A DNA stretch of 64,000 nt from a virus, in the IMG/VR virus record IMGVR_UViG_3300028840_001395, positions 124,001 to 188,000 of that record; one strand, written 5' to 3'. This document shows, one piece after another, positions 1 through 64,000 of this stretch. The notes under the pieces are model-generated. The model saw nothing but the letters and a program-made list of their open reading frames with translations, made no database searches and was not told the DNA's origin. How positions within the stretch are numbered: position 1 is the stretch's first letter; each line of letters starts with the position of its first letter. The position numbers and the translations under genes are program-made.

Positions 1-1
1 C

Positions 2-304
2 CTACTTGGCCTGGTTCCTGATCAGGAAGGAGATGGCGACCCGGAAGCCTTCCTGCGTGACGATGCCCTTGGCGTTGACCCACTTCTTCGCCAAGGCGAA
101 CTTGGCCTGCGGGGTCTCCATGTTCGGCACCGGCTTCTGCGCCAGGGTCAGTAGGCACCAGCGCGTGAGTGCCTCGACCGCCTGGCGCTGCATGGGAACT
201 GCCGGAGCCTTCGGCTTCACCGGGGCCTTCTTCGCCGGAACGGCCTTCTTCACCGGGGCCTTGACGGGACGACGAGCAGGGCTTGCGGGCTTGCGGGCTG
301 CCAT
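2..304 (-). CDS. Small basic protein with histone-like Lys/Ala/Pro N-terminal tail
   Basis: About 100 residues. Residues 1-38 are almost entirely Ala, Pro, Lys, Arg and Val in repeated KAP/KKAPV units, like the tails of histone H1-like and some HU-type proteins. Residues 39-100 form a more ordinary, probably helical, globular part. DNA or RNA binding is likely from the charge, but I recognise no defined fold. The start at 304 follows a CTGGAGG Shine-Dalgarno sequence, and the stop codon is just inside the window. It is the last gene of the left block, downstream of the nadD-like gene. It could equally be a nucleoid-associated or RNA-binding protein. Confidence 0.7.
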   Translation of the reverse strand: MAARKPASPARRPVKAPVKKAVPAKKAPVKPKAPAVPMQRQAVEALTRWCLLTLAQKPVPNMETPQAKFALAKKWVNAKGIVTQEGFRVAISFLIRNQAK

Positions 305-358
305 CTCATACCTCCAGAGGGAGTGTTCTTTGGCTACTAGGTGGGGGGTATAGAGGCT

Positions 359-934
359 CTAGTGAGATGTCCCGTAGAGCTTGTGCTCCAGAATGTAGTC
401 CATCACCTTGGGCGGAACCATCTTCCGAGCATGACCCAGACCACCTGGGCCGCTCGCCAGGCTCATCCTGATGTCCGTGCTGCTGATGTCAGGGAGGACG
501 AAGGGCATCTGGGACTCCGCACCATCGGGCCGGGGCATCACGAAGAATTCGACCAACCCGGCCAAGTCCTGCCAACGATGCCAGGAGTGCATCACGCCCT
601 CATTGTCCGAGCCGATGATCAGGAACAGGTCGAAGTCCTCCTTCGGGTACTCGACCCGCATCTTCTCCATGAGATCCACCGTGTAGCGGATACGCAGGAG
701 TCGCTCCATCGAGGACACATGGACGTCCGGCATACCACTGAACGCCCGTCCACACATGAAAAGCCGATGGTCGAAGTCGATGAGGTGGGAGTCCTTGTCG
801 AAGGCGTGGTGCCAGCAGGGGTGGACGTAGATGCGGTCAAACTGGCCCATCACCTGGGCGTAGGCCAGGCCCATGACATGAGCGATGTGGGGTGGGTTGA
901 ACCCGCCGCCGAAGAACGCGATACGCTGCTTCAT
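359..934 (-). CDS. nadD: Nicotinate-nucleotide adenylyltransferase (NadD/NMNAT family)
   Basis: 191 residues, a normal length for the family. It carries the nucleotidyltransferase signature GGGFNPPHIAH (residues 9-19), an IIGSDN segment (about 106-111) and the C-terminal ISSTDIR motif (150-156), which is the ATP-binding ISSTxxR of NadD and NadM enzymes. The enzyme joins the AMP part of ATP to nicotinate (or nicotinamide) mononucleotide. Given the nicotinamidase, NAPRTase and NAD synthetase nearby, nicotinate mononucleotide is the likely substrate. The start overlaps the stop of the upstream Cys-rich gene (ATGA). It belongs to the short unit driven by the phage promoter at 1167-1202, so it is transcribed separately from the other NAD genes. 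Confidence 0.9.
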   Translation of the reverse strand: MKQRIAFFGGGFNPPHIAHVMGLAYAQVMGQFDRIYVHPCWHHAFDKDSHLIDFDHRLFMCGRAFSGMPDVHVSSMERLLRIRYTVDLMEKMRVEYPKEDFDLFLIIGSDNEGVMHSWHRWQDLAGLVEFFVMPRPDGAESQMPFVLPDISSTDIRMSLASGPGGLGHARKMVPPKVMDYILEHKLYGTSH

Positions 935-1152
935 GGTAACACCAACCCCCAGAAGCCAGGAGTGACCCGAGCTACGTCAGGGCAGAGGTAGGCCCGGCAG
1001 ACGGTGGGTCTCTCCTCACGAGGGAGGGTACATCCCGTGTCGCTCCAGTGGCGACAGTAGCCGTCCTTGCGGTAGGGCTTGGCGAAGCCGTAGCCAGGCT
1101 GGTAGCAGCACTCGCCGCATCCCGTGGGGCATTCCCAGTCCTGACCTTCCAT
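931..1152 (-). CDS. YkgJ-like CxxCxxCC metal-binding protein
   Basis: 73 residues with two Cys clusters, CPTGCGECC near the N-terminus and GCTLPREERPTVCRAYLC in the second half. This arrangement is typical of the small zinc/iron-chelating CxxCxxCC (YkgJ) family. The biochemical role of that family is poorly defined; metal binding or an oxidoreductase or maturation role has been suggested. It is the first gene after the phage-type promoter at 1167-1202 and overlaps the nadD-like gene by 4 bp. Confidence 0.75.
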   Translation of the reverse strand: MEGQDWECPTGCGECCYQPGYGFAKPYRKDGYCRHWSDTGCTLPREERPTVCRAYLCPDVARVTPGFWGLVLP

Positions 1153-1166
1153 CGGGGCCTCCAGTC

Positions 1167-1202
1167 ACCTAGACTACTCTCGCGTGTGCCCGTGTAAGCC
1201 CC
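1167..1202 (-). promoter_or_regulatory. Phage-type promoter, minus strand
   Basis: Read on the minus strand, the -35-like GCTTAC (1194-1199) is preceded by a G run and followed after exactly 17 bp by TAGTCT (1171-1176) and AGGTG. It overlaps the stop codon of the 1169-1504 gene and points at the 1152 and nadD genes. Confidence 0.75.
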
Positions 1203-1504
1203 TGGATGGTCGCCATCACCCTGCCGGGGATATTCTGCTCGTAGGGGCGATAGTCCCAGGCGAGCATCTTGGTGAGCCTCTCCTGGTCGAAGGTGTCCTC
1301 GGAGCCTTCCGGATTCCACTCCTGGTCGAAGATGACCAGCATGGTCTTGATGAACTTCCGCAGGTAGTGGTGAACCGAAGGATCTCCGGAGATCTTCCTG
1401 AACACGTCCATGTACTCTACGGGAATGGCGTGGAAGCCCCGCCAGGTGAACGGGAGGAACGCTTGACTACCATCGGGGAGGGTCTTCTGAATCAGATGGT
1501 GCAT
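1169..1504 (-). CDS. Hypothetical protein, 111 aa
   Basis: A soluble, mildly acidic protein with several aromatic residues and no motif that I recognise. There is no signal peptide, membrane segment or Cys cluster. It is the last gene of the long NAD/kinase operon, 13 bp after the Pth2 gene, and its stop codon lies inside the next promoter. Nothing in it suggests a function. Confidence 0.7.
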   Translation of the reverse strand: MHHLIQKTLPDGSQAFLPFTWRGFHAIPVEYMDVFRKISGDPSVHHYLRKFIKTMLVIFDQEWNPEGSEDTFDQERLTKMLAWDYRPYEQNIPGRVMATIQGLTRAHARVV

Positions 1505-1517
1505 CCTCGATGCCCTT

Positions 1518-1958
1518 TCACATCAACTTCAAGTGTCCCGTGATCTCATCGATGGCCTTGGGGTGTGCCGGACCGATGGCCACACAGGTCTTGGTAGGTA
1601 CCCCGTGGAACTCCGTCGCCCCCGAATCAGTGATGACTGCCGTGGGGAATCCGAGTTTCTGGGACTCCTCCGCCAGGGCGAGAAGCTCCTCCTCGTCCTT
1701 GCAGCCCACGACGACCTTGGTGAACAGCCCCTTGATCCAGCCCTCCAACCCCGCCGTGTCCAGCATGACGATGAGACAGGCCATCTCCTTGGTCGTCCTG
1801 CCGGGATTCTGAGGGTCGGCATCGACCTCGACCATCCCGAACTCTCCCCGGTCAAGCAGCACCTTCATCGAGGCATGGGCCACCTGGGCGGCAATCTTGC
1901 CCTTCCGCATCTTGAGATCCTTGCGGACGACGATCACCTGCTTCATCTCATCGGCCAT
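1518..1958 (-). CDS. pth2: Peptidyl-tRNA hydrolase, Pth2 (archaeal/eukaryotic) type
   Basis: 146 residues from the ATG at 1958, which has the stop of the upstream Nudix gene immediately before it; the open frame further upstream is shadow. KQVIVVRKDLKMRKGK followed by AAQVAHASM (residues about 6-31) is the signature of the Pth2 family, as are the later GFPTAVITDSGATEF and GPAHP stretches. Pth2 releases tRNA from prematurely dropped peptidyl-tRNA. Most bacteria use the unrelated Pth1, so this gene probably did not come straight from the host. It may keep tRNAs available when translation aborts under host defence or heavy phage expression; that is inference. Confidence 0.9.
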   Translation of the reverse strand: MADEMKQVIVVRKDLKMRKGKIAAQVAHASMKVLLDRGEFGMVEVDADPQNPGRTTKEMACLIVMLDTAGLEGWIKGLFTKVVVGCKDEEELLALAEESQKLGFPTAVITDSGATEFHGVPTKTCVAIGPAHPKAIDEITGHLKLM

Positions 1959-1959
1959 G

Positions 1960-2652
1960 CTACACCTCGAAGAAGATGCCGTCCTTCTGGAGTCGGCGGT
2001 ACGTGGGGCAGTCGAAGCGGTAGAGCTTCGGAGGACGCCGCCCGATGCTCTTGGTCTCCCCGGTCTCGACCAGGACACCCAGGCGGAGCACCCGGCGGCG
2101 GAAGTTCCGCTTGTCGAGCTTGCGGTCGAGGATGATCTCGTACACTCGCTGCAACTCGGTCAGGGTGAACTCCTCGGGCAACAGGTCGATGCCCAGCGGC
2201 TGCCAGCGGACCTTGGAACGAAGCCGCTCCAGGCCCACCGCCAGAATCTCGGCATGGTCGAAGGCCAGCGCACCCTGGATCTTGTCGGCGGGTGCCCAGG
2301 TGACGCCCTGGGCGTCGCTGCCAGGTTGAAGCTGCATCCCTGTCCTGACCAGCGCCAGGTAGGCGGTCGAGATGTAGTGCCCTCGGGGATCCCGCTTGGG
2401 CTTGCCGAACGTGTAGAGCTGTTCCAGGTAGGAGAGCTTGAGCCCTGTCTCCTCCTGAAGTTCCCGCTTGACCGCTGCATCGAGGTCTTCATCCGGCTCC
2501 ACATGGCCCCCAGGGAGCGCCAGGAGGCCCTTGAACGGCTCCTCTCCCCTTTGGATGAGCAAGACCTGGAGTTCCTCGAAGTCGGCGCTCACACCGAAGA
2601 CCACGGCGTCCACGGTGTTGACGGCTCGCGGGTACTCGTAGGTGTAGCTCAC
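1960..2652 (-). CDS. nrtR: NrtR-like Nudix protein (Nudix domain plus winged-helix C-terminus)
   Basis: 230 residues. The N-terminal Nudix domain has a complete Nudix box (G49, E55, R63-E64, E67-E68, G70), so hydrolysis, for example of ADP-ribose, is possible. The C-terminal 80 residues (from about 145) resemble the winged-helix part of NrtR-family regulators, ending in RRPPKLYRFD and FFEV. NrtR proteins repress NAD synthesis and salvage genes and sense ADP-ribose-type ligands. Location in the same operon as NAD salvage genes supports this call. Possible operator half-sites are at 11472-11498. It overlaps the thioesterase gene by ATGA. The alternative is a pure ADP-ribose pyrophosphatase with a non-DNA-binding tail. 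Confidence 0.82.
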   Translation of the reverse strand: MSYTYEYPRAVNTVDAVVFGVSADFEELQVLLIQRGEEPFKGLLALPGGHVEPDEDLDAAVKRELQEETGLKLSYLEQLYTFGKPKRDPRGHYISTAYLALVRTGMQLQPGSDAQGVTWAPADKIQGALAFDHAEILAVGLERLRSKVRWQPLGIDLLPEEFTLTELQRVYEIILDRKLDKRNFRRRVLRLGVLVETGETKSIGRRPPKLYRFDCPTYRRLQKDGIFFEV

Positions 2653-3302
2653 GATGCCCCCCGGACAGGCACCTTGCGAATGGCACCCTCCTCGTTGCGC
2701 TCGACGGCCACGTAGACGACCTCGGTGGCGACCACGGCGACGGGAGCCGCTTCACCATCGCGGGAGAACTCCACTTCGACCTTGATGGTCAGGGAGGTGT
2801 TGCCGATCTTCACCAGCGTCGTGTAGAGCGTCACCACGTCACCGATAGACACGGGATGGTTGAACTCGATGCCGTTCATGAAGCGGGTGGCAACATCATG
2901 CTTCGTGTGCTTGCGGGCCTCCACGGCTCCTGCCAGATCGATCTCCGCGAGGATAGCTCCGCCGAATACCTCGCCCCGGTGGTTGGTGTCCTTGGGCAGC
3001 AGGATGCGCCGGATGGCCAGATTCCGCCGAGGGGGCTCCTCCTTGAGCTTCTGTGGCTCATCGTGCATCTGGCACTCGGAGACGTGGGTGAGCATGTGCC
3101 GGTATCCCTCCCGTTCGGGGTCAGGTTCGGTGAGGGTGGTGGCCCAGCACCGACAGTCCGGGTCGCCACAGTCGAGGTCGCAGTAGTCGAAGGCATCCTC
3201 GTCCTCGGGCTGGATCTCGACCCGCAGGCGGTTGGAGTTCTTGATGTAGCCGCTGCCCGGAGAGGGCCACACCCAGTCGCCCGGCTTTCGGCGCTTACTC
3301 AT
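2649..3302 (-). CDS. Acyl-CoA thioesterase-like hotdog protein with Cys-rich N-terminus
   Basis: 217 residues from the ATG at 3302. The second half carries the acyl-CoA hydrolase hotdog pattern: DTNHRGEVFGGAILAEIDLAGA, then FNHPVSIGDVVTLYTTL and TSLTIKVEVE. This matches YciA/BACH-type enzymes, which cleave acyl-CoA to CoA and fatty acid. The first 80 residues hold a CDLDCGDPDCRCW cluster that is not part of the usual fold and may bind metal. It lies in the NAD/kinase operon, overlapping the Nudix gene by 4 bp. Together with the CoaB-like gene at 12163 it suggests some interest in CoA pools; the substrate is unknown. Confidence 0.82.
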   Translation of the reverse strand: MSKRRKPGDWVWPSPGSGYIKNSNRLRVEIQPEDEDAFDYCDLDCGDPDCRCWATTLTEPDPEREGYRHMLTHVSECQMHDEPQKLKEEPPRRNLAIRRILLPKDTNHRGEVFGGAILAEIDLAGAVEARKHTKHDVATRFMNGIEFNHPVSIGDVVTLYTTLVKIGNTSLTIKVEVEFSRDGEAAPVAVVATEVVYVAVERNEEGAIRKVPVRGAS

Positions 3303-3342
3303 CTTCGACCTCCAGTTCCTCAATGTACCCCTCGGGGCCACC

Positions 3343-3543
3343 CTAGTCGTCCCGGAAGGTGGCGACGAACTCGCCCTCCATCGTGACCTCGTAGCCATGC
3401 TCGTCGTGGATGGTGTCGGGGAAGATCAGCCCTGCGAACTCACCGTGGAGAACCTCGACCGCGACCTGGCGGTGACGGCTGGCCTTGATCACGTCCGAGG
3501 GTGTGTCCGGCTCGTGTCGGTATCTGGCGACGTAGATCTTCAT
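3343..3543 (-). CDS. Hypothetical protein, 66 aa
   Basis: The start at 3543 is set by an ATGA overlap with the upstream gene; the longer open frame is shadow. The sequence MKIYVARYRHEPDTPSD looks like an alternating beta-strand protein. No known domain, Cys cluster or membrane segment is visible. It is part of the NAD/kinase operon. Confidence 0.7.
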   Translation of the reverse strand: MKIYVARYRHEPDTPSDVIKASRHRQVAVEVLHGEFAGLIFPDTIHDEHGYEVTMEGEFVATFRDD

Positions 3544-3776
3544 TCGGGAAGCTCCTTCTCCGACCAGATGATGAACGGCCCCTGTCCTGACCCCAAGATC
3601 ATGTAGCCGTGCTCGGGATGCTTGGCCAACCCAGTCGGCCCACTGGGGCCGTCCATCTCCATCCGGAGAATCGCGCGGCCCTCTTCGGGCATCTTGGGGA
3701 GATGCTGTCTCCACTGAGACAGCGGGATGAGGTGCTTCTCGGCCTCGAAGGCGATCTTGCTCAGGTGGTGACTCAC
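3540..3776 (-). CDS. Hypothetical protein, 78 aa
   Basis: It begins with GTG at 3776, overlapping the stop of the kinase gene (GTGA). Soluble, with a helical N-terminal half and a Gly/Pro-containing C-terminal half. I recognise no family. It may be an accessory partner of the kinase because of its place directly downstream, but there is no direct evidence. Confidence 0.65.
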   Translation of the reverse strand: MSHHLSKIAFEAEKHLIPLSQWRQHLPKMPEEGRAILRMEMDGPSGPTGLAKHPEHGYMILGSGQGPFIIWSEKELPE

Positions 3777-5518
3777 TTGCTCCCCTTCATCTTGGCCCAG
3801 TAGAGCTTGTCGCCCTGGGCGATGACGAGCTTCGACCCGCTCTTGTAGAGCCGCATGTCGCCCGAGAGCGCCGGGTCATCGATCTCCTTGACCGACGCCG
3901 AATCCTTCCGGGAGGAGCACAGCTCCAGCTTGGAATCCTCGTTGAGACAGACACACACGCCCGAAGCGAGCACCACGAAGTTGAGACCCCCGTGCTGGAT
4001 GTCCTCGACCAGGCGCACGTCGTAGCTGTAGTCACGGGGGTCGAAGCGGAACACCAGCCGGTCATACTGGCCCTTCTTCTCCCCGATGACCATCAGCACT
4101 CCACCGCTGTCCTCATCGGTGCTGTCGAACTTGGCGTCGAGGACGCGGTAGTCGTCCAACTCCTTCATCCGCACCTGGTAGGACTGATCCCCCCGCAGGA
4201 TGGAGACGTGAACGGCCCCGAGGAGTTTCTGGACGACCACACCGGGGTAGAGCCGGGCCGCGTGCTCCAACGTCTGGGCGACCTTGTTGGAGGAGGCGAT
4301 GATATCTGGCCCGGCCTCGTTGAGCACGATGCGATACACGGCGTCCCGAGTCCGCATGTAGAGGTTGCCCCCACCCGACGACACCTCCAGGGCTTCCAGG
4401 TTGAATCCGAGGTACTTGCGATCCTTCACGCTATAGAGCTTGAGCGTCCCGCCCGAGTGGTCAGCCAGCACGGGCCATGCACACCAGGTAAAGCCCAGGC
4501 CAGAGAGCTTTTTCGGGGCGTCTCCACACCGCTTGCCCGGATGGCCCAGGTTGTACCAGATGCCCTGGTCGGTGACAGCGACCAGGGCAGAGGTCGAGTG
4601 CTGGAAGCTGTCCATGCTCCAGAAGCCTCGGACGGTGCCCTTGTGTCCCAGGTCGTCCAGTTCGACCATCTCGATGATGTCCGACCCGGCCACGGCCTTG
4701 ACCTTCGGGACGATGACGGCCACGACTCCGAACTCGCCCGGAGGAGGCAGGCGCTTGCCCTGCTTGAACAGCGCCTCGTACCACTGCCGGTAGGCGGAGG
4801 GGATGACGCTGAAGTCGTAGGCCACCGCAGGCACCTTGACGTTCGGGTCGAACACCGAGATGCCCCGCTGCATCCGGGTCTCCAATCCCTTCGCCGTGGG
4901 GTGCTTGCCCTTGTAGGGGTGGATGCCGGTGAACATCTGGAAGCTGACGATGGCGAAGCTGAACCAGTCGGACAGTTCCGAGAAGTCTGCGGGCTCGACC
5001 GACCAGTCCCGGATCGAGGGCATGATCGCAGAGGCGGGGAAGCTCCGCGTCTGGTAGCTGGCGGCGTCGATGCCGTAGACATCATCGAACTTCTTGCCGA
5101 CGAGGAAGTTCATCTCATTGCCGTCCACCAGGAGCACGTCGGCCTTGTGGACATTGGATACCAGGTCTTGTAGCTTGCGAACAAGCTCCCGCATCCTGTC
5201 GTGGGTCAGGCCCTCTCGCTCTCGGAAGACACGGGGGAACAACTGGCACAACGCCCAGGCGTCCCTGATGAAGCGCATGGTGTAGCCGATGGGCTTCTTC
5301 TTGGTGTCGGTCAGGAGTCCCAACGGGCGAATCACCCGGTCATCCTTGATGGCTGACAGTTCGTGGATCTTGCCCAGCGGGGGCATCGTCTTGGGGTCGT
5401 GGTAGACCTTGAATGACCGCTGGCCACGGGCGTACACGACGCCTTCGCCGCCCTCTCCGACGTAGTTCGCCTGCGTCAGCGTGACCGGCTTGGACTCGCC
5501 CTTGACGTAGACCTTCAT
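3773..5518 (-). CDS. Ser/Thr protein kinase-like protein with long C-terminal sensor-like region
   Basis: 581 residues from the ATG at 5518, set by an ATGA overlap. The N-terminal 280 residues look like a protein kinase: glycine-rich loop GEGGEGVVY (21-29), FKVY with the ATP-binding Lys (K37), a catalytic-loop D132...N137 pair within VDGNEMNFLV, and IDAAS (D151) in place of DFG. The HRD histidine/arginine is not conserved, so it is a divergent kinase. Residues from about 290 on contain short beta-rich repeats with IWYNLGH, LYMRTRDAVY and LYKSGSKLVIA, resembling a beta-propeller. With the PP2C and vWA genes in the same operon it forms a set like the TerY-P triad. Substrates are unknown. Confidence 0.8.
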   Translation of the reverse strand: MKVYVKGESKPVTLTQANYVGEGGEGVVYARGQRSFKVYHDPKTMPPLGKIHELSAIKDDRVIRPLGLLTDTKKKPIGYTMRFIRDAWALCQLFPRVFREREGLTHDRMRELVRKLQDLVSNVHKADVLLVDGNEMNFLVGKKFDDVYGIDAASYQTRSFPASAIMPSIRDWSVEPADFSELSDWFSFAIVSFQMFTGIHPYKGKHPTAKGLETRMQRGISVFDPNVKVPAVAYDFSVIPSAYRQWYEALFKQGKRLPPPGEFGVVAVIVPKVKAVAGSDIIEMVELDDLGHKGTVRGFWSMDSFQHSTSALVAVTDQGIWYNLGHPGKRCGDAPKKLSGLGFTWCAWPVLADHSGGTLKLYSVKDRKYLGFNLEALEVSSGGGNLYMRTRDAVYRIVLNEAGPDIIASSNKVAQTLEHAARLYPGVVVQKLLGAVHVSILRGDQSYQVRMKELDDYRVLDAKFDSTDEDSGGVLMVIGEKKGQYDRLVFRFDPRDYSYDVRLVEDIQHGGLNFVVLASGVCVCLNEDSKLELCSSRKDSASVKEIDDPALSGDMRLYKSGSKLVIAQGDKLYWAKMKGSK

Positions 5519-5772
5519 TTCACCACCCACAGCCAGCCGACGATGCGGCTTTTCTGGTCACCCCTCATGGAATGGAACAGCACGAAGGGATCACCTTTCC
5601 ATCCTTTGCATTTGGGAGGAAGGTCACGTTCGTAGTGGTATCTTTCCACCACGAACCCACAACAGGACTGCGGCTCGGACTCCACCACGAGGATGCACTG
5701 GTTGGGCTGTCCCTCTGGAAGCTCCTCGATGGGGTGAAGGAGAGCCTTGAAGTCGGGATGGAGGGTCTTCAT
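5515..5772 (-). CDS. Hypothetical protein, 85 aa
   Basis: A small soluble protein with two adjacent Cys residues in SCCGFVVERYHYERD and a Trp-rich end (GWLWVVK). No recognised domain. It overlaps both neighbours by ATGA and sits between the kinase and phosphatase genes, so it may be co-translated with them. Confidence 0.7.
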   Translation of the reverse strand: MKTLHPDFKALLHPIEELPEGQPNQCILVVESEPQSCCGFVVERYHYERDLPPKCKGWKGDPFVLFHSMRGDQKSRIVGWLWVVK

Positions 5773-6098
5773 CCTGGTGCTCCCGGTGCGAACATCCCCA
5801 TGCCGTAGGTGCCGAAGAACATCTGGGCAAGCTCGCTCTCACGCTTCTCGTCCCGCTTGCCGTCGTTGAGGGCCTCCACGATGAGGCGGATGGCGAGGAG
5901 GAACCGAGGCTGGACCGGCATCTCGTCCGGGATGGCGCTCATGCAGTCCTTGACGGCAGCCACGGCCCAGACGAACTTGCCCGTCCACACCATGTCCTCA
6001 TCCATCGAGCCGTCATCCCAGGCGGAGTCCCAGACGATGCGGAAGCCACCGATGCGCTCGCCTCGCAGTTTGACCTCGATGATGCGTGTGTCAGCCAT
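5769..6098 (-). CDS. Hypothetical protein, 109 aa
   Basis: It starts MADTRIIEVKLRGERIGGFRIVW, a beta-rich beginning, followed by two helices and a low-complexity GMGMFAPGAPG tail. No known family is visible. It is one of three small genes between the kinase and PP2C genes. Confidence 0.7.
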   Translation of the reverse strand: MADTRIIEVKLRGERIGGFRIVWDSAWDDGSMDEDMVWTGKFVWAVAAVKDCMSAIPDEMPVQPRFLLAIRLIVEALNDGKRDEKRESELAQMFFGTYGMGMFAPGAPG

Positions 6099-6365
6099 CT
6101 AGCTCCCCCAGTACTCGGCACGGAGCATCTTCTCCGTGAGTGCGTATCCCTTGTTGCACCTCGTCCCGACCAGGTACACCCCATCTTCCAGGGTCCAGCC
6201 GGGCGCACCGAAGTTCGGATGCCGCTGGGCGTGTTCGTGGCCGGAGCAGACGATGATCTTGCCCGATTCGTGGACGAGCAGGCAGTAGTCCTTGAGAAGC
6301 AGGTAGGCCAGGTGCTCCTGATCTTCCAGGGCTGCCTCTGCGATCTCGTCGGCCAGCGTACTCAC
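6099..6365 (-). CDS. Hypothetical protein, 88 aa
   Basis: It begins MSTLADEIAEAALEDQEHLAYLLL, an acidic helix, followed by VHESGKIIVCSGHEHAQRH with several His residues. There is no clear domain. Its start overlaps the stop of the PP2C gene. Function unknown. Confidence 0.7.
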   Translation of the reverse strand: MSTLADEIAEAALEDQEHLAYLLLKDYCLLVHESGKIIVCSGHEHAQRHPNFGAPGWTLEDGVYLVGTRCNKGYALTEKMLRAEYWGS

Positions 6366-7267
6366 GCATCCCCCAGGTAGATCGCACCGACGCCCAGGTC
6401 ATCGTAGTGCTGCCAGTGGTTCTTCACGCAGAAGCGGGTCAGGAAGCTCTTGCACCTCCGGGCCATAAACTCCCCCGTAAAGCTCTTGATGTCCGTCAAA
6501 TGACCCAGAACCCAGGCCATCGGGATGCGCTCCATCGTCTCGGCGTCCTGGAAGCTCTGAACGCCATCGGAGAACACCGCCACCAGGTCGTACAGCTTGG
6601 GGTCGAAGGTCATGACGAAGGGGAAGTTGTCGTAGGTGACCGTCTGACCCGGTTCACCCTCGATAATCACGGGCCAGTCCCAGTGGTTGTCCGGCTCGGC
6701 CCCCTCCCGCAGCTTCTCCAGGGAATCCCACCGACGCAAGATGCGACCCTCATGCGTCCCACTCGCCTCCATCGTCGCCTCGATGGCCTCCTTGTAGACC
6801 AGGAGCCGGTCCGGGTTGAGCAGGTAGGACAGATAGCTCGGGGCGTTCTGGCAGTCGATCTCGACCACCTCGACCTGTCCCGTCTCCCGCTGCCGGGCAG
6901 CTATCACCCCATCCCCGCAGGTGATGACCTGCACGGAGCCGTCATCCTGCTGGTAGGCCGTCAAGAGGGTGGCGTCAAGACTTTGACGCTTGAGGCTCTG
7001 GGGCAGCTTGTCCAGGGCGTGCCAGATGAGCCAGTCCACCTTCTCGGGCAGCCGGTCACCCAGAATCTCGATCCCCGTGACAGCGGCCATCGTCAGGAGC
7101 CGGGAGCCGAAGTCCGTGTCCGGCGAGCCGGAGCAGCCGTCCGAGACGATGGCGAAGGTGCGGGCACCCTCGTCCACCCCGAACCGGGCCGGGGTCCGAC
7201 CAGAGCGGGCGTAGTCCTGGCAGACCGCGTGAGCCTTGCCCCGAGTGAAGAAGGCATCCGAGTGCAT
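6362..7267 (-). CDS. PP2C-family protein phosphatase
   Basis: 301 residues. PP2C hallmarks appear in order: QDYA (17-20), AIVSDGCSGS with D43-G44, TLLTA, CGDGVIA (D119), VAVFSDGVQSF (D234) and the C-terminal HYDDLGVGA pair (D289-D290). These are the metal-binding aspartates of PP2C enzymes, so it should be active. It would reverse phosphorylation made by the kinase at 3773-5518. The vWA gene lies directly upstream. PP2C, vWA and kinase together are the make-up of the TerY-P triad described in stress and defence islands. Confidence 0.87.
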   Translation of the reverse strand: MHSDAFFTRGKAHAVCQDYARSGRTPARFGVDEGARTFAIVSDGCSGSPDTDFGSRLLTMAAVTGIEILGDRLPEKVDWLIWHALDKLPQSLKRQSLDATLLTAYQQDDGSVQVITCGDGVIAARQRETGQVEVVEIDCQNAPSYLSYLLNPDRLLVYKEAIEATMEASGTHEGRILRRWDSLEKLREGAEPDNHWDWPVIIEGEPGQTVTYDNFPFVMTFDPKLYDLVAVFSDGVQSFQDAETMERIPMAWVLGHLTDIKSFTGEFMARRCKSFLTRFCVKNHWQHYDDLGVGAIYLGDA

Positions 7268-7279
7268 CGTAGGCCCCCG

Positions 7280-8020
7280 TCAGAAGGTCAACGACTGCGA
7301 CGGCCCGCCCGTGCCGAGCGCCTGGCTCTGAGACGAGAAGGACTTGGAGATGAAACCGCCCAGCTTGGCCAGCTCCTTCTCGGTCGCGTTGGCGATGGCC
7401 ACGTACTGCTGGAACCCCGCCTCGTCCCGGAAGTCCTCCAGGTAGGAGTTGAGGCCCGTGCTGGCGTCCGTGTTCACGCCGATGAGGACCGGCATGATGG
7501 ACTCCAGGGCCTCCTTGCGGCGGGCCTCGGCCAGGGCGTCCTTGACCATCTTGCGGCTGCACTTGCCCTTGTTGTGCTCCCCGTCCGTGATGACGAACAC
7601 GCAGGCGTTGCAGTCGAAGTCGTTGTCCACGAGGGTCTGGCCGTACTGCATGGCCGAGTGGACGGCCTGGTAGGTCGCGTCGTGCAGCGCCGTCAGCCCA
7701 CCCTCGGGCAGGCAGTCGTCGTAGTCGGCCTCGTTGCAGTCCGCCAGCGGCTTGAAGCCGTGGAACTCCTGCACCTTGTCATCGAAGAAGGTCACGCGGA
7801 GCATCATGTTGTCCGCACGGGGAGACCGGCGGCAGGCCTTGACGACCTCCTTGAGCGCGGCCTCGATCTCCTTGCGGAAACCCCAGACCGAGCCGGACAC
7901 GTCCACGACGATCTCGCCCAGCGTGTACTCGGTCGCGCCGAGTTCCTCGATGCGGGTGCCGGAGAACTTGAAGTTGGTGCCACCGATCTGGTGGGTCTCC
8001 ATGTCAGCGAGCTTGGGCAT
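7280..8020 (-). CDS. von Willebrand factor A domain protein, TerY-like
   Basis: 246 residues. A complete MIDAS metal site is visible: DVSGS (40-44), the Thr in GGLTALHD (T110) and ITDGE (D146). This is a vWA domain spanning nearly the whole protein, as in TerY-type proteins. vWA domains bind protein partners through a bridging metal ion. Its place just upstream of the PP2C and kinase genes suggests it presents targets to that pair. The C-terminal tail is Ser/Gln/Gly-rich and probably disordered. Confidence 0.85.
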   Translation of the reverse strand: MPKLADMETHQIGGTNFKFSGTRIEELGATEYTLGEIVVDVSGSVWGFRKEIEAALKEVVKACRRSPRADNMMLRVTFFDDKVQEFHGFKPLADCNEADYDDCLPEGGLTALHDATYQAVHSAMQYGQTLVDNDFDCNACVFVITDGEHNKGKCSRKMVKDALAEARRKEALESIMPVLIGVNTDASTGLNSYLEDFRDEAGFQQYVAIANATEKELAKLGGFISKSFSSQSQALGTGGPSQSLTF

Positions 8021-8032
8021 CTTGCCCTCCCT

Positions 8033-8887
8033 TCAGGCCAGGAAGTTGACGGTGGTGTCGGTCTTCATCCCCTTGGCGGTCATCTCCTTCACGAAGTCGT
8101 CGCCCAGGGACTCGAAGCCGCCGACGCTGCTGCTGGCGTCCGTGAGCAGGCACAGCTTCTCGACGTACTTGGGGTCGGAGAAGCAGTCCGCGATGTCCCG
8201 CGCCGTGTTGGCCATGCAGTGCGAGAGCGCCTCGCCCGTCATGCCGATGATGTCGGCCTCCTCCAGCGTCTGGATGAGCTTGGTGTTGACCTGCGACTCG
8301 GGGTCGTTCGGGTCGGGCACCTCGGCCTTGACGCCGGAGAAGTGCTCCGTCCAGGGGTTGCTGCCCTTGGTCACGTAGTCGGTCTGGGCGAAGTTGCGCT
8401 CCTCCCAGCCCTGGAGCGCCTGGAACACGACGGGCACGATGTTGTGGCCCCAGGAGCCGATGAGGCAGTGCGGGGGCCAGATGCAGTGCGGGTAGCGCCC
8501 ACCCGCCGTCAGGGCCTTGAGGTAGTCCCGCGAGCGGTCGAGGAAGCTCGGCAGGTGGGTGGTGAACTCCTGGTCGGTCGGGGCCATGTTGTTCGTCGGG
8601 TCGAGGGCAACGATCTTGTCACCGTCCATCCCGAGCAGCGTGAAGGGCGCGGGCGGGTTGCCCGCCGAGTCCTTCCACCACTTCGGGTGGGAGATGTCGA
8701 TCAGCCGGTGGCTGTCGAGGGTGACGTGGATGTCATCGAACTTGTCGCCCACGCGGTCGATCATCGCCGCGAGTCGCGTCATGTCCTCGTCCGCGCCGGG
8801 CACCACGAGTGCCCCCTGGTTGCCGTGTCCGTCGTCCGCGATGCAGAAGTCGTTCTGCGGGTCGATGATCAAGAGCTGGATGTTCAT
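8033..8887 (-). CDS. pncA: Nicotinamidase-like cysteine hydrolase (isochorismatase fold)
   Basis: 284 residues. LLIIDPQNDF (catalytic D9, D13), VTLDSHRLIDISHP with metal-ligand candidates D58, H60 and H67, a lysine in YVTKGSNPW (K174) and GEALSHCMANT with the nucleophile C224 match the nicotinamidase/isochorismatase family. It is longer than usual PncA (about 210 residues), mainly through an insertion between residues 75 and 170. Deamidation of nicotinamide to nicotinate is the likely reaction because the next two upstream genes use nicotinate derivatives. Another amide is possible. Confidence 0.82.
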   Translation of the reverse strand: MNIQLLIIDPQNDFCIADDGHGNQGALVVPGADEDMTRLAAMIDRVGDKFDDIHVTLDSHRLIDISHPKWWKDSAGNPPAPFTLLGMDGDKIVALDPTNNMAPTDQEFTTHLPSFLDRSRDYLKALTAGGRYPHCIWPPHCLIGSWGHNIVPVVFQALQGWEERNFAQTDYVTKGSNPWTEHFSGVKAEVPDPNDPESQVNTKLIQTLEEADIIGMTGEALSHCMANTARDIADCFSDPKYVEKLCLLTDASSSVGGFESLGDDFVKEMTAKGMKTDTTVNFLA

Positions 8888-8923
8888 GGTCTCCTCCTCA
8901 CCCCTCCGTTGGGGCGCTTGGTT

Positions 8924-10000
8924 TCACTCGGGCACCTGGGGAAGCTCATCGGTCAGGAAGCCCGCCTTGACCAGTTCCGCTCGCGTCCCCAGCATCGGGA
9001 TGTTCGGGTTCGCCTTGTGTCTCGTCTGCGCCTCGGCCCGGCGGGCAGCCTTGAGGAAGTCCAGCACGAACGCCTTGGGCACCGGCTGCCAGAGGGCGCT
9101 CTTCACCGCGAAGCCTTCGAGGGACTTCCAATCCGGCTCCGTGAAATCGAACAGCACCTTGTCCACCTGGACGAGGCTGCTGTAGCGCACATCGTAGTAG
9201 GGGATCTCCACATCGAGGAACCGGCTCACCCGCTCGATGGTGCCGATACGCATGATGTCGCCCGTGTCCGGGTTGATGCGCCCGTAGGTGAAGGGCATCC
9301 CGAGCCAGTCGAGAAGCTCCTTCTCGTCCGAGTGCCCATCCCCGGTCCCCCACAGGTCGGGCGACGGGGTGGCCTCGATGATGGGCCGGACGACATCGTA
9401 GATGCCCAGCTTGTTGCCCAGGTAGAAGGCAAGCTGGTACACCTCGGTCTTGCTCAGCATGGCGAGCGGATTGGTGTCCACCTCGCCGTCGCCGCCCTTC
9501 TGGTAGAAGCGCAGCCAGCGATCCTCGCACTCGTTGCCGGTCCCGTGCCGGATGCCCCCGCCCATGATGCGGTTGTAGGCACGACCGATGGGTGCCCGCA
9601 GGGTCGAGCGGATGCTTCCGAGGATGGTCGGGTCGGCATCCATGCGTTCCTTGATCTCGGTGCCGATGTCGGTGCCGAAGTGGGCGTCCACGAGCGACGT
9701 GATCACCTCGTCACGGACGTTGTTGAAGATGTCGTTGAAGTGTCCGATGGCCAGAGGCACCTGGAGAGCCTCGCACAGCTCCCGCGCACGGTCGGTCTGC
9801 TGGAAGCTCGTGTGGATGATGGTGTGGTCGAAGATGCAGTTCTCCGGCCCCAGCGCCTTCACGAGCAACATCGTCATCACGGCGGAGTCGATGCCCCCGG
9901 AGATGTCGAGCTGCGCCTTCGGAACCCCGAACTCGTCGTGATACTCACGGATGGACTGCATCCGGTCACGAGCGAGTCCCTTGGCATCAATGACAGGCAT
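8924..10000 (-). CDS. nadE: NAD synthetase, ammonia-dependent type
   Basis: 358 residues from the ATG at 10000, which shares its A with the stop of the upstream gene. LDISGGIDSAV (31-41) is the ATP-pyrophosphatase loop of NAD synthetases. No glutaminase domain is present, so free ammonia should be the nitrogen donor. The enzyme converts nicotinate adenine dinucleotide to NAD+. It is longer than the common 275-residue NadE. Neighbours are the NAPRTase and nicotinamidase genes, which make it the last step of a deamidating salvage route. Confidence 0.9.
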   Translation of the reverse strand: MPVIDAKGLARDRMQSIREYHDEFGVPKAQLDISGGIDSAVMTMLLVKALGPENCIFDHTIIHTSFQQTDRARELCEALQVPLAIGHFNDIFNNVRDEVITSLVDAHFGTDIGTEIKERMDADPTILGSIRSTLRAPIGRAYNRIMGGGIRHGTGNECEDRWLRFYQKGGDGEVDTNPLAMLSKTEVYQLAFYLGNKLGIYDVVRPIIEATPSPDLWGTGDGHSDEKELLDWLGMPFTYGRINPDTGDIMRIGTIERVSRFLDVEIPYYDVRYSSLVQVDKVLFDFTEPDWKSLEGFAVKSALWQPVPKAFVLDFLKAARRAEAQTRHKANPNIPMLGTRAELVKAGFLTDELPQVPE

Positions 10001-11466
10001 CACATACCTCCCCGGACACGCGCCCACTGCTCCTTGATCATGGCCTTCAGCGCCCTCGTGTGTTCCGACACCTCGGGCTTCACGGTGTCCGTGTGGGTCA
10101 GCCGGTGGAAGCCCTTCGGCTCGGACTCCCACTCCTGGCCGACGACGCTGCGCTTGCCATCCTCACTGCGGAAGATCACGGGCTTGCCGGGCAAGGACAT
10201 CTTGCCCTCGACGGCGAACTTCATCACGTCGCGCTCGCCCGTCCGGCACAGCTTGTAGACCGCCGACACGGCGTTCCGGGTGAACTTGTGCGGGGAGGGG
10301 TCGCAGACGAGGAAGCCGCCAGAGCCGTAGCCCGACTGCTCGGGAGTGATGCCCAGCGACTCGCAGAGCACCTCCTGCGCTCGCGCCTTGAGGACGTTGA
10401 TTCCGTCCATGAACATGTAGAAGGGATTGACGTGTTCCTCGGCCTCGGCCTGGACGTACTCGCGGAGCTGAGCCTCCTGGTCGCCCGAGTCGAAGCGGAC
10501 ACCGTGCTGGATGTCCGGGCGTTCCTTCATCGCCTGGACGGCGGCGGGGATGCCGACCTCCATCGCGTCGAAGGTGTCGAACAGGTAGGAGGGCCGCTGC
10601 GGGCGCATGTCCCGGATGGCCCGGAAGGCGTCCAGGTCGTTGCCCCACCGCTGCTGATGCTCGTGGCCCGTGGTGCCGACCGGCACCATCCCCATCTGCT
10701 TCGCGCCCCAGACGTTCGATGTCCGGGTGATGCCCGCCTCCTTGCAGGCGGACAGGGCGATCTCGTGCATCTGGAGGCAGGTCGCGCCTCGCATCCCGAC
10801 CTCGAAGATGCGGTCGCCGCCGACGATGTTGACCAGCCCCTTGGCGTTGTGGAGCACCTTCATGAAGTAGTCGTCCTGCTGGACGGTGATGTCCCGGTCA
10901 TCCTCGCGCTCGATGGCCTCGCAGGTGAGCCGGACGATCTCGGCCTCATCCTCGCAGGTGCAGCGGAACTCACGGGTGTCGTTGGTCAGCACCTCGGTTG
11001 CGATCTGGATGGGGAAGTGCAGGGCGATGGCCAGCGGCTCCAGCCACGACACCAGGAACGAGGGGCCGGTGATGGTGGCGATGGGTTCCCGTGCCATGAC
11101 CCAGGTGCCAGGAGGCGCACAGGTGACCTCGATGTCCTGCTTGAGCGCGACCTCCATCGACTGCGACATGCCGTAGCCGAACATCCGGAGGTAGTCGTTC
11201 TCACCGGGCCAGATCTCGTCCGGCAGCAGCTCGCGGATGAGCAGGTTGAGGTCGAAGGGGATGTAGTGGGTGCCACGTCGGAAGGACAGGTAGAACGTCT
11301 CGCGCCGGAGGGGGAAGCCCGCCTGGGCCATCGAGAACTTGTAGCCGTCCGACATCAGCACGGACGGATCCTTGCCGTTGAGCATCCGCCCGGCGACATC
11401 GAACTCGATGCACTGGTCGGTTCCGACCCTCGCCAGTCTGCTCTGTCTCTTTGCTCTCTCGTTCAC
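10000..11466 (-). CDS. pncB: Nicotinate phosphoribosyltransferase-like enzyme
   Basis: 488 residues starting with GTG at 11466, with GGAGG about 10 nt upstream. SDGYKFSMAQ (39-48), TSNVWGAKQMGMVPVGTTGHE and LFDTFDAMEVGIPAA match the NAPRTase pattern (SNVLAGK...GT.AHS...DTYDT). The reaction is nicotinate plus PRPP to nicotinate mononucleotide. Nicotinamide phosphoribosyltransferase (NadV) is a relative, but the adjacent nicotinamidase and NAD synthetase favour nicotinate as substrate. It is the first gene of the operon and has two tandem promoters, host-type (11488-11516) and phage-type (11537-11565). Confidence 0.85.
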   Translation of the reverse strand: MNERAKRQSRLARVGTDQCIEFDVAGRMLNGKDPSVLMSDGYKFSMAQAGFPLRRETFYLSFRRGTHYIPFDLNLLIRELLPDEIWPGENDYLRMFGYGMSQSMEVALKQDIEVTCAPPGTWVMAREPIATITGPSFLVSWLEPLAIALHFPIQIATEVLTNDTREFRCTCEDEAEIVRLTCEAIEREDDRDITVQQDDYFMKVLHNAKGLVNIVGGDRIFEVGMRGATCLQMHEIALSACKEAGITRTSNVWGAKQMGMVPVGTTGHEHQQRWGNDLDAFRAIRDMRPQRPSYLFDTFDAMEVGIPAAVQAMKERPDIQHGVRFDSGDQEAQLREYVQAEAEEHVNPFYMFMDGINVLKARAQEVLCESLGITPEQSGYGSGGFLVCDPSPHKFTRNAVSAVYKLCRTGERDVMKFAVEGKMSLPGKPVIFRSEDGKRSVVGQEWESEPKGFHRLTHTDTVKPEVSEHTRALKAMIKEQWARVRGGM

Positions 11467-11471
11467 CTTTA

Positions 11472-11498
11472 GTGTCCCTCCGACACCTTTATAGTGTC
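11472..11498. promoter_or_regulatory. Candidate operator: three GTGTC/GACAC half-sites at the pncB promoter
   Basis: GTGTC (11472-11476), GACAC (11482-11486) and GTGTC (11494-11498) make two overlapping inverted repeats. The longer unit AGTGTC recurs with a 22-bp period, about two helical turns. The sites cover the -10 box and the Shine-Dalgarno region, so a bound repressor would block expression. The NrtR-like protein is the natural candidate. In RNA the first pair would also put GGAGG in a hairpin loop. Confidence 0.5.
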
Positions 11499-11516
11499 AC
11501 CCGCACACTTTGTCAA
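11488..11516 (-). promoter_or_regulatory. Host-type sigma-70 promoter of the NAD operon
   Basis: On the minus strand TTGACA (complement of 11511-11516) is separated by 17 bp from TATAAA (complement of 11488-11493). This is a near-consensus housekeeping promoter with a short leader of about 15 nt before the GTG start at 11466. It predicts early expression by unmodified host polymerase. Confidence 0.82.
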
Positions 11517-11536
11517 GCACTTTCTTCGTGCCACCT

Positions 11537-11565
11537 AGACTACTCTCGCGGGAACACAGATAAGC
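11537..11565 (-). promoter_or_regulatory. Phage-type promoter, minus strand
   Basis: GCTTAT (11560-11565), 17 bp, TAGTCT (11537-11542). It overlaps the end of the 11540-12172 gene and points at pncB, giving the NAD operon a second promoter upstream of the host-type one. Confidence 0.75.
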
Positions 11566-12172
11566 CTGAAATTCCCGGCTCCCCTCCCATCCTCGGAGGG
11601 TCAGGCAATCCGTTGTGTTTCCAGATGAGTCGCATCAGTCGATCCTCGGCGTCCGCGACAACGGCCCAGGTCATGGCCACCGAGGACACCCCCTCTTTCT
11701 GGACGACTGCGGTGAGGAGCTTCCGGGCGTTCTCCTTCGCGTGACCCTGGAACAGGTTCCACAGGCTGCCATGCTCTCGTCCGGCGTCCATGAGGCGGTT
11801 GTATCGTTCGTGGCCTCGCAGGTAGCCGATGACGTGGACCAGGAGGTAGCGCCGGGGGTTGTCGCTGGGACGCTCGACACCAAGCTCCTTGTAGAGCCAG
11901 GTGAAGTAGAACGAGTGCTGTATCGACACCGTGGCCAGGCCGAGAGGCACCCTCTCGCTGATGAGCCTGTATTGCTCATCGTGAACGTCGCTGATCTGGA
12001 GGCACTGCAACATGAACTCGGGGTACACGCCCCTGATGTTGTTCAGCACCTCCTTCATGTAGATGCACGCTTCGCCCTGACGCTTGAGGTAGGCGTCCAT
12101 GTCGAGATTCTGTGCCCACTCGGGCGGGGACTTGGCGGGGATGTTGAAGTCGAGGTCTTTCATCAGAGGCAT
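11540..12172 (-). CDS. Hypothetical protein, 210 aa
   Basis: A soluble, mostly helical protein with many aromatic and Met residues (for example SFYFTWLYKELG) and an internal HERYNRLMDAGREHG. I recognise no family. It overlaps the end of the CoaB-like gene by about 10 bp, so it is the last gene of the unit started at 14774-14802. Its stop lies in the next promoter. Confidence 0.75.
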   Translation of the reverse strand: MPLMKDLDFNIPAKSPPEWAQNLDMDAYLKRQGEACIYMKEVLNNIRGVYPEFMLQCLQISDVHDEQYRLISERVPLGLATVSIQHSFYFTWLYKELGVERPSDNPRRYLLVHVIGYLRGHERYNRLMDAGREHGSLWNLFQGHAKENARKLLTAVVQKEGVSSVAMTWAVVADAEDRLMRLIWKHNGLPDPPRMGGEPGISGLSVFPRE

Positions 12173-13287
12173 TGGATGAACCCATGTCCTTCGATGTTGA
12201 AAACGGGGCCGGGGATGATCCGGTTGTTGTCGCGGACGGTGCCCGGCGGAGCGTGCGGCACAGTCGGCACGTCGGGAAGCTGCTCGTGCAGGTGGAGGAC
12301 GGCCTTGGACTCGTGGGTTTCTCCGACCGCGATGAGCAGCGGGGCGTTGAGCGTGGCCTTGGTGTTGCCCTCAACCAAGATGGTCGAGCCGTGTGTGGCA
12401 CACCCCTCCCACCCCTTCACCAGCACAGCATCCTTGCTGGTGAATCCCACACCCTTCTCCCGAGGGCTGCACAGCCATCCGAACCCCGGCAGCTTGACGG
12501 CGAGGGAACCGAACACTCGATGTTCTCCTTCGATGGGCTTGATGAAGCGGTCGAGGTTCTCCTCCACAATGCGGTCGAACAGGCGGAACCGATCCGGGAA
12601 GTTCTTCTGCGCCTGCTCCATGAGGATGTAGCCCCCGCTCAGTTCCGTCCGGTAGTGCTCGTCCTCGATGACCGCCAGGAGGTCGGCGTAGAAGGCGTTC
12701 CAGTCGTCCTCGTGGGTCACGACCGTCCTGTCCTTGTGGACGAGGTACTTGGTCTTGAGGCCACGGCCCATGTCGTTGGCGATCACCAGGTTGCAGCGAG
12801 CGTTGAGCAGGACGTGGTACGCCGCCTCGATCAGCGCCTCGTGATCCGCGTTGACCAGCATCTTGCAGCCGATGAGGGTCAGCTTCGGGTTGTTGACCTT
12901 CATGTCCTCGATGACCCGAGGGGCGAGGATGAAGGGCACCCGAATGATGTCTCCGGGCTTGTACCCGGCGGTGGGCATCTTGCCCTCGTAGGGTTCGGCG
13001 GGAATCCAGTTGACCACGGCTGCGGCCATGATGGCGGCGTCGTGGGTCTTGGCGAGTTCCAGGGCCTTCATGTGGTACTGCATGAAGCCCTTGTGCCGGA
13101 CGACCTTGATACCCACAGAGGGCTGGTGCTGGAACGTGTCCGCCACCAGGAGCGTGACCTGGTGGCCTCGCCGGACGAGGTAGTGACCGAACTTCACGGC
13201 CCAGATACCCCGGATTCTGTTGCTCACGAGCTTGTTGGCGTCTAGCGACCCGTAGACGGGGCCAGCAGTGATGAGGATCTTCTTCAC
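12163..13287 (-). CDS. CoaB-like (phosphopantothenoylcysteine synthetase / DFP family) protein
   Basis: 374 residues from GTG at 13287, chosen because of the GTGA overlap and a GGAGG 7 nt upstream; the longer frame is shadow. KKILITAGPVYGSLDANKLVSNR...GHQVTLL at the N-terminus matches the Rossmann-like start of CoaB/DFP proteins (ILITAGGT...R.ISNRSSG...GHEVTL). CoaB joins phosphopantothenate and cysteine in CoA synthesis. The C-terminal third (from about 260) is not typical and has a LHLHEQLPDVPTVPHAPPG segment. It may be a functional CoaB or a related NTP-binding protein with another job. Confidence 0.72.
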   Translation of the reverse strand: MKKILITAGPVYGSLDANKLVSNRIRGIWAVKFGHYLVRRGHQVTLLVADTFQHQPSVGIKVVRHKGFMQYHMKALELAKTHDAAIMAAAVVNWIPAEPYEGKMPTAGYKPGDIIRVPFILAPRVIEDMKVNNPKLTLIGCKMLVNADHEALIEAAYHVLLNARCNLVIANDMGRGLKTKYLVHKDRTVVTHEDDWNAFYADLLAVIEDEHYRTELSGGYILMEQAQKNFPDRFRLFDRIVEENLDRFIKPIEGEHRVFGSLAVKLPGFGWLCSPREKGVGFTSKDAVLVKGWEGCATHGSTILVEGNTKATLNAPLLIAVGETHESKAVLHLHEQLPDVPTVPHAPPGTVRDNNRIIPGPVFNIEGHGFIQCL

Positions 13288-13946
13288 TTCGCAACCTCCA
13301 GATGCTTCGGCTTGGTGCAGACCCAGCGCAGCCCCCGCCCGTGCTCCTCCAAGAGCACCTTGAATCCCGCCAGGCAGAGGAGGCGGCGGATGTCCTGAGC
13401 CGGGTGATACCGGAAGTGGGTCACGTCCCAGCCCGTCCCCAGCCGCCACTGGAGATGGACGACATGCTCGCCCCAGGCGTAGTGGCACTCGAAGTATCGG
13501 GAATCCCTGAACTTGTAGGACTTCCATGAGTAGGGCCGGGGCTGGATGAACGTGCTGAACACGAACTGACCGCCGGGCTGCAGGACGCGGAAGACCGCCG
13601 GAATGACGAGCGATGGATTGAGGTAGCCCATCGCCTGTCGGCAGACGACCACATCAAAGGTGTCACGCGGGAAGTAGATGGCCAGGTTCTCGGCCCGGCC
13701 CCGGACGGTCTCGATCTCCTTGTGCTTGCAGCGAGGGTTGATATCGAACAGCGTGATGTCTGAGGGATTCTGGCGACCGGCTTCCCAGCCTCGGCAGTGA
13801 GCGGCCAGCGACACGGCTCCCGTTCCCCCGCAGAGGTCGAGCAGCTTGAGGCCCGGCTCGTAGTCCACCAGGTCGAGCAGGTCGTGGGGCTGTTGCAGCC
13901 AGGGGGCGTAGATGTCGGCGTACTTCTCGGTGGTGCAGTTCAGCAA
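13284..13946 (-). CDS. SAM-dependent methyltransferase, class I
   Basis: 220 residues. LKLLDLCGGTGAVSLAA (motif I, about residues 33-49), ITLFDINPRCK (motif II acidic residue) and FDVVVCRQAMGYLNPS (motif IV region) are those of class I methyltransferases. The end of the protein carries FRYHPAQDIRRLLCLAGFKVLLEE, typical of small-molecule methyltransferases of the UbiE/Methyltransf_11 type. The substrate is unknown. It overlaps the CoaB-like gene by GTGA. Confidence 0.85.
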   Translation of the reverse strand: MLNCTTEKYADIYAPWLQQPHDLLDLVDYEPGLKLLDLCGGTGAVSLAAHCRGWEAGRQNPSDITLFDINPRCKHKEIETVRGRAENLAIYFPRDTFDVVVCRQAMGYLNPSLVIPAVFRVLQPGGQFVFSTFIQPRPYSWKSYKFRDSRYFECHYAWGEHVVHLQWRLGTGWDVTHFRYHPAQDIRRLLCLAGFKVLLEEHGRGLRWVCTKPKHLEVAK

Positions 13947-14140
13947 TCGATGACCTCCAGGGCTGCTCGGACGCGCTCGACACGCTCCGGGTTGGAACCC
14001 CCGTCATAGGCGGCAGCGACCAGGGCGGCAGCCCCTCGCAGGAGAACGCGGAAGCCTTCTCCCAGGACTCGATCACCGACCTTGGCGTGGGCCATGATCT
14101 CGCGGACGACTAGGTTGAGGGTCTGACGGGGTTGAGCCAT
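13940..14140 (-). CDS. Hypothetical protein, 66 aa
   Basis: A short helical protein beginning MAQPRQTLNLVVREIMAHAK with an Ala-rich centre (RGAAALVAAAYDGG). It overlaps the start of the methyltransferase gene by 7 bp. No known family is visible. Confidence 0.65.
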   Translation of the reverse strand: MAQPRQTLNLVVREIMAHAKVGDRVLGEGFRVLLRGAAALVAAAYDGGSNPERVERVRAALEVIDC

Positions 14141-14196
14141 CTGTCTATCTCCTTCCCCTGCCCGAAGTCGGGCGGGGAGGTCAGCACCAAGTCATG

Positions 14197-14757
14197 CTAC
14201 CCGATCTCCTCCCAGCAGCGCTTGAACTCCTCGAACTCCTCGTCCATGAACAGCATGAAGGTCAGCTCCTGGAGCCGCCACTGCTTGCAGGCGATGATGG
14301 CCTTGACCGTTCTGACGAAGTTCTCGATGGTGCAGCCGAACACCCCGCACGAGATCGCGGGCATCGCCATCGTGCGGAGGTGCATGGCCGAGGCCATGTC
14401 CAGGCAGGCGACGATGGACAGCCCGAGCATCACCTCGGGGGCAGCGAAGTACTTGCCCTCGCCCGGATGAACCGGGGCGCGAGCCGTGGGGCTGTCGGGG
14501 AAGATGGGACCGACCGTGTGGATGATGAAGTTGGCGGGCAGATCGAAACCCGGCGTCACGCGGGCGTCTCCGGTCGGACAGCGGACGTGGATGGACACCT
14601 CGGGGATCTTCTTGCAGCACTCCAGCAGTTCCGACCCGGCAGCCCGGTGGATGCAGCCATCCACTCCCCCGCCGCCCAGGAGAGTCACGTTGGCGGCGTT
14701 GACGATGGCGTCACCCTCGAACTGTGTGATGTCGCCTTGCTCGATCTTGATCTTCAT
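14197..14757 (-). CDS. Macrodomain ADP-ribose-binding protein (YmdB/MacroD-like)
   Basis: 186 residues, the size of a stand-alone macrodomain. GDIT (8-11), DAIVNAAN (16-23), GGGGVDGCIHRAAG (about 28-41), CPTGDARVTPG, IIHTVGP and the later MPAISCGVFG loop are the classical ligand-binding motifs. Such proteins bind or hydrolyse ADP-ribose, O-acetyl-ADP-ribose or ADP-ribosylated targets. With the NAD salvage and Nudix genes it points to handling of NAD breakdown products or of ADP-ribose-type immune signals. It is the first gene after the phage promoter at 14774-14802. Confidence 0.92.
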   Translation of the reverse strand: MKIKIEQGDITQFEGDAIVNAANVTLLGGGGVDGCIHRAAGSELLECCKKIPEVSIHVRCPTGDARVTPGFDLPANFIIHTVGPIFPDSPTARAPVHPGEGKYFAAPEVMLGLSIVACLDMASAMHLRTMAMPAISCGVFGCTIENFVRTVKAIIACKQWRLQELTFMLFMDEEFEEFKRCWEEIG

Positions 14758-14773
14758 GTCATTACCTCCACCT

Positions 14774-14802
14774 AGACTACTCTGCCAGGGTGGAAAGTAA
14801 GC
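14774..14802 (-). promoter_or_regulatory. Phage-type promoter, minus strand
   Basis: GCTTAC (14797-14802), 17 bp, TAGTCT (14774-14779), with the usual G run before and AGGTGG after. It lies in the 46-bp gap upstream of the macrodomain gene. Confidence 0.78.
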
Positions 14803-14803
14803 C

Positions 14804-17191
14804 CTAGTCGATGGTCAGGCTCCATATCGCGTGCGGGTTGGCCTCCCAGGAGCGGCAGCGCCGGATCTCCCACCAGCCCTCGACCAGCCCCGCGATGTCG
14901 TCGTGCTCCGGGTGGCTCACGGACAGCCCCGTGGGCGCGTAGAGGAAGCCCAGCCGGTTCTTCGGCGTCTTGGCCTCGCTCTCGTAGAGCTTCATCGGCC
15001 CACCCACACCCAGCGGCGAGAAGCGGTGCGACTCGAACTCGATGGACATGGACTCCTGGGGCTCCTTGACCTTGGCCCCCTTCTCCACCGGGTCGTGCGG
15101 GTGCTTGATGAAGATGAGGTCGCCCTGCTGGGCCGACACGTCCGAGGCCGGGATGTTGCCCGCCATGTACTGGTAGCACGCCTCGATCAGCTCGCAGCCC
15201 GGCGTCTTGCGCCCGTTCTTGCTGCGCTGCGGGCGGACGCGGTGGAAGTGGACGCGGGTGCCCGCCGCGAGGCGCTCGAAGATGATGAGGAAGGTGGGGT
15301 AGCCCCGCGCCGTCTCGGTGCCCGTCAGGGTGTAGTAGCACAGCCCGTAGTCGTCGCGCCCGTTGAGCTTGATCTCCAGTTCGTTGACCACGATGCCGCC
15401 GCTCTCCGGGTCGGTGAACCCCTCCTCGAAGAGATGGTAGTGGCGGGCGTAGCACCACTGGGTACGGACGCCGGACACGCTCACGGCCACGTAGGGAACG
15501 GTGACGATGCCGGTCTCGTTGTCCGCGACGGGCGTGAAGGCGGAGCGCCGCTTGGTGGTGCCACCGTCGTCGGCCTCGTCCATTTCCAGTTCCCACTGGC
15601 TCTGGACGAACTTGGGCATCGCGGTCCACTTCCGCTTGCTGTGCTTCTTGAGGTACTTCTCGATGCGGAACAGGAAGGCCAGGTAGGGCGTGATGTCCTT
15701 CTCGTAGGTGCTGCGACCCGAGGCGTTCACGGCGATCTCGTAGATGACCTCGGCCCAGCCCTTGCGCTTGAGGGCCTTCTCCCAGATGGCGAACTCGCGG
15801 TTGACCGGGTTCTTGTCCGGCTGGCGGAACACGTTGGTCGGGATCTCGCCCGCCTCGACGGCCTTGCGGAGCTTGGGGTACTTGGCCTTGTCGATGCCCA
15901 ACGCATCGGCCTGCTTGCCGTTGCTCTTGGCCTTGGCCCAGTCCGCCTTGGCGTCCTGCTCCTGCACCTTCTCCTTCGCGCCCGGCAGTTCCAGGCAGAT
16001 GGCCCGGCGGGACTCGAAGAAGCGACCGTGCTTGTCGATGTCGTGGTGGTAGCCGTCGAAGGCGGGGGTGGTCGGGGCGATCACGTTGCGGGCGTGCTGG
16101 AGAGCCTCGGTCAGCTTGTAGAAGTCGTCACCGATGGCCCGGAGCATCGCAGCCAGCAGGCTGTTGTTCGACCGCTTGTTCACGGTCTTGCCGCCTGACA
16201 GCCACTTGAAGAAGCGCCAGTCGGTGGGTGCCGCGACCCGAAGCTGGTCGATGGAGGGCTTGATCTTCTTCTGCTTGAGCACGGCGGCGAGGCCCTTCAT
16301 GTCCAGCTTCTCGTCCGTGGGCACGACCGCGTTGGAGTCGAAGAACCGCTCCCACCAGGCGTCCTTGCCGTCCGGAAGCTCGCTCCCGGTCAGGTGCCGG
16401 TAGAGCACGCTCAGCGGCTCGCTGTTCAGGGTGTCGTGGCCCCGGTAGTTGCCGGAAGTGAGGCGCATCGTGTGCGGGCCGAGATGCTCCTCCCACTCAT
16501 CCTTGACCCCGTAGAACTCGGACTTGATGGTGATGATGTCGTTCGTGGGGGCGAGGGTGGCGACGCCCACGTCCGGCTGCTTGGTGAGGAACTCGCCCTC
16601 GACCGAAGTGCCGTCCTGGGTGGTCACGCGGATGGTGAGGTAGATGAACGGGGTGTAGCGACCCGTGGCCTCGCGGTAGTTGTCCCTGTTGGTGTAGCGG
16701 TGGCCCCCGTAGCGCCCGTCGAAGGGGGCCGTCCGGATGTAGCCGTGAAGCACGACCTTGGGCTCGCCCTTCTCCTTCTCACCGAAGGGGAGCCTGACCT
16801 TGCGGGGCGAGAGCTTCTCGGTCTGGATGGCCCGCGTCTCGGCCTTGAGCACCTCGATGGTGACGAAGGGTTCCACGGTCTTGTCGGGAACGTGACCGTA
16901 ATCCCGACCCCAGAGGTGCCACTCGTCATTCCCGTAGTGGCCCCCCATGTTGCTCTGGCCGATGAAGACGTGATTCCCCAGGGCCGTGACGGGGATCTTG
17001 ATGCCCTGGCCCAAGTCCACCTCACACCGCTGGAACCGCGAGGTCTTGGGCGGCTTGTCATCGGGGAACTTCTTGTCGAGGAAGTCCTCGACGTTGGGGA
17101 ACCGCCCCGGTTCCTTGAGGAGATCCGGGTAGTTCCGCATCATGTGGATTCTGGTCTTGGTCGGCTCGGTCTGGACTGCGGCTCCGCTCAT
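14804..17191 (-). CDS. Large unknown protein, 795 aa, in the rIIB unit
   Basis: Starts MSGAAVQTEPTKTRIHMMRN and is rich in charged and aromatic residues throughout. No P-loop, membrane segment or catalytic signature stands out. Residues 25-200 are beta-rich; residues about 290-480 are helical and Lys-rich. There are no internal repeats that I can see. It is the third gene of the unit rIIB - 17214 - this gene and probably works with them. It is the largest unassigned protein in the window. Confidence 0.8.
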   Translation of the reverse strand: MSGAAVQTEPTKTRIHMMRNYPDLLKEPGRFPNVEDFLDKKFPDDKPPKTSRFQRCEVDLGQGIKIPVTALGNHVFIGQSNMGGHYGNDEWHLWGRDYGHVPDKTVEPFVTIEVLKAETRAIQTEKLSPRKVRLPFGEKEKGEPKVVLHGYIRTAPFDGRYGGHRYTNRDNYREATGRYTPFIYLTIRVTTQDGTSVEGEFLTKQPDVGVATLAPTNDIITIKSEFYGVKDEWEEHLGPHTMRLTSGNYRGHDTLNSEPLSVLYRHLTGSELPDGKDAWWERFFDSNAVVPTDEKLDMKGLAAVLKQKKIKPSIDQLRVAAPTDWRFFKWLSGGKTVNKRSNNSLLAAMLRAIGDDFYKLTEALQHARNVIAPTTPAFDGYHHDIDKHGRFFESRRAICLELPGAKEKVQEQDAKADWAKAKSNGKQADALGIDKAKYPKLRKAVEAGEIPTNVFRQPDKNPVNREFAIWEKALKRKGWAEVIYEIAVNASGRSTYEKDITPYLAFLFRIEKYLKKHSKRKWTAMPKFVQSQWELEMDEADDGGTTKRRSAFTPVADNETGIVTVPYVAVSVSGVRTQWCYARHYHLFEEGFTDPESGGIVVNELEIKLNGRDDYGLCYYTLTGTETARGYPTFLIIFERLAAGTRVHFHRVRPQRSKNGRKTPGCELIEACYQYMAGNIPASDVSAQQGDLIFIKHPHDPVEKGAKVKEPQESMSIEFESHRFSPLGVGGPMKLYESEAKTPKNRLGFLYAPTGLSVSHPEHDDIAGLVEGWWEIRRCRSWEANPHAIWSLTID

Positions 17192-17213
17192 TGTTCGATC
17201 CTCCTTGGATCCT

Positions 17214-17726
17214 CTACTCTTTGCGGAAGGGATTGGGCCTACCCCGTAGGGCTGTCAGGAACCCCTCGTACCAGACCATCCCCATCGGGCTGTGGGGGTC
17301 GTAGGGGTTGTCCTTTTCGTGGTGCATGTAGATGCCCTGGTCGAGCTTGGGCAGCGGCCACGACACCCCGATGTCTCGGAGCATCTTCATCAGGTGCTTG
17401 TAGCCCTCGATGTAGAACGGTTCCAGATCATCCAACCGTGGACGCACGACAACCTGGTATCCGTCGTTCTCCAGGTGGTAGGTGGTGACGCTGGAGTGCC
17501 CCTTGTGCTGACCGAACGGGACGCCGAAGCCGGACACAAAGCCGATGGTGTCGATCCACCTTTCCAGCTTCTCGCCCTCATGGTTACGGGTGATACGGGC
17601 CTCGTAGTTGACATCGGAGAGGAACTTGAGCATTCGCCAGGCTCCGGTGAGGACGGGAGTGCCGATGGGCATGAATTCCAGGTCGTCAGCGGTTAACGGT
17701 TGGAGGATGACTCGGGGGAGTTCCAT
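17214..17726 (-). CDS. Hypothetical protein, 170 aa
   Basis: The start at 17726 is inferred because the upstream frame overlaps the rIIB coding region. The protein contains MPIGTPVLTGAWRMLKFLSDV and a C-terminal KLDQGIYMHHEKDNPYDPHSP. I recognise no domain. It lies between rIIB and the 795-residue gene, 11 bp after rIIB. Confidence 0.75.
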   Translation of the reverse strand: MELPRVILQPLTADDLEFMPIGTPVLTGAWRMLKFLSDVNYEARITRNHEGEKLERWIDTIGFVSGFGVPFGQHKGHSSVTTYHLENDGYQVVVRPRLDDLEPFYIEGYKHLMKMLRDIGVSWPLPKLDQGIYMHHEKDNPYDPHSPMGMVWYEGFLTALRGRPNPFRKE

Positions 17727-17737
17727 CGGAGCACCGG

Positions 17738-18763
17738 CTACTTGCCGTCCCGCACCTTGCAGATGGTGGCGACCAGGGCCACCTTGCCGCCCCGGATCTT
17801 GCTCGCGCCGACGATCTCCAGGTGGCAGGTCGCGTAGCGCCGGAGGTGGTGGAGATCCTGCTTGAGCAGGCCCGCCGAGTCCTTCCGGTTGAAGCGGTGG
17901 AACCGCTTGCGCTCCGTGGACGTGGGCGGCGTGACCTGGCCCCGCGTCTTCCCCTTGGCCTTGACCTTGGTGGTCTTGCCCGGCTTCTTGCCGTCCGCAG
18001 CCGCCTGGGTGACCGTGCGCTTCGCGGGGGCGGGCACGTCGCGGGCCGGGATGGTCGTGCTCCCCAGCTTGGCCCCGTGGAAGCCGATGACCTCGTACTC
18101 GCAGACGCGCATCTTGCGGGCGGACTCGTCGTAGGGCACGCTGACCACGTTCTCCGGATCCACCTTGCAGATGACCACGCGGGGGCCGAAGGTCTCGGCG
18201 TAGGACAGCGCCCCGACGTGGAACCCCTCGTGGCACGCCTCGCGCGGGTCGTCGCTGATCTTGTTGCGGGGCATCCGGTTGGTCGCGCCCGGCTTGTTGT
18301 TCCACTGGCCGGAGTGCAAGTCCTTGAGCCTGTGGGTGACGCCCTTGTACGCCAGGAAGCACCCATCCTCGGTGATGGGGTGCCCGCCGTGCTGCAAGAA
18401 GGCGAAGAGTTGCTCCACCGACCGCTTCGACGGGTTGCGGGCCAGGCGCTCGAAGAAGCGGCAGAGCGGCTTCGGATCCTCGCCCCGCTGGAGCATGGCC
18501 GTCAGGCGCTTGCCGAACGCGGCGGGGACGGACTCGCCCTGGTAGCGCACGGCGTCGTCCTGGAGGGTGAACTCGCCCTCCGACCAGGACGCGACGGCCC
18601 GCTTGACCGTCAGGAAGCCGGGCACCTCGTCCCAGGCCTTGCGCTCCAACGCCGACTTGAGGCCCTTGAAGTGCGGGCTCGACTCGGCCACCGTGAAGGG
18701 CTGGCCCTTGTACACGATGCTGATGGAATCGGTGGTCATCGTGAAGCTCGGGATGGTACTCAT
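17738..18763 (-). CDS. rIIB: RIIB-like protein
   Basis: 341 residues from the ATG at 18763, preceded by AGGAGG. The central part carries the RIIB signature GCFLAYKGVTHRLKDLHSG, RMPRNKISDDPREAC, GFHVGALSYAETFG and VDPENVVSVPYDESARKMRVC, as in T4 rIIB. A Lys/Pro-rich linker (about 245-280) separates a C-terminal tail. In T4, RIIA and RIIB protect against prophage-encoded exclusion such as RexAB; the mechanism is not settled. It has its own phage-type promoter and lies directly after rIIA. Confidence 0.93.
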   Translation of the reverse strand: MSTIPSFTMTTDSISIVYKGQPFTVAESSPHFKGLKSALERKAWDEVPGFLTVKRAVASWSEGEFTLQDDAVRYQGESVPAAFGKRLTAMLQRGEDPKPLCRFFERLARNPSKRSVEQLFAFLQHGGHPITEDGCFLAYKGVTHRLKDLHSGQWNNKPGATNRMPRNKISDDPREACHEGFHVGALSYAETFGPRVVICKVDPENVVSVPYDESARKMRVCEYEVIGFHGAKLGSTTIPARDVPAPAKRTVTQAAADGKKPGKTTKVKAKGKTRGQVTPPTSTERKRFHRFNRKDSAGLLKQDLHHLRRYATCHLEIVGASKIRGGKVALVATICKVRDGK

Positions 18764-18789
18764 GGCTTGTTCCTCCTTCTCCTCTTCCC

Positions 18790-20943
18790 CTAGCCTACTC
18801 TGTCGAGAGCCGAAGTAAGCCCCCCGGCATTCTTCTTGGCCTCGCGGGTATCGACCATCTTGATGTACTCGGCCCACTCGTTCGCCTCGACCCAGGTGGG
18901 CTTGTCCGCGTACCGGCTGTCCGGCTCCCACAGGGCCTCGACACTCGCGTGCCGGGTGAACAGCGGGTAGCGATCCCTGATGCGCTTGAGCGCCGGGCCT
19001 GCGGTCGGATGCTTCGGCCCGCCGAACCGCTGGCGCAGAGTACCCATGATATCGCGGATCTTGCGGGGGCACTTGTTCATCGTCTTGATGCCCCGCAGGT
19101 GCCGCTCGAACAGCTTGACGATGGGGTGATCCTCGCCCAGGAGCTTGACCAGGTGCTCCTTGACGGCCTCGGCCTTCGCCGCCTGGGTCTTGCCCTTCCA
19201 GGGGTTGTGGTAGCCGCTCGTCCAGCTCGTCCGGAGCAGGTTCGCCCACTCGTTGTAGGACATGTAGCGCCACAGGAGCGGGGTCATCTTGCCCTCGAAG
19301 AACTTGTCGCGCCACACGCGGTAGTTCATCCCGTCGCAGTCCTTGTCCGTGACCGGCTTCTTGCTGGTGGTCTTGTATCCGTAGACCTCGGGCATCTCCA
19401 GCCCCAGGGCGTCGGCCAGGTACTTGTCCTGCTCGTAGGCCCGGTAGAAGTCCCCGAAGTCCACGGCCTCGAAGCGGCTGATGATGACGAACACGTCATC
19501 GTCCGTGGGCTCCCGATCCACGATCTCCCAGTTCCGCGAGCGGGAGCCGTAGGTCGAGGTGCCCACCAGCCGGAAGCTGCGGACGCGGTGCTTCTTGTTC
19601 GGGGTGCGCCCGTTGTTGGCCTGGACGACCGAGTAGGGCAGCGTCGAGATGTCCACCACCTCGATGCCGACCATCCCGGCCTTCTTGAGCAGCTTGGCCA
19701 GGAAGTCTCGGACGGCCTGCATCGACTCGCCGGGGTTGGGATTGACCACGTAGTCGTACTGGCCCAGGCGGTAGCCCTTGATCTTCTTCTTGTCGTTGCG
19801 GATGACGATCCGGGTGTCGCTGTTGACCATGACCTGCCCGACCGCCGAGCTTCCCCGCAGGATGGTGAACGGAACCTTCGTGCCCTTCTTGATCTTGTCG
19901 TAGAGTCGGACGTTCTCGGCCACCCACTCCTTCGCGGAGTCGGGGAACGGCAGGCCCAGCTTGCCCATCCCGTGCAGGCGCAGGCGCTTGGCCCAGGAGA
20001 GCACCTTGTCGTCCTTGAGCATTTTCAGGGAGTGCTCGACGTACTCCTCGAACAGCTTCTCGAAGCGGGAGAGGAGGATCTCCTTCGTCCGCTTGGAGTA
20101 CTTCAGCTCCTCGCGGCTGGCGCTGATCTCGACCTCCCCGATGTCGAACTTGAGCACTCCGCTCATCCGGTTCAGCGGGAGCCACAGCCCCTCGGCCTCG
20201 TCGCTCCCGCGAAGCTGCTCGATGTTGATGCGGTAGGGGACGCAGCCCATGAGGGCCAGCCACTCGCCGTCATCCTCGTGGACGACACCGCTCGGGAGCA
20301 CCGCCGCCGCCTCCTTCTCGGGGGCCAGCGTGACGTTGATCTCCGGACGCGGGGTGTAGTAGCTGTAGAGGTTGCGGGCCTTGCGCTCGAACTCCCACAG
20401 GTCTTCCGGCCTCACCGCGACCTTGACCTCCACGCCGGTCTCGCTCTCGTCGCAGGGCTCCTCGTGGAGCCGCTGCATGACGCCCAGGTCGGAGTCGTCC
20501 AGCGCCGCCACGTACACCCGCTTCATGCCCCCGTGCCAGGAGGTGATGGTGAAGGTGTCGCTGTAGGCGAACGCCGACTTGGAGCCGATGCCGAGCATCC
20601 CGACCGCCAGGTCGGAGCCCCGCTTGGTGGACTTGCCGTACTGGGTGTAGACCGTGAACACCTCGGCGTCCGAGAGGCCCGGCCCGAAGTCCCGGATGGT
20701 CAGCGTCGGGTCGGCGTTGGTCGGGACGTGGATCTTGAGCGGGGTGTCGCCCCGCCCCGCCTCGCGGTTGGCATCCCAGGCGTTGGCCCCGTACTCGCGC
20801 AAGACCGCGAGCACCCGGTCGGTGTACAGGGTGTCGCGCAGGATGCCCATGATGTGGGCGGTGTCGTCGGCGGAGATGCCGAACGTCGCCTGCTCGCTGA
20901 CGCCGCTGCTCTGCACGTTGCGATCCTTGGAATTGGGAATCAT
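18790..20943 (-). CDS. rIIA: RIIA-like protein with GHKL ATPase domain
   Basis: 717 residues, close to T4 RIIA in length. The N-terminal GHKL (Hsp90-type) ATPase motifs are present: REYGANAWDANRE (49-61, N box), RDFGPGL (84-90, G1) and GMLGIGSKSAFAYSD (115-129, G2). The remainder matches the layout of RIIA, a membrane-associated partner of RIIB. It is the third gene of the unit starting at the promoter 21320-21348, and its 3-prime end overlaps the rIIB promoter. Confidence 0.93.
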   Translation of the reverse strand: MIPNSKDRNVQSSGVSEQATFGISADDTAHIMGILRDTLYTDRVLAVLREYGANAWDANREAGRGDTPLKIHVPTNADPTLTIRDFGPGLSDAEVFTVYTQYGKSTKRGSDLAVGMLGIGSKSAFAYSDTFTITSWHGGMKRVYVAALDDSDLGVMQRLHEEPCDESETGVEVKVAVRPEDLWEFERKARNLYSYYTPRPEINVTLAPEKEAAAVLPSGVVHEDDGEWLALMGCVPYRINIEQLRGSDEAEGLWLPLNRMSGVLKFDIGEVEISASREELKYSKRTKEILLSRFEKLFEEYVEHSLKMLKDDKVLSWAKRLRLHGMGKLGLPFPDSAKEWVAENVRLYDKIKKGTKVPFTILRGSSAVGQVMVNSDTRIVIRNDKKKIKGYRLGQYDYVVNPNPGESMQAVRDFLAKLLKKAGMVGIEVVDISTLPYSVVQANNGRTPNKKHRVRSFRLVGTSTYGSRSRNWEIVDREPTDDDVFVIISRFEAVDFGDFYRAYEQDKYLADALGLEMPEVYGYKTTSKKPVTDKDCDGMNYRVWRDKFFEGKMTPLLWRYMSYNEWANLLRTSWTSGYHNPWKGKTQAAKAEAVKEHLVKLLGEDHPIVKLFERHLRGIKTMNKCPRKIRDIMGTLRQRFGGPKHPTAGPALKRIRDRYPLFTRHASVEALWEPDSRYADKPTWVEANEWAEYIKMVDTREAKKNAGGLTSALDRVG
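18792..18820 (-). promoter_or_regulatory. Phage-type promoter, minus strand
   Basis: GCTTAC (18815-18820), 17 bp, TAGGCT (18792-18797), one change from the usual TAGTCT. It sits over the last codons of rIIA and 29 bp upstream of rIIB. Confidence 0.72.
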
Positions 20944-20962
20944 CGTCGTCTCCCTCTCGGTT

Positions 20963-21166
20963 CTACTTCGGTCCCGTAGACTCGGTGCCCCGGCGCTTCG
21001 ACTTGAACCCCGCGTTCCACAGGGCGTAGCGCCGTGAGCCGTAGGGGTAAGGGTTCATGCAACCCCGCGCCCTCTCGCTTCCCCCGTCCGAGATGCCCAG
21101 GTGAGTCATCTCGGCGGCAGCGGTCTGACCATTCTCGTAGGCCACGTTCCCGCCCGGCCAGTCCAT
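20963..21166 (-). CDS. Hypothetical protein, 67 aa
   Basis: Start at the ATG at 21166, whose A is shared with the stop of the upstream gene (TGATG). A small Gly/Tyr-rich protein (CMNPYPYGSRRYALW) with a basic end (FKSKRRGTES). No recognised family. Confidence 0.65.
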   Translation of the reverse strand: MDWPGGNVAYENGQTAAAEMTHLGISDGGSERARGCMNPYPYGSRRYALWNAGFKSKRRGTESTGPK

Positions 21167-21303
21167 CACTTGCGCCCCCGGCGCTTGCCCGCGTGGAGCT
21201 TGACGCCGACCGGCCTCACCACCTCGGGCGGGCGGCTCGGGATAGCCCCCGCCGTGAGGGCCACCAGGAACAGGGCCAGGGAGCACAGTGTCATCGTCTT
21301 CAT
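21166..21303 (-). CDS. Small exported or membrane-anchored peptide, 45 aa
   Basis: MKTMTLCSLALFLVALTAGAIPS is a typical signal peptide or N-terminal anchor, followed by a short basic tail ending HAGKRRGRK. It is the first gene after the promoter 21320-21348, 16 bp downstream of the -10. It is too short for a family call. Confidence 0.65.
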   Translation of the reverse strand: MKTMTLCSLALFLVALTAGAIPSRPPEVVRPVGVKLHAGKRRGRK

Positions 21304-21319
21304 CGCTTCCTCCTGGCCC

Positions 21320-21348
21320 AGACTACTCTCGTCCCTGTCTAAATAAGA
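21320..21348 (-). promoter_or_regulatory. Phage-type promoter, minus strand
   Basis: TCTTAT (21343-21348), 17 bp, TAGTCT (21320-21325). It drives the small signal-peptide gene, the 67-residue gene and rIIA. Confidence 0.75.
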
Positions 21349-21349
21349 C

Positions 21350-22294
21350 CTACGCCGCGTCGTGTTCGGCGGGGTCAACCTCGGTCTCGACCTCGGCGTC
21401 CGGCACCACCTTGACCTTGGTGAAGTTCGCCGCGTCGCGGGCGAGGCGGGCGGCGGTGAACACCGCGTACTTGTCGCCCTTGAGGATCTTCAGCCAGTGG
21501 CCGATGTACTCCTCGTGCTGGAGCTTGCCCTCGATGGCGTAGTCGGCGCAGAGGAAGGCCGCACCCAACTCCGCGACCAGCTCCTCGGCGGCGTAGCTCG
21601 CGTCCCCGAACCGGCCCTTGAGGTCACGGTCGCAGCGCCCCTCGGCCCCCGTCCAGTGGATGACCTCGTGGAAGGCCGTCGCCAGGTAATCCTCGGGGGT
21701 CTTGAAGGCCTCGACCGGCGGCAGACCGATGCGGTCGCGCTTGGGGTCGTAGAAGGCCTTGGCCCCGCCGTGCTTGATGTCGGCCCCGCAGGTGGCGAGG
21801 AACTCGACCGCCTCGGCGTGGAGGGCCTCCAGGTCCACCGGCTCCGCGTCGGTGAGCTTGGGCTCCTTGTCCGCATCCTCCCACTTGACCTGCTCGTGGT
21901 TGAACACCGTCCAGACCGAGAGGCGCGGCACCTTGCGGTGCTTGCGAGCCTCGAAGTCCTCGTCGGTCTCGTCCTTGCGCTGCTTCGGCACCACGAACCG
22001 CCAGTGGACGATCTTGATGCCGTGCTGGCCCCGCAGGTTCCCGCCCAGCGCCTTGGCCTGGTTGAACGTGTACCAGCGGGGGTCCTGGTATCCAGCGGCC
22101 CAGGCGGCGGCGAACGTCAGCCAGGTGTTGATCCCGTTGTAGACGTGCCCGTTCGCCCCGTTCCGGCTCAGGCCCAGGGTGCGATCCCAGGGGCAGGTCC
22201 ACGGCGCGACTCCCTCTTCGAGAGACGCGATGATGGCGTTGGTGATCTCCGCGTAGTGATCCTTCGGCTTCCAGTTCTTCTTGCCCCGTGCCAT
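21350..22294 (-). CDS. ardC: ArdC-like anti-restriction protein with zincin metallopeptidase domain
   Basis: 314 residues from the ATG at 22294. The N-terminal part (ITNAIIASLEEGVAPWTCPW, then GHVYNGINTWLT) is the ssDNA-binding ArdC N-terminal domain. The C-terminal part has FYDPKRDRIGLPP and the zinc motif HEVIHWTG (209-216), as in ArdC/DUF1738 proteins. Plasmid ArdC protects incoming ssDNA from restriction. It is a single-gene unit with its own phage-type promoter, divergent from the 22633 operon. Confidence 0.9.
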   Translation of the reverse strand: MARGKKNWKPKDHYAEITNAIIASLEEGVAPWTCPWDRTLGLSRNGANGHVYNGINTWLTFAAAWAAGYQDPRWYTFNQAKALGGNLRGQHGIKIVHWRFVVPKQRKDETDEDFEARKHRKVPRLSVWTVFNHEQVKWEDADKEPKLTDAEPVDLEALHAEAVEFLATCGADIKHGGAKAFYDPKRDRIGLPPVEAFKTPEDYLATAFHEVIHWTGAEGRCDRDLKGRFGDASYAAEELVAELGAAFLCADYAIEGKLQHEEYIGHWLKILKGDKYAVFTAARLARDAANFTKVKVVPDAEVETEVDPAEHDAA

Positions 22295-22322
22295 CGTATC
22301 TCTCCTTTCCCTTGCCTCACCT

Positions 22323-22351
22323 AGACTACTCTGGCCCAGGGCGAAATAAGA
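22323..22351 (-). promoter_or_regulatory. Phage-type promoter, minus strand (divergent pair, left)
   Basis: TCTTAT (22346-22351), 17 bp, TAGTCT (22323-22328). It drives ardC. Its upstream side is A/T-rich and faces the plus-strand promoter at 22408-22436. Confidence 0.78.
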
Positions 22352-22373
22352 CCCCATCTGAAATAAAAAGTAC

Positions 22374-22395
22374 GCGCCCGCGTAGGCGCTTTTTT
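22374..22395. terminator. Bidirectional terminator-like hairpin between divergent promoters
   Basis: GCGCC (22374-22378) and GGCGC (22385-22389) form a stem with a 6-nt loop followed by six T residues. On the other strand the same stem is followed by GTACTTTTTATTT. It lies in the 56 bp between two outward-facing promoters, so it may block transcripts coming from either side. Confidence 0.6.
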
Positions 22396-22407
22396 CGCGC
22401 GAAAGGG

Positions 22408-22436
22408 TCTTATCTCGGGCCGGGACAGAGTAGTCT
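22408..22436 (+). promoter_or_regulatory. Phage-type promoter, plus strand (divergent pair, right)
   Basis: TCTTAT (22408-22413), 17 bp, TAGTCT (22431-22436), then AGGTGG. It drives the HD-hydrolase operon, with a leader of about 190 nt. Confidence 0.78.
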
Positions 22437-22440
22437 AGGT

Positions 22441-22632
22441 GGAACGAGAGGTGCCTCCCGCATCGACCCCCGGCGGGAAGGGAAGGCGCTCCTCCGACGT
22501 AGCTGGGATAGCCTGTATCGCGTCCCGCGTTAGGCTGTCCTGGCAGAAGGCCTGCGGAGGGGAAGGGGGCTAGCATTACACGGGGGCTCACCAAGTCCCC
22601 GATAGCGTAGAAGGGTCAGAACGGAGGAAGCT
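22441..22632 (+). promoter_or_regulatory. Structured 190-nt leader upstream of the HD-hydrolase gene
   Basis: No gene is seen here. The RNA could fold a hairpin with arms 22506-22514 and 22532-22540 (nine pairs including one G-U) capped by CGCG/CGCG (22519-22522, 22526-22529). A CCCGC/GCGGG pair lies near 22460. This leader is longer than others in the window, so control by attenuation or a ligand is possible. I do not recognise a known riboswitch. Confidence 0.4.
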
Positions 22633-23163
22633 GTGGACGTTCGGAAACTCGCCGTCGAGGCCCATGCTGGTCAGCTCTACGGAGACCGGCCCTACGCTGT
22701 CCACCTGGACGACGTGGCCGCTGTCCTGCGGGAGTTCGGCTACGTTGACGCAGCGCACCAGGACGGGGCGTTCTGCCACGACATCGTGGAGGACACCGAC
22801 CTGACCGCCAAGTCGCTGCTCGACGCGGGCGTATCGGACGAGGCTGTGGCCATCGCGCTGTTCTGCACCGACGAGTCCGGCCCGAACAGGAAGACGCGGA
22901 AGGCTCTCACCATGAAGCGGGTACACGCGCTCCTGAGCCTGCACCTCAAGGACAAGGACGCCTACCCCTACGTGCCCGCTGGCATCCGGGTCAAGGTGGC
23001 CGACAGGATTGCCAACGTCCGGGCCTGCCTGCGGGACGGGGCCGAAGGCCGGGGCCTGCTCAAGATGTACCGGCGCGAAGCGGTGGCCTTCAAGGAGGCC
23101 CTCTACCACCCCGGCATGGCCGACGCCATGTGGGAGGAACTGGACAAGCTGATGGAGGGCTAG
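22633..23163 (+). CDS. RelA/SpoT-type HD phosphohydrolase (Mesh1-like)
   Basis: 176 residues from GTG at 22633 (GGAGGAAGCT upstream). AVEAHAGQLYGDRPYAVHL, FCHDIVEDTDLT and the late KVADRIANVRACLRDG follow the metal-dependent (p)ppGpp hydrolase domain of SpoT and Mesh1 (H..D, HDxVEDT, KLADRLAN). It is hydrolase-only; there is no synthetase or TGS part. Removal of alarmones would keep host growth functions on during infection. Mesh1 proteins can also dephosphorylate NADPH, which would fit the NAD theme. It is the first gene of a plus-strand unit. Confidence 0.85.
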   Translation: MDVRKLAVEAHAGQLYGDRPYAVHLDDVAAVLREFGYVDAAHQDGAFCHDIVEDTDLTAKSLLDAGVSDEAVAIALFCTDESGPNRKTRKALTMKRVHALLSLHLKDKDAYPYVPAGIRVKVADRIANVRACLRDGAEGRGLLKMYRREAVAFKEALYHPGMADAMWEELDKLMEG

Positions 23164-23642
23164 TGTCCCGAGAGAAGAAGAACACAGGGAACCGGCCCGG
23201 CAAGAAGAAGCCGGGCCGGTCTTCCCCCATTGGCCCAAGTCCAGAACCTCGGACTGCCCTGGACGAAGAACCTGGCTCCAAGGCCCGCCTCCGACTACAG
23301 AGGGCTGCGTGCGAAGAGATTGCCGAGCAGATCGAGGAGGCCGGGTTCCAGGCCGAGTGCCGGTCGGGCACCGTCTACGTCTGGTCTGACAGTGACCACA
23401 TCGCCACATTGTCCTGGCGCAAGAAGCAGGGCTGGTGCCTCATGGTCAGGCAACCGGCAACCTACACCCGCCATGACCTCGGACACGCAATCGAAGAGAT
23501 GCGTCGTTGTCAGGCGGGTATCTTGGCTGTGAACAAGGCCTGGGAGAGATACAAGAAATCCAAGACGAACAAGAACTGGGCCGAGTATCAGGGTGCGCTG
23601 GCGGCGCACTTCTTCCGGCTCTACACGGGAGGGAACGAATGA
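23163..23642 (+). CDS. Hypothetical protein, 159 aa
   Basis: The GTG start at 23163 shares one base with the preceding stop. The first 40 residues are Lys/Pro/Gly-rich and probably disordered (REKKNTGNRPGKKKPGRSS). The rest is a compact alpha/beta region with YVWSDSDHIATLSWRKK and a helical end. I recognise no family. Confidence 0.7.
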   Translation: MSREKKNTGNRPGKKKPGRSSPIGPSPEPRTALDEEPGSKARLRLQRAACEEIAEQIEEAGFQAECRSGTVYVWSDSDHIATLSWRKKQGWCLMVRQPATYTRHDLGHAIEEMRRCQAGILAVNKAWERYKKSKTNKNWAEYQGALAAHFFRLYTGGNE

Positions 23643-23875
23643 GCCTGCTCGAAGGCAAGTCCAAGGCCGAACTCGACTTCATCAAGGAGTCCGCTCGCAC
23701 CTACCTGGTGAGCTGGGCCGACAAGCAGATCCGGCGAGGCCAGATGCCACAGGAATTCGCCAATGCCGATGTCTTTCTGGAGTTCGCCCAGAGCAAGGGC
23801 TGGGTCTCCAAGACGGAGCCGTTCAAGGTGCTGGCCAAGGGCTTCCAGACGGCGGCAGCGTTCCTCCGGAGGTAG
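23639..23875 (+). CDS. Hypothetical protein, 78 aa
   Basis: Starts at the ATG at 23639 through an ATGA overlap. MSLLEGKSKAELDFIKESARTYLVSWADKQI suggests two or three helices, and a basic patch near the end is compatible with nucleic-acid or protein binding. Unknown function. Confidence 0.7.
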   Translation: MSLLEGKSKAELDFIKESARTYLVSWADKQIRRGQMPQEFANADVFLEFAQSKGWVSKTEPFKVLAKGFQTAAAFLRR

Positions 23876-23878
23876 GTC

Positions 23879-24232
23879 ATGGCCGATGAAGAAGCTCCTT
23901 GCTGTCGGAAGTGGCGCAAGGCTCGCGCTCAGGCACAAGCCTGGGCCGCAACTACGAATGTCCTGGTCGGGGGCATCCCCCGCTACATCCACCAGATGTT
24001 CGACATCGCCTGCCGACACGACCCGAACTTCGCAGCGGTGATGCGTCTCGGCACACGGGACAGGTGCCCGTGCCAGGAATCCCCCTACCCCGAAGCCATG
24101 CGGGAGTTGTTCCGCAGGATGGTGTCCAGCGGGATGAAGTACAACCCGGACGGCCCACGCGCCCTCGACTTCGACAAGATGTGCGACCTGGCCAACGACA
24201 TCGCACGCGAGAGAGGTCTCATAGATGAGTGA
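23879..24232 (+). CDS. Hypothetical protein, 117 aa
   Basis: Contains CC near the N-terminus (EEAPCCRKWRKARAQAQAW) and CPC in the middle (TRDRCPCQESPY). Mostly helical. It overlaps the next gene by 8 bp. No family recognised. Confidence 0.7.
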   Translation: MADEEAPCCRKWRKARAQAQAWAATTNVLVGGIPRYIHQMFDIACRHDPNFAAVMRLGTRDRCPCQESPYPEAMRELFRRMVSSGMKYNPDGPRALDFDKMCDLANDIARERGLIDE

Positions 24233-24659
24233 GAAGAAGATCGTCATCCCGACCCCCGAGCAGGTCGAATCCATCACCAACCCCTCACCCCCTTCGGGGG
24301 GCTGGATGATGTGCGAGTACTCGGGCATGGAGATACTCAAGGTGCCCTCCGACATCCAGGACAAGAGCTACGACGACCTCACCGACCAGGACTCCGAGTG
24401 CCTCCGGCAGATGATCAAGAAGCCCCAAGACCACTGGGTCACCACACGCGAGGGCCTGCGGGTCGGGGACAAGATTCTGTGCTTCATGGCCCTGGAGCAC
24501 TGGTACTGGGCGACGGTCTCCGAGCTTGACGAGGATGGTGGTCTGGCCATGTCTCCCGATGCCGGGCTGGCCTTTGAGCTTGAGTTCTCCGACGATGACC
24601 GCCACTGCTGGGTGACTCCGGGTGCGATGAACCTGGAAGCCCTGGAGAAGTGCCGATGA
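24225..24659 (+). CDS. DRHCW-family protein, copy 1 (144 aa)
   Basis: The C-terminal half has VGDKILCFMALEHWYWATVSEL and DDDRHCWVTPGAMNLEALEKC. The next gene contains the same order of motifs, so the two are tandem paralogs. The pattern (GDKI, Trp-rich strand, D-D/Q-DRHCW) suggests a small beta barrel of SH3 or PUA type, but I cannot name the family. An unknown N-terminal 70 residues precede it. Confidence 0.72.
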   Translation: MSEKKIVIPTPEQVESITNPSPPSGGWMMCEYSGMEILKVPSDIQDKSYDDLTDQDSECLRQMIKKPQDHWVTTREGLRVGDKILCFMALEHWYWATVSELDEDGGLAMSPDAGLAFELEFSDDDRHCWVTPGAMNLEALEKCR

Positions 24660-25297
24660 CCGACGAGAAGAAGCCCACCCCTCCGGGTGACGATGAGGAA
24701 GACGACGATCTCGACCTCCTGAACCTGGGTGAGTTGCAACCCGGCGAAGCCTACGTGGCCGATGAGCCCAAGTTCGTCGGAAAGATCCCGCCTCGCAAGG
24801 ATCTGCCCATCAAGCCCAAGAGACACTTCCACCACTGCAAGGCTCCCGATCATCCAGGGATCGACTTCCCCGACGATCCAGAGCCTCGCATCCTCGGTCC
24901 GGACGAGCCGAAGCCCGAGCTGTTCGGCTTCGAGGCCGTGGAGGTTCAGGGGACACCCATCGTCCGGGTGCCCGAGGATCTCCAGAATCGTGACCCCGAC
25001 AGCTTCAGCGAATCCGAGCGGGCACGCCTGAAGGCGCTGGTCGATGACCCCTACGAGCATTGCCTCAAGTCCTTCGATGACCTGAAAGTCGGGGACAAGA
25101 TCATGTCCCTCGGGTTCGCCGGGTGGAACTGGTCCGTCGTGGATGAGCTTCGCCCCGAGCGGAAGAACGGCTCCGCGCTCAGCCCTGGCGGCAAGACCCT
25201 CTACATGCTGATGTTCGACCAGGACGACCGCCACTGCTGGGCCTGCATCGGGTCCGGCAACCTGATCGGTCTCAAGCGCCTGCGGATACAGCGATGA
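24656..25297 (+). CDS. DRHCW-family protein, copy 2 (213 aa)
   Basis: Starts at the ATG at 24656 (ATGA overlap). An acidic N-terminus (DDEEDDDLDLL) is followed by a Pro-rich linker. The C-terminal domain VGDKIMSLGFAGWNWSVVDEL and DQDDRHCWACIGSGNLIGLKRL is a paralog of the gene before it. It ends with ATGA into the next gene. Function unknown. Confidence 0.72.
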   Translation: MTDEKKPTPPGDDEEDDDLDLLNLGELQPGEAYVADEPKFVGKIPPRKDLPIKPKRHFHHCKAPDHPGIDFPDDPEPRILGPDEPKPELFGFEAVEVQGTPIVRVPEDLQNRDPDSFSESERARLKALVDDPYEHCLKSFDDLKVGDKIMSLGFAGWNWSVVDELRPERKNGSALSPGGKTLYMLMFDQDDRHCWACIGSGNLIGLKRLRIQR

Positions 25298-25578
25298 GCA
25301 AGATCACCTGGGAACCTGTCCACCCCATCCACCACAACAAGCGAGCCGGAGGCAAGCTCCCCAAGAGCTACACCGAGGTCGCCCATATCGGGGATGTGAT
25401 TCTGTTCAAGAGCAAGACCCGCATCCGAGCTGGACTACCGCTCACGGGCTGCGACATGACGGCCACGCCGAAGAAGGGTCAGACCCTCAACGAGGTCGCC
25501 AGAATCGTGGCCCGGCGGGTCCAGGCCGAGGTGGACATCCTGGCTCAACGGTTCCAGAGGGGCTTACTGCGGCCCTGA
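25294..25578 (+). CDS. Hypothetical protein, 94 aa
   Basis: A basic protein with VAHIGDVILFKSKTR, perhaps a short beta barrel, and a helical end (NEVARIVARRVQAEVDILAQRF). It is the last gene of the unit. Its stop region lies within the next phage-type promoter. Confidence 0.7.
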   Translation: MSKITWEPVHPIHHNKRAGGKLPKSYTEVAHIGDVILFKSKTRIRAGLPLTGCDMTATPKKGQTLNEVARIVARRVQAEVDILAQRFQRGLLRP

Positions 25579-25590
25579 ATGGAGTAGTCT
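25562..25590 (+). promoter_or_regulatory. Phage-type promoter, plus strand, separated from its gene by an HNH insertion
   Basis: GCTTAC (25562-25567), 17 bp, TAGTCT (25585-25590). The next plus-strand gene starts only at 26222. The 630-bp gap holds an HNH endonuclease on the opposite strand, so the promoter was probably closer to the exonuclease gene before the insertion. Confidence 0.72.
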
Positions 25591-25625
25591 GGAGTGAAGG
25601 GAGGGCCACAGATGCCTGCTAGAGT

Positions 25626-26174
25626 CTATTCCCGAATGAAACTCTTGACCCGATTCTTGAAGTCTTCAGGGATGGATTCTAGGGCGCAGACTTCTTCCAG
25701 AAGCCCTATGGCTTTCGACACCCGGTCCTCCAATCTGGCGACGGCATGACGACGTTTACGAACCATGTCACGGGAATTTTGGGCTTTGGTGCCCTTCCAG
25801 AGGTGATCTGGATTGCAACAACGAGGGTTGTCGCAAGTATGACAGACCGCGAATCCTGTGGGGTACTCCTGGTTTTGGATAGCCCAAGCAGCCCGATGGG
25901 CACCGATGGGTTTACCGTTGATCATGAACTGCCCATACCCGTGCTTGTTGGTGCTGGCAGTCCATTCCCAACACTCTTGCGGAGAACCTTTTGCCACCTT
26001 ACTCCAAAATCTCTTCTTCAGAGCAGGGTCACTAAGTTGTTGGGGTTCATTCCGATAGGGAGTCCTCCCGTTGTAGCAGCTTTTACAAAGTCCCTTGCAA
26101 TACAGCTTGATGATGCCCCCGAATCTTCCTCGGGAACCCCACTCACGCCCACACTTTTTGCAGCTCCCACCCAT
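25626..26174 (-). CDS. HNH homing-type endonuclease
   Basis: 182 residues. CKKCGREWG and GLCKSCYNG are N-terminal zinc knuckles. ECWEWTASTNKHGYGQF, AHRAAWAIQNQEYPTG and CHTCDNPRCCNPDHLWKGT form the HNH core, followed by NSRDMVRKR, as in free-standing phage HNH endonucleases. Base composition is clearly lower in GC than its neighbours, a sign of transfer. It has its own host-type promoter and lies antisense between a plus-strand promoter and gene. Confidence 0.93.
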   Translation of the reverse strand: MGGSCKKCGREWGSRGRFGGIIKLYCKGLCKSCYNGRTPYRNEPQQLSDPALKKRFWSKVAKGSPQECWEWTASTNKHGYGQFMINGKPIGAHRAAWAIQNQEYPTGFAVCHTCDNPRCCNPDHLWKGTKAQNSRDMVRKRRHAVARLEDRVSKAIGLLEEVCALESIPEDFKNRVKSFIRE

Positions 26175-26180
26175 ACCAAT

Positions 26181-26209
26181 AGGATAGCCCCTTTTATTGG
26201 TGTTGTCAA
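26181..26209 (-). promoter_or_regulatory. Host-type promoter of the HNH endonuclease gene
   Basis: On the minus strand TTGACA (complement of 26204-26209), 17 bp, TATCCT (complement of 26181-26186), only 7 bp from the ATG at 26174. The leader is very short or absent. Confidence 0.68.
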
Positions 26210-26221
26210 GGATAGTGCCTG

Positions 26222-26776
26222 ATGGAAACCTACATCAGTATCGATGTCGAAGCGGACGGACCCATTCCCGGAGAATTCTCAATGCTTTCCTTGGGGGCGG
26301 CAGCATTCTCTCTCGGAAATCGAACTCCCCTTTCTACATTTGGGGCCAATCTGAAGACCCTTCCTGATGCCTCGACCCACCCGTCAACGATGGCTTGGTG
26401 GGACAAAAATCAGGAGGCCTGGAAGGAAGCCACCACAGACCCTCGTGACCCTGAAGAAGTGATGAAGGACTTCCAGAGGTGGATGAGAGGGTTGCCTGGT
26501 AAACCCGTTCTTGTGGGCTATCCCATCACTTTCGATTTTTCCTTTGTTTACTGGTACTACGTCCGCTTCGTCGGCTTCCCGGCCCCGTTCAGCTTCTCGG
26601 CCCTCGACCTCAAGACGATGGCGATGGTCAAGATGGGCACCGGCTTCCACACGGCTGCCAAGCGCCGGATGCCGAAGAAGTGGTTCGAGGGCGCTCCGGC
26701 CCACACACACAGGGCGCTCGATGACGCCATCGGCCAGGGAGTCCTGTTCGTGAACATGATGCTCGACAAGGAGTAG
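26222..26776 (+). CDS. DEDD-type 3-prime to 5-prime exonuclease (DnaQ/RNase T fold)
   Basis: 184 residues. SIDVEADG (D8, E10), YPITFDFSFVYW (third Asp) and HRALDDAIGQ (His and fourth Asp) are the DEDDh exonuclease motifs. Substrate, DNA or RNA, is not shown. Codon use is unusual: the first 340 bp are low in GC like the HNH gene, then the sequence turns sharply GC-rich near 26560. This suggests that the 5-prime part came in with the endonuclease. Confidence 0.88.
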   Translation: METYISIDVEADGPIPGEFSMLSLGAAAFSLGNRTPLSTFGANLKTLPDASTHPSTMAWWDKNQEAWKEATTDPRDPEEVMKDFQRWMRGLPGKPVLVGYPITFDFSFVYWYYVRFVGFPAPFSFSALDLKTMAMVKMGTGFHTAAKRRMPKKWFEGAPAHTHRALDDAIGQGVLFVNMMLDKE

Positions 26777-26778
26777 TC

Positions 26779-27228
26779 ATGGCCAAGCCGGACGCTCAGA
26801 CAGGGACAGTCATCCAGGAAACCACCTACGCCGAGTTCCTTCATCCGGACGAAGAGAACCCCGGCCAGGTCGAGTACTCCGAGCGTGAGGTGGATGACCG
26901 CAACCCCCGCGTCCCGCCGGGCTGGCCCGCTGATGCCATTGGTGTCCGCTTCTTCGACCGCATCACCGTGACCTTCACCTACAAGGGCGAGGAGATCACC
27001 TGCACATCCGAACGACGCAACCCGAGCGCCGGGACGACCTTCTACAAGGGTGAGGTGCTCTACCGCTCCGACTTCGACCAGAACAGCGGGCGCTTGCTGG
27101 CCGTCAAGATCCCCACCATCGTCAAGCAGACCATCGAGGCCACGATGCACCGCAACGGCTGGGATGCGGTCATCTACATCGACGGCCTGGCACTGCCGCT
27201 CGACCCCAAGACCGACAAGACGCTCTGA
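26779..27228 (+). CDS. Hypothetical protein, 149 aa
   Basis: Starts two bases after the exonuclease stop. Acidic, beta-rich (FFDRITVTFTYKGEEITCTS). The centre has FYKGEVLYRSDFDQNSG. No recognised domain. Confidence 0.7.
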   Translation: MAKPDAQTGTVIQETTYAEFLHPDEENPGQVEYSEREVDDRNPRVPPGWPADAIGVRFFDRITVTFTYKGEEITCTSERRNPSAGTTFYKGEVLYRSDFDQNSGRLLAVKIPTIVKQTIEATMHRNGWDAVIYIDGLALPLDPKTDKTL

Positions 27229-27425
27229 TGTCCCGAGCACTGACCCAAGAGGAGCGCATCGCCCGCGAGAAGAAGCGTATCAACGCCTGCACCAACCCCA
27301 TCCACGGACTCGGGTTCTACGGCAAGATGGGGTGCGGCCTGTGCGACGCCTGCAAGGCCGTCCAAGCCGAGTTCGACGCCGAAGATGAGCGCGAGGGAAT
27401 CGTGTATCCGAGGGTGTACGTATGA
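27228..27425 (+). CDS. Small Cys-containing protein, 65 aa
   Basis: Has CTNPIHG and MGCGLCDACKAVQ, giving four Cys residues that could bind one metal ion. The N-terminus is a charged helix (LTQEERIAREKKRI). A C-G-L-C-D-A-C pattern recurs as CGKCDAC in the gene at 27760. Function unknown. Confidence 0.7.
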   Translation: MSRALTQEERIAREKKRINACTNPIHGLGFYGKMGCGLCDACKAVQAEFDAEDEREGIVYPRVYV

Positions 27426-27760
27426 GCGAGTTCCGACTCATCCTGAGCTTCGCCTACCTCGACCCCCTCGTGGCCGTTATCAGAGACGAGCCGGAGTGGG
27501 AGTCCGTTGAGCCTTATGAGGAGGACTTCCGGTTCGCCAGCGAGGACAAAGCCCGAGAGATGTACAACGAGGCCAAGGCGATTCTGGCCGACCCGAAGGC
27601 GAGCGATGATGACCCTACCCAGGCCCAGCAGGACTTCGTCACGAAGCACGGGATCGGGATGCGCGACTTCGACGGCAACGACATGGAAGACGCCAAGCTC
27701 GCTCTGATCGAAATCGTGGACTTCCTGCGGGTCGAGAATCTGATCGAGGAGGAGGAATGA
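27422..27760 (+). CDS. Hypothetical acidic protein, 112 aa
   Basis: Starts by ATGA overlap. The sequence is strongly acidic and ends in EEEE. No Cys or membrane segment. No recognised family. Confidence 0.7.
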   Translation: MSEFRLILSFAYLDPLVAVIRDEPEWESVEPYEEDFRFASEDKAREMYNEAKAILADPKASDDDPTQAQQDFVTKHGIGMRDFDGNDMEDAKLALIEIVDFLRVENLIEEEE

Positions 27761-28263
27761 TGAGTCAGTTGACCGGCGTGCATCTGATCGCCGCCGAACG
27801 TGCCCGACAGCGCAAGGACGAAGGCTGGGACGAACATCACGACAGCGAGCACGCGGATGGTGAGATGGCCCTCGCTGCTGCGTGCTACGCAATCGTGGAC
27901 GCCGATGCCGTCGCCCACAAGGGCTTCCTCGATGACCTCTGGGGAATGCTCTGGCCCACGACGGGATGGAGCATCAAGTGGTGGAAGCCGAAGGATCCCC
28001 TCCGCAACCTCGTCCGGGCCGGGGCGCTCATCGCCGCCGAGATCGACCGACGACTGCGGGCGGGCGAGAAGATGCTGCCTCGCCGTGGTGAAGTGGAGGA
28101 TCTCATCCTCGACCTGCTCCGACAGAAGGACGGCACCCTCCGCGAGAGGGGCCACTTCTGCACCAACCTCCAAGAGGAAGATGGACACTCGGGGCTCGTC
28201 GCCTGCGGCAAGTGCGATGCCTGTGAGGCGTTCGACGCTCTGACGGCTCTCGTGGTAGACTGA
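27760..28263 (+). CDS. Conserved phage protein with ERxRQxxxEGW-type helical core
   Basis: The pattern LIAAERARQRKDEGWDEHHDSEH, ALAAACYA, then WPTTGWSIKWWKPKDPLRNLVRAGALIAAEIDR is that of a phage protein family often annotated as hypothetical. Its Glu-rich helices recall all-alpha NTP pyrophosphatases. An extra C-terminal part has CTNLQEE and CGKCDACEAF. Enzyme activity is not established. The second of two tandem ATGs (27757, 27760) has better Shine-Dalgarno spacing. Confidence 0.72.
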   Translation: MSQLTGVHLIAAERARQRKDEGWDEHHDSEHADGEMALAAACYAIVDADAVAHKGFLDDLWGMLWPTTGWSIKWWKPKDPLRNLVRAGALIAAEIDRRLRAGEKMLPRRGEVEDLILDLLRQKDGTLRERGHFCTNLQEEDGHSGLVACGKCDACEAFDALTALVVD

Positions 28264-28271
28264 AGACCTAC

Positions 28272-28347
28272 GCGGCCAGGGACCCCACCTAGCAGGCAGC
28301 ATGGGGTGTGCGGTGCCCTTCCCCCTATCCACCGCCTCCCTGGCCGC
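28272..28347 (+). ncRNA. Candidate structured RNA with a perfect three-way junction
   Basis: Three perfect stems nest without overlap. P1 is GCGGCCAGGGA (28272-28282) with 28337-28347. P2 is CCCCA/TGGGG (28283-28287, 28302-28306). P3 is GCGGTG/CACCGC (28310-28315, 28330-28335). Both hairpin loops have 14 nt, and only 4 nt are unpaired at the junction. It begins 9 bp after the stop of the 27760 gene and no open frame covers it. No hammerhead core or tRNA feature is present. It could be a processed 3-prime RNA or a leader for the 28415 gene. Confidence 0.5.
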
Positions 28348-28414
28348 TCTTCCCCATGCCCCAGCATCCACCAATAGAAGTCCTTTCACGACGATCTAGC
28401 AGGAGGGTGCTGAT

Positions 28415-28651
28415 ATGCCCAAGTTCCGGGTGCTCCACCTCAACCGCGTAGGCGACGATTTCGTAGTCTCTTCCGGGGTGGGACGCATCATCGAAGCGGA
28501 CTCGGAACACTGGGCTATCCGAACGGTTGCGGATGACCTCGGAATACCGCCCCGCTGGTTCAAGGCTGAACGCCTCATCCTGTCTGATGCCGACCGTCAA
28601 TGGTATCTCTCCTCCACTACCAGAGTGACGGCTCCCATCCGAAGAATCTGA
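28415..28651 (+). CDS. Hypothetical protein, 78 aa
   Basis: Good Shine-Dalgarno (AGGAGGG) upstream. MPKFRVLHLNRVGDDFVV is followed by a probable alpha/beta region. No family recognised. It is separated from the preceding gene by the structured RNA candidate and from the next by a phage-type promoter. Confidence 0.7.
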   Translation: MPKFRVLHLNRVGDDFVVSSGVGRIIEADSEHWAIRTVADDLGIPPRWFKAERLILSDADRQWYLSSTTRVTAPIRRI

Positions 28652-28670
28652 CAGACAATCTCTTCGAGGG

Positions 28671-28699
28671 TCTTATCTCCCCGCGTGGGGGAGTAGTCT
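28671..28699 (+). promoter_or_regulatory. Phage-type promoter, plus strand
   Basis: TCTTAT (28671-28676), 17 bp, TAGTCT (28694-28699), then AGGTG. It drives the TrpF-like gene and the two small genes after it. Confidence 0.78.
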
Positions 28700-28726
28700 A
28701 GGTGTCATCGCCTCCTTTCTCGGTTC

Positions 28727-28772
28727 GGGGGCGAGGCCACCGGGGCAATGCTGTCAGCGGGGCCTCGCCCCC
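28727..28772 (+). promoter_or_regulatory. Strong leader hairpin upstream of the TrpF-like gene
   Basis: A 12-bp perfect stem, GGGGGCGAGGCC (28727-28738) with 28761-28772, followed by TTCCTCTT. It lies between the promoter at 28671 and the start at 28807, so it could act as an attenuator or protect the 5-prime end. Confidence 0.5.
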
Positions 28773-28806
28773 TTCCTCTTGGGGGTAAGATGAGTAGGGA
28801 CGAACG

Positions 28807-29529
28807 ATGAAGCTGGAACGCATCACCATCACGGGACTCGACAGGAAGACGGACGTGTTCCGCCTGGAGAGGATCGCCAAGGGCTTCTGGCCCCTGCCGG
28901 AGTTCGGTATCCTGGCCAGTCCCTCGCGGGCGGGCAAAGACCCGCGCTACCCGAGGATGGATGAGATCAAGAGGTGGCTCGGTCACGCCCGGCTGTTCAA
29001 GATGGCCGTCCACGTCTGCGGACGTTTCTCGCGGAAGCCGGGGGAGTTCTTCGAGACCATCGGGGAGCACTCCCGCTTCTTCGAGCGGATGCAGTGGAAC
29101 GTGGCCCCGTCGCACCTCAAGCCGAAGGCGGTCACGGAGATGGCCATGAGGGCGTCGGAGGGGCAGCACACGGTCATCGTCCAGATACGGGACGAAGCCA
29201 GCGTCGAGCTTCTCCGCACCCTCCAGGACAACCATGTCTCGGCACAACCGCTGTTCGACGCCTCTGGTGGTCGGGGCGTGCCGTTCGAGACGGTGCAGGA
29301 GCCGCTTGACATCCCCGCAGAGGGACGTTGGACGGGCTACGCGGGTGGAATCACCCCCGAGACCGTTTCGGGCGTCCTGGAGCGCCTGGAGGCCGAGCTT
29401 CCGAAGGACCAGCCGGTCTGGATCGACATGGAGACCGGCGTGCGGACCGACGACTGGCTCGACCTGGACAAGGTGCAGGAGGTTCTCTGCCGCTGCTTCA
29501 TCTTCATGCAGGAGCAGAAGCGATCATGA
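28807..29529 (+). CDS. Phosphoribosylanthranilate isomerase-like TIM-barrel protein
   Basis: 240 residues. ITGLDRKTDV and FGILASPSRAGKDPRY at the N-terminus, LFDASGGRGVPF near residue 155, GYAGGITPETV and VWIDMETGVRTDDWLDLDKV near the end follow the TrpF layout (KxCGI..., DS..GGTGxxFDW, LAGGLxPxNV, GVDVSSGVE..G.KD). The phosphate-binding loops are kept, but the usual catalytic Cys region is changed (HVCGRF). It may bind or isomerise a phosphoribosyl compound, which would fit phosphoribosyl chemistry elsewhere in the window. Confidence 0.68.
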   Translation: MKLERITITGLDRKTDVFRLERIAKGFWPLPEFGILASPSRAGKDPRYPRMDEIKRWLGHARLFKMAVHVCGRFSRKPGEFFETIGEHSRFFERMQWNVAPSHLKPKAVTEMAMRASEGQHTVIVQIRDEASVELLRTLQDNHVSAQPLFDASGGRGVPFETVQEPLDIPAEGRWTGYAGGITPETVSGVLERLEAELPKDQPVWIDMETGVRTDDWLDLDKVQEVLCRCFIFMQEQKRS

Positions 29530-29741
29530 GCAAGCTACGCGACTGGTGGGCCAAGACCAAGACGGCGCGGGACATCATCGTCTGCGTCCTGATCCTCGCG
29601 CTCATCGCCATCTTCGGCTATGTCCAGTACGTCAAGCAGGACTGCCGTGACCTCTGCAAGGCGGAGGGTTTCGACAGCGGTGAGGGCTTCCACGCCGAGT
29701 GCAAGTGCATCACCTACACGCCCTACGCGGGAGAGTGGTGA
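29526..29741 (+). CDS. Single-pass membrane protein, 71 aa
   Basis: Starts by ATGA overlap. Residues about 16-36 (DIIVCVLILALIAIFGYVQYV) form one membrane helix with a basic N-terminal side. The C-terminal part has three Cys (QDCRDLCKAEG and ECKC) and may lie outside the cytoplasm with disulfides. Unknown function. Confidence 0.75.
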   Translation: MSKLRDWWAKTKTARDIIVCVLILALIAIFGYVQYVKQDCRDLCKAEGFDSGEGFHAECKCITYTPYAGEW

Positions 29742-29744
29742 ACA

Positions 29745-29927
29745 ATGCCCGTCGAACGCAACCCCGCCTACACCCAACTCTCGACCGAGGAGTTGAAAAA
29801 GTCCCTCAACGAAGCCCAAAAGGCCCTGCTCCGCGACGAACGCACCAGCATCTCTTCGGATGACCCGGTGTACCGGAGATGGTCGGAGTTGTGCTGGGAG
29901 GAGCGGTGCCGGAGGGCGCTGGCCTAG
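29745..29927 (+). CDS. Hypothetical helical protein, 60 aa
   Basis: YTQLSTEELKKSLNEAQKALLRDE is a charged helix. The C-terminal half is Trp/Cys/Arg-rich. It meets the opposite-strand gene 29924-30247 end to end with overlapping stops. Confidence 0.68.
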   Translation: MPVERNPAYTQLSTEELKKSLNEAQKALLRDERTSISSDDPVYRRWSELCWEERCRRALA

Positions 29928-30247
29928 CTACGCGAGATTTCGATGAAGGGCTGAGCCTCAAAGGGCTTCCCGAGCCTTCCGCCCTTGATCATGTAACCCA
30001 CGATCCCACTGATACCCCACTCGCTGGTCGTGCTGTCTGCCACCCACGAACGGGAAGGGGATAGGGCATCCCCCGAGATCCCAGAGCGCATGTTCCATCT
30101 GACAGAACCTCGGACATAGCCCCGGTCACGACCATGCTTGATGAGGAAGGCATCAATCTGTTTGAGGTTGATGGAGCCACCCTGCGACCCCAGAGGGACA
30201 CGCGCAGCCTCCAGATAGCGTCGGGCTACCCGGTCTGCCATGTTCAT
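29924..30247 (-). CDS. Hypothetical protein with ADRVARRYL N-terminal motif, 107 aa
   Basis: The start, MNMADRVARRYLEA, resembles the N-termini of the proteins at 55196-56032 (MNTAERIAARWLGA) and 56029-56457 (RRRVASRYV). The rest is unrelated to those. The shared amphipathic start may be a targeting or cleaved leader segment. It overlaps the gene at 30244 by ATGA. Confidence 0.7.
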   Translation of the reverse strand: MNMADRVARRYLEAARVPLGSQGGSINLKQIDAFLIKHGRDRGYVRGSVRWNMRSGISGDALSPSRSWVADSTTSEWGISGIVGYMIKGGRLGKPFEAQPFIEISRS

Positions 30248-30636
30248 CGGTCGTCCTCGACCTCGACCTGGAAGTCTCTGTCGAACAGGCCGTCCTCAAG
30301 GATCACATCCACCGCATCATCTTCCCGAGTCGTGACCGTGAACTGTGCGTGGACGCGGATACCACTCCTCTCGGGCTGGATGACGTTCCGGTCACTCGAC
30401 GTGTCCAACCTGGCGTTGATACGCCGAGGAATGAGGTCAGCAGATTTCTGGATGAGATCCCTGGCATCGGTGAGAAGTTCGATCAGCCCGTCAGTGGACA
30501 TGAGATCCCTGAACTCGACCATGATGTCGAAGCTGATGTAGAACTGACGGGAGTGGGGAATGTAGATCTTGCACTTGTTGCTCCAACGAGTCGCCGTCTT
30601 GGCGATGGTTGGCCCCCACTGTTCGCCCAAGCCCAT
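30244..30636 (-). CDS. Hypothetical protein, 130 aa
   Basis: A beta-rich protein with IYIPHSRQFYISFDIMVEF, RVHAQFTVTTREDDAVDV and an acidic end. No recognised domain. It is the first gene of a two-gene minus-strand unit in a mainly plus-strand area. Confidence 0.68.
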   Translation of the reverse strand: MGLGEQWGPTIAKTATRWSNKCKIYIPHSRQFYISFDIMVEFRDLMSTDGLIELLTDARDLIQKSADLIPRRINARLDTSSDRNVIQPERSGIRVHAQFTVTTREDDAVDVILEDGLFDRDFQVEVEDDR

Positions 30637-30844
30637 GTCAAACCCCGCTCTAGACAGACGTCACATGACGCCTCCTATAAAATCCCCCCCTATAGCCTAT
30701 CCACCGAAGATGAACCGACACCACCCGATATTTGCATGGTAAATAGCGATTATTACAGGGAACACTACACTTAACTTTCGACCCCCTGCAAGCTCATCTA
30801 AGTGCCTTGTAACCCCCACTTCAGCTCGACATCGTCTTGAGGGG
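30637..30844. other. Non-coding A/T-richer gap
   Basis: About 210 bp between the start of the minus-strand gene at 30636 and the next promoter. It contains C runs, a TATAAAAT stretch (minus-strand TTTATA) that may serve the 30636 gene, and no open frame or clear inverted repeat that I can support. Confidence 0.5.
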
Positions 30845-30873
30845 GCTTACCCGTAGGTCCAATGGAGTAGTCT
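30845..30873 (+). promoter_or_regulatory. Phage-type promoter, plus strand
   Basis: GCTTAC (30845-30850) after a G run, 17 bp, TAGTCT (30868-30873). It drives the five-gene unit 30922-34092. Confidence 0.78.
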
Positions 30874-30921
30874 AGCCGGAGGACGTGAGATGGACTTCAC
30901 TGGCTACCCCTGGGACATCAC

Positions 30922-31689
30922 ATGAGGGTCAGAGAACTCAACCAGGCATTCATGACCTTCAGGAAGCTCCTCCGGGCTGCCGAAGCCGACGAGACGCTCG
31001 ATGAGGGCACCCGCGCCAACATCCCCGAAGTCAAGGAGTCCTTCAAGGACATCCTGAAAGAGATGAGCGACCAGCGCCGGGAGATCCAGAAAGAGGCCCG
31101 CGAAGAGGAACAACAGGTCATCGATGATGCCACCGAAGAGATCAAGCGGGTGACCGAGAACCTCAAGTGGTACCTGGGCACCATCGACTGCCCCCGATGC
31201 TGGGGTTCCGGCATGGATACCGTCGCCGTCCTCGGAGAACACACGACCGACATCGAGATCGACCCCGAGGAGGCCCGAAGCCTGACCTCGCTGGCCAAGA
31301 TCATCGAGTGGGTACACGACCACCGGAAAGACCCCACGGTCGCACCCGTCTACGAGAAGATGAACCGACGCTGCCAGCTCTGTGAGGGCAAGCTCCGCCT
31401 GCCTCGCAACTTCGACGTGCCCCTCGACAGCGCCATCAAGGGCTGCTGGATCTACCGGAAGAACGCAGGCTCCCTCCGCATGAGGAAGGACGCCCCCGAA
31501 GCCTTCACCAAGCCCCTGGTCGAAGCCGGACTACTCAAGCCCTCCGAGGCTGGAACTGGCATCCTCTTTTTCACCCAGGAGTTCCGGGACAAGCACCTGG
31601 AGAAGGTCGCTCCGGGGAAGTCCAACCTGCAAATCGGGGACGACTACTACTGCCTCGACAGGACATCGCTCAACAAGGAGACACCGTGA
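30922..31689 (+). CDS. Coiled-coil protein with split Cys4 zinc site, 255 aa
   Basis: Residues 1-90 are a long charged coiled coil (DILKEMSDQRREIQKEAREEEQQ). CPRCWGSG (about 91-98) and CQLCEGK (about 153-159) form a probable split zinc ribbon like the DnaJ-type CxxCxGxG units. The C-terminal 90 residues are alpha/beta. A chaperone or nucleic-acid role is possible but not shown. Confidence 0.72.
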   Translation: MRVRELNQAFMTFRKLLRAAEADETLDEGTRANIPEVKESFKDILKEMSDQRREIQKEAREEEQQVIDDATEEIKRVTENLKWYLGTIDCPRCWGSGMDTVAVLGEHTTDIEIDPEEARSLTSLAKIIEWVHDHRKDPTVAPVYEKMNRRCQLCEGKLRLPRNFDVPLDSAIKGCWIYRKNAGSLRMRKDAPEAFTKPLVEAGLLKPSEAGTGILFFTQEFRDKHLEKVAPGKSNLQIGDDYYCLDRTSLNKETP

Positions 31690-31982
31690 GCCAGAACCCA
31701 ACCCTCATCATCAAGGGGAGCCACTACCCCCTCCAGGTCTATCACCACATCAAGAAGGGCTGGCAGCGCATGACCGTCGTGCGAGTCACCTTCGATGGCA
31801 GCCTCGCCAGCCAGAAGAAGGCAATCTTCTCGGCACCTGGGAAGGGGAAGATCGTCCTCCACGGGATGAACGCCAACTACGACGCCGCCGTCGAACTCCT
31901 CATGGGCGAGATCCAGAAGGCTTTGAGCGACGGTCGCCTCGTCTGCCGGGACAACCAGACCCGGCTGGACTTCCCGGCATGA
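31686..31982 (+). CDS. Member of a small local paralog family, 98 aa
   Basis: GTG start by GTGA overlap. A beta-rich first half ends with the helix AVELLMGEIQKALSDGRLVCRD. The genes at 31979 and 32632 have a similar arrangement: strands, then a helix ending in a short GRL/KRL/GTL turn and an acidic residue. The three are probably duplicated. Confidence 0.68.
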   Translation: MSQNPTLIIKGSHYPLQVYHHIKKGWQRMTVVRVTFDGSLASQKKAIFSAPGKGKIVLHGMNANYDAAVELLMGEIQKALSDGRLVCRDNQTRLDFPA

Positions 31983-32485
31983 GCTTCCCCGAACGACATC
32001 AGACCATCCACGTCAACTACCGAGGCTCCTACATCGTGGTCAAGGTCAAGCGGGAACTGGACGACCGCAGTTGGGGCATCCTCACCACCTGCGAAGCACA
32101 CTTCGACCGCCACTGCGAGAAGTGCCACAAGCCCGGCAACGGGGGACTCGTCCTCCGAGCCACGTCGGACCGGGGCCTGAGCTTCACGCTCCAAGACCTC
32201 ATGAACAAGGTCAAGGAGGCCATGCGGAAGAAGCGCCTCGCCTTCAACGACCAGAGCGACGACAAGACCCCCAAGGGCTTCTACGTGCCGACCGTGCCCC
32301 CTATCATGTGCATGGACTGCACCCACTGGCCCCACGACAAGGCCAAGCGCCCCGTCTACGACTGGCACCCGGCTACGTGCCCCGGTGGCGCGGACATGAA
32401 CATCTTCGACGGCCAGCCCTACCTGCGAGCCGAATACGACGCCTCCGACTGCGAGCACTTCGCGGAGCGGGAGCGGAAGAAGTGA
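31979..32485 (+). CDS. Local paralog with Cys-knuckle tail, 168 aa
   Basis: The N-terminal 100 residues follow the same strand-helix pattern as the neighbouring gene (LQDLMNKVKEAMRKKRLAFND). The C-terminal part has CMDCTHW ... CPGGADMN ... DCEHF, the same four-Cys knuckle seen repeatedly in the 46.5-52.2 kb proteins. An extra CEAHFDRHCEKCH lies in the middle. Metal binding is likely; function unknown. Confidence 0.72.
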   Translation: MSFPERHQTIHVNYRGSYIVVKVKRELDDRSWGILTTCEAHFDRHCEKCHKPGNGGLVLRATSDRGLSFTLQDLMNKVKEAMRKKRLAFNDQSDDKTPKGFYVPTVPPIMCMDCTHWPHDKAKRPVYDWHPATCPGGADMNIFDGQPYLRAEYDASDCEHFAERERKK

Positions 32486-32619
32486 GCGACCACGATACCA
32501 AGGAATTCTCCATCAGCGGGTGGGAGATCGACGCCCCCCTGCACATGGCCATCGGCATCGCCGCCATGCTGCTCGGTGTCGGCACGGGTATCCTGATCGG
32601 ATGGGGAATCTGGGGATGA
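32482..32619 (+). CDS. Single-pass membrane microprotein, 45 aa
   Basis: GTG start at 32482 (GTGA overlap). The second half, MAIGIAAMLLGVGTGILIGWGIWG, is one Gly-rich membrane helix at the very C-terminus. It resembles in plan other tiny membrane proteins in this window (45022, 52208, 53846). Confidence 0.68.
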   Translation: MSDHDTKEFSISGWEIDAPLHMAIGIAAMLLGVGTGILIGWGIWG

Positions 32620-32631
32620 AGGAGGAGTCCA

Positions 32632-34092
32632 ATGGATAGCCGCACCCTCAAGTTCAAGAAGACCTCCATCACCGTCCACTTCAGCGAGGAAGTGAGTGAG
32701 AACGGCCTCGTCCTCACCACGGCCCGCACCGACTTCTTGAGGAAGTCACCCGGCATCTGCACCCCGCTCACCGTCACCACGAACTGTAACTCCCGAGAAG
32801 ACGCGCTCCAGGCACTCATCTACAAGATCAACAACATGATCGCGGAAGGCACGCTGGTCTACGAGGAACACCCCTACGACCCCACGACGGCCAGCATCTA
32901 CAAGGCCGAAGGCGTCAAGCCCATCATGCCAGGAGACACCGCCCCGCCGCTGCCCGTCATCACAAGACCCCTCGTCTCCAAGCCCAAATACGAGGGCAAG
33001 CCAGGCCAGAGAGTCCTCATCCTCCAGAACATGGAAGACGGACGCTCACCCTACGTCCACCAACACGTCATCCCCCCCAACCGGGACTTCTTCACGGTGC
33101 CCGAGATCGACATCTGGGGCCACGGCTGCGACCGCGAATCCGCCGAACAAGCCTTCAAGCGCCAGCGACGGAGAGCACTCGAACTGGTCGAGGAGTTCGC
33201 CCACGGAACCTACGGCTCCGACCAGTTCGTCATCTACGAGTACCGCTGCGGCAGCGACAGCCCCGTCCTCTCGGAAGGTGCCTACTCCAAGAGCGGATGG
33301 GACGCCCACCGCAAAGCCGTCATCTTCGCCCTGTCCAACAAGCACGAGGCCGAGTTCTACATGCTCAAGTGCGGAGCCGATGACCCCACCCGATTCCGCG
33401 AGGTGCTGACCCTCATCTACAAGAGAGTGGAAACCTACCTCCGGGACAAGAGCGAGATCCGACCAGGTGACCCCGAGAAGGAACTCAAAGAGATCCAGAC
33501 GCTGGCCCAAGCCTACCTGGCGTCATGCTCATCCACTGACCCCGACAAGTACAAGTTCCAAGACCCCAGCCCCATCAGTGACCCCAAGAAGGCCCGCAGC
33601 ATCATGGAACTCATCCTCCGTGCCTGCATGACGACCGAGAACCGCCCGCCCGACCCCCAACTCGCCCTGGATACCATCAGGACAATGGCCAAGGAGTCCC
33701 TGGAACCGGCGAAGCCCGAGCCCAACCCCATGCTCGACATCCTCCCCAAGCTCATCGACTGCTTCAAGACCATCACACAGGACATCAAGGACGATCCCGA
33801 GGTCAAGGAGATCGAAGGCGAGCTTTCCAACTGCATCAAGAAAGCCAAGGAGAAGATCGAGACCCCCGACCCCTACACCGACGCCATCAACCACATCATG
33901 AAGACCATCGAGCAGTCGCTCGACCCCCACCCGCAGGGTGCCAACCGACCACCCGCAGCCATCCTCGATGAGATCATCCACGATGCGGCCAAGGCCCTGC
34001 TCACTGCGGGCTACTACGCCAATGCACCCACCCTGCGTGACCACCTCGACAGCATCGTCCGGGTCATGGAAGCAAGAGAGAACCAGGGGTAA
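32632..34092 (+). CDS. Unknown protein, 486 aa, with N-terminal domain like its neighbours
   Basis: Residues 1-90 repeat the local paralog layout (LQALIYKINNMIAEGTLVYEE). The middle has GQRVLILQNMEDGRSPYVHQH and a charged helix region. Residues 330-480 are three similar helical stretches (SIMELILRACMT, LDILPKLIDCFKTI, AINHIMKTIEQSL), which suggests internal repeats. No catalytic motif seen. It is the last gene of its unit. Confidence 0.72.
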   Translation: MDSRTLKFKKTSITVHFSEEVSENGLVLTTARTDFLRKSPGICTPLTVTTNCNSREDALQALIYKINNMIAEGTLVYEEHPYDPTTASIYKAEGVKPIMPGDTAPPLPVITRPLVSKPKYEGKPGQRVLILQNMEDGRSPYVHQHVIPPNRDFFTVPEIDIWGHGCDRESAEQAFKRQRRRALELVEEFAHGTYGSDQFVIYEYRCGSDSPVLSEGAYSKSGWDAHRKAVIFALSNKHEAEFYMLKCGADDPTRFREVLTLIYKRVETYLRDKSEIRPGDPEKELKEIQTLAQAYLASCSSTDPDKYKFQDPSPISDPKKARSIMELILRACMTTENRPPDPQLALDTIRTMAKESLEPAKPEPNPMLDILPKLIDCFKTITQDIKDDPEVKEIEGELSNCIKKAKEKIETPDPYTDAINHIMKTIEQSLDPHPQGANRPPAAILDEIIHDAAKALLTAGYYANAPTLRDHLDSIVRVMEARENQG

Positions 34093-34363
34093 GGAAGAAA
34101 AAAGGCCCCTTGTCTATATAAAGGCCCCTCCCCTGAGAGCATACTTCTTTAACTTTCATCAATGTTTGCAAACTTCGGCCCCCCATAGCCCCCAAAGAAC
34201 CCGTTTCGGATTCGGAAGTGAGATTTTCAGTACAACTTCAATTTGAGATTTTTGACTACCGACCCCCTCTCGAAAAGTTTTTTATCCGGTTTTCACACCC
34301 CTCCCCCTACCTACCCCACCAGTCCTCCCCCTGGTAACGCGAGAGATCCATGACGCCTCACCA
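34093..34363. other. Non-coding A/T-richer region, left part of a 0.66-kb gap
   Basis: No gene is seen. It contains a direct repeat AAAGGCCCCT (near 34105 and 34124), scattered AACTTC words, long C runs and T runs. It separates the end of the 30.9-34.1 kb unit from the promoter at 34369. An origin or binding region is possible but I see no iteron array. Confidence 0.5.
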
Positions 34364-34381
34364 CGAAGTTGTCAAACTTCG
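34364..34381. promoter_or_regulatory. Palindromic operator over a -35 box
   Basis: CGAAGTT (34364-34370), GTCA, AACTTCG (34375-34381) is a perfect 7-bp inverted repeat centred on the TTGTCA -35 element. A related palindrome, GAAGTT-TGG-AACTTC, lies inside the sigma-like gene (35382-35396). Confidence 0.5.
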
Positions 34382-34397
34382 CCTCACATGTTATACT
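34369..34397 (+). promoter_or_regulatory. Host-type promoter in the non-coding region
   Basis: TTGTCA (34369-34374), 17 bp, TATACT (34392-34397). No convincing gene follows on the plus strand before the end of the sigma-like gene on the other strand, so the product is probably a non-coding RNA. Confidence 0.68.
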
Positions 34398-34403
34398 CAA
34401 TGT

Positions 34404-34645
34404 TTCACCTAGACCCATAGTAAGCAAACTCGTAGTCAGCCCAGCCCCAGGTTTCATTACTTCGGGCAGCCGGGCTCAATCTTTGGGGCTGTCGGGTCGT
34501 GTGAGGTCGGCTTGGGTCGGCGCGGGTTGGAGGCTTCGGGAAGAGTCATTCATCTAAGTGGCCTACAAGGGCTGTGTATCTAAGGCTACAGGCGGCCCGA
34601 AACTGCAGGTGGCCGCCTGCCTTAAAACAGACTGGTTTTTCTTGA
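34404..34645 (+). ncRNA. Candidate non-coding RNA from the 34369 promoter
   Basis: The expected transcript has no supported open frame. Near its 3-prime part it can form a 9-bp hairpin, CAGGCGGCC (34589-34597) with 34611-34619, then AAAAC/GTTTT flanking a small loop and a T run (34636-34640) that could end transcription. The ends are approximate. A role as a regulatory or decoy RNA is inference. Confidence 0.4.
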
Positions 34646-34666
34646 CCCCCCGCTCTCACACGGGGG

Positions 34667-34753
34667 AGCTACCCCACCCAGGAGGAGGAGTCCTCCTCGT
34701 GTCGCCTGCGGGAAGTGGACGCTGCCCCGGAGACTCTGCGGGGTGGGGTAGCT
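34667..34753. repeat. Nested inverted repeat at the end of the sigma-like gene
   Basis: A 13-bp perfect inverted repeat, AGCTACCCCACCC (34667-34679) with 34741-34753, encloses a second hairpin with arms 34682-34688 and 34692-34698 (loop AGT). The right arm overlaps the stop codon of the sigma-like gene. It could be a terminator without a U tract, or an RNA structure. Confidence 0.55.
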
Positions 34754-35789
34754 AGGCTTTCGTCTGCCTGCGCCAGTCAGCCGCCACCTGACGGATGAGA
34801 CTCATCCCTCTGCTCACCATGTTCATGCTGACCTGAATCAAGTCCGACAGCTCTGCCCGTGTGTACCCCTCCTCCACATAGGGCAAGAGCCGGAGAGCTA
34901 CCTGACCGTCCCTGGTCTGCTGTACCCGTGGGTCTGCCCGGATGAACTCCACCAAGGCGTTGGCTTCCAGACACTGGGCCTGACTGGGCTCCTGGCACCC
35001 TGTAGGGTTCGACAGGAGACTCGCACCCGAAGCCACGTCCACAGAGGTCAGGTCACCATGATCCCAGCCCGGTGCCCCTACCTGCTCGACAGCCCTCCGC
35101 CGGGTCATCCTCCGATGGTAGTTGGCCACGATGCAGCCACAGACCATGTGGACGTAGTGGCCGAAGGAGGACTTCCTGGAGTCCCAAGGGCACCGACCCT
35201 TGTTCCTCGACAGCAGACCCTTGTAGACCTCCTGCAACACGTCCTCGGGGTCATAGCCAGCAGCATAGACCCGCTGACCGAACCCAGCATAGAACAGCTT
35301 CGCCACCTCATGTGACCGATTCACCAGGTCAATACCCAGAGGTTGAGTCGAAGTTACGAAACTCGCGTCCGGCGCAGGGTCGAAGTTTGGAACTTCCGTG
35401 ACCGTGAGGGCCGGGGAAGTTTCGATAGGCATCCCGGAGGGCGTAGTTGCGAGGTCATCGGGAAGAAAGAGGTCGAGAGCGGGTACTATGGGTTGGTTGT
35501 GAGCGAGGGTGAGGCTTGGGGGGGCATGGCGGCCTGTCTTGAAGTATCGGTCGAAGGTCCAGTTGCGAGCGTTGGGGTGGCCGGTGATGGCGATGAGCAA
35601 CTGGCGTGCTGACGTGAAGGTCTGGACGGGGCCTCCCCCTGAAGCCAGGGAGGGTCGGAGTTGGAAGTCCCCGTCCGGTGTCAGAATCACTTTGTCTGCA
35701 CCATCCCTCCACCGACTGTAGAGATACTTCGACTTCGCAGTGCGGGTGCCTTCGCTTCGTTTTGCGCGAAGGTTTGACTTTCCGGGCAT
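34752..35789 (-). CDS. Phage sigma-70-family-like factor with extra N-terminal domain
   Basis: 345 residues. Residues about 160-235 (EVAKLFYAGFGQRV, DPEDVLQEVYKGLL, then FGHYVHMVCGCIVANYHRRMTRRRA) follow sigma region 2. Residues about 295-342 (VALRLLPYVEEGYTRAELSDLIQVSMNMVSRGMSLIRQ) follow region 4 with its helix-turn-helix. This is the two-domain layout of ECF-type sigma factors. The first 150 residues are extra: a basic start, a beta/helix segment and a Pro-rich linker. It has a host-type promoter. It is the best candidate for recognising the repeated TAGTCT promoters. A remote helix-turn-helix regulator is the alternative. Confidence 0.75.
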   Translation of the reverse strand: MPGKSNLRAKRSEGTRTAKSKYLYSRWRDGADKVILTPDGDFQLRPSLASGGGPVQTFTSARQLLIAITGHPNARNWTFDRYFKTGRHAPPSLTLAHNQPIVPALDLFLPDDLATTPSGMPIETSPALTVTEVPNFDPAPDASFVTSTQPLGIDLVNRSHEVAKLFYAGFGQRVYAAGYDPEDVLQEVYKGLLSRNKGRCPWDSRKSSFGHYVHMVCGCIVANYHRRMTRRRAVEQVGAPGWDHGDLTSVDVASGASLLSNPTGCQEPSQAQCLEANALVEFIRADPRVQQTRDGQVALRLLPYVEEGYTRAELSDLIQVSMNMVSRGMSLIRQVAADWRRQTKA

Positions 35790-35856
35790 CCCCTGACCCC
35801 CTTCGGTCTAGCGACCCTCCGTTTTATGGCACGTCATTCATTTGCTCCCTCTACCA

Positions 35857-35885
35857 TTCCTACGGATAGGGCGTTGGGCTGTCAA
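35857..35885 (-). promoter_or_regulatory. Host-type promoter of the sigma-like gene
   Basis: On the minus strand TTGACA (complement of 35880-35885), 17 bp, TAGGAA (complement of 35857-35862), about 65 bp upstream of the ATG at 35789. It predicts early expression of the sigma-like factor by host polymerase. Confidence 0.65.
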
Positions 35886-35954
35886 GAAATACGGTGTCAT
35901 CCGGGTGGGGTTTTTTGTCGCGTGGGGGTATCTTGGGCGTATGGAGGTGCATGG

Positions 35955-36170
35955 ATGGAGTCCAATGTTCATCTTCATGGGCTGTGGGTTGGTGACACGG
36001 TGAAGTATCCTCTCCGCCGGGGGGAGTCTCCTCCGGGTGAATTCTCGCGGGTGAGGTTGATCGACAGTCCGAATGACCTGGAAGCTGAGGGCGAGGTCAT
36101 TGGTGTTCGGGGGACGATGGTTCAGGTTCGGTTGGTCGAGGAGCCTCGGGAGTTCGATAGAAGGGTGTGA
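35955..36170 (+). CDS. Small beta-rich protein, 71 aa
   Basis: The start at 35955 excludes an upstream shadow part. LHGLWVGDTVKYPLRR, EAEGEVIGVRGTMVQVRLVEEPREF looks like a single small beta barrel (SH3-like): GDxVxY, then GxVxGxxGxxVxVxL. A GGGGGTATCTT -10-like box lies at 35924-35934. Function unknown. Confidence 0.65.
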   Translation: MESNVHLHGLWVGDTVKYPLRRGESPPGEFSRVRLIDSPNDLEAEGEVIGVRGTMVQVRLVEEPREFDRRV

Positions 36171-36250
36171 CCAGGGCTTTAGCACCACCCGCTGCAATCC
36201 CGCAGCGGGCTTCGGGTAGAGGAGGTGCTGACACTCCGGCCCCTGGTCAC
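36167..36250. repeat. Structured inverted repeat between convergent genes
   Basis: GTGACCAGGG (36167-36176) pairs with 36241-36250. Inside are CCCGCTGC/GCAGCGGG (36188-36195, 36202-36209) and an alternative AGCACC/GGTGCT pair (36181-36186, 36224-36229). It fills the gap between the ends of two convergent genes, so it may act as a two-way terminator. Confidence 0.55.
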
Positions 36251-36267
36251 GATTGGAGTGCTGACCT

Positions 36268-37020
36268 CTATGATACCCCACTGGACGCTTGTGCGGGTGG
36301 GCAGGCCATGAATTTCAGGGTGTCGTGTATATGCAGGGCGATGGAGTCTGCGTCGTGGGTGATCTTGTTGAGGTCATATCTGCCCGTGTCGGTGACGATG
36401 GGGCTGTGGAGGTAGAAGATGACGGCCATGTCAGTGGTGTCGGTGTCTTGGACTTCGAGCACCCAGGGCAGATGAGGGCCTCCGTATCGTCTATCGATGC
36501 AGCGGGCGATGACGTAGAGGGCCAGGATGGAGGCCGAAGTCATCCAGATGCCGAAGGGGTGCTTGCCGTGTCCACAGCAGGACTCGAAGGTCTTGATGCC
36601 GGGTACGTGGTTGAGGGCGTCACAGAGCCTTCGGCACTCGGGGTCGAAGTCGGGGTCGTGGTGATAGTCGAATCGGCCCCCCTGGGGGCTGGCCATTTGG
36701 AGGCCGTGGTCACGGCGTAGTTGCAGATGGAGCTTGTAGAGCCACGCTCGGTCAATGGCGTTGAACGTGGTGCTGGGAGCGTCGTCTTGGTGCTCCAGTA
36801 GGAAGTCGAGTCCGTTGCGGGTCATCCTGTAGCTGTAGGGGCCTCTGTCTCCCCAGTCTCCTTTGCCTGTTCTCATGAGGCATCCTCTGTCGTGGAGGCT
36901 CTTGAGGGCGGCGGAGACTTTCCGGGTTGGGAGGTTGAGCTTCTGGGCGAGGCTTCGGGCTTCGATGGCCGTGTCCAGGGCCGACAGTGCGAGGAGGACT
37001 TGTTCTTGTAGGGGGGTCAT
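36268..37020 (-). CDS. Winged-helix protein with C-terminal ESCCGHGK domain
   Basis: 250 residues. Residues 1-75 form a winged helix-turn-helix (LSALDTAIEARSLAQKLNLPTRKVSAALKSLHDRGCL). The C-terminal domain has GIKTFESCCGHGKHPFGIWM, a Cys/His motif found in several phage proteins of unknown role, and ends near a His-rich helix. It is probably a transcriptional regulator or a DNA-binding accessory factor. It is co-transcribed with the ribbon-helix-helix gene upstream. Confidence 0.78.
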   Translation of the reverse strand: MTPLQEQVLLALSALDTAIEARSLAQKLNLPTRKVSAALKSLHDRGCLMRTGKGDWGDRGPYSYRMTRNGLDFLLEHQDDAPSTTFNAIDRAWLYKLHLQLRRDHGLQMASPQGGRFDYHHDPDFDPECRRLCDALNHVPGIKTFESCCGHGKHPFGIWMTSASILALYVIARCIDRRYGGPHLPWVLEVQDTDTTDMAVIFYLHSPIVTDTGRYDLNKITHDADSIALHIHDTLKFMACPPAQASSGVS

Positions 37021-37023
37021 GTG

Positions 37024-37254
37024 CTAGGGGCCTCCCGTGATGGTCGCGCCACCGGGCGCACCCGCGCTAGGGGCATCGCCGTCGAGGTTGATGGACAGGG
37101 CTTCTTGGATACCGAGGGCGATGAGGTTGACCACGGCGTCAGTTCGGGAGACGTGTTTCCCTGGCCCTGCGTGAGCTTGGAGTCTGGCCTGGTGGAATTC
37201 GATATCCCGTAGCAGTGGTTCGGGGATACGGACGGTGACTTGCTTGGTGCTCAT
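37024..37254 (-). CDS. Ribbon-helix-helix (CopG/Arc-like) DNA-binding protein
   Basis: 76 residues. KQVTVRIPEPLLRDIEFHQARL followed by SRTDAVVNLIALGIQEAL is the strand-helix-helix of CopG-type repressors. The tail is Gly/Ala/Pro-rich. It lies three bases before the winged-helix gene. Inverted repeats close by (37281-37316 and 37577-37596) are possible binding sites, including for self-control. Confidence 0.82.
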   Translation of the reverse strand: MSTKQVTVRIPEPLLRDIEFHQARLQAHAGPGKHVSRTDAVVNLIALGIQEALSINLDGDAPSAGAPGGATITGGP

Positions 37255-37280
37255 GGCTTGCCTCCCGTGCTCTATGCTAC

Positions 37281-37316
37281 CCCGAAGTCGGAGTAGGTGA
37301 GTCCCCCGACTTCGGG
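37281..37316. repeat. Inverted repeat upstream of the ribbon-helix-helix gene
   Basis: CCCGAAGTCGG (37281-37291) and CCGACTTCGGG (37306-37316) form an 11-bp perfect stem. Next to it, on the minus strand, GGGGTAGCAT (37274-37283) looks like a -10 region. It could end transcription of the 37374 gene, serve as an operator, or both. Confidence 0.5.
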
Positions 37317-37373
37317 AGGTTGCACGAGGTTGCTATAGACAGATGAGACCCCGGCAGAGGGCCGGGAGGGAGA

Positions 37374-37553
37374 TCACTTTTTCTTGGTCTGGCGCTTCTT
37401 GGCGACCTTGAGGTGGGTCTTGCAGAGCTTCTGGCCCTTGGCCTTGGGGCGTGTACAGCGCCGGGTCTTGTTCCCGTAGGCGGGCATGGGTATCTGCCAG
37501 GTACAGCGATCCTTGTTGGCGGGCAGGCTCCGACTCTCCGTGTAACCACTCAT
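37374..37553 (-). CDS. Very basic small protein with CCCH-type Cys/His set, 59 aa
   Basis: ATG at 37553, TGA at 37374-37376. C17, C33, C44 and H47 (RCTWQIPMPAYGNKTRRC ... QKLCKTH) could form one zinc finger, followed by KVAKKRQTKKK. Similar short phage proteins have the pattern C-x-n-C-x-n-C-x2-H. Nucleic-acid binding is likely from the charge. Confidence 0.68.
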   Translation of the reverse strand: MSGYTESRSLPANKDRCTWQIPMPAYGNKTRRCTRPKAKGQKLCKTHLKVAKKRQTKKK

Positions 37554-37576
37554 CTGTCCTCCCTCTGACTGGGGGT

Positions 37577-37596
37577 GCTTGACTTTCTTGTCAAGC
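37577..37596. promoter_or_regulatory. Candidate operator palindrome upstream of the 37661 operon
   Basis: GCTTGAC-TTTCTT-GTCAAGC is a perfect 7-bp inverted repeat (37577-37583, 37590-37596). A third GTCAAGC lies at 37619-37625, overlapping a GGGGGTATAGT -10-like box (37610-37620). The nearby ribbon-helix-helix and winged-helix proteins are candidate binders. Confidence 0.45.
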
Positions 37597-37660
37597 CTAG
37601 CTCACTATCGGGGGTATAGTCAAGCTCGTGTTGGGGTAGGACTGGGTGGAGGGCTTCGGG

Positions 37661-38200
37661 ATGGATGATACGGCAGAGCGCAAGCAGGTCGCTCACGAGG
37701 TTGCCTTCGAGGAGGCCGCTTCGCGGGCGTATGACAAGGGTCAGACGAAGATCAAGCTCGATGTGGACATGGCCTACGCGGTGGCGATGAAGCTCAAGAC
37801 GCTTCGCCGGGAGAAGGAGCGTCGGGTCTACTATCAGGGCATCGTGTATGACGTGTGCAACCTGATCGACGTGAGTGGGCCGGGCGACCGGAACTCCGTC
37901 GTCAGCGGCACGGTGGAGCAGCCCTCGAATGAAGTCCAGAAGCACGTCCGGGCGCTGATTCAGCGGACATCCTCCAAGCAGGATACGGTCTGGCTGGCGA
38001 TGCACCAGGCGGTCGAGGACTTCGGTGGCGAGGAGGAAGGCATCTTCAATGCTGCGGGCTTCGGGGCAGCCTTGATGCGAATCGCTGGTCTCAAGGGGGT
38101 CATTGACGGGCATCTGGTTCGGGCTATCCTGTCCGGGCGCACGGATGTCGAGATCCTGAAGCCGGGCGACGCTCATTTCAGGCTCCTGGGAGAGAGATGA
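37661..38200 (+). CDS. Hypothetical protein, 179 aa
   Basis: The ATG at 37661 has GGAGGG 8 nt upstream; an in-frame GTG at 37646 lacks one. Helical first half (AERKQVAHEVAFEEAASRAYDKGQ), then an alpha/beta region with YYQGIVYDVCNLIDV. No family recognised. First gene of a long plus-strand unit. Confidence 0.72.
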   Translation: MDDTAERKQVAHEVAFEEAASRAYDKGQTKIKLDVDMAYAVAMKLKTLRREKERRVYYQGIVYDVCNLIDVSGPGDRNSVVSGTVEQPSNEVQKHVRALIQRTSSKQDTVWLAMHQAVEDFGGEEEGIFNAAGFGAALMRIAGLKGVIDGHLVRAILSGRTDVEILKPGDAHFRLLGER

Positions 38201-38379
38201 TGGCCGTGATCGCGTCGAAAAAGGGTCTTGAGCTTCTGATGAGTAACATGGCCGAGATCAAGCCCGGCGAGTGGGTTCCGGCCAAGCCCTTGCCCGGCCC
38301 GCTTCGGGGGCGTCTGCGGGATGCGTGGGCCGTCCTGTGGGGCCGGGCGGAGGCGCTCTACTTCAAGGGGCAGCGATGA
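38197..38379 (+). CDS. Hypothetical protein, 60 aa
   Basis: Overlaps both neighbours by ATGA. SKKGLELLMSNMAEIKPGEWVPAKPLPGP, then a helix with RDAWAVLWGRAEALYFKG. No known domain. Confidence 0.66.
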   Translation: MMAVIASKKGLELLMSNMAEIKPGEWVPAKPLPGPLRGRLRDAWAVLWGRAEALYFKGQR

Positions 38380-38768
38380 AGGAGTGGGCGTGTGGGCCGA
38401 AGCTCAAGGAACTCATCTTCGAGGTCTGCGGCTTGACGGGCTCACGGGAGCACCTCGACCCCCAGCAGTGCCTCTTGCACGTCAAGAAGCACATGGGCGA
38501 GCAGTTGGGCTGGATTGCCCGTCAGGGCTGTGAGGATCCGAGTCCCGACGAGATGGGCCATAGAAGGGGCGTCTGCGGCCACTGTCCGCCCTGTGAAGCC
38601 CGTGACCGACTCCGCGAGGCTGGACTGCCGGTGCCGTTCCAATGTGCTGTCTGCGGGGCGACGAAGCCCTGTCGGCACGTCACGGTAGGTTCTCCCGAGG
38701 GTCCGGCGCGGGGCGTCGTGGAAGTATCAGGGGTGTCACCGCCCTTCAAGGAGCCGTGTGATGACTAA
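38376..38768 (+). CDS. Cys-rich protein with CGATKPCRH knuckle, 130 aa
   Basis: Start at 38376 (ATGA). It contains CGHCPPCEARDRL and FQCAVCGATKPCRHVTV near the C-terminus and ends in KEPCDD. FKCPFCGATEPCAH in the 41260 gene and CQFCGVVKPVIDKEPC in the 38761 gene repeat this knuckle. Metal binding is likely. The reuse of the module across the operon suggests duplication. Confidence 0.72.
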   Translation: MKEWACGPKLKELIFEVCGLTGSREHLDPQQCLLHVKKHMGEQLGWIARQGCEDPSPDEMGHRRGVCGHCPPCEARDRLREAGLPVPFQCAVCGATKPCRHVTVGSPEGPARGVVEVSGVSPPFKEPCDD

Positions 38769-39231
38769 GGACTGCGACTTCCGCTCACCGACAAACTCGG
38801 ATGACACGATCTACTGCCATCGGCGGCAGGGCCAGCGTCCGGCGGCGACGTGCAACGAGGAGGCGTGTGGCGGCTGGGAGCACCAGGAGCCAGTGCCCGA
38901 CTACGAGGGCGACCTGAAGAAGCTCCGCAAGGGCTTGTGGAGCCTCCTGCCGGACTTCGAGAATACGGTCAGGCGCATGATCGATCTGCGTAGTGCCTCC
39001 CGCGACTTGCGGGATATCATCACGAGACTCAGGCTGCTGTTGGGGCCTCCCCGTGACGAAGATGAGGCAGCCTGCTACGGGGCGACGACCATCCGGCAGG
39101 CCGAGGATGCCCGGATTCTGGACGAGCTAGACCAGGCAGCGACGAAGGGCAACCACGTCCCGGAGGGCGATCAGTGCCAGTTCTGTGGGGTGGTCAAGCC
39201 CGTGATCGACAAGGAGCCGTGTGATGGATAG
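38761..39231 (+). CDS. Cys-rich protein, 156 aa
   Basis: The ATG at 38761 overlaps the previous gene. N-terminal CDFRSPTNSDDTIYCHRR, then CNEEACGGW, a helical middle and C-terminal CQFCGVVKPVIDKEPCDG. The N-terminal pattern resembles the four-Cys knuckles at 46.5-52.2 kb. The junction with the next gene repeats 16 bases of the previous junction. Confidence 0.7.
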   Translation: MTKDCDFRSPTNSDDTIYCHRRQGQRPAATCNEEACGGWEHQEPVPDYEGDLKKLRKGLWSLLPDFENTVRRMIDLRSASRDLRDIITRLRLLLGPPRDEDEAACYGATTIRQAEDARILDELDQAATKGNHVPEGDQCQFCGVVKPVIDKEPCDG

Positions 39232-40201
39232 CTGCAAGACCTGCCTGCGTCTGTATTCGTTGTGCAAGGGGTGCGGGCCTGATGACCCCGGCTGCCAGTG
39301 GCACACCGACCTGGACGGCACAGAGAGAATGGTTCCGGGGCCGGGCGGCAAGCCCGTGCGCTACGGCCCGGTGAAGCCGCCCGAGATGGTGCTAGTGCGG
39401 GCCGCAGAGGGTGGCCCGACCGTGGAAGCCCCCAAGGAAACTTGGGAGGAGATGACCGCCTCACCTCCGATGTCGATGGGCTGCCAGGTGGCCGGGCCGT
39501 CGCCGTGCCGTATCTGTGCGGAGAGCGAGCGTGTCGTAGAAGAGATGACGAACGGCCAGACCACCCCCTCGGGGGTTGACCAGGAGGCGGTGACTCGGGT
39601 GATGTCGGAGTTGCCCCCTGCAAAGCGGACTTCGGAGGAGTGTGACCGTGTGACTCCCACGGTGGGCTGGGAAGGCAAGCCCGCCAAGAAGGGTGAGGGT
39701 GAGCTTGAGCTTCCGCCACCCTGTTCTCCCGAGGAGGTTGAGAAGCTGCTTCAGGAGGGCATCGAGGCTGCTGCGGAGGAGCACAAGAGGGTGGCTCCGA
39801 TGCGGGCGAGACCGAGCCGGATGCCCCTGAAGTCGGGTCAGAAGACTGTGGGCGGAGAGATCATCGAGCACCTGGACAACTACCAGGCAGCCATTGACAG
39901 GATCGTGGGCGACGTGCGGCCCGAAGGTCGAAGGGACTTCACCAACATGCCTCCGTTGACCCCTGTGGAGGTCATCAGACGGTATCCCGAGCAGGTGATC
40001 GTTGTGGTTCAGAAGCTCATGGACGAGAACCTCAAGCTCAAGGAGGCGCTGAGGTTCTGGGATGACCTCGGTGTCCGCATCCGACGCGAGGGTACGGAGC
40101 CGGATGGCCCCGAGAACCTGCCGGACAACTGGCCGTGGATCTGCCAGTTCCTGAAGGAAGGCCAGAGACTCGCCCACCGCGCGTTGGGCAAGGAGAAGTA
40201 A
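39224..40201 (+). CDS. Unknown protein with Cys-rich N-terminus, 325 aa
   Basis: MDSCKTCLRLYSLCKGCGPDDPGC gives a cluster of Cys residues; CRICAES lies near residue 90. The centre is Glu/Pro-rich and probably flexible. The C-terminal 110 residues are helical (VEVIRRYPEQVIVVVQKLMDENLKLKEALRFWDDL). No enzyme motif seen. Confidence 0.72.
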   Translation: MDSCKTCLRLYSLCKGCGPDDPGCQWHTDLDGTERMVPGPGGKPVRYGPVKPPEMVLVRAAEGGPTVEAPKETWEEMTASPPMSMGCQVAGPSPCRICAESERVVEEMTNGQTTPSGVDQEAVTRVMSELPPAKRTSEECDRVTPTVGWEGKPAKKGEGELELPPPCSPEEVEKLLQEGIEAAAEEHKRVAPMRARPSRMPLKSGQKTVGGEIIEHLDNYQAAIDRIVGDVRPEGRRDFTNMPPLTPVEVIRRYPEQVIVVVQKLMDENLKLKEALRFWDDLGVRIRREGTEPDGPENLPDNWPWICQFLKEGQRLAHRALGKEK

Positions 40202-40202
40202 G

Positions 40203-40619
40203 ATGGGACTGCTTTGGACGACGAATCACAACCACCCGACGCGCACGGAGTTCGTGACCCGTGAGGTTCACGAGCATCGGGCACCCACGGATGAGAGTGT
40301 CCGGCTGCTCAACGAGATGCAGCAGAAGGCGGCGGAGAACCTCATCCGCACGGCGCACATCGAGGACAACGTGCTGCGGGACGCCATCGTGGGGGTGTCA
40401 CAGGACAAGTTCGAGGACTACACCGTCTGGTACCGCCTCACGGTCAATGGTCGTGAAGTGATGGGCGACTTCAAGATCCCCAACTACGACTTCAAGGTGG
40501 CCGGGGAGCAGATCATCTACGAGCGCATCATCGAGGAACTGACCCACCACATCATGGCGGGCCTCCGTGGCGGCATCGCCACGGAGATGATGAGCCTTCA
40601 GGCCCAGAGGACCCGATGA
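40203..40619 (+). CDS. Hypothetical protein, 138 aa
   Basis: Starts MGLLWTTNHNHPTRTEFVTREVHEH. The middle EDYTVWYRLTVNGREVMGDFKI is beta-rich and the end helical with EELTHHIMAGLRGG. No recognised domain. It ends with ATGA into the next gene. Confidence 0.7.
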   Translation: MGLLWTTNHNHPTRTEFVTREVHEHRAPTDESVRLLNEMQQKAAENLIRTAHIEDNVLRDAIVGVSQDKFEDYTVWYRLTVNGREVMGDFKIPNYDFKVAGEQIIYERIIEELTHHIMAGLRGGIATEMMSLQAQRTR

Positions 40620-40840
40620 CCGGAGACTCGACCAGTAAGGAAGTGCTCAAGACGAGAATTCGTCTCCTGGAGCGCAAGTGCGAGCGGTATCACGATGAGG
40701 TCGAAGGCTACATGGATCTCATCAACACGTTGAAATCGAGACTCGGGGAGGCCCTTGGGGTCGAGGAGGGTCTTCGGGCGATGGAGCTTGTGGACCGGGC
40801 CGTTTTGGCACTCAAGGAGAGGGGAAATGGCGATGACTAG
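40616..40840 (+). CDS. Small coiled-coil protein, 74 aa
   Basis: Nearly all helix: SKEVLKTRIRLLERKCERYHDEVEGYMDLINTLKSRL shows a heptad-like spacing of Leu/Ile/Tyr. Probably dimeric. Function unknown. Confidence 0.7.
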   Translation: MTGDSTSKEVLKTRIRLLERKCERYHDEVEGYMDLINTLKSRLGEALGVEEGLRAMELVDRAVLALKERGNGDD

Positions 40841-41174
40841 CACCGGAGCGTTGATCTGCACAGCCTGTCAACAGGAGATCGGCGGGGCCTCGATCTGGGA
40901 GGGGAGTCTCCCCTACCATCCCGCGTGTGCTCCCTCGTCCATCCACATCGACCCCTCGGGGGTCTCACCCGAGGATGCGATCATGGCGGCAGCCTCGGTG
41001 GTCTGGGAGGCCGAGAAGGCGGACGTGATTGCCCGACTGTCGAAGGCATTGGGGGTCGAGGGGCCGGTCACCCTGGAGGGCTTGCTTCAGCAGGTCGAGG
41101 GGCGACTGGACGAGCATCGGGAGTTCACCCAGAAGCTCCGCGATGACGGTGTGGTCTGGAAGGGAAAGAGCTGA
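40827..41174 (+). CDS. Hypothetical protein with N-terminal CxxC, 115 aa
   Basis: ATG at 40827 with AAGGAG 7 nt upstream. ALICTACQQEIGG looks like half of a zinc ribbon, and HPAC follows at about residue 33. The C-terminal half is a charged helix pair (TLEGLLQQVEGRLDEHREF). Confidence 0.68.
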   Translation: MAMTSTGALICTACQQEIGGASIWEGSLPYHPACAPSSIHIDPSGVSPEDAIMAAASVVWEAEKADVIARLSKALGVEGPVTLEGLLQQVEGRLDEHREFTQKLRDDGVVWKGKS

Positions 41175-41257
41175 TGGCGTGGCCCGCGACGGTGTGCCCC
41201 CACTGTGGGCGTGTGCTCTACCCCTGGGTGCAGTACTGCTCCTGTAGGGAGCCGTGA
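41174..41257 (+). CDS. Zinc-ribbon microprotein, 27 aa
   Basis: ATG at 41174, TGA at 41255-41257. CPHC and CSC separated by 10 residues (CPHCGRVLYPWVQYCSC) form a minimal four-Cys knuckle. It starts in the stop of the previous gene and ends in REP just before the next start, so it is placed like the other genes of the operon. Confidence 0.55.
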   Translation: MAWPATVCPHCGRVLYPWVQYCSCREP

Positions 41258-41259
41258 AG

Positions 41260-41946
41260 ATGGCCGGTGAGTTCAAATGCCCATTCTGTGGGGCTACAGA
41301 GCCGTGCGCCCATGCCATCATGACCCGAACCTGCGGCGTGTGCGACGCCTTCATGCGGTATTCGGGCGAGTGTACGATCAAGGGCATCAAGGTTGACCCC
41401 AAGACCGAGATCCGTGTCCTGACAGACACGGGCGAGTGGAACTGCATCCGATACCCCCGCAATGAGAACCCCTGCCGGACGTGTGATAGGGGTGCCTTTT
41501 GTCGAGAGTGGCCCTATAGCCTTCGATGTGAGAAAGAGCGACGCCCGATGCTCGACATGGACAAGATCGCCAAGGGCCTTGGCGCGGAGCGGCGGGGCAA
41601 GGTTCCCAAACCCGGTGGGGGCTACTTCGGGGCGATGCAGACAGCGACGGAGCGTGTGACCCGGCGATACAGTCGGCACGTCCCGACCCCGGACGACTGG
41701 TATCCGACGTGGGCGAACGGGACGGCCAAGGGGTCGGTCATCCAGAATCCTCCGTGGCGGGGGACGATCCTGGTTCGGATGTGCTTCTGGGGTGCCGACG
41801 ACTTCGGACTGGAGAAGGACTTCCTGTTCGCGGAGGAGGATTCGTTCGGGGCGACCCAGCGATTCGAGTCGCTCAAGCGGCAGCTTGATGGTATGGCCAT
41901 CGTGACCCAAGAGGCCCTTCGGGAGATGGGCTTCGTGAACGCATAA
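41260..41946 (+). CDS. Multi-knuckle Cys-rich protein, 228 aa
   Basis: ATG at 41260 with GGAG 8 nt upstream. FKCPFCGATEPCAH, TRTCGVCDAF...GECTI, then CIRYPRNENPCRTCDRGAFC and LRCEKERR give at least two metal knuckles in the first 90 residues. The second half (PDDWYPTWANGTAKGSVIQNPPWRGTILVRMCFWGADDFGLEKDFLF) is alpha/beta without a known motif. Confidence 0.72.
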   Translation: MAGEFKCPFCGATEPCAHAIMTRTCGVCDAFMRYSGECTIKGIKVDPKTEIRVLTDTGEWNCIRYPRNENPCRTCDRGAFCREWPYSLRCEKERRPMLDMDKIAKGLGAERRGKVPKPGGGYFGAMQTATERVTRRYSRHVPTPDDWYPTWANGTAKGSVIQNPPWRGTILVRMCFWGADDFGLEKDFLFAEEDSFGATQRFESLKRQLDGMAIVTQEALREMGFVNA

Positions 41947-41959
41947 CAAGGAGAGAGTG

Positions 41960-42397
41960 ATGACGAAGGCAAAGCGGACGAGAGCGAAGAAGGCGCACAA
42001 GGCCCGGCTTAGCCCGGCGATGCTCCTGTGTGCGGTGGGCCAGCGGGCGGTCAACTCCAAGGACTTCGAGTACGTCGAGATCCTCGACGCCAAGGGGCCT
42101 CTCCTGGCTGCGGAGATGAAGCGGCTGATCAAGGCCCAGGCCCCCTACCTGGGTATCGATGACTTCGCAGACCGGCAAGAGATGATCGCAGCGATGCCGA
42201 AGCGGTATCGGCAGACCTTCCTGTCTCCGGGCCTCTGGGTTCTGGGGGGTATCCCCAAGGCGGTCGAGCACGACGAACACAAGGGCAACGAGTCTGTCCC
42301 GCGTGTCTGCTTCAACGACAAGGAGAAGCTCACCTGGCGGCGTCCGCGAGAGTCCGACCAGTGGCCCAAGCGGCTGCACTGCGCGGGGAGCCTCTGA
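41960..42397 (+). CDS. Hypothetical protein with basic N-terminus, 145 aa
   Basis: MTKAKRTRAKKAHKARLSPAM is strongly basic. The rest is alpha/beta with a WVLGGIPKAVEHDEH loop. ATG at 41960 follows GGAGAG. No recognised family. Confidence 0.7.
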   Translation: MTKAKRTRAKKAHKARLSPAMLLCAVGQRAVNSKDFEYVEILDAKGPLLAAEMKRLIKAQAPYLGIDDFADRQEMIAAMPKRYRQTFLSPGLWVLGGIPKAVEHDEHKGNESVPRVCFNDKEKLTWRRPRESDQWPKRLHCAGSL

Positions 42398-42603
42398 TGG
42401 CTGCCGTAGGTATCCGTCTCGCCGCGTTGGACGATTCCAGGACGTGTCCCGGCGCTTCGGTGTGCCACGAGGCTCCGAACTGCATTCTGGGGGATGGTGA
42501 CCGGCTTCCCACCGTCACGCTGTCGCAGCCCGACCATCCCGATGCGACCCTGGAGATCGTCTGCACCGAGTTCCAGATTCCGTGGCCCAAGGGGGTCGAG
42601 TGA
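42397..42603 (+). CDS. Hypothetical protein, 68 aa
   Basis: Starts by sharing the A of the previous stop. Three Cys (RTCPGASVCHEAPNCILG) near residues 16-28, then a beta-rich end. It has no known domain. It overlaps the methyltransferase fragment by GTGA. Confidence 0.66.
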   Translation: MAAVGIRLAALDDSRTCPGASVCHEAPNCILGDGDRLPTVTLSQPDHPDATLEIVCTEFQIPWPKGVE

Positions 42604-43250
42604 GGGTCATCACCCTGGCCAGGAAGCCCTTGGTGGGGTCGGTAGCAGACAACGTGCTCCGGCACTCGACGGGCGGCTTGAACATCGATGCCACCCGCAT
42701 CGGGTATCAGAGCGACGCTGATAAAGCGTCTGCCACGCCGCAAGGATCATGCACGGCGATGAGTGGGCGTCTAGCTGGGAAAGTTCAGGGAGGTGGAGAT
42801 CGGTCGGAGTTCGAGCGGCCCCCCCAGAAGGGCCGTTGGCCCGCCAATGTCATCCTTGAGCACACTTCGGAGTGCCGTCAGGTCGGTACGAAGAAGGTCG
42901 AGGGATGGGACGACATTCGGGGCGGCAATGAAGTCGGGGAGGGTGGCCAGTTCGGGACGGACATCTATGGCGACTCGAAAGGCCGGACAAAGGCTACCCC
43001 CCGAGGCTACGGGGTCGAAGAAGTCCCGGCCTGGGACTGCCACCCCGAGTGCCCCGTCAAGGCCCTGGACGACCAGAGCGGCCCCGATAGAGGGGCCTTC
43101 GCACCCGTCAGGGGGTCAGAGCCGAGCGAAGCCGTCAAGACCGTGTACGGGCAACGTGAGCGCATAGAGGGCGTGTTCCACGGCGACACGGGTGGCGCGA
43201 GTCGGTTCTTCAAGCAGGTCGGAGGTGATGACCGTGCTGATCAGGAATGA
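42600..43250 (+). CDS. DNA methyltransferase-like fragment
   Basis: 216 residues from GTG at 42600. VITLARKPLVGSVADNVL, HSTGGLNIDATRIG, GRWPANVILEH and GGASRFF are the internal, non-catalytic part of phage adenine/cytosine-N4 DNA methyltransferases. The DPPY motif normally upstream and the VLDPFxGSG SAM motif normally downstream are both missing. It is therefore a truncated remnant, or a part that works with a second subunit. It overlaps the XRE gene. Confidence 0.72.
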   Translation: MRVITLARKPLVGSVADNVLRHSTGGLNIDATRIGYQSDADKASATPQGSCTAMSGRLAGKVQGGGDRSEFERPPQKGRWPANVILEHTSECRQVGTKKVEGWDDIRGGNEVGEGGQFGTDIYGDSKGRTKATPRGYGVEEVPAWDCHPECPVKALDDQSGPDRGAFAPVRGSEPSEAVKTVYGQRERIEGVFHGDTGGASRFFKQVGGDDRADQE

Positions 43251-43701
43251 CAAGCAACGAGAGAAGTCGGTCAAGCTCCTCGGTGAGATGCAGGCCGAGG
43301 CGAAGGCCTTCAAGAAGAAGCTCCAGAGCGAGGGTCACACTCGGAAGGAGATCAAAGAGCTTCTCGATCCGATGATCAGCCAGTACGAGGATGTTCAGGC
43401 CGACATCGACCAGTACGACCGCTGGAAGGGTGGCGACCTCACTGACTTCGAGGCAGCAGACCTCGACCAACTGGGCATCTTCCTCATCGCTGCCCGAATC
43501 GCCAAGGGCGTGACCCAGCGCGAGTTGGCCGAGAGGTTGGGGGTCAACGAGTCCAGTGTGAGCCGGGACGAGCGCAACGACTACCACGGCATCACCATCC
43601 AGCGGGCCGTCAAGATTCTGGCGGCGCTCGATGTCAGCGTCGTGATCGACATCTGGCCCCAGCGGATTCTGCCACCTCCTGCCGACCACGCCGTGCCGTG
43701 A
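43228..43701 (+). CDS. XRE-family helix-turn-helix protein (HigA-like)
   Basis: 157 residues if started at the ATG at 43228; a GTG at 43234 has better Shine-Dalgarno spacing. The N-terminal coiled-coil (EKSVKLLGEMQAEAKAFKKKLQSEG) is followed by IAKGVTQRELAERLGVNESSVSRDERNDYHGITIQRAVKIL, a classic XRE helix-turn-helix. The layout resembles HigA-type antitoxins. No convincing toxin is next to it; the 43698 gene is unknown. Confidence 0.8.
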   Translation: MTVLIRNDKQREKSVKLLGEMQAEAKAFKKKLQSEGHTRKEIKELLDPMISQYEDVQADIDQYDRWKGGDLTDFEAADLDQLGIFLIAARIAKGVTQRELAERLGVNESSVSRDERNDYHGITIQRAVKILAALDVSVVIDIWPQRILPPPADHAVP

Positions 43702-44006
43702 GAGTCTTTGAGGGCGGCGAGCACGCTGCCGCCAAGGCCCGCCAGGTCGCCTCCACCAAGGGCACGATCACCATCTGGTTGACGGTGGACAGGGACGGCA
43801 AGGAGATCGGCTGGCTATACGGCCCCGAAGAGAAGTTGCTCCACATCGGACGCATCATCTACAGCCGGACGGGCAAGGTGTTCGTTATCGCACAGGTCGG
43901 GACAGAGCACCAGCACATCACCGTCTACCAGCCGCAGCTTCAGAATGCTATCAAGCTCTGTCGGTTCGGTGAAATTTCCGACGACCCCTACCGCCGTCGC
44001 CGTTAG
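43698..44006 (+). CDS. Hypothetical protein, 102 aa
   Basis: GTG start by GTGA overlap with the XRE gene. ITIWLTVDRDGKEIGWLYGPEEKLLH and VFVIAQVGTEHQHITVYQ are beta-rich. No toxin family recognised. It may be functionally tied to the XRE protein through translational coupling. Confidence 0.68.
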   Translation: MRVFEGGEHAAAKARQVASTKGTITIWLTVDRDGKEIGWLYGPEEKLLHIGRIIYSRTGKVFVIAQVGTEHQHITVYQPQLQNAIKLCRFGEISDDPYRRRR

Positions 44007-44015
44007 ATTGTCTAT

Positions 44016-44045
44016 GAGCCTCCTCTCCATAGGAGTAGGAGGCTC
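44016..44045 (+). promoter_or_regulatory. Hairpin that hides the Shine-Dalgarno of the 44049 gene
   Basis: GAGCCTCCT (44016-44024) pairs perfectly with AGGAGGCTC (44037-44045). Inside, CTCC/GGAG close an ATA loop. The second arm is the ribosome-binding site, 3 nt before the ATG. The RNA could switch translation through temperature, a protein, or unfolding by ribosomes ending the upstream gene. Confidence 0.65.
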
Positions 44046-44048
44046 AAG

Positions 44049-44678
44049 ATGACCACACTCGCGGACTGGACATTCGTCAATAAGACCGCCGCCGCCGATG
44101 TTCCACAGATCAGGCAGTGGGTGGACGAGTGGGAGACCGACGACTATCCCTACGGGCGTTTCCGCACCACAGCCCGCTGGTGGGTAGACAAGAAGGGCAA
44201 CAAGGCCCGCGTAGGCCGCACCACGGTCAACCCCAAGAACGGGCGGGTCAACAAGCCCAAGTACACCACCTACGGGGCTGCAGCGAAGCTGGGCGTGGGT
44301 GCTGACGGTCGGGTGTACATCTTCGTCGGTGGTCCGGGCCAGATCAGGGTCATGGGCGGAGACATGAAGTATAGCCTGGGCAGTGTGTTCACCGATGACC
44401 CTCGGTATGCCGAGTTCGCCAAGCGGCTCAAGATCAAGACCGTGGACAGCCCCAGTGGCGGGACGGCACAGGTCAAGAAGGTCCAGAATGGGGCTCTCAT
44501 TGATGGTCTCCAGGGGACTTCGATGAGACTTCGTGAGCTTCTTGACCTGGCGGGGCTGAAGTCGAGAGATCAGGCGGACATCGACAAGGTCAAGCGGAAG
44601 GACACGATCACACACACCCTCTGGACGGTCATCTTCAAGTCTGACCGCCCCGATTACACCATCCAGGTCAAGACCTAG
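44049..44678 (+). CDS. Hypothetical protein with DWTFV start, 209 aa
   Basis: MTTLADWTFVNKT resembles MDLKDWTFVQRQ of the 54864 gene. The rest is basic and beta-rich (RTTARWWVDKKGNKARVGRTTV, GRVYIFVGGPGQIRV). It is the last gene of the plus-strand unit, under the Shine-Dalgarno-hiding hairpin, and converges on the minus-strand gene at 44675. Confidence 0.72.
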   Translation: MTTLADWTFVNKTAAADVPQIRQWVDEWETDDYPYGRFRTTARWWVDKKGNKARVGRTTVNPKNGRVNKPKYTTYGAAAKLGVGADGRVYIFVGGPGQIRVMGGDMKYSLGSVFTDDPRYAEFAKRLKIKTVDSPSGGTAQVKKVQNGALIDGLQGTSMRLRELLDLAGLKSRDQADIDKVKRKDTITHTLWTVIFKSDRPDYTIQVKT

Positions 44679-45025
44679 TGCAGCGTCAGGCTGTGACCCA
44701 CCACGCGCTTCTCCCCCTGTAGCATCTTCGTCGCCACTTCCAGCGTCGTGATCTCTTCCAGCGTCAGCTCTCGCTCGGGCCGGTAGAGGGCCAGCTCGAT
44801 CTTCTGGGCCACGCTGGGCAGCGCCTCGGGCTGCTCCCGCTGGATGCGGTAGAGGAACTTCTCGGCACAGTCCAGGCAGATGTGGACGACCGTGTTGGGC
44901 GGATGGTCAGCCTCGATGACCCACACGTCATCACCGACCTTGAAGGCCTTGTCGCACTCGTCGCACTCAAGGTCAGGGGGTAGCTCGGGCCACCCCTGCC
45001 ACTCGCCGGGCATATCCAGATTCAC
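44675..45025 (-). CDS. Zinc-ribbon-like protein, 116 aa
   Basis: GTG at 45025 chosen for its GTGA overlap. LECDECDKAFKVGDDVWVIEAD ... HICLDCAEKFLYRI has two CxxC pairs 30 residues apart, typical of a zinc ribbon or treble-clef knuckle. The C-terminal half is helical. Last gene of its operon. Confidence 0.68.
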   Translation of the reverse strand: MNLDMPGEWQGWPELPPDLECDECDKAFKVGDDVWVIEADHPPNTVVHICLDCAEKFLYRIQREQPEALPSVAQKIELALYRPERELTLEEITTLEVATKMLQGEKRVVGHSLTLH

Positions 45026-45102
45026 TGGCACACCGCCTGAACGACTCCCGTGGCGATCATCACCAGGGCGAATCCGATGGTCAGCACCATGACGGCCTTC
45101 AT
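45022..45102 (-). CDS. Membrane microprotein, 26 aa
   Basis: MKAVMVLTIGFALVMIATGV is one membrane helix, then VQAVCQ. It is linked to both neighbours by 4-base overlaps (ATGA and GTGA), which supports that it is translated. It follows the prepilin-like gene and may be its partner. Confidence 0.55.
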   Translation of the reverse strand: MKAVMVLTIGFALVMIATGVVQAVCQ

Positions 45103-45239
45103 CGCACCGGGCTCTCCATGCCCTGTCCCGAGCTATCGACACCCGAAACGCAAGGGCCGACCCAGTTGACGACCGCCGTGGCCACGATGCCCACGATGGC
45201 GACGGTGATGAGAAGCTCGATGAGCGTATATCCCTTCAT
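45099..45239 (-). CDS. Prepilin-like microprotein, 46 aa
   Basis: MKGYTLIELLITVAIVGIVATAVV carries a class III (type IV prepilin) signal: Gly before the cut site, an aromatic at +1, Glu at +5 and a hydrophobic stretch of about 20 residues. The remaining 22 residues (VGPCVSGVDSSGQG...) are far too short for a pilin head. Good Shine-Dalgarno (GGGGAG). A phage-made mini-prepilin could enter the host pilus system and block it; that is inference. Confidence 0.68.
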   Translation of the reverse strand: MKGYTLIELLITVAIVGIVATAVVNWVGPCVSGVDSSGQGMESPVR

Positions 45240-45682
45240 GGATTCTCCCCTGTCAGCTTACGAAGAGTGCTGTAGATGGCGTCCAAGGCCCTCTCACGGG
45301 CCTGCTTGGCAACCTTGTCCTGATCCATGCCCTCACCCACGGTCATCATGGCCCCATGCAGCGTGAGGGCTGTTCCAAGCACCATCAAGGCATCGAAGCG
45401 TGCCAGCTTGAGGATCTTCGCCCGGATTCTCCGGGGGAGCTGGCCGAGATGCTTCTCGGAGCGCTCGACGTATAGCTCAACCTGGTGCCGATCATGTTCG
45501 ATGGCATCCTTGATGAACTGGGGCAACGAGGCTTCCAACTCGCGTTCGCGGCGCTTGACCGCCTCGGCCTCCCTACGAGCCTTGTCAAGTCGCTCTTTTT
45601 CGGCTTTTTCGCGCTGAGCAGATACGATCTGCTCCTCGGTGGCGAGTCCCGATTTCGTCAGAGCGTCTTGAAGTGAGCCCAT
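45236..45682 (-). CDS. Helical protein with DUF2058-like N-terminus, 148 aa
   Basis: MGSLQDALTKSGLATEEQIVSAQREKAEKERLDKARRE resembles the start of the DUF2058/YaiL family (a short helix, a GL(V/A) turn, then a charged coiled coil). The second half is helical with several Met and Leu residues. Function unknown. Confidence 0.68.
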   Translation of the reverse strand: MGSLQDALTKSGLATEEQIVSAQREKAEKERLDKARREAEAVKRRERELEASLPQFIKDAIEHDRHQVELYVERSEKHLGQLPRRIRAKILKLARFDALMVLGTALTLHGAMMTVGEGMDQDKVAKQARERALDAIYSTLRKLTGENP

Positions 45683-45858
45683 TATTTCGGCCTCTTGAAG
45701 TAGTAGCGGGTCACACGGATGCCCTGGTCACGGTCGGTGAACTCACGGGTGTCATAGTGCTCCCATCCAGACTTCCCGTACTCGTTGAGGAGGGCCACGA
45801 TGCTCTTGTTCGTGGCCTCGGGGTCTTCACTGATGATCTGGTATTCCCATGCGTTCAT
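45682..45858 (-). CDS. DUF4177-like small protein, 58 aa
   Basis: MNAWEYQIISEDPE, LLNEYGKSGWEHYDTREF and RVTRYYFKRPK follow the short alpha/beta DUF4177 pattern (WEYKxV..LNxLGxxGWELV..YYFKR). The role of that family is not known. Start at 45858 by ATGA overlap. Confidence 0.72.
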   Translation of the reverse strand: MNAWEYQIISEDPEATNKSIVALLNEYGKSGWEHYDTREFTDRDQGIRVTRYYFKRPK

Positions 45859-46538
45859 CGCTTCTCCTGTGCAAGCTCCCATGCCTGCTCTGCGAGCTTC
45901 CGGGCGTCCTCGACCGGCGCTCCCTGCATATAGATACCTGCCTCACCCCGGAGACAGGCGGATTCGTGATGGCTCTGCGCCCAAGCGGCCAGGAAGCTGA
46001 TCACGAACTCCTCCACGAACCGAGCCTTGGACAGAGACTTGCCCTCCATCCACGGGGAGAGCATCCCTGACAAGACTACTCTAGGAAGGGCGTTCAATAA
46101 GCCCTCTACCGTCTGGGTGATTCGCATGGACACCTCGATGAACGTCCTGTTCACGGCGTCCAGGAGGGCCGTGAGCGCCTGATCGACCGTCTTGCGGCCC
46201 TCACACCCCACCGGGAACATCGGTTGCCCCAGAGGCATATCGATCCCCGCTCCCCAGCCGTTCGCCCGCTCGTCGCCCGTGATGGGGCAGAGGTCTGGCT
46301 CCTCATACCAGACGTGGATGACGGCGACCTTGCCCCCGTGGGGGTCGCCCTGGTCGGGCCAGCCGTGGAAGCTCTGGCAGCGAGGCTCTCCGGGGCCGGG
46401 GCCGGTCACACCGGAGTATTTCCACTTCATCGCCATCGGGGTCAGCTTCTGGAGCTTCTCGATGGTTTTCAGGGCGAAGTGGGCGTCCGCCTCGGCCTGG
46501 GCATCTTCCTCGGTTCCAGGGTAGTTTACGGGCATCAT
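45855..46538 (-). CDS. Hypothetical protein, 227 aa, with an internal promoter-like motif
   Basis: No family recognised. The first half has GEPRCQSFHGWPDQGDPHGGKVAVIHVWYEEPDLCPI; the second half is helical and ends DARKLAEQAWELAQEKR. A phage-type promoter motif (46073-46102, 18-bp spacer) lies within the gene, just before an internal Met at about residue 158, so a shorter protein may also be made. Confidence 0.7.
   Translation of the reverse strand: MMPVNYPGTEEDAQAEADAHFALKTIEKLQKLTPMAMKWKYSGVTGPGPGEPRCQSFHGWPDQGDPHGGKVAVIHVWYEEPDLCPITGDERANGWGAGIDMPLGQPMFPVGCEGRKTVDQALTALLDAVNRTFIEVSMRITQTVEGLLNALPRVVLSGMLSPWMEGKSLSKARFVEEFVISFLAAWAQSHHESACLRGEAGIYMQGAPVEDARKLAEQAWELAQEKR
46073..46102 (-). 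promoter_or_regulatory. Possible internal phage-type promoter
   Basis: GCTTAT (46097-46102) and TAGTCT (46073-46078) with an 18-bp spacer instead of 17, inside the 45855-46538 coding region. It would serve the minus-strand genes down to 44675. Confidence 0.45.
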
Positions 46539-47971
46539 CTCCTCCCACTGCCGGGAATACGATGTCTAGGGCACGGAGAAGGATTCTCGGGGTTCTCGCC
46601 TGCTTGGCATTTCCAAGACCATACCCCGCTCTTGGACTTGGACGAAATCCCGTAGTCACACGCCGGACACTGGACACTCTTGCGGGTGCTGCCCTCTGCG
46701 GGCTTGTCCTCGTAGAAGTCACAGTCCTCGTACCCGGTCATGTTCACGTTGATATGGCAGTCACCGTCATCCTTGAGGTGCTTGCACGTCGTACACTTCG
46801 GCCACACTTTCGTTGGTGTCTTCTGCGAGTACAGGTTGCAGATCGGAGCCGTTCCCAACGCCTCGTCCACCTTGCAGGTGCCGGGGCCTCCGTAGTTCTC
46901 ACAGTTCTTGCAGTTGCGCTCCGAGGGACGGGTGGCCCGAAGTCCTGTCCCGCCCGTGGGGGCGATCCCGGCCCACTTGAAGTCCGCGCAACTGACGGGG
47001 TTGCCGATCACCCAGTTCAACCGACATCCGGGGACTTGGGCGTCGAAGTGGACGCACTGGGGGCAACTGGGCTTCGGGCCGGGGCTAGCCTTCTCGGCCT
47101 TGGTCTTGAAGTCTTCACAGTCCCGCGACGGGTAGTGGCCCCGCTGGCACTGCCAGTCCCAGTCGCCGTCCGACGCCTCAACACGGGTGCCATGCTGGCA
47201 GCGGCCACAAGGCACGTTGCGTGTCTCGCCCGTGGCCTGGAGGGGTTTCCAGTCGTTCGCCAGGGTCGGCTGCTTCGCCGCCGCCTTCGGCGGCGGCTTG
47301 GGCAAGTCAGTGGGATGGTCTGGCTGCTGGGCCTTGGGGACGTTGTGGAGGTGGTAGCAGCTACGGGTCTTGTTGGGGTCGCGCTTCTCCTTGCTGCCGC
47401 AGTTGATGAACTCCGCTGCACAGCCCCGACACGGGTCCGCATAGTCGTAGCACCGGACGACATAGCCCTTGGCCAACCACTCGCGGAGCTTGTCCGGCGT
47501 CACGTCGGCGGTCCCACTCTCGTCGGAGAACCGGATGGTGGCGTAGTCCTTGTCCACCGCGAAGAGGCTGCCCGCCCGGATCTCGCACGAGTACACCCCC
47601 CACGAATGGTTGAACGTCTTGACCACCATGTAGCTGTGAGGCAGCGGGAAAATGGCTCGGACAGAGGACAGCCATCCGATGAAATCGTCCTTGAGCGGCT
47701 TGATGACCACCCGCTCAGCCTCTTCCACCGTCCGGGCGAACGGATCCAGTCGGGTCACGATCTGACAGACGGCCCACTCGTTCTGATTCAGGATGATCTC
47801 CAGGCGGAGGGAGCGGTCGAAGTCCGCCTGGAGGATCCAGTGGATACCGTCCGGTGTCTGCCGGACTTCCCAAGCATGGGCGGAAATCTCGGGGAAGATT
47901 TCCCGCGCCAGCCGGACGATGCCGGTGATCGTCATGCCCTGCTGGGCCGCAGCCTGGGGAAGTGCGCTCAC
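46535..47971 (-). CDS. DFxGWLS-family protein with five Cys knuckles, 478 aa
   Basis: GTG start (GTGA overlap). Residues about 15-110 hold the recurring domain of this region: IVRLAREIFPEI, strands, then KDDFIGWLSSVRAIFPLP. A small beta barrel follows (YMVVKTFNHSWGVYS, ATIRFSDESGTADVTPDKLREWLAKGYVV). After a Pro/Lys linker come five Cys knuckles (CGRC..., CPQC..., CKNC..., CTTC..., CPAC...), each ending in a Cys and usually an aromatic residue. Possibly a modular metal-containing binding protein; the target is unknown. Confidence 0.78.
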   Translation of the reverse strand: MSALPQAAAQQGMTITGIVRLAREIFPEISAHAWEVRQTPDGIHWILQADFDRSLRLEIILNQNEWAVCQIVTRLDPFARTVEEAERVVIKPLKDDFIGWLSSVRAIFPLPHSYMVVKTFNHSWGVYSCEIRAGSLFAVDKDYATIRFSDESGTADVTPDKLREWLAKGYVVRCYDYADPCRGCAAEFINCGSKEKRDPNKTRSCYHLHNVPKAQQPDHPTDLPKPPPKAAAKQPTLANDWKPLQATGETRNVPCGRCQHGTRVEASDGDWDWQCQRGHYPSRDCEDFKTKAEKASPGPKPSCPQCVHFDAQVPGCRLNWVIGNPVSCADFKWAGIAPTGGTGLRATRPSERNCKNCENYGGPGTCKVDEALGTAPICNLYSQKTPTKVWPKCTTCKHLKDDGDCHINVNMTGYEDCDFYEDKPAEGSTRKSVQCPACDYGISSKSKSGVWSWKCQAGENPENPSPCPRHRIPGSGRR

Positions 47972-48414
47972 CCTTCGCCCACCGTGTAGGCGTCACATTC
48001 ACCCGTCCCGCAACAGCCAAGGCACGAGGTTCCGCACACGGGGCATGACCCCTCCCCGTAGCACACGGGGCACGGGTCGCCTTCCTTGAGCGGGCCATCC
48101 GTGAACCAGAAGTCTCGGAGGTCGAGTCGCCACTTGCACCCGAGCTTCTCATCGGCCCGGTTGGCGAAGCAGTCGTAGCACCACACCCCAGCGTCGGAGC
48201 CGATGACCTCATCCCAGAGCTTCGGAGGCACCAGGAAGTCGTGGACGTTGCGGCCACAGTCCCGGCAGCGAGCACACTCCTCGATCAAGGGATACGTCTT
48301 GAGCGTGTGCCGGTTGACCCACTGGGTCAGGTTCCACAGGTGGATACGCCCGATCTTGAGCAGGTAGCCCACCATGTTCCGCCACCCGGTCATCTCTTCG
48401 CGGAGGTCAGTCAT
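47968..48414 (-). CDS. Cys-rich protein with DnaJ-like zinc cluster, 148 aa
   Basis: Start at 48414. ECARCRDCGRNVH and WCYDCFAN in the middle, then CPVCYGEGSCPVCGTSCLGCCGTGECDAY at the C-terminus. The end resembles the CxxCxGxG zinc repeats of DnaJ. A protein- or RNA-binding role is possible. Confidence 0.72.
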   Translation of the reverse strand: MTDLREEMTGWRNMVGYLLKIGRIHLWNLTQWVNRHTLKTYPLIEECARCRDCGRNVHDFLVPPKLWDEVIGSDAGVWCYDCFANRADEKLGCKWRLDLRDFWFTDGPLKEGDPCPVCYGEGSCPVCGTSCLGCCGTGECDAYTVGEG

Positions 48415-49042
48415 TGGGGAATCCACAGGCCGGGCACTTGTCCTGCCAGCTTGCGTTGTAACAGACCTCGCAGTTGGAGCACACGCGGGAGTGCTCGTGG
48501 CTGGCGTGCTCCGGGCAGAACTCGACAATCCGGCCTTCCTTCCAGGTGCAGGCGACACAGGCACAGGCGGAGCAGAACACACCGCCCTGCTCGCCGGGCT
48601 TGGCCCCGCAGATGTGGCAGGGCTTGTCCTCATCGCCCAGCGATTCGAGAAAGCGCATGACCTCCCGGTATCGGGGAGTCTCCTCGCCCCGCCACTTGGG
48701 GAAGTCTCGCAAGGCCCACTGAAGCTGTCGGATGGCCTCGGCCCGGCTCCGGGATAGCTCCAGCATCGCCCGTGGGAGCACGTCGGAGGGCTTGATGGTC
48801 GCCCCTGCCAGGCTGACATCCCGAAGCTCGTGAAGGTGGTCTTGGACGGCCAGACAGAGCCGTAGCACGGTGGTCTTGTACTCGTCGTAGGTGATCATGC
48901 CCATGTTGGCCAGTTCCCAGGCCAAAGCGTGAGCCGTCTCGTGCGGCGAAGAACACCGCTTCTCCAGCCACTTCCGGTCGCCCTCGTTGATGAGGGCGGC
49001 GAGCTTCTCGCGGAGCATCTCATCGGTCAGGGACAGGTTCAT
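48407..49042 (-). CDS. Helical protein with C-terminal zinc fingers, 211 aa
   Basis: Start at 49042. Residues 1-135 are helical. The end has CHICGAKPGEQGGVFCSACACVACTW, EFCPEH and CSNCEVCYNASWQDKCPACGF, so at least two zinc sites. It shares the C-rich character of its neighbours. Function unknown. Confidence 0.72.
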   Translation of the reverse strand: MNLSLTDEMLREKLAALINEGDRKWLEKRCSSPHETAHALAWELANMGMITYDEYKTTVLRLCLAVQDHLHELRDVSLAGATIKPSDVLPRAMLELSRSRAEAIRQLQWALRDFPKWRGEETPRYREVMRFLESLGDEDKPCHICGAKPGEQGGVFCSACACVACTWKEGRIVEFCPEHASHEHSRVCSNCEVCYNASWQDKCPACGFPND

Positions 49043-49434
49043 TCGGGCACCCCCGGCCTCTTGGCCTTCCAGTCCCCGACTACTTCGTAGGGCTGGTCGA
49101 AGTAGCGGAAGCCCTGGAAGCCCTTCATCTTGATGGGCTTGACCCACTTCCACGAGTCGGCTCGCATCATCAGCCGGGCACCTTCGCCCCAGTCCCGGTT
49201 GGTGACCTCGCAGGTGTTCTGCTCGCCCCAGTCGATGCCCAGCAGGGTGCAGAAGCCCCGGACGTAGCCGTCCTCGACGTAGAACACCTTGTCGCCGGGT
49301 CGTAGTTCCTGGGGAACACGCTTCATCCGCCGGAAGTAGAGCACTCCCGGCCCGCCGCCCTGGGCCTTGGCCCACTCGGCTTCGGCCTCGGCGTTGACCC
49401 GCTCCGACTTGGGAGTCGTGACCACGATGTCCAT
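49039..49434 (-). CDS. PUA/ASCH-like beta-barrel protein, 131 aa
   Basis: RPGDKVFYVEDGYVRGFCTLLGIDWGE resembles the core of PUA-like (ASCH/EVE) domains: GDxVFY, then GxVxGxxxL. Such domains bind RNA or modified bases. The match is by pattern only. It overlaps both neighbours by 4 bp or less. Confidence 0.6.
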   Translation of the reverse strand: MDIVVTTPKSERVNAEAEAEWAKAQGGGPGVLYFRRMKRVPQELRPGDKVFYVEDGYVRGFCTLLGIDWGEQNTCEVTNRDWGEGARLMMRADSWKWVKPIKMKGFQGFRYFDQPYEVVGDWKAKRPGVPE

Positions 49435-49766
49435 CAGTCCCCCTCCTTGGTCACGAGCCGGAGCCGCCTCGACCGGGCGACTTCCTCCTCGAATCGGCGC
49501 TTGTCCTCCTCGTTGCAGAGGAGCATCACCTCATAGGCCAGCTTCATATCGAGCGGGAATCGCAAGTGAATGCAGATCTGGCCTCCGCCTTGGAACTCGT
49601 TCCGCACCTGGATGGACGCACAGCGCACGTTCTCGTAGCGGTCGGGGTCTCCGTTCACCCAGAGGCGCTCGATCTGGTTGAGGAAATGGCCCAGACGACC
49701 CTCACGGGGGTTGTCAAGCTCCTTGAGCGTCACGTCGAAGCTGAGGCCCTTCTCCAGATCGCCCAC
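49434..49766 (-). CDS. Hypothetical protein, 110 aa
   Basis: GLSFDVTLKELDNPREG at the start, CASIQVRNEFQGGGQICIHLRF in the middle and a helix with KRRFEEEVARSRRLRL at the end. No known domain. First gene after the phage promoter at 49784-49812. Confidence 0.7.
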   Translation of the reverse strand: MGDLEKGLSFDVTLKELDNPREGRLGHFLNQIERLWVNGDPDRYENVRCASIQVRNEFQGGGQICIHLRFPLDMKLAYEVMLLCNEEDKRRFEEEVARSRRLRLVTKEGD

Positions 49767-49783
49767 AGGGGCACCTCCTACAG

Positions 49784-49812
49784 AGACTACTCCGCCGGAG
49801 TGCCGGGTAAGC
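49784..49812 (-). promoter_or_regulatory. Phage-type promoter, minus strand
   Basis: GCTTAC (49807-49812), 17 bp, TAGTCT (49784-49789). It lies in the 49-bp gap upstream of the 49766 gene. Confidence 0.75.
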
Positions 49813-49815
49813 CCC

Positions 49816-50223
49816 CTAGTCGTGCCAGCGCTTGACCTCGAAGCCCTGGAGGTCGCCCAGCAAGAGCTTCTCGCCGCAGTCGGGACAGGGCTTGCCGACC
49901 TTCACGTCGTCGGTGCAGGTCTTGGCCTCCTGGCAGGTGTTGCACCAGACATCGAAGTTGGCCGTGATGAAGCCCCACCCCACCGAGTCCGTCCCGAACA
50001 GCCCGTTGAGCAGCCCCAGAATCCCGACCTTGAAGTTGCCGGGCGTGGGCTTCCCCGTCTGCTCATTGTAGGCCGATACCTGGATGGTCGGGTGGTCGGC
50101 CAACGCTTCGTTGCAAGGCACGCGGGCCTCGACCAGCGCCCGCATCGCAGCGGGATCGAGCTTGACGGCCTCGTTGAGCAGCTTCACGACATCTTCGGGG
50201 GTTACAGAGGTGATATCGGGCAT
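49816..50223 (-). CDS. Hypothetical protein with zinc ribbon, 135 aa
   Basis: Start at 50223. Helical N-terminus (TPEDVVKLLNEAVKLDPAAM). The C-terminal third has WCNTCQEAKTCTDDVKVGKPCPDCGEKLLLGD, a four- or five-Cys ribbon. Last gene of its unit. Confidence 0.7.
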   Translation of the reverse strand: MPDITSVTPEDVVKLLNEAVKLDPAAMRALVEARVPCNEALADHPTIQVSAYNEQTGKPTPGNFKVGILGLLNGLFGTDSVGWGFITANFDVWCNTCQEAKTCTDDVKVGKPCPDCGEKLLLGDLQGFEVKRWHD

Positions 50224-50236
50224 CCGGGCCTCCCTT

Positions 50237-50713
50237 CTAGTCGCAGTGGATGCAGAGGTTGTAGCGGTCGATGGTCTGCCCCTCGTCATCGGTCAGGAAC
50301 AGCCGGGTGTTGCACAGGACAGACGTGGACGGCCCCATGTCCGGGTCATCCCCCCGCAGCCAGAACTCGATGAGGTAGGCGTGGGTGTCCTCCACGGGGA
50401 TGTCCCGGAGACGGGGATGCTTGGCCCGTTCCTGATCCCGAGAACGGACGTGCTTCAGGTGTCGCCGGGCCTCGTCGTGGCTGAACTCGGACTGGCTGAA
50501 GTTGACCTGTCGGGAGGGGTAGATGATGGCCCCCTGCAACTCTACAGGCTCGCCCTTGTCATCAACGTGACCCTCGGGATAGAGCAGGATGGGGCCACCA
50601 TCCTTCCCCATCGCACCCGGTTCGGCCACGACACACCGGAGAACCCGGCACCGCCGGATGTCCTCGATGTAGGCCCAGCCCTCATCACCAACGGTCTGCA
50701 TCTTGAGAATCAT
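50237..50713 (-). CDS. Hypothetical protein, 158 aa
   Basis: Beta-rich protein with YIEDIRRCRVLRCVVAE and GAIIYPSRQVNFSQSEFSHDEA; the end has CNTRLFLTDDEGQTIDRYNLCIHCD. On the minus strand a perfect TATAAT lies at 50759-50764, 46 bp upstream, without a clear -35. No family recognised. Confidence 0.7.
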   Translation of the reverse strand: MILKMQTVGDEGWAYIEDIRRCRVLRCVVAEPGAMGKDGGPILLYPEGHVDDKGEPVELQGAIIYPSRQVNFSQSEFSHDEARRHLKHVRSRDQERAKHPRLRDIPVEDTHAYLIEFWLRGDDPDMGPSTSVLCNTRLFLTDDEGQTIDRYNLCIHCD

Positions 50714-50767
50714 GACGTACCTCCTTCTGACTACTGACTACGCACTACTATTAGCCAGATTATACCG

Positions 50768-52204
50768 TCAGAAGGGGATGTCATCGACCTTCTCCTGGTG
50801 GAGAAGACAGTCGTCGGTCGAGGTCGTGTCACTACCCTGGACACAGGTTGTGGCTCCTGAGCCTGGATCAGTGCGCTTGTATTTACACCCCCGGCACAGG
50901 GACTCGCTCCGTTTCTTGGGCGGCGGGGGCGGCGGCTCTTCCAGTGTCCAGTCCTCACACTTCGGGTCATCGGCATACCGCTCGGGACGGGTGCAGCCAT
51001 TGTTGTAGTGCCAGCATCCTTCGCAGCCCGTGATCCCATGCTCGAAGAACGGCACCATCGCCCCGCTGGCGACCAGCTCGCGCACCTGATCGTCAGAATC
51101 ATCCCCCATCATGTGGATGATATGGCCCTTCCCCCAACGATTCTCGCCAATCTCGACCGTCTGGGTGGTCAGGAACTTGTAGCCCTTGACCTCGACGGGG
51201 TGGGGAACCATGCCAGCAACGACCGAGAGCCAACCCACGAAGTCATCCCAGGAATGACTGCCGAAGACGACCCTCGACTTCTCCCGATAGACCGGGTGGC
51301 TACCCCCGTCTGTTTCCTCTCGGGTCAGAATCCCAACGGTATCATCCACGCCGATCACGAACTCGACGTACCAATCTTGACCGAGAGAAGCGAAGATATC
51401 GGCCTTCGGAATTCCTTTCATCGGAGAGGTGATGTTCCAGTCGTGACCTGGCACCCACGGAAAGACCTCCTTGATGGTCGGCAGGATGTTCAGGGCGATG
51501 GCCAACGGAGGGCCTTCCAGGTCGGGTGTCTCGGGCGGCGGCTCCTCGGGAGGCATTGGGACCAGCCAGCCCCGCAGGTGGTCAGGATCGGCGCTAAGAT
51601 GATTTCCCGACCCCTTGTGTCGGATGAGATCACCCTTGACTTCGACCTCATCATCCTTGGCAAAGCCCACGTCGTTCACGAAGAACGGCACCGTCACCAC
51701 ACAGGGAACCCACTGGCCTCCGTTCTCGACCTTGACAAGCAAGCCTTCCCCGATGGCCTTGGAAAGCTCATCGGCGGCTACCGTCCACAGCAGATGAGGG
51801 TCTGTCCGTATCCCCCTCGCCGCCCCGTTCCGCAGGTTGATCTCCACGATCTGACCCTCGGTCAAATCGAACTTCGGGACAAGCTCGAAGTCACCCGTGA
51901 CTACGAACGAAGAAATCTCTTCGACGGGGACGGGCGGCTTGGCGACCTTCATCGGCTTCATCCGGGTGTCGAGGACTTCCGAGAGATGCTTGTCTGCGGG
52001 GAGCCACTTGCCCCCGGTAGCCCGGCAGCGGAACTTGCTAGCACCCGCTCCCGAGAACAAGACCTCGATGGTCTCCCCGATCTTGACGTGCTGCTGGCCG
52101 TCCTCCGTCTGTAGGATGAAGTTCCGGGTGACATCGTAGTCCCTGACCTCGGGGGTCACGTTCCCGGTGGAGGCGAAGCCGTGGGGCATGTCTTGGCTGG
52201 CCAC
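50768..52204 (-). CDS. DFxGWLS-family protein with three SH3-like repeats and Cys knuckles, 478 aa
   Basis: Residues about 18-235 contain three similar beta-barrel repeats: FILQTEDGQQHVKIGETIEV, FELVPKFDLTEGQIVEINL and FFVNDVGFAKDDEVEVKG, each ending in a short helix. Then LAIALNILPTIKEVFPWVPG ... WDDFVGWLSVVAGMVPHP is the recurring domain of this region. The end has CEGCWHYNNGCTRPERYADDPKCEDW and a second knuckle (CRGCKYKR ... DDCLLH) separated by a Pro run. Same length and module types as the 46535 protein in a different order. Confidence 0.76.
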   Translation of the reverse strand: MASQDMPHGFASTGNVTPEVRDYDVTRNFILQTEDGQQHVKIGETIEVLFSGAGASKFRCRATGGKWLPADKHLSEVLDTRMKPMKVAKPPVPVEEISSFVVTGDFELVPKFDLTEGQIVEINLRNGAARGIRTDPHLLWTVAADELSKAIGEGLLVKVENGGQWVPCVVTVPFFVNDVGFAKDDEVEVKGDLIRHKGSGNHLSADPDHLRGWLVPMPPEEPPPETPDLEGPPLAIALNILPTIKEVFPWVPGHDWNITSPMKGIPKADIFASLGQDWYVEFVIGVDDTVGILTREETDGGSHPVYREKSRVVFGSHSWDDFVGWLSVVAGMVPHPVEVKGYKFLTTQTVEIGENRWGKGHIIHMMGDDSDDQVRELVASGAMVPFFEHGITGCEGCWHYNNGCTRPERYADDPKCEDWTLEEPPPPPPKKRSESLCRGCKYKRTDPGSGATTCVQGSDTTSTDDCLLHQEKVDDIPF

Positions 52205-52207
52205 GGA

Positions 52208-52330
52208 TTAGCCCCCATACGCCTTGATCAGATAGTCCGCCAGGAACCCAGCACCGATCAGAATCCACGTCGCCGCGAGGAACCACCAGCAGGCCTTGAG
52301 CACGTCCTCGGGGATGTTCGGGACTCTCAC
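52208..52330 (-). CDS. Membrane microprotein, 40 aa
   Basis: GTG at 52330 (GTGA overlap), TAA at 52208. ACWWFLAATWILIGAGFLADYLI is one membrane helix after a short polar start (VRVPNIPEDVLK). Not similar in sequence to the other tiny membrane proteins. Confidence 0.6.
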   Translation of the reverse strand: MRVPNIPEDVLKACWWFLAATWILIGAGFLADYLIKAYGG

Positions 52331-52920
52331 TTGCCCATCCCCATCACCACGCGGGGCTCGGGCAGGTCATCCCTCACGAACTCACAGCGACCATAGGTTG
52401 CCTCCGAGATCACGAAGGTCTGCTTCCCTGTTCGGATGACCGGGATGCCAAACAGCATATCTGGCTGGGAGTCAGGGGCATACTCGTGGCCCAGCGCCTC
52501 CTGAACCTTGTGTCTCATCAAGTGCCAGGAGAACTTGCCTCCCAGGTAGATCGTCCCCGGAGGGATGTCGGCCCTCTCCAGGGCGAGAACGGCCTCTCTG
52601 ACACGCATCAGGGCGTCCCAGGTGCATTCCCGGAGAGCCTGCTTGCGGTCTCGACGCTTCTGGGCCGTCCCATCCTCCTCGTAGCTCTGCTGGATGAAGG
52701 GCTCGATCTCGTCCCTGAACTCCCCGTCGTAGGCGAAGGCGGTGGTGATGTCGTCACGGGTCAGGTGGGGATAGACTTCGTGGACGGCCTGGAACCAGTC
52801 CGCCTGGGTTCCCACGTCGCGGGTGATTCTGGCGATGCGCCAGATGTAGCAGCCCTTGATGTGAGCGATACCCTTGGCGTCCTTCTGAACCTCGGGAAAC
52901 AGGTCTTCCTGGTCGCTCAT
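52327..52920 (-). CDS. Hypothetical protein with FGIPVI motif, 197 aa
   Basis: Start at 52920. The C-terminal half, IPPGTIYLGGKFSWHLMRHKVQEALG ... DMLFGIPVIRTGKQ, resembles a pattern common in phage proteins (a strand, a helix with His/Arg, then the FGIPV strand). The 59929 protein has a related part (RIQMNPLMLHALLKERTE ... FRGIELTAN). Function unknown. Confidence 0.68.
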   Translation of the reverse strand: MSDQEDLFPEVQKDAKGIAHIKGCYIWRIARITRDVGTQADWFQAVHEVYPHLTRDDITTAFAYDGEFRDEIEPFIQQSYEEDGTAQKRRDRKQALRECTWDALMRVREAVLALERADIPPGTIYLGGKFSWHLMRHKVQEALGHEYAPDSQPDMLFGIPVIRTGKQTFVISEATYGRCEFVRDDLPEPRVVMGMGK

Positions 52921-53462
52921 CTCTTCCTCCCGTGGCCCAGGATTCCGTGGAGTTCGTCTCGCAGGGACTCCGCTTCCTTGATGATCTCGATGGCCTTGTC
53001 CACGCACTCGGCGTGGGTCGGGCTGCCGGGCAGCGGGACGGCCTCGGCCAACCCCTGCAGCAGGTTCTCGTAGTGATGGAGAGTGGCCCGAAGCTCTCGC
53101 TCCGACTGGGACTTCCCTGCCGGGGTCTCGCTCTGGTCGGCACCGAGGAGCGCGATGATGTTGTCAGCGGCCTCCTTCAGGTCGGAGTGGTCGAGATAGC
53201 CCTCGGGAGTCCGCTTCTCGACCAACTTCATCTCACCCGGCCCCAACGTGTCGCCCGGATCCTCGCTGTCGAGCCACTCGATCAGGGCCTCGACGCACTC
53301 CTCCGAGTGCGGGGCCTCGTTGCCCTGGGGACAGTCGTGAAAGAGCGGGCAGCCCGTGAAATGAACCGGACAACCTCCGAACCGGCCCGCAATCGAGGAC
53401 TCCCAGGTGAGCCGACACGTCTCCACCACGTTGCGAACCAGGATGCTGTCACGGCGGCTCAT
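52917..53462 (-). CDS. Hypothetical protein with Cys-rich middle, 181 aa
   Basis: Start at 53462. GGCPVHFTGCPLFHDCPQG and a later Cys (SEECVEALIEW) may bind metal. The C-terminal 90 residues are helical. It is the first gene after the promoter at 53482-53510. Confidence 0.7.
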   Translation of the reverse strand: MSRRDSILVRNVVETCRLTWESSIAGRFGGCPVHFTGCPLFHDCPQGNEAPHSEECVEALIEWLDSEDPGDTLGPGEMKLVEKRTPEGYLDHSDLKEAADNIIALLGADQSETPAGKSQSERELRATLHHYENLLQGLAEAVPLPGSPTHAECVDKAIEIIKEAESLRDELHGILGHGRKR

Positions 53463-53481
53463 CCAGCACCTCCTCTGGGCT

Positions 53482-53510
53482 ATACTACTCCGACCAGGGG
53501 GTGCGTAGCC
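53482..53510 (-). promoter_or_regulatory. Phage-type promoter, variant
   Basis: GGCTAC (53505-53510), 17 bp, TAGTAT (53482-53487), each differing from the consensus by one or two bases. It is back to back with a GGGGTATGAT box (53521-53530) that faces the plus-strand gene at 53547. Confidence 0.6.
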
Positions 53511-53546
53511 CCCCCACTTCGGGGTATGATGCACGGGGAGGATACG

Positions 53547-53849
53547 ATGGCCAAGAAAGTCGTCAACTGTCCCTACTGCGAGAAGCCCGGCGTCCTGAAA
53601 ACCCGCGAGTCCACCTTCCGCCGGGAGGACAAGTTCGTCACCATCCAGGTCAAGCACTACGAGTGCCCTTCGGGCTGCGAGATGCCCCGAGGCCAGGGTG
53701 ACCCACCCCTGCCGGAGAAGTACCGGGTGTTCGGCTGGGAGGATATGGAGTTGATGAAAGAGAACTCGGAGCAGGCCAAGCTCGCCTGGCTGGCCAAGTA
53801 CGGCGAGGAGATGCCCAAGCCCCGTAGGATTCGGCGTAAGCAGCCGTGA
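53547..53849 (+). CDS. Zinc-finger-like protein, 100 aa
   Basis: ATG at 53547, GGGGAGG upstream. VVNCPYCEKPGVLKTRESTF ... VKHYECPSGCEMP has two CxxC-type pairs, as in YgiT-type or transcription-elongation zinc fingers. The rest is helical and ends in a basic tail (RRIRRKQP). No clear family. Confidence 0.72.
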   Translation: MAKKVVNCPYCEKPGVLKTRESTFRREDKFVTIQVKHYECPSGCEMPRGQGDPPLPEKYRVFGWEDMELMKENSEQAKLAWLAKYGEEMPKPRRIRRKQP

Positions 53850-53935
53850 AGGTCATCGCGTTCATCGGGATGACCTTGGTGATGCTCAGCATCCTCTGGT
53901 TCGGGCTCAATGGAGAAGACGATGGAGAGGAATGA
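53846..53935 (+). CDS. Membrane microprotein, 29 aa
   Basis: GTG at 53846 overlaps the previous stop (GTGA). VKVIAFIGMTLVMLSILWF is a membrane helix; the tail GLNGEDDGEE is acidic. Overlaps the next gene by 14 bp. Confidence 0.55.
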   Translation: MKVIAFIGMTLVMLSILWFGLNGEDDGEE

Positions 53936-54581
53936 CCGCCGGACAGGGCCACTGACAGCCCGAGTGTTCAACGTGGAACATCCGTTCATTTACGTGGAAG
54001 TCTCCGCACCTGGAGAGTCCGGCCCCGCTGACAATCCCTTTCCCTGGAAGGACTCACTGGGCCTCGCAGTCCGGCTCGGAGAGGATGCCTTCCTCAAGCT
54101 GGCCAACTCGCCCGAAGCCACGCCGCCCTGCGTCATCGTGGACGTGCCTCCGACCACGAGGGGCAATATCCTGCCCAAGATCGAGGGTTGGGAGCAGGAA
54201 TTTGCTCGGGACATGGAGAAGGCGACTGACTTCACCCAGGAGGATCAGAACTTCTGGACGATGGACAAGAAGATGGTCGTCCTCGTCCCGGCAGCCCATG
54301 TCCTCTACCACGATGACCGGAACGGCAAGTCGGGAGCCTACCTCTGGATGCGAATCCACCTGCTCGGCTCCGAGACTCCGGTCGAGGACATGGAGAGCCT
54401 TCTCAAGGCGCTCGGGTACAAGCACTTCCGCGATGAGGATGCCAGCAACGGCATGTTCACCCGCTGCGGCGAGGCCTACTGCTACATCAGCCCCGAATGG
54501 CGCTCCGGCTGGTGGCAGAATCACGCCCTGGCCGAAGGAGGCATGGGGCGCTACCACTGGCGAGGAGAGCCTTGTGAGTAG
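53922..54581 (+). CDS. Hypothetical protein, 219 aa
   Basis: Of two in-frame ATGs (53910, 53922) the second has better Shine-Dalgarno spacing. HPFIYVEVSAPGESG and KKMVVLVPAAHVLYHDD are beta-rich; a helix SLLKALGYKHFRDED follows. HDGK/HDDRNGK-type stretches are also in the 62887 protein, but I cannot show homology. Followed by a strong hairpin. Confidence 0.7.
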   Translation: MERNDRRTGPLTARVFNVEHPFIYVEVSAPGESGPADNPFPWKDSLGLAVRLGEDAFLKLANSPEATPPCVIVDVPPTTRGNILPKIEGWEQEFARDMEKATDFTQEDQNFWTMDKKMVVLVPAAHVLYHDDRNGKSGAYLWMRIHLLGSETPVEDMESLLKALGYKHFRDEDASNGMFTRCGEAYCYISPEWRSGWWQNHALAEGGMGRYHWRGEPCE

Positions 54582-54651
54582 AGGTGGGGGCCGGGCCTGT
54601 CAGGAGTCGAGCGGCGACCCGGCCCCCTGGCTCGCAGGCCGCTCACTCTAC
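54578..54651 (+). terminator. GC-rich nested hairpin after the 53922 gene
   Basis: GTAGAG (54578-54583) can pair with CTCTAC (54646-54651). Inside, GGGGGCCGGG (54586-54595) pairs perfectly with 54618-54627. There is no U run, so it may be a structured RNA end rather than a classical terminator. It precedes the FmdB-like gene. Confidence 0.5.
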
Positions 54652-54693
54652 CTATGTCTGCGACCCCCGGAAAACTTGCAGGAAAAGTGACCT

Positions 54694-54867
54694 ATGCCCG
54701 TATATGAATACGAATGCCCCAAGTGCAAGCACCGCTTCGAGCGCCTCGTCAAGATCAGCGACCCGCTGCCCGAGTGTCCCGAGTGCGGTCACAAGCCCGT
54801 CGAGAAGGCTGTGAGCGTATCGACGTTCAAGCTGAAGGGTGGGGGCTGGGCCGAGGACGGGTACTAG
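54694..54867 (+). CDS. FmdB-type zinc-ribbon protein, 57 aa
   Basis: MPVYEYECPKCKHRFE ... LPECPECGHKPVEKAVSVSTFKLKG is the FmdB/CxxC-CxxC-SSSS regulatory zinc-ribbon family. The usual end of this family is a short F(R/K)LKGxGW segment, which is present. The exact role of such proteins is unknown; many are thought to regulate transcription or bind RNA. Its stop overlaps the stop of the convergent gene at 54864. Confidence 0.85.
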   Translation: MPVYEYECPKCKHRFERLVKISDPLPECPECGHKPVEKAVSVSTFKLKGGGWAEDGY

Positions 54868-55190
54868 CCGTAGGGCTTGTGCTCGACCACGATGGTCACG
54901 ACCTCGGTGCCGTCGTTCCGGCGCTTCGGGCGTCCTCTGACCTCGGTGACGAACTGATCACGCTTGAGTTCGGACGAGATCGCACGAACCTTGTCCTTGG
55001 GGATGTTGTAGAAGACGTAGCTCTCCTTGCGCCCCGAGAACTCGACCACGAAGTCCAGATCCCAGTCGTAGTCGAAGCCCCTCGGAAGATGCTTCCTGAC
55101 GACCTTGACCGCATCACGACCCGTTGGCCCACGCTCATCGAGATGCAGCCGCGCCTGGCGCTGAACGAACGTCCAGTCCTTGAGGTCCAT
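54864..55190 (-). CDS. Hypothetical protein with DWTFV start, 108 aa
   Basis: Start at 55190. MDLKDWTFVQRQ matches the start of the 44049 protein. The remainder is an alpha/beta protein with DYDWDLDFVVEFSGRKESYVFYNI. No known family. Last gene of the unit that starts at 58248-58276. Confidence 0.7.
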   Translation of the reverse strand: MDLKDWTFVQRQARLHLDERGPTGRDAVKVVRKHLPRGFDYDWDLDFVVEFSGRKESYVFYNIPKDKVRAISSELKRDQFVTEVRGRPKRRNDGTEVVTIVVEHKPYG

Positions 55191-55195
55191 CGTTG

Positions 55196-56032
55196 CTACC
55201 CTGGCCTGTAGATGTTGTGCTTCCGCGCCCAGTCGAGAAGCTCCCGGTCGAAGTCGTGGAACTCCCGGCGGTGATTCATGAACCGGATGTGAGCCATCTC
55301 GTGAATCATCGTCCGCATCACGGCAGAGTACTTCCGCAGCTTCATCGGGTTCTTCTTCTGTCGGACGTTCAGGGCGATGACGCCCCCGCCGCCCCGGTTG
55401 AAGCCCAGCGACCCCTCGGCCACGGACTCCTTCATCTTCTTCCAGCGGAGGCCGAACTCCTTTGCAAGAGGCTTCACGTCGCGCTCGATGCGCCCCATGA
55501 TGGCCGCGACCTCTTCCTTGCCCTCGACATCGTAGACCGAGTAGCCGTTGATCACGGTCCGGGTCCAGTCCTTGCGCTGCTCGACCCGCTGCTTCTTGCC
55601 TTCCAGATGCTTCTTGCCCCACCTGACCCACTTGGGCAGATACTTCTGCTTGACGTAGTTGTCGGCGTCCATCCCCCACAGAATCAGGAGCTTGTTGCCC
55701 TTGATCTTGGCCTTGGAGCGGCGGTTGTCGGTGTTGACCTGGGTGACCTTGATGCCGTCGATCACCGAGTCCTCGTAGGGGCCGATGGCCTTGGCGGTCT
55801 TTCCTCGGGCCTTGATGCAGGCCTTGCAGTTGGCCTTCGCCCGACCGTCGTTCGACAGGATAGTCCAGTTCTCGTCCACACCCTTCCCGCACAGCGTCTT
55901 GTCCTCGTTCTCGGCCCAGTGGATTGGCCCGTAGGGCTTGCCGCTCTTTGAGCGGACACGCTGAACCGTGTAGAGGGGATACTTGCCCTTGGCACCCAGC
56001 CAGCGGGCGGCGATGCGTTCGGCGGTGTTCAT
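55196..56032 (-). CDS. WLM/SprT-like metalloprotease, 278 aa
   Basis: Start at 56032. MNTAERIAARWLGAKG is the recurring N-terminal motif also seen at 29924. A Cys/His region (TLCGKGVDENW, NCKACIKARGK) follows. The C-terminal domain has GGGGVIALNVRQ and TMIHEMAHIRFMNHRREFHDFDREL with HEMAH (244-248) and a third His, the layout of WLM (Wss1-like) proteases. Wss1 and SprT proteins cut DNA-protein crosslinks. A role in clearing proteins from phage DNA or in processing phage proteins is inference. Confidence 0.8.
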   Translation of the reverse strand: MNTAERIAARWLGAKGKYPLYTVQRVRSKSGKPYGPIHWAENEDKTLCGKGVDENWTILSNDGRAKANCKACIKARGKTAKAIGPYEDSVIDGIKVTQVNTDNRRSKAKIKGNKLLILWGMDADNYVKQKYLPKWVRWGKKHLEGKKQRVEQRKDWTRTVINGYSVYDVEGKEEVAAIMGRIERDVKPLAKEFGLRWKKMKESVAEGSLGFNRGGGGVIALNVRQKKNPMKLRKYSAVMRTMIHEMAHIRFMNHRREFHDFDRELLDWARKHNIYRPG

Positions 56033-56457
56033 GTGATCAACATGTCGAAGCCGTCCCTCTGGACAAGGGCGGTGATTCGCTCCAGGGTGACGTTGATGAC
56101 TCCCTGCATGGAGCCTCTCCCGCTCCAAGTGGCGGTGCCCGTCACCTCGGCCTTGATGCTTCGTCCATCGGCCCACATGATGACCTTGCCGTAGTCGGCC
56201 TTCGCCCGGCCACCAGCCTTGCTGATGCCAGTCTTCAGCTCGGTGGTGACCTTCTGCGCGACCTTCCGCAAGAGGGCGTCCCGCTTGACGATCTCTTCGA
56301 GGACAGTCGTGCCACCCATGCTGGAAGTGACGATGATGTCGGCGCTTTTGTCCCGGGTACGGACTTCGACCAGCCCGTAGAGGCCCACAGCGGTCTTGGT
56401 GACGTAGCGGGAGGCGACTCGGCGGCGCATGGAACGGTCGGACTTCATCTGGGCCAT
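56029..56457 (-). CDS. Hypothetical protein with RVASRYV N-terminal motif, 142 aa
   Basis: The N-terminus SMRRRVASRYVTKTAVGLYG resembles the recurring A-x-R-V-A-x-R-x-L start. The rest is a beta-rich protein (ADIIVTSSMGGTTVLEE, GKVIMWADGRSIKAEVTGTATWSG). No family recognised. ATGA overlap with the metalloprotease gene. Confidence 0.7.
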   Translation of the reverse strand: MAQMKSDRSMRRRVASRYVTKTAVGLYGLVEVRTRDKSADIIVTSSMGGTTVLEEIVKRDALLRKVAQKVTTELKTGISKAGGRAKADYGKVIMWADGRSIKAEVTGTATWSGRGSMQGVINVTLERITALVQRDGFDMLIT

Positions 56458-56500
56458 GAGAATCCTCCACAGGTTCTACGGAGGGAGTCTCATAGAGGAT

Positions 56501-56905
56501 CTACCGAGTTGGGAACCCCATTCCCCAGCCACCTTCGGGCAGAGCGCAGATCCCGACCCCTTGCAGAGCACCCATCAGGTCGTCAAACCGCTCTCGCAGA
56601 TAGGCTTCCTGCTCGGGATGGAGCTTGGCCGCATGAGGATCGTCCCCGGTCAGCATGAAGCGGAAGAACTTGAGCGACCGAAGTGCCGCCTTCATCTCTT
56701 CATCACCCTCGATGGGTTCGCCGGTCAGGTGGATTTCGAGCAAGAGGGCTTGCTTGTCGTCGTAGTTGGATCGGGCGCACTTGTCGCAGGCAGCGACGGC
56801 GGGATCTTCGGGCAAGATGCCGAAGGACTCGCCGTTGGTGAAGGGGCGCTTGCAGAAAGCGCAATGGTCAGGGGCCATATCGTGACTGTAGTGGGTGTTG
56901 CTCAT
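56501..56905 (-). CDS. Protein with N-terminal zinc finger, 134 aa
   Basis: Start at 56905. DHCAFCKRPFTNGESFG ... AACDKCARSNYD is a compact CxxC-CxxC zinc finger. The rest is helical and contains ALRSLKFFRFMLTGDD. No further family call. Confidence 0.72.
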   Translation of the reverse strand: MSNTHYSHDMAPDHCAFCKRPFTNGESFGILPEDPAVAACDKCARSNYDDKQALLLEIHLTGEPIEGDEEMKAALRSLKFFRFMLTGDDPHAAKLHPEQEAYLRERFDDLMGALQGVGICALPEGGWGMGFPTR

Positions 56906-57630
56906 AGGATAGATGCCTCCTCCTCGGTACGCCAGGTGTGCCACTCGGCGGGGATGTTCTTGTCCATCAGGTCATCCCCGTCGTACTCCCGTTCCAACAC
57001 CCCGTCGTGGATGAGCAACTCCAGTTTCGGCCCACAGCCGTTCTCCCGGCCTGGGAACCACGTCCAACCCACCCGGAACCAGCAGTCCGGGTGCCTGTTG
57101 GGATGCGGGACGACCCTCGCTCCCATCCAGGGTGTACGTTCTATACCGAGTCCTCCTACGCTGGTGTAACTACTTTCCAGGTCGCAGAGCAGATGCGAGT
57201 TGAGAATGGCCACTAGACGGCCCTGGGGCAGCCAGAGAGGCCCTTCGTCGGTGTCGAGGTGGATATCACCCGCCGCCCGGTAGATGCCCGACAGACCGCT
57301 CTCTGGAGCACTGAAGCTCCGGTCGAAGATGGTCTGGGCCAGGGAGCACCAGCCGATGAAGTCCTGTTCAGTCAGGTTGACCCGTCCACAGAGGCTCCGC
57401 AGCAGGTAGCCGTTGATCGAAGCTCGGAGGATGACGTACTCGCCCGTTTCGTCCAAGACCATCGGGCCTTCCACCACGAGGTTGCGGGCGACGATCTTGG
57501 CTTCGAGATACCCTGACCGAGGTTTCTCGAAGTGCGGCTTGCGGCCATGCAGGACTTCACCGAAGGTCTCCCGCATCGTGCGGCAGAACAGGTCACGCAG
57601 CGGGTCGTCCAGTGGGATGGTGACGCTCAT
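56902..57630 (-). CDS. DFxGWLS-family protein, 242 aa
   Basis: Start at 57630. DPLRDLFCRTMRETFGEV, strands including YLEAKIVARNLVVEG and YVILRASINGYLL, then LTEQDFIGWCSLAQTIF is the recurring domain. A beta-rich tail with WLPQGRLVAILNSHLL and a second part with VEYP-like Trp-rich strands follows. No catalytic motif. It overlaps the neighbouring family member by 4 bp. Confidence 0.75.
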   Translation of the reverse strand: MSVTIPLDDPLRDLFCRTMRETFGEVLHGRKPHFEKPRSGYLEAKIVARNLVVEGPMVLDETGEYVILRASINGYLLRSLCGRVNLTEQDFIGWCSLAQTIFDRSFSAPESGLSGIYRAAGDIHLDTDEGPLWLPQGRLVAILNSHLLCDLESSYTSVGGLGIERTPWMGARVVPHPNRHPDCWFRVGWTWFPGRENGCGPKLELLIHDGVLEREYDGDDLMDKNIPAEWHTWRTEEEASIL

Positions 57631-58229
57631 TCGCTGATGGGTCGGAGGCAGCCCAGTCGAATCATGCGGGGGATGTTGGAGATGCTGTCGCTCTTGCTCG
57701 GGGTAATCCACGGCCCCCGGTCACTCCCGAAGTGAAGCCGGATACGGCGACCGTGACCGTATCCGGCCACCTGAACCCGGTCACCCTTCTTGAACCGCAC
57801 CGATGTCTGGGAGGGCTCGTCGTAGATGCCGAAGGTCTTGACCACATGAAAGAGCTGCCCCTCGGTGGAGATCCGGTCATACTCGGTCTTGACCTTGTAA
57901 ATCCACCCCTGAAAATCCGACCAAGATGAGTTCCGGAGGGCCGAACGGTCAAGCTCCTCGACCCGCTGTGGGGAGGAATCCCGGCGATAGAAGATGGCCA
58001 CGGCGGCGTGGTCATTGATGGAGATCTTCACCTTGTACTGGTCATCCAGGTCGCCCCGGAGGATGAACATGCCGCTCTGCCCACCATCCTCCCACTTGAA
58101 GTCCCGAGCGCAGTCATCCCCGAACACAGAGCACACCAGGTCAGCCACCTTGGCCAAGAACGGCTCCATCGCCCCCGGATGGGGCTTGATGACCAGACCT
58201 GGATTCAACGCCAGGGGCACCATTGTCAC
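57627..58229 (-). CDS. DFxGWLS-family protein with SH3-like tail, 200 aa
   Basis: GTG at 58229 with GGGAGG 7 nt upstream. MEPFLAKVADLVCSVFGDD, strands MFILRGDL and YKVKISIND, then WSDFQGWIYKVKTEYDRI form the recurring domain. The tail FHVVKTFGIYDEPSQTSVRFKKGDRVQVAGYGHGRRIRL is a small beta barrel that aligns with VVKTFNHSWG of the 46535 protein. First gene after the promoter at 58248. Confidence 0.76.
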   Translation of the reverse strand: MTMVPLALNPGLVIKPHPGAMEPFLAKVADLVCSVFGDDCARDFKWEDGGQSGMFILRGDLDDQYKVKISINDHAAVAIFYRRDSSPQRVEELDRSALRNSSWSDFQGWIYKVKTEYDRISTEGQLFHVVKTFGIYDEPSQTSVRFKKGDRVQVAGYGHGRRIRLHFGSDRGPWITPSKSDSISNIPRMIRLGCLRPISE

Positions 58230-58247
58230 TTCGACACCTCCCAGAGT

Positions 58248-58276
58248 AGACTACTCTGTCGGAAGGGAAATTAAGC
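58248..58276 (-). promoter_or_regulatory. Phage-type promoter, minus strand
   Basis: GCTTAA (58271-58276) after a G run, 17 bp, TAGTCT (58248-58253). It overlaps the end of the 58271 gene and points at the 58229 gene. Confidence 0.72.
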
Positions 58277-59239
58277 CCCTGCTACCAGGCTCTTGGATAG
58301 CGATACCCAGCCCACGAAGTCATCCCAGCGGGCGTTGTCGAGGGTCGTATCGTCCAGCATCGGTTCATCCTCGGCACCCCGCACCATGCACCGGGACGAG
58401 TTGGGCCTGATCTGGACGAGGATGTCCCGATCCCTCTTGACCCTGACCAGGACGCTCACGATGAGACTGCCACTCTCAAGATCCTGGGTTTCGTTCAAGA
58501 TCCAGAGCTTGTCCGGCACCTCGGGGAACACGTCACGGAGAAGCTCCATGACCTTGCGGATGAATGCCGTGGAGGCCCTGTAGCCGCCCGCATCAGGCGG
58601 GAGCTTGCGAAGGGCCACCTCGGGGCGAATGAACTGAGGCAGTGTGTCGTTGTGAGGGGTCATATCGCTCTCCTCCGAGGGCTTGCTGAAGCTGTCCTCG
58701 GGCATCGGATTGCTCTTGAGCACGGCCTCGGCAGCGGTCACCAGAGCCAACAACGCTCGATTATCCCGTCCTCCGCCCCCCTCCTGCAACCTCTCCTTGA
58801 CCTCGGTGAGTGCCTCCTCGGTCAGGGGCGGCGGGTCAGTTTCCGGCTTGGCGTCCCAGTCAACGGGCCGGGCAGCCTTGGGGTCACCTACGGGGTAGCC
58901 CTCCTCGGTGTCCGCCGGAGGTGGAGTGAGCATCTCCGAGTCCACCTTGCCTGCGAGAGCCTGTGCTGCCTCGGTGTAGGTGGTGTTGTAGAGTGAATCA
59001 CGGGTCGAACCCGTGGTGCTCATAGGCCCAGCGATCAGCCGACCATCACGGATGGCCTCCTCGGTTTCTGCATCAATGTCCGCCCGAACTTCCGGGGGGA
59101 GATCCCTGACCTTGACCGTGTGATTCGCAAGCTGATCATCCAGTTCCTTGAGGTCATCACGGAGCTTCTCCGTGTCCGGTTCCGTGACTACGGTTCCCGT
59201 TCCCTTGACCAGCTTGTGCAGCCATTCACGCAGGCTCAT
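58271..59239 (-). CDS. DFxGWLS-family protein with long flexible N-terminus, 322 aa
   Basis: Residues 1-190 are charged, Pro-rich and of low complexity (EEALTEVKERLQEGGGG). The last 125 residues contain STAFIRKVMELLRDVFPEVPDKLW, strands SLIVSVLVRVKRDRDILVQIR, and the end NARWDDFVGWVSLSKSLVAGA, the recurring domain of this region placed at the C-terminus. Confidence 0.75.
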   Translation of the reverse strand: MSLREWLHKLVKGTGTVVTEPDTEKLRDDLKELDDQLANHTVKVRDLPPEVRADIDAETEEAIRDGRLIAGPMSTTGSTRDSLYNTTYTEAAQALAGKVDSEMLTPPPADTEEGYPVGDPKAARPVDWDAKPETDPPPLTEEALTEVKERLQEGGGGRDNRALLALVTAAEAVLKSNPMPEDSFSKPSEESDMTPHNDTLPQFIRPEVALRKLPPDAGGYRASTAFIRKVMELLRDVFPEVPDKLWILNETQDLESGSLIVSVLVRVKRDRDILVQIRPNSSRCMVRGAEDEPMLDDTTLDNARWDDFVGWVSLSKSLVAGA

Positions 59240-59278
59240 GGCCCTTCTACCCCACTCGGCGGCATCACGGCCCCCTCT

Positions 59279-59297
59279 TCGGGGGTAGAATACCCCC
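59279..59297. promoter_or_regulatory. Palindromic -10-like box between divergent genes
   Basis: GGGGGTA-GAA-TACCCCC is a perfect 7-bp inverted repeat. Read to the right it offers TAGAAT (59286-59291) for the 59299 gene; read to the left it offers TATTCT for the 59239 gene. No -35 is clear on either side. Confidence 0.45.
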
Positions 59298-59298
59298 G

Positions 59299-59904
59299 AT
59301 GGATAGGCTGAAGGAACACCGTGACCTCGCTCTCAAGCTCCTCGTGGCCCGCAGCTTGCCCTCGGGCTTGCCCTGGTCGGTGGACGAGGACACCAAGTAT
59401 ATCGCCCGTGAGCGGGTCTTGTGGGCCGCTCTGTCGGACACCGAGAAGGAGCAGGAGCAGAAGTGGTTGCAGGAGTTCTGGGCCGAAGAGAAGCCCCGGA
59501 TGTACTGCCCCGACCCCTGCTGGGGTGACTGGGCCTCGAAGATCGAGGTGATCGAGATTCTGGACGAGGCGTTCGGAAGCCCCTCTGACGCCTTCAGGCC
59601 CTATCAGAAAGGGCCTCTCGGCCCCGACGTGGCCCCGAACCACCACAAGCTCTGTGACTGGCTCTGGACACGCGGATTCCATGCTGTCAGCGCCTCTGAC
59701 CCCCTCACCCTCATCATCCCTCCACACCGGGTCAATCAGGAAGCCGACCGGCTCCTGGCGCTCCTGGCTCGCAACTTCCCGAAGCTCGACATCCGCCCCT
59801 TCGGTGACAGGGGTGGCCCCGTCCAGTTGCGCTCGACCTATGATCCCGTCATGGGAACAGCCTTCATCGAGCTACACGGGCTAGATGATTCGGACTTCAA
59901 CTAA
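59299..59904 (+). CDS. Hypothetical protein, 201 aa
   Basis: MDRLKEHRDLALKLLVARSLPSG is a helix. The middle has MYCPDPCWGDWASKIEVIEIL; the end has a segment LTLIIPPHRVNQEADRLLALLARNFPKLDIRPF. Lone plus-strand gene with a terminator shared with the convergent gene. The ATG lies 8 bp after the -10-like box, so its leader would be very short. No family recognised. Confidence 0.7.
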   Translation: MDRLKEHRDLALKLLVARSLPSGLPWSVDEDTKYIARERVLWAALSDTEKEQEQKWLQEFWAEEKPRMYCPDPCWGDWASKIEVIEILDEAFGSPSDAFRPYQKGPLGPDVAPNHHKLCDWLWTRGFHAVSASDPLTLIIPPHRVNQEADRLLALLARNFPKLDIRPFGDRGGPVQLRSTYDPVMGTAFIELHGLDDSDFN

Positions 59905-59938
59905 CCAACTACCTAGATTTTTCGGGGTCTAATTGGTT
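59903..59938. terminator. Bidirectional terminator-like structure between convergent genes
   Basis: AACCAA (59903-59908) pairs with TTGGTT (59933-59938), and TAGA (59914-59917) with TCTA (59928-59931) around TTTTTCGGGG. It covers the end of one gene (59904) and the start of the last codons of the other (59929). Confidence 0.5.
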
Positions 59939-61050
59939 GGGGCTTGTGGCAACCCGTCCCGATTTTTCGGGCGATAATTCGTCAGGTGGATAGAGTGAAA
60001 TGCGTCGTTGTTCGCATTGGAGAAGATGACGGTGCCGTCCTCCACAAGGTCATTGGCGGTCAGCTCGATACCCCGGAACGTGACCCTTCCTTGAGCGGGC
60101 CTGAATGAGTCCGATACGTGCTCGGTGCGTTCTTTCAACAGGGCATGGAGCATCAGAGGGTTCATCTGGATGCGGCTCGGCCACCCGTTCGTCTTGGTGA
60201 CTACGGCGCTGACCCCCTCGTAGATGGCTTCCGAGATCGGTGTCCGGGTGCCCAGCGGGGGGTCGCCCCAACCCAGCGGACTCGCTGCAGGGGGGACGTG
60301 GCCGTGCCCCCGCAGAATCTCGACCGCCTTGTCCTCCATCTCCGCGACAGCCTTCTCCACGATGGAGGTGAGCAGTCCTGCCTTGTCGCTACGCTTGCCC
60401 GTGGGGTCGGGGAGGAGCCGGACGTAGGCATAGGGGTGCATCGCCCGCCAAGGCCGGGGGAACGTCACAGACCAGCGAGTCGTCGGGGCGACCTCGTAGG
60501 TGGCCTTGCTCAATGAGATCTGGTTGAACGGCGGGATTCCGACTGGAGCCATTCTCCAGCAGAGGGCCTGGAGGTTGGGCATCTTGTAGCGGGAGTGGGT
60601 GTCAAGAAGCAGGTCGTAGGTCAACTCGGGCAGCCAGTCCTTGACCCAGGACACCCAGCCGATGACCTCGCTCATGTCCTTCGCCAGGTGCTCATCTCGG
60701 ATACGCCAGTCGCTCTCATGGGAGCCGTCCGCCCAAGCGATCTCCTTGAGTGACAGGTAGATCTTCTTGTCGCTGTTGAGCCCCCAGAGGTGTTGGATGT
60801 CGAGGCGGAAGTCCTGGGTGTCCGCACTGTCCAGTTCTCCGGCCCTGATACGAACCGTGATGGGGGTCATGTCCTGATCTTCAGCGTCTCTGCGCTGGAA
60901 TCCGACTTCGACTGGGCTTTCAAGGAAGGTATCGAGGAGCAGTTCCACGACACCTCGGAGGTCGAGGCCGTTGCACCGTTCCCGCAAGGCGCAGTGGCTC
61001 ATCTTGTCGAGGGCGCTCCGAAGCGTGACGTTCGCGTCGGCCAAGGTCAC
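59929..61050 (-). CDS. DFxGWLS-family (diverged) protein, 373 aa
   Basis: GTG start by overlap with the ATPase gene. LRGVVELLLDTFLESP, strands ITVRIRAGELD, DFRLDIQHLWG and KKIYLSLKEI, then AKDMSEVIGWVSWVKDWLPEL is a diverged copy of the recurring domain. The second half has a membrane-free alpha/beta part with RIQMNPLMLHALLKERTE and FRGIELTANDL, related by pattern to the 52327 protein. It is placed directly after the ATPase-fused member. Confidence 0.72.
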   Translation of the reverse strand: MTLADANVTLRSALDKMSHCALRERCNGLDLRGVVELLLDTFLESPVEVGFQRRDAEDQDMTPITVRIRAGELDSADTQDFRLDIQHLWGLNSDKKIYLSLKEIAWADGSHESDWRIRDEHLAKDMSEVIGWVSWVKDWLPELTYDLLLDTHSRYKMPNLQALCWRMAPVGIPPFNQISLSKATYEVAPTTRWSVTFPRPWRAMHPYAYVRLLPDPTGKRSDKAGLLTSIVEKAVAEMEDKAVEILRGHGHVPPAASPLGWGDPPLGTRTPISEAIYEGVSAVVTKTNGWPSRIQMNPLMLHALLKERTEHVSDSFRPAQGRVTFRGIELTANDLVEDGTVIFSNANNDAFHSIHLTNYRPKNRDGLPQAPTN

Positions 61051-62048
61051 CTCTTGATGGCCACCGGAAGTAGCCGAGCACCTTGTTCCGTATGGTGCTT
61101 CATCACGTAGATCTGGCCCAAGTCCTTCCTCTCACCCCACTCTACCCAGAACGCTGCACCCAGCGTGTCCAGATCGTCACCGAGCTTCTTCGCCCACTTC
61201 TCGGGCGTGTCCACCTTCTTCGCGGGCTGGGCCACGGCCAGAATCCGGGTCGTGGTCAGGCGCGATAGCTCGGGAAGCCGGTCTTGCACCTTCTTGGTCA
61301 GGATGGGGTCATCGAGGACGACCAGGTGGGGCTTGTCGAGGCCCTTGATCCAGGTCACCAGGCTGTCGAACACGTCATGCGACTTGCCCTCGGTGTCGAA
61401 ACTGTGGACGGACAGCACCTTGTCGCTGTCGCGCCACTGGGGGAACCGTCTGGCGAAGCTGTTGAGGAACTCCACTGGCTCTTGCTCGTTGGTCAGGACG
61501 TGAACCGGCCCCTCGTCCAGCGCCGCGTAGGCGATGTGCAGGGCCACCGAGGACTTTCCGCCGCCCGGAGGCCCGGCGATGATGGCTGACCCGACCCAGA
61601 ACAAGTCGGACATCTCGATGAGGTGCTGCGCCCGCCCACTGGGCCGGACGTAGGCAGGCTTGCTGTCCGCCCCGTGCTTCACGGACAAGGGCGGCAGCGG
61701 GAAGTCGATGCCACAGGCGTCGAGCATCCGGCCAGCCTCCATGATGATCTCGCGGTAGACGCGCTCCATGAGCCAGGACTCGAACTTCTCCCAGTCCGGG
61801 TCGCCTGGCAGTTGGAAGGTCGAGATGGGGGTGGACTCGCACTGCTGGGAGAAGAACACGTCGATGATGTGGCCGTTGACCTCCTCCTCCAGCACGGGGG
61901 CGACTTCGATGTAGTAGCGGTTGGCTATCATGCCCTGATACACGTCACCGTCCGGCTCGTCAGGATCCCACTCCAGCTTGACGAACGGGAATACGTCCGC
62001 GATCAGAGCGGCCACGCGCTTCATCGTCTTGAGCAGTGATTCGTCCAT
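61047..62048 (-). CDS. RecA-like P-loop ATPase fused to a family-type N-terminal domain, 333 aa
   Basis: Residues 1-105 (TMKRVAALIADVFPFVKLEW, strands, WEKFESWLMERV) look like a diverged copy of the recurring domain. Then come SAIIAGPPGGGKSSVAL (Walker A, 158-166), TNEQEPVEFLNSFARRF (the catalytic Glu region of RecA/RepA-type ATPases) and HLVVLDDP (Walker B, 241-248). It resembles AAA_25/RepA and KaiC-like ATPases rather than a full RecA. It may power whatever the other family members bind. Confidence 0.8.
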   Translation of the reverse strand: MDESLLKTMKRVAALIADVFPFVKLEWDPDEPDGDVYQGMIANRYYIEVAPVLEEEVNGHIIDVFFSQQCESTPISTFQLPGDPDWEKFESWLMERVYREIIMEAGRMLDACGIDFPLPPLSVKHGADSKPAYVRPSGRAQHLIEMSDLFWVGSAIIAGPPGGGKSSVALHIAYAALDEGPVHVLTNEQEPVEFLNSFARRFPQWRDSDKVLSVHSFDTEGKSHDVFDSLVTWIKGLDKPHLVVLDDPILTKKVQDRLPELSRLTTTRILAVAQPAKKVDTPEKWAKKLGDDLDTLGAAFWVEWGERKDLGQIYVMKHHTEQGARLLPVAIKR

Positions 62049-62095
62049 GATCTTCCTCGACGTAGTGGTTCTACAAGGCCATCCCTATAGGGCAA

Positions 62096-62890
62096 TCAAG
62101 GGGCAATCGCCCTGGGACTCACCTTGACCGGATCCTCACTGAGCCGAAGATGGTCAAAGATCGCCTTGATGTAGAGCCGCTTGAGCAACTTCTGGGCTCG
62201 CTCGATGAAGGTGTCGTCCGACCCCCGGAACGTGATCTCGCCCTTCCGAGACAAGGTGTCCGTCCCGACCATAATCCTGTAGGCCCACTGGAAAGGCTGT
62301 TCACCCATGAAGCGGTTGTGAATCCGGCCCACGACGTTACCTTCGACGGCTCCGTTGACCTTGAACAGCATCGAGACGGGCTTGGTCGTGTCGTCGGTGT
62401 GGTTGAACATCCACTTGACGGTCATGTCGTCAGCCACGTAGCGGATGATCTCCTGCGGGGCCTTCCCGCACTGGCGGAGGACTTCCAACGCCCCTCGAAT
62501 CATGGCGTCGTTGTGGTGTCCCTGGTAGCCGTCCGGGAACAGGTCTGCCGGATCCATCATGCCGATCAACGTCTGCTGGGCCAGTTGGGCGATGCTCTCC
62601 CAGATGTAGGACAGCCAACCGATGAGGTCGGCCTCGGTACGGGGCCTGTACGCGTCGAGACGCTTCGCAGCCTCGACGTTCCAGCGCCAGCGACCACCCG
62701 CCTTCCACTCGACGCGGGCGACGTGGCTGGTCAGGTCGGTGTGCAGCAGGATGAAGTGCTTGCCGACGCGGAACGCCTCCGCGCCCTCCTTGTATTGATT
62801 CTTGTCGAACAGGGCGGTGCCGTCGTCTTTCTCGGCTCCAGGGAAGATGCTCCGGATGATACGACCACCCTCGTCCATTCGGATGGTCAT
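62096..62890 (-). CDS. DFxGWLS-family protein, 264 aa
   Basis: Start at 62890. GGRIIRSIFPGAEKDDGT, strands FRVGKHFILLHTDL and VARVEWKAGGRW, then RTEADLIGWLSYIWESIAQL form the recurring domain. The C-terminal half (VSMLFKVNGAVEGNVVGRIHNRF, YRIMVGTDTLSRKGEITF) is beta-rich with a helical end. Function unknown. Confidence 0.75.
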   Translation of the reverse strand: MTIRMDEGGRIIRSIFPGAEKDDGTALFDKNQYKEGAEAFRVGKHFILLHTDLTSHVARVEWKAGGRWRWNVEAAKRLDAYRPRTEADLIGWLSYIWESIAQLAQQTLIGMMDPADLFPDGYQGHHNDAMIRGALEVLRQCGKAPQEIIRYVADDMTVKWMFNHTDDTTKPVSMLFKVNGAVEGNVVGRIHNRFMGEQPFQWAYRIMVGTDTLSRKGEITFRGSDDTFIERAQKLLKRLYIKAIFDHLRLSEDPVKVSPRAIAP

Positions 62891-63603
62891 TGCTCCGCCC
62901 TCCACAGGCTGTCGAGGCGCTCGATCTCCGGCTTGGTGATCTGGCCCGTCAGGCGGCTGTTCTCCCGCTGGTCCTTGTACATATCCGCCCACTGGGGGTC
63001 GGACTCCGCCTTCTCCTCCGGGTCTGCCAGACCCTCATCTACCGCCGCCTCCATCGGGGACTGGGGACAACGCCAGCCGTTCTCATCCGTGAGCATCCAC
63101 AGGAGCTTCTGGCGCTCCTCGGGATCCTTGACGTGCTTGATGTCGGCTTCCATCAGGATTGGCCATGCTTCGCCGCAGTCGTAGCACATGTAGGGCACTG
63201 GCTTGGTGACGTGCCCGTTGGTGATGCTCCGGCACGTCCGGCGGCGTCCGCCCCGCAGCGCGAGCCAGTTGAGGATGACCCGCTCCCACTCCCACTCGGG
63301 GCCACTCACGCTGTAGTTGAAGCCGATCTTGGTCGTGCCCTTGCCGTCGTGGTAGAAGATCTCCTTCGGCCCGACACAGAGGATGCTGGACGTATCCCCC
63401 CGCTGGATGGACGCACGGACATCATCCAGGGTGCCCCCGTTGTCGAGGATATGGCCATACATGAAGTTGGTTTCGGCCCACCTCTGGAAGTGCTCGCTCT
63501 CGGCCAGGATCTCCGTCCAGGGGCGCATGTGTTCGCGCAGGAAGGCGGCGAACAGGTCGCGGGCCTTCTTCGACTTCATGGTCACAGAGATCGAGTAGCC
63601 CAT
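62887..63603 (-). CDS. Hypothetical protein with Cys knuckle, 238 aa
   Basis: MGYSISVTMKSKKARDLFAAFLREHMRPW begins an alpha/beta domain that also has SILCVGPKEIFYHDGKG. In the middle CRSITNGHV, YMCYDCGEAWPIL and a later Cys may bind zinc. The C-terminal 70 residues are charged and helical. First gene after the promoter at 63620-63648. Confidence 0.72.
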   Translation of the reverse strand: MGYSISVTMKSKKARDLFAAFLREHMRPWTEILAESEHFQRWAETNFMYGHILDNGGTLDDVRASIQRGDTSSILCVGPKEIFYHDGKGTTKIGFNYSVSGPEWEWERVILNWLALRGGRRRTCRSITNGHVTKPVPYMCYDCGEAWPILMEADIKHVKDPEERQKLLWMLTDENGWRCPQSPMEAAVDEGLADPEEKAESDPQWADMYKDQRENSRLTGQITKPEIERLDSLWRAEQ

Positions 63604-63619
63604 GTGGACACCTCCACGT

Positions 63620-63648
63620 AGACTACTCCGAAGGCAGGTCCGATAAGC
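63620..63648 (-). promoter_or_regulatory. Phage-type promoter, minus strand
   Basis: GCTTAT (63643-63648), 17 bp, TAGTCT (63620-63625). It lies in the 48-bp gap upstream of the 63603 gene and starts the run of genes down to 59929. Confidence 0.75.
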
Positions 63649-63651
63649 CCC

Positions 63652-63930
63652 CTACTTGATGCCCTTGAGCGCCTCACGCGCCTGCTCCTGGCATCTCCGC
63701 AACGCCTGGATGGCGAAGGTCCCGTCACTGGCCTTGACCAGATCGTCCTCTCGGGCGATCTCCTGAAGGGCATCTCGCATCTTCTCGTACTGCCGGGCCT
63801 GAATCCAGCGGCCCATGCCCGGCTTGGCCCGTGCCTTCTGCTCCTCGGGAGTCAGCGCACCGAACTTCGCAGTCCCCCAGTTGCAGTCTGCGACCCAGTA
63901 GTTCCACAGGACTCGGAGCCAGTAGCGCAT
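63652..63930 (-). CDS. Hypothetical protein, 92 aa
   Basis: ATG at 63930, which shares its A with the preceding stop. MRYWLRVLWNYWVADCNW is aromatic-rich; a charged helix region follows (YEKMRDALQEIAREDDLVKAS). No recognised family. Confidence 0.68.
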   Translation of the reverse strand: MRYWLRVLWNYWVADCNWGTAKFGALTPEEQKARAKPGMGRWIQARQYEKMRDALQEIAREDDLVKASDGTFAIQALRRCQEQAREALKGIK

Positions 63931-64000
63931 CACTTCACCCTGTTGGGGCCGAGCAGCTTGCCGATGAGCCTCTCGGTCTTCTCGTCCAGCGTCCCTGGCT
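63930..64000 (-). CDS. 3-prime end of a gene cut by the window edge
   Basis: The last 22 codons, PGTLDEKTERLIGKLLGPNR then VK and TGA (63930-63932), are visible. The frame is open to the window end. It overlaps the next gene by TGATG, as usual here. Too little for a function. Confidence 0.6.
   Translation of the reverse strand, partial: PGTLDEKTERLIGKLLGPNRVK

Follow-up and report, generated by a model that had tools for sequence, protein, structure and literature searches.

By what route does a phage that carries a block of NAD salvage genes rebuild NAD+, and how is that block controlled? Among known systems, NARP2 consists of NadV and NMNAT. Both NARP1 and NARP2 are NAD+-replenishing systems in the excerpted text of PMC11984713, and the composition of NARP1 given by a first-pass annotation, Adps plus Namat, agrees with excerpts of PMC12774641, in which two steps lead from ADP-ribose pyrophosphate and nicotinamide to NAD+. 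The principal enzymes named by Iyer et al. 2022 are NadV, NadM, and NadR (excerpts of PMC9503650). In passages on Xanthomonas phage X1 (2026), DRAM-v labels comprise pncB, nadM, nadD, nadE, and NAMPT, and a counter to NAD+ depletion is suggested (PMC13384950). Here, we describe a locus whose gene content points to a different solution.

The window, the whole stretch of 64,000 nucleotides that was analysed, is part of a 435,804-base tailed-phage contig (IMG/VR IMGVR_UViG_3300028840_001395), and every open reading frame (ORF) named in the first-pass annotation was found in its place on the minus strand (Table 1). The annotation had assigned the locus to a phage, correctly: ORF profile matches elsewhere on the contig include portal, baseplate wedge, UvsX, Dda, DNA polymerase, and clamp-loader families, and the window itself holds an rIIA gene. 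Contamination or mis-assembly, by which a bacterial NAD operon was joined to a phage contig, is highly improbable. No completeness estimate accompanies the record, a metagenomic contig, but phage replication and structural genes lie on the same contig, the gene order recurs in eight others of 98,702 to 618,736 bases, and the window's type of nicotinate phosphoribosyltransferase (NAPRT) was seen just once among the 80 cellular loci examined, in L136, which may be a binned phage. No other cellular NAPRT matches the phage profile more strongly than E 2e-20.

Table 1. Features of the NAD salvage locus and its surroundings (window coordinates)
Feature	Positions	Strand	Basis
NadD, nicotinate mononucleotide adenylyltransferase	359..934	-	PF01467, TIGR00482, motifs
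Pth2 peptidyl-tRNA hydrolase	1518..1946	-	PF01981 E 7e-33
NrtR-like regulator, Nudix + winged helix	1960..2652	-	NrtR_WHD, NUDIX, Nudix box
Hotdog (4HBT) thioesterase	2649..3398	-	PF03061 E 4e-11
Protein-kinase-like protein with long C-terminal extension	3773..5530	-	Family profile versus solved kinases
PP2C-like phosphatase	6362..7267	-	PF13672, invariant Asp
vWA domain protein, TerY-like	7280..8020	-	PF13519 below cut-off, MIDAS-type residues
PncA, nicotinamidase (predicted)	8033..8887	-	Invariant residues, profile, predicted structure
NadE, ammonia-dependent NAD+ synthetase type, without glutaminase domain	8924..10003	-	PF02540, motifs, profile
NAPRT (nicotinate phosphoribosyltransferase, PncB-like)	10000..11466	-	PF04095, model, motifs; GTG start, GGAGG upstream
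Predicted sigma-70-like promoter, TTGACA-17-TATAAA	11488..11516	-	1 mismatch; 0 of 200 shuffles as good
Macrodomain protein	14197..14757	-	PF01661 E 6.2e-30

The first-pass annotation proposed a complete deamidating pathway. In this route PncA would convert nicotinamide to nicotinate, NAPRT would combine nicotinate with PRPP to yield the mononucleotide, NadD would adenylate nicotinate mononucleotide, and NadE would complete the route by re-amidation to NAD+. Profiles, models, and motifs bear out the proposal: all four enzymes are present and, although diverged, keep their main catalytic motifs. The single-sequence Pfam match of PncA is weak (PF00857, 17.3 bits; cut-off 27), and the NCBIfam cut-off of PRK11609 is not reached (20.1 bits against 174). 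A profile of 41 phage PncA homologues matches solved nicotinamidases (yeast Pnc1, E 3e-17), and rows 1-14 of the Foldseek search with the predicted model (pLDDT 96.9) are all nicotinamidases (E 1e-13 to 3e-8). In the 41 aligned rows, which exclude three partial or divergent loci, D9, D58, H60, H67, K174, and C224 are invariant; we take D9, K174, and C224 to be the catalytic Asp-Lys-Cys and D58, H60, and H67 to be the metal-binding set. By predicted fold and by residues this product is a putative nicotinamidase.

NAPRT exceeds the Pfam cut-off (PF04095, 23.5 bits against 20.8) and falls below the equivalog cut-off of TIGR01513 (89.1 bits against 297.4). Its model (pLDDT 91.6) aligns to six solved NAPRTs with Z scores of 27.1-30.5 (VIA-align), as against 17.2 or less for NadV, NAMPT, and Namat (Namat, a poor fit, 16.1); the exception is the NAPRT of E. 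faecalis, with a poor superposition at Z 15.4-15.7. The best profile match of the family is the solved NAPRT 2f7f (E 5e-29). The motifs TSN, GTTGHEH, and RFDSGD occupy positions that are invariant or nearly so across 18 rows, and TSN is found in 17 of these 18 rows and in 2f7f, where KVP40 NadV has GTDT (matched by eye), the Asp of which is presumably the NAMPT-type residue corresponding to Namat D215. Namat with Ala in place of D215 has an NAD+ output about 8-fold lower (excerpts of PMC12774641). The NadV profile phrog_448 gave no match at 1e-3 in a six-frame search of the window's contig (KVP40 control, 1.5e-166); the window's NAPRT protein matches it weakly (E 5e-8). An identity as NAMPT, NadV, or Namat was considered for this phosphoribosyltransferase and rejected, as the structural ranking puts it with the NAPRTs, to which it is closer than to NAMPT in modelled fold and in sequence.

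For NadE, the 402-aa ORF begins too far upstream, and the conserved start at 10003 gives a protein of 359 aa. Scans made with the longer ORF reached the cut-off of PF02540 (E 1e-17) and fell slightly short of that of TIGR00552 (59.7 bits against 63.65), and the family profile matches solved NH3-dependent NadE (E 4e-18). The window's protein carries SGGIDS, GTGNECE, and YQKGGDGEVD; the corresponding SGG[IV]DS, GTGN, and YQKxxDGxxD are present in 15, 16, and 15 of 16 rows, respectively. The usual motifs of NadD are (H/T)xGH and SSTxIR. The window's NadD has GGGFNPPHIAH, with both His and with Ala for Gly, and SSTDIR; it scores 44.4 bits against PF01467 (cut-off 21) and 99.4 bits against TIGR00482 (E 2.6e-28; cut-off 112.45), a cut-off that NadD reaches in none of the seven records with all four enzymes. 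All four of the window's enzymes stay below the equivalog cut-offs of NCBIfam, and we therefore regard them as divergent. Such scores, together with the sub-threshold Pfam match of PncA and the mere 11 invariant columns among NadD relatives, would also suit an incomplete pathway in which some enzymes are inactive or shifted in substrate, PncA acting on another amide or the phosphoribosyltransferase on nicotinamide. We consider this improbable, since the catalytic and metal positions are invariant in 41 PncA rows, motif positions vary little or not at all across 18 NAPRT and 16 NadE rows, the structural ranking prefers NAPRT over NAMPT, and the set is linked to NrtR in 10 records and to a PRPP-synthetase-type gene in 1. 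The latter gene (134 bits; cut-off 113), located between NAPRT and NadE in L096, could supply NAPRT's other substrate.

A survey of other phages for the four-gene set, as the annotation had called for, recovered all four enzymes in 7 of 45 virus records that had been picked for relatives of PncA, NAPRT, or NadE. The window's NAPRT type is present in 15 of the 45, and its NadE type also in 10 of those 15. The order NAPRT, NadE, PncA, vWA, PP2C, kinase, then NrtR and/or NadD, on a single strand, is found in eight of nine other mapped phage regions. Thus, by synteny across divergent phage contigs, the gene set is conserved as a unit. NAPRT is the first gene of the run. The block as originally delimited had its ORFs right, but the vWA, PP2C, and kinase-like genes belong inside it, and the macrodomain gene lies upstream of the run. 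A hotdog thioesterase is also present in three relatives (L061, L071, and L080). Pth2, which adjoins NrtR in the window and closes the run in L094, is probably an incidental neighbour.

The vWA-PP2C-kinase triad was overlooked in the first-pass annotation, as were the bacterial counterparts of the operon. The vWA protein matches PF13519 below cut-off (E 3.5e-4, 21.6 bits; cut-off 27), and among 28 rows its MIDAS-type residues D40, S44, T110, and D146 are invariant and S42 nearly so. The PP2C-like phosphatase scores above cut-off (PF13672, 32.3 bits against 24), with D43, D119, D234, and D289, presumably the metal positions, invariant in 27 rows. Neither family profile matched a PDB entry at 1e-3. 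The kinase-like protein has no Pfam match at 0.1; its family profile matches solved kinases (E 7e-5), and H128, D136, N141, and D155 are invariant in 27 rows. The three genes resemble TerY-P triads in combining vWA, PP2C phosphatase, and protein kinase genes in one run. TerY-P kinases, however, bear a C-terminal zinc ribbon (excerpts of PMC11090510), whereas the long extension of the phage kinases lacks conserved cysteines: across 27 rows, no column that is invariant or conserved at 90% holds one, and by this criterion there is no zinc ribbon. The triad is probably a phosphorylation switch that targets either the enzymes or the response.

In 51 viral loci, some of them copies or cut by contig ends, vWA lies at most 10 kb from PncA in 46, PP2C and kinase in 45 each, NAPRT in 5, and NadE in 6; the triad is the commonest partner of the nicotinamidase, mostly without NAPRT or NadE within that distance. 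Since most PncA loci hold the triad alone, PncA may serve something else where NAPRT and NadE are missing. Two modules may by chance travel together, PncA and the triad forming a TerY-P-like signalling or defence/exclusion cassette with an amidase for nicotinamide or another amide, and NAPRT, NadE, NadD, and NrtR forming a separate NAD module. The PncA-triad pairing also recurs in 27-30 of 80 cellular contigs, anti-phage defence by TerY-P-like modules that include an OB-fold kinase is described by Gao et al. 2020 (cited in the excerpted PMC11090510), and one phage record (G033) has NAPRT, NadE, NadD, and NrtR with no PncA match and no triad. We nevertheless hold separate modules to be rather unlikely: where this NAPRT and NadE occur, they immediately precede PncA, in a constant order, in eight of nine regions, the fold and residues of PncA are those of a nicotinamidase, and PncA homologues in Andreprevotia and Chitinimonas isolate genomes have NAPRT and NadE as neighbours in loci that gave no triad match.

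Bacterial PncA homologues adjoin NAPRT, NadE, and NrtR in Andreprevotia, Chitinimonas, and Rhodoferax contigs. These NrtR-linked clusters share their enzymes and regulator family with the phage run, whose NAPRT and NadE, by contrast, are divergent types of their own and which adds NadD and the triad. Because bacteria hold related PncA-NAPRT-NadE-NrtR and PncA-triad clusters, the module was probably captured from bacteria by phages. Like NARP1, the phage set would resupply NAD+ from the products of NADase defences, but in four steps through deamidated intermediates, with an NAPRT-like enzyme and no Namat type; the PRPP-synthetase profile, only a proxy for Adps, scores 15.9 bits in the window's contig. 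NARP2 and the NadV/NadM/NadR route (e.g. KVP40) likewise salvage nicotinamide by a phosphoribosyltransferase and an adenylyltransferase, but NadV yields NMN directly. Phage X1 shares the pncB, nadD, and nadE labels and the idea of a counter to NAD+ depletion, whereas nicotinamidase, operon, NrtR, and triad are not named in the passages on it (PMC13384950); tblastn with the window's NAPRT or NadE at 1e-5 matched no Xanthomonas phage in the collection searched. The deamidating operon is a variant beside the NARP1, NARP2, and NadV routes, with X1 as one partial precedent in print. Motifs, models, and conserved synteny lend good support to the biochemical reading, a complete route distinct from NARP1 and NARP2 as first proposed.

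The annotation had further noted ADP-ribose-handling proteins in the block. Its NrtR-like Nudix protein stands, with matches to the winged helix (NrtR_WHD, E 2.2e-26; PF21906, 92.2 bits, cut-off 27) and NUDIX (E 1.2e-21) and an exact Nudix box, GHVEPDEDLDAAVKRELQEETG. It remains below the cut-off of NCBIfam NF050029 (188.5 bits against 400), and its nearest solved structures are AraR, 2fml, and 3gz5. NrtR is linked to the set, being present in 10 of 15 records with the window's NAPRT type and in 0 of 30 others (Fisher one-sided 9e-7, relatedness ignored). The macrodomain protein is equally real (E 6.2e-30) but does not track NAPRT: of the 15 records that have this NAPRT type 5 hold a macrodomain above the cut-off, as do 7 of the 30 that lack it (Fisher p 0.50), and the macrodomain lies inside the run in only one of nine other mapped regions (L096). 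A bacterial cluster (L148) with a macrodomain directly after NadE favours a link; the macrodomain is not a constant member of the cluster.

A promoter is predicted 21 bases ahead of the GTG of NAPRT and was equalled in none of 200 shuffles; a second scan of positions 1-17500, for which the second hexamer has to end in T, returned no promoter. Near the promoter, inverted repeats in 12 phages with NAPRT beside NadE sum to 75, as against 56.2 (sd 3.5) in shuffles (0/200), whereas six other phages show no excess (31 against 27.9; 33/200). The window's own inverted repeat is no better than shuffles (0.405), and a search for a shared operator sequence found none. The promoter region is a weak candidate for an NrtR-controlled site. 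We infer that the operon is probably NrtR-repressed and switched on by ADP-ribose; the retained Nudix box suggests a possible further activity of NrtR, hydrolysis of ADP-ribose to AMP and ribose 5-phosphate.

These observations suggest, with a probability of roughly 0.58, that the operon lets the phage regenerate NAD+ from nicotinamide in four steps along the deamidating route (PncA plus Preiss-Handler), under NrtR/ADP-ribose control. The operon would start at the promoter directly upstream of NAPRT and be repressed by the phage NrtR; NADase defences release ADP-ribose and nicotinamide, ADP-ribose would lift NrtR off, and the derepressed operon would refill NAD+ so that infection continues. 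An anti-defence role is plausible. Because hosts presumably make NAD+ themselves, the use may instead be metabolic, an auxiliary set that keeps NAD+ plentiful through the long infection of a phage whose genome is very large, in slow-growing hosts, or that offsets NAD+ use by phage enzymes. NadE is an auxiliary gene in cyanophages and pelagiphages, and the operon type resembles chromosomal bacterial NrtR clusters that are presumably homeostatic. Metabolic support alone seems unlikely to us, as a repressor kept with the operon would suggest conditional use, the input nicotinamide is a product of NAD+ cleavage, and one rate-limiting enzyme should be enough for plain support.

Returning to the NAD+-rebuilding operon, a tentative and on balance doubtful extension is a self-triggering rescue circuit, in which NrtR would sense ADP-ribose, the intermediates (nicotinate, NaMN, and NaAD) would be uncuttable by NADases, the Nudix activity would feed ADP-ribose back to AMP and to ribose phosphate as a source of PRPP, and the triad would gate the enzymes by phosphorylation. 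If true, this circuit would add a third class, a regulated one, to those of phage NAD+ reconstitution. The operon would show that phage NAD+ refill also proceeds by a deamidating route, beyond NARP1 or NadV, and would tie a TerY-P-like phospho-switch to NAD+ metabolism. Being conserved and having a candidate sensor of its own for ADP-ribose, the molecule that signals damage by NADase defences, it makes counter-defence regulation directly testable.

The identity of three of the four enzymes that the first-pass annotation had read from the window is settled by family evidence: PncA (nicotinamidase), NAPRT (nicotinate phosphoribosyltransferase) and NadE are real, being borne out by alignments, profiles and PDB matches and, for PncA and NAPRT, by predicted structures as well. 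All of the enzymes, NadD included, have diverged and reach no NCBIfam equivalog cut-off, and the window PncA falls below the Pfam cut-off too. Relatives of PncA occur at 51 further viral loci, and residues D9, D58, H60, H67, K174 and C224, which we take to be the nicotinamidase catalytic and metal set, are invariant in the 41 aligned rows (of 52, the window plus the 51 loci; eight identical proteins and the partial or divergent ones of loci L047, L050 and L051 were left out). Against the PDB, the PncA profile matched yeast Pnc1 (E 3e-17) and other nicotinamidases, and nicotinamidases fill the first 14 rows of a structure search with the PncA model (pLDDT 96.9).

Detection of NAPRT relatives required profiles: the single sequence found no viral relatives as a query, and profiles found 20 further viral loci (17 of the 20 aligned, identical proteins being left out). 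That this phosphoribosyltransferase (PRTase) might be a NadV/NAMPT enzyme was considered and dropped on the VIA-align ranking, a NadV-profile search and a comparison with KVP40 NadV. The model (pLDDT 91.6) superposes on six solved NAPRTs with Z 27.1-30.5 and rmsd 2.8-3.2 over 352-365 residues, versus Z 17.2 and less for NadV, Namat and NAMPT, and TSN stands in 17 of 18 NAPRT rows where KVP40 NadV has GTDT, a correspondence drawn by eye, MAFFT having misaligned that stretch. E. faecalis NAPRT (2f7f/4mzy) is the best sequence match, yet its overall superposition is poor (Z 15.4-15.7, rmsd 21), and NAMPTs are interleaved with NAPRTs after the first eight rows of the Foldseek search, which weakens a neat split between the two. 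NAPRT remains the preferred reading. For NadE, 15 of 16 rows carry SGG[IV]DS and every row carries GTGN (15 of 19 loci aligned, identical proteins left out), and the closest solved relatives are ammonia-dependent NadE. The proposal of NadD stands in part: the window protein matches TIGR00482 (E 2.6e-28) and has both signature motifs, one of the SSTxIR type, but HIAH replaces the usual HxGH and the TIGR00482 cut-off is missed. Its phage relatives are more variable, with 11 invariant columns in 12 rows. The suggestion of an NrtR-like protein with an intact Nudix box was upheld, the winged helix scoring well above cut-off and the box being exact in the window; the closest solved structures are AraR, 2fml and 3gz5. 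Five of 11 rows conform to the strict Nudix pattern, while the RExxEE core is kept in all 11 (aligned from 10 of 17 NrtR or Nudix matches, the rest being plain Nudix, cut or outside the NAD gene run; loci L063 and L085 belong to one phage).

These genes form what we call the NAD run, in which NAPRT, NadE, PncA, a triad of vWA, PP2C and kinase-like genes, NrtR and NadD share one strand. Every gene of the block is on the minus strand of the window, and small ORFs are interspersed among the conserved genes.

Coordinates of the NAD run and neighboring features in the window
Feature	Coordinates	Strand	Remarks
Predicted promoter TTGACA-17-TATAAA	11516-11488	-	upstream of NAPRT; followed by GGAGG and GTG at 11466
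NAPRT	11466-10000	-	1st in transcription order of conserved part
NadE	10003-8924	-	2nd
PncA	8887-8033	-	3rd
vWA	8020-7280	-	4th
PP2C	7267-6362	-	5th
kinase-like	5530-3773	-	6th
thioesterase	3398-2649	-	between kinase-like and NrtR
NrtR	2652-1960	-	between thioesterase and Pth2
Pth2	1946-1518	-	between NrtR and NadD
cysteine-rich protein	931-1152		between NadD and Pth2
NadD	934-359	-	last gene of conserved part
CoaB-like (DFP) + methyltransferase pair	12163-13946		
795-aa protein	14804-17191		
rIIA-like protein	18790-20943		phrog_612, E 1e-98
ArdC-like protein	21350-22594		ArdcN + MPTase-PolyVal

Upstream of the conserved part, the window encodes a 210-aa ORF, a CoaB-like protein, a methyltransferase and a macrodomain. 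The macrodomain had been placed in the same block; it is indeed present upstream in the window, but it is not constant in the run of the relatives and was dropped as a constant component after region mapping and a record-wide search. At viral loci L053, L054 and L071 the CoaB-like/methyltransferase pair is again no more than 6 kb from NAPRT, a hint of a connection with coenzyme A metabolism. The 795-aa protein has relatives (49-64% identity) at L053, L061 and L071, close to the NAD run, and Pfam, PHROG and PADLOC scans gave it no match; a Pfam scan likewise gave none for the short cysteine-rich protein (CPTGCGECC...). The ArdC-like protein is of the anti-restriction type.

The window spans bases 124,001-188,000 of a virus record of 435,804 bases. 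Judged by the family matches of ORFs outside the window, its contig is that of a tailed phage: matches of 54 long ORFs include portal protein, baseplate wedge, UvsX, Dda helicase, DNA polymerase and clamp loader (25 family matches listed of 40 in all). Across relatives, the Pfam family Terminase_6N matched none of 11 records, Phage_sheath_1 matched one of 15, below cut-off, and rIIA (phrog_612) was found in 5 of 15 records and also in 3 of 14 control genomes. With hallmarks this weak, the phage nature of the relatives depends mostly on their IMG/VR class.

The first-pass annotation had raised the question of whether other viruses carry the same four-gene set, and they do. Among 45 virus records, whose selection for PncA, NAPRT or NadE relatives means that the counts are no estimate of prevalence, 15 have this NAPRT type (E below 1e-180), 13 have this NadE type (E below 1e-100) and 10 have the two together. 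Eight of these 10 carry NadD (called at TIGR00482 E below 1e-15, no record being above the TIGR00482 cut-off) and nine carry PncA, the search for which covered 23 of the 45 records, including all 15 with this NAPRT. All four enzymes are present in seven records: the window's own (G000), G030 (618,736 bases), G031 (188,175), G032 (402,383), G034 (536,053), G040 (106,830) and G041 (230,069). The NrtR winged helix was found in 10 of the 45, all drawn from the 15 that have this NAPRT type (one-sided Fisher test, 9e-7, relatedness not taken into account). Furthermore, the order NAPRT, NadE, PncA, vWA, PP2C, kinase, then NrtR and/or NadD is kept in eight of nine mapped regions, these genes all having the same strand and small genes lying among them; the mapping profiles were partly built from the same phages, which biases towards gene detection and not gene order. 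The exception, region L095 of record G033, reads NAPRT, NadE, NadD, NrtR without PncA or triad. Identities to the window proteins are 38-47% for NAPRT, 37-54% for NadE and 41-67% for PncA, and gene order has therefore been maintained across long divergence. From these sequences we conclude that the NAD run is a conserved unit. In region L096, a PRPP-synthetase-type gene lies between NAPRT and NadE, and a thioesterase and macrodomain lie ahead of NrtR.

As many as three more records (G005, G021 and G043, those of loci L009, L039 and L090) have PncA, NadD, other or weaker NadE types and a weakly matching PRTase, and were kept out of the seven; in them the four-step route may have been put together independently. 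A stop codon lies within the NadE match of G043. Two other viral contigs possibly carry mixed sets, with a weak PncA match no more than 3 kb from ORFs (L050 7378-8646 and L051 7256-8545) that resemble by eye a fused NMN adenylyltransferase-Nudix protein (NadM-like). The cultured jumbo Bacillus phage G (JN638751) has a distant NAPRT-like match in gp277 (203091-203678; 27% identity, E 2e-7).

Within 10 kb of PncA at the 51 viral loci, which include copies and loci cut by contig ends, we found vWA at 46, PP2C at 45, kinase at 45, NAPRT at 5 and NadE at 6, so that PncA with the triad is what these viral contigs most often show. Key residues are conserved in the vWA (27 of 45 matches aligned), PP2C (26 of 44) and kinase-like alignments (27 rows; L006, L020, L044, L046, L053, L056, L064 and L090 left out, three of these divergent). 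The kinase-like profile has weak homology to kinases (E 7e-5), and the vWA and PP2C profiles had no PDB match at 1e-3. The triad is like that of TerY-P, as defined in PMC11090510, but the phage kinase is without the TerY-P kinase zinc ribbon.

Cellular genomes contain at least 522 PncA relatives, and near the best 80 of these lie vWA (30), kinase (27), PP2C (27), NrtR (25), NAPRT (14) and NadE (7). NrtR is divergent from PncA-NAPRT-NadE in isolates of Andreprevotia (L151, L180) and Chitinimonas (L148), and NrtR, NAPRT and NadE are divergent from PncA-vWA-PP2C-kinase in a Rhodoferax MAG (L124). The parts of the NAD run thus have bacterial counterparts; the phage NAPRT and NadE types stay their own. 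Some MAG contigs, such as L136, may be binned phages. In L148 (Chitinimonas prasina), at about 14.7 kb, a macrodomain directly follows NAPRT and NadE in the NrtR-PncA cluster. A quick PncA tree required five changes to account for the phage rows that have NAD genes, versus a shuffled mean of 14.4; some of its branches are long (L053, L042), 50 of the 128 inner ones are open, and this grouping is a hint only.

Near the best promoters of 12 phages in which NAPRT adjoins NadE, inverted repeats sum to 75 versus 56.2 (sd 3.5), a value attained by 0 of 200 dinucleotide shuffles, in a single run with analyst-set parameters chosen after inspection of the sequences. The excess is driven by G030, G032, G004 and G040; the window alone has none (0.405 of shuffles as good), nor do six other NAPRT loci (31 versus 27.9; 33 of 200 shuffles). 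The group of 12 includes G031, in which a Nudix gene but no above-threshold NrtR winged helix is present, and G033, which is without PncA and triad, and the group of six includes G037, with NrtR far from NAPRT, and L053, with NadE and divergent PncA and triad. Shuffles lacking a match were scored 99, which inflates the summed promoter score of the shuffled set, and a second promoter scan listed no promoter upstream of the window NAPRT. A common phage NrtR operator was rejected, as the inverted repeats differ among phages and share no motif. A candidate repressor site near the NAPRT promoter is suggestive, no more.

By known enzymology, the pathway leads from nicotinamide to NAD+ in four steps, spending more ATP by way of more stable deamidated intermediates (PMC9316036); NADase defenses yield nicotinamide and ADP-ribose (PMC12774641), and NrtR-type regulators sense ADP-ribose (PMC9503650). 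From this enzymology, these products and this sensing follows a proposed circuit, in which NrtR would repress the run, ADP-ribose from NADase defenses would act as the signal releasing phage NrtR, and the enzymes would refill NAD+ from nicotinamide, the pathway input. We infer this regulation and counter-defense use; sequence, predicted fold and conservation are what the data support directly.

A survey of 21,191 viral proteomes names NadV, NadM and NadR as the principal enzymes by which phages make NAD+ (Iyer et al. 2022, PMC9503650), and the NMN route is also the one described in a jumbo-phage survey of 2021 (PMC7824862). For Xanthomonas phage X1, a 2026 paper gives genes labelled pncB, nadM, nadD, nadE and NAMPT and proposes that they counter the depletion of NAD+ (PMC13384950), which makes it a partial precedent. 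Cyanophages and one pelagiphage have annotated NadE genes. The literature searches found no report of a phage nicotinamidase, the full four-enzyme set, a phage NrtR or the triad linkage. The NAD run is real and conserved, a probable new form of phage NAD+ reconstitution, and its NrtR regulator is the most valuable new lead.

Follow-up and report, generated by a model that had tools for sequence, protein, structure and literature searches.

The late sigma factor gp55 of phage T4 acts on a -10-type box. Its partners in this are the coactivator gp33 and the sliding clamp, gp45 (PMC2988020, PMC7892883). Phage sigma factors of the ECF type that redirect host RNA polymerase have also been described, namely gp47 of Salmonella phage 7-11 and gp36 of Escherichia phage phiEco32; the promoters of 7-11 are bipartite (GTAAtg-16-aCTA) and its early genes use the host sigma70 (PMC8948821). 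Large phages that lack an RNA polymerase of their own likewise encode sigma factors, which are thought to recruit the host enzyme (PMC7824862 group 2, PMC13282480, moraphages PMC12619734). According to one review, jumbo phages without a polymerase are likely to rely on sigma factors of their own that act at phage-specific promoters (PMC13282480), and sigma-driven promoters in such phages have already been inferred in reviews (PMC13282480, PMC7824862). The jumbo-phage factors are described there as minimal HTH, RpoD-like or sigma-F-like, and it is by these descriptions that they are set apart from the protein discussed here; the accessible portions of PMC7824862, PMC13282480 and PMC12619734 give neither a promoter set nor a fused N-terminal domain for them. 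In the literature searched, no published promoter set was found for such uncultured phages.

The gene considered here comes from a 436-kb uncultured bacterial virus. The window, the whole stretch of 64,000 nucleotides that was analysed, spans positions 124001-188000 in a virus record of 435,804 bases (G000). The gene and its parts have the following positions in the window:

34752..35789, minus strand: sigma-like factor gene, 345 aa, ATG start
35520..35732, minus strand: N-terminal conserved domain, about residues 20-90, no known fold
35349..35510, minus strand: low-confidence, probably disordered linker, residues 94-147
35076..35336, minus strand: sigma region 2, residues 152-238
34761..34922, minus strand: sigma region 4 helix-turn-helix, about residues 290-343
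35880..35885, minus strand: TTGACA, -35 of a possible host-type promoter, with a poor -10 (TAGGAA) and a spacer of 17

The initial annotation had given the gene as 34752-35885. The lower coordinate, 34752, stands and the upper one does not; the open reading frame extends to 35789, and 35885 is the 5' end of the upstream TTGACA.

A two-domain sigma-like factor with recognisable regions 2 and 4 had been proposed, and the resemblance to ECF sigma factors in fold and in profile searches supports both parts of this proposal. The window protein alone does not reach the curated cut-offs. Pfam Sigma70_ECF gives E=0.025 and 14.9 bits (cut-off 21.1 bits), TIGR02937 gives E=0.006 and 16.2 bits (cut-off 42.9 bits), the match to PDB sigma-H has E=0.91, and there is no match among the PHROG families. 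TIGR02937 is matched by 12 of 20 family members at E<=0.01 (best 1.4e-10), five A1 family members have phrog_1740 (RNA polymerase sigma factor) as a match with E<=0.01, and the family profile matches PDB sigma-H 3mzy with E=8e-6 over both sigma regions. Fold prediction and comparison with ECF factors had been suggested as a check, and an AlphaFold model of the 345-aa protein (mean pLDDT 71) has E. coli sigmaE as its top Foldseek match (E=7.6e-4, probability 1.00), followed by M. tuberculosis sigmaH and further ECF factors. Its matches among viral models are phage RpoE/ECF proteins, that of GAP52 being one of them. Because the window protein misses the Pfam and TIGR02937 cut-offs, its fold places it no more narrowly than as a diverged ECF-type factor; the Foldseek result, the TIGR02937 matches of family members and the family profile are the reasons why it is accepted, by predicted fold and architecture, as a diverged ECF-type sigma factor.

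In the family alignment, region 2 is the conserved block GIDL-R-EV-KLFYAGF...GYDPEDVLQEVYKGLL-RN-G-CP-D-KSSFGHYVHM...NYHRK. It is the most conserved part of the protein, with a mean pairwise identity of 61% among 15 phages, and the promoter-melting stretch falls within it. Region 4 varies between phages (23% mean identity over residues 280-343). In the model the two regions are joined by a low-confidence linker at residues 254-273, and large regions 1.1 or 3 are not present. The protein resembles group 4 (ECF) factors, such as E. coli sigmaE and M. tuberculosis sigmaH, in its predicted region 2/4 fold, in the lack of regions 1.1 and 3 and in its putative two-box promoters. However, it differs from them in having about 150 extra N-terminal residues, in falling below the Pfam and NCBIfam cut-offs and in that no anti-sigma partner was identified.

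The N-terminal extension of about 150 residues had been recognised as foreign to ECF factors, and 151 residues do precede the conserved GIDL motif. The extension is considered real because about 70 of its residues are conserved in about 20 relatives, which have the pattern YxRxxHG...YPSARxxL...FDRYFR in common. Four strands followed by a helix are predicted for this domain, and neither a fold comparison (best E=0.49) nor a profile search (E=0.66) matched it to a solved structure. Diverged short members of the family, including that of LR745208, do not have the N-terminal domain, and a strong two-box motif is nonetheless found in LR745208 and in G023; a two-box promoter therefore does not require the domain.

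Homology to the described phage factors was not supported. Both phiEco32 gp36 and 7-11 gp47 were rejected as homologues (hhalign probabilities 0.8% and 0.1%) and, unlike the 345-aa protein, are 185-214 aa in length and have no N-terminal domain. They belong to phages of 77-90 kb with few promoters, and the phiEco32 promoters consist of a single box, in contrast to the bipartite element described below. A T4 gp55-type late factor, which had been put forward for comparison, is not supported, given the lack of detectable homology (hhalign probability 0.4%) and an element of 60 sites that is bipartite and not -10 only. The likeness to gp55 would lie in the use of a phage sigma factor with the host core, which is known for gp55 from the literature.

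The family was found at 21 loci in an IMG/VR protein search, many of them on contigs of 150-536 kb, and at 47 loci, on contigs of up to 619 kb, in a profile search. The single match among 50,697 phage records was LR745208, an uncultured phage of 485 kb, and the family is absent from the cultured phages searched. Among the genomes of 84,980 species of bacteria and archaea, three short contigs matched, and nothing else; these are probably phage contigs in bins. The family is single-copy in 16 of the 18 records examined.

The initial annotation considered TAGTCT to be the promoter that this factor reads. By count TAGTCT is not significant because the window has 14 copies where 9.8 are expected, and the count was rejected as a signal; the signal sits in a compound motif. 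GGKCTTAY is found upstream at near-constant spacing in 13 of the 14 copies, and TAGTCT makes up the -10 part of a strict bipartite promoter, GGKCTTAY-N14/15-GAGTAGTCTAGG. The positions 22408 and 28671, named earlier as promoters, mark where the -35 half begins in the sites at 22431 and 28694, respectively. The sites in the window are:

1171..1200, minus strand: bipartite promoter, GGGCTTAC-N-GAGTAGTCT
11537..11566, minus strand: bipartite promoter, 71 bp before the gene at 10000-11466, with a TTGACA-17-TATAAA promoter after it
14774..14803, minus strand: bipartite promoter
18792..18821, minus strand: bipartite promoter, variant TAGGCT, serving the next gene at 17738-18763
21320..21349, minus strand: bipartite promoter
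22323..22352, minus strand: bipartite promoter, divergent pair with the 22431 site
22407..22436, plus strand: bipartite promoter, the earlier 22408
25561..25590, plus strand: bipartite promoter
28670..28699, plus strand: bipartite promoter, the earlier 28671
30844..30873, plus strand: bipartite promoter
49784..49813, minus strand: bipartite promoter
58248..58277, minus strand: bipartite promoter
63620..63649, minus strand: bipartite promoter
46073..46103, minus strand: doubtful site, one of the 13, with both halves and a spacer longer by one base; it lies within a called gene and below the matrix threshold

A search matrix built from the window sites was run over the whole record and over the reversed sequence as a control, and it returned 60 sites in the 435.8-kb record and none in the control. 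The consensus is GGGKCTTAYTTC-N-GAGTAGTCTAGGTGA. The gap from CTTA to GAGTAG is 15 bases in 54 sites and 16 in four, and all 60 spacers are distinct. The geometry, 18 bp between hexamers with a spacer variation of 1, fits a sigma factor. According to gene calls made with a simple caller of our own and no standard program, 57 of the 60 sites are outside called genes (13.5% expected), 58 are on the strand of the next gene and point at it (51% expected), and 38 are both intergenic and no more than 60 bp from a same-strand start (1.8% expected). Most sites lie 13-28 bp ahead of the start of the next gene, and several form divergent pairs.

The exact motif was found in none of 19 related records, and among 2.9 million viral contigs, a set that possibly did not include the record itself, none other has its strict pattern. 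In each of 14 other phages with the sigma gene, unbiased two-word discovery turned up a two-box motif peculiar to that phage, with similar spacing and with zero matches in the reversed control. Examples are GATCATC...GAGTAG, GACTTACTT...GCGTAGAT, GGTAAC...GAGTAG, GGGTTCC...CCGTA, GTTAAAA...CCGTAA and CTAAAAA...CCGATAG. Most of the 14 have a related -10 (GAGTAG, GCGTAG, CCGTAG, CCGTAT and others), and the -35 boxes take up roughly the same position once the motifs are aligned on the -10 core. In samples of up to 100 kb, the best dyad z is 11-41 in most of the 14 (G006 needs more DNA, the top dyads of G002 are repeats and G003 was left out). The corresponding value is 6.5-9 in five of six controls, namely T4, phage G, phiKZ and two huge phages, and the sixth, LR756502, has a dyad of its own at 18. 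The motif of G003 is based on just five sites. No clear motif was seen in 100 kb of five diverged short members or in a dyad scan of G012, G015 and G017 with little DNA each, and a predicted CTTAC-type -35 common to G002 and G003 failed. Mantel tests gave r=0.20 and p=0.04 for region 4 against the -35 (partial r=0.03), r=0.23 and p=0.07 for region 2 against the -10, and r=0.35 and p=0.007 for the cross comparison of region 2 with the -35. Co-variation of protein and motif is not used as proof because the correlation is weak and not domain-specific.

No polymerase gene had been noticed in the window, and this holds for the whole 435.8-kb record, in which the beta and beta' polymerase families have no match. 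No beta subunit family was found in the 22 sigma-bearing records, nor was a T7-type RNAP in a search made without a positive control. Since no polymerase was found and the family is single-copy, reading of the boxes by the family sigma factor with the host core is the simplest account. Sequence and models show the sigma architecture, the conserved N-terminal domain, the bipartite element with its placement, and the joint presence of a family sigma gene and a two-box motif in 15 phages, and the proposal that the factor is the natural reader of the TAGTCT promoters gains support in the form of a bipartite element with a cognate motif in each; the protein-promoter link is correlative and drawn from sequence. 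The protein is a phage ECF-type sigma factor with an added N-terminal domain, and it most likely binds the host core and reads about 60 promoters; being made early, it would provide a middle switch. We infer that early synthesis of the factor would start from a host-type promoter, its gene being without a phage promoter, and that the factor would bind the host RNA polymerase core and direct it to about 60 phage promoters; region 4 would read the -35 (GGKCTTAY) and region 2 the -10 (GAGTAGTCT), a middle gene class would be turned on, and the N-terminal domain may have a role.

Could a sigma factor be present and the element nevertheless have another reader, either a second phage factor that went unrecognised or a phage RNA polymerase that escaped detection? 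This is unlikely. Much of the genome is without known function, the T7-type search had no positive control and a second sigma-like gene is found in G007, G010, G019 and G022, but G000 itself has no second convincing sigma factor (its other PF04542 match has E=0.0045), the spacing and two-box layout are typical of a sigma70-family promoter, and the lack of a beta-subunit family in the 22 records also speaks against another reader. It is very improbable that the protein is instead a sigma-derived regulator that, for example, sequesters or blocks the host polymerase and reads no promoters. Such a role could be accommodated by an N-terminal domain without known function and by the divergence of region 4; however, region 2 with its promoter-melting stretch is the part that is most conserved, and a matching promoter set exists.

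The element could also be a promoter of the host that serves one of its alternative sigma factors and is exploited by the phage. Hosts do have ECF-like promoters. However, sixty highly uniform copies exceed what is expected of a borrowed host promoter, each of the 15 phages has its own variant, the strict pattern recurs in none of the other viral contigs in the set of 2.9 million (possibly without the record itself), and no result of the analysis favours exploitation of a host promoter, which is extremely improbable.

A phage sigma factor made early would be expressed from a host-type promoter, and one had been proposed upstream of the gene. This candidate is weak; its TTGACA is perfect, but the best -10 (TAGGAA) has 3/6 matches and the promoter scan does not report it. 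The motif of the phage's own genome is within 300 bp upstream of none of 14 sigma genes, and TTGACA/TATAAT-like boxes precede the sigma gene in LR745208, G007 and G003. There are 13 sigma70-like sites in G000, 11 of them intergenic, versus 6 in the reversed control. As in 7-11, the sigma gene is without a promoter box of its own, and a bipartite element is found together with sigma70-like sites; this is a likeness in how the systems would work and not one of family membership. Operons that bear the motif include those of the clamp loader, UvsX, the NAD-dependent ligase and rIIA, and those free of it include DNA polymerase, a DnaB-like helicase, ribonucleotide reductase, tail sheath and baseplate. 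Such gene content would suit a middle class, the late genes then being served by another route, and it makes an early-to-middle switch plausible. A search for a second, late motif upstream of the non-motif genes found nothing strong.

Phage ECF sigma factors that redirect host polymerase were already known, and what is new here is the sigma family, its N-terminal domain and the promoter sets. It is nearly as likely as not that this is an unrecognised, widespread family that is core to several uncultured huge-phage lineages, each with its own orthogonal two-box code and a related -10 core, in which the N-terminal domain adds a function new to ECF factors such as polymerase appropriation or regulation. 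With one sigma family and candidate promoters laid out for 15 phages, middle regulons may be predicted from sequence, and the set offers mutually distinct sigma/promoter pairs for testing. The family also exposes a conserved N-terminal domain without a known fold.

Several other observations were made. Beside the sigma gene, about 650 bp (34093-34750) are without a called gene and contain TTGTCA-17-TATACT (34369-34397, plus strand). Directly upstream of it, on the same strand, two small putative regulators are found at 36268-37254 (minus strand); the first is a winged-helix protein (TrmB-like, E=5.5e-4) and the second a repressor-like protein of 76 aa (phrog_4738, E=1.5e-4). The rIIA homologue at 18790-20943 (minus strand; phrog_612, E=1e-98) overlaps with its 3' end the TAGGCT-variant promoter at 18792-18821. 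A 240-aa protein at 28807-29529 (plus strand), with a phage promoter upstream, matches phosphoribosylanthranilate isomerase (PF00697, E=1.3e-6). In the regions of 290-435 kb and 1-85 kb of the G000 record, very large genes on the minus strand (700-3478 aa), those for tail sheath and baseplate among them, are without the phage promoter; ahead of genes that lack the motif, weak TCTATA/CTATAAT words may be the sign of another class. In other phages, the motif of a 618-kb phage seems to be composite (TTGAC..TATCAC..CCCATAcTA), since an additional box separates its -35 from its -10. The dyad in LR756502 (642 kb), TGAAA-12-TATAA, perhaps belongs to another phage promoter system, and tblastn with three family members found no relative there. 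The IMG/VR contigs examined that share the G004 motif are fragments without the sigma gene and also without its neighbours; several of the fragments G031-G038 share the GATCATC-N13-GAGTAG promoter with the G004 phage and can therefore be linked to its lineage by promoter.
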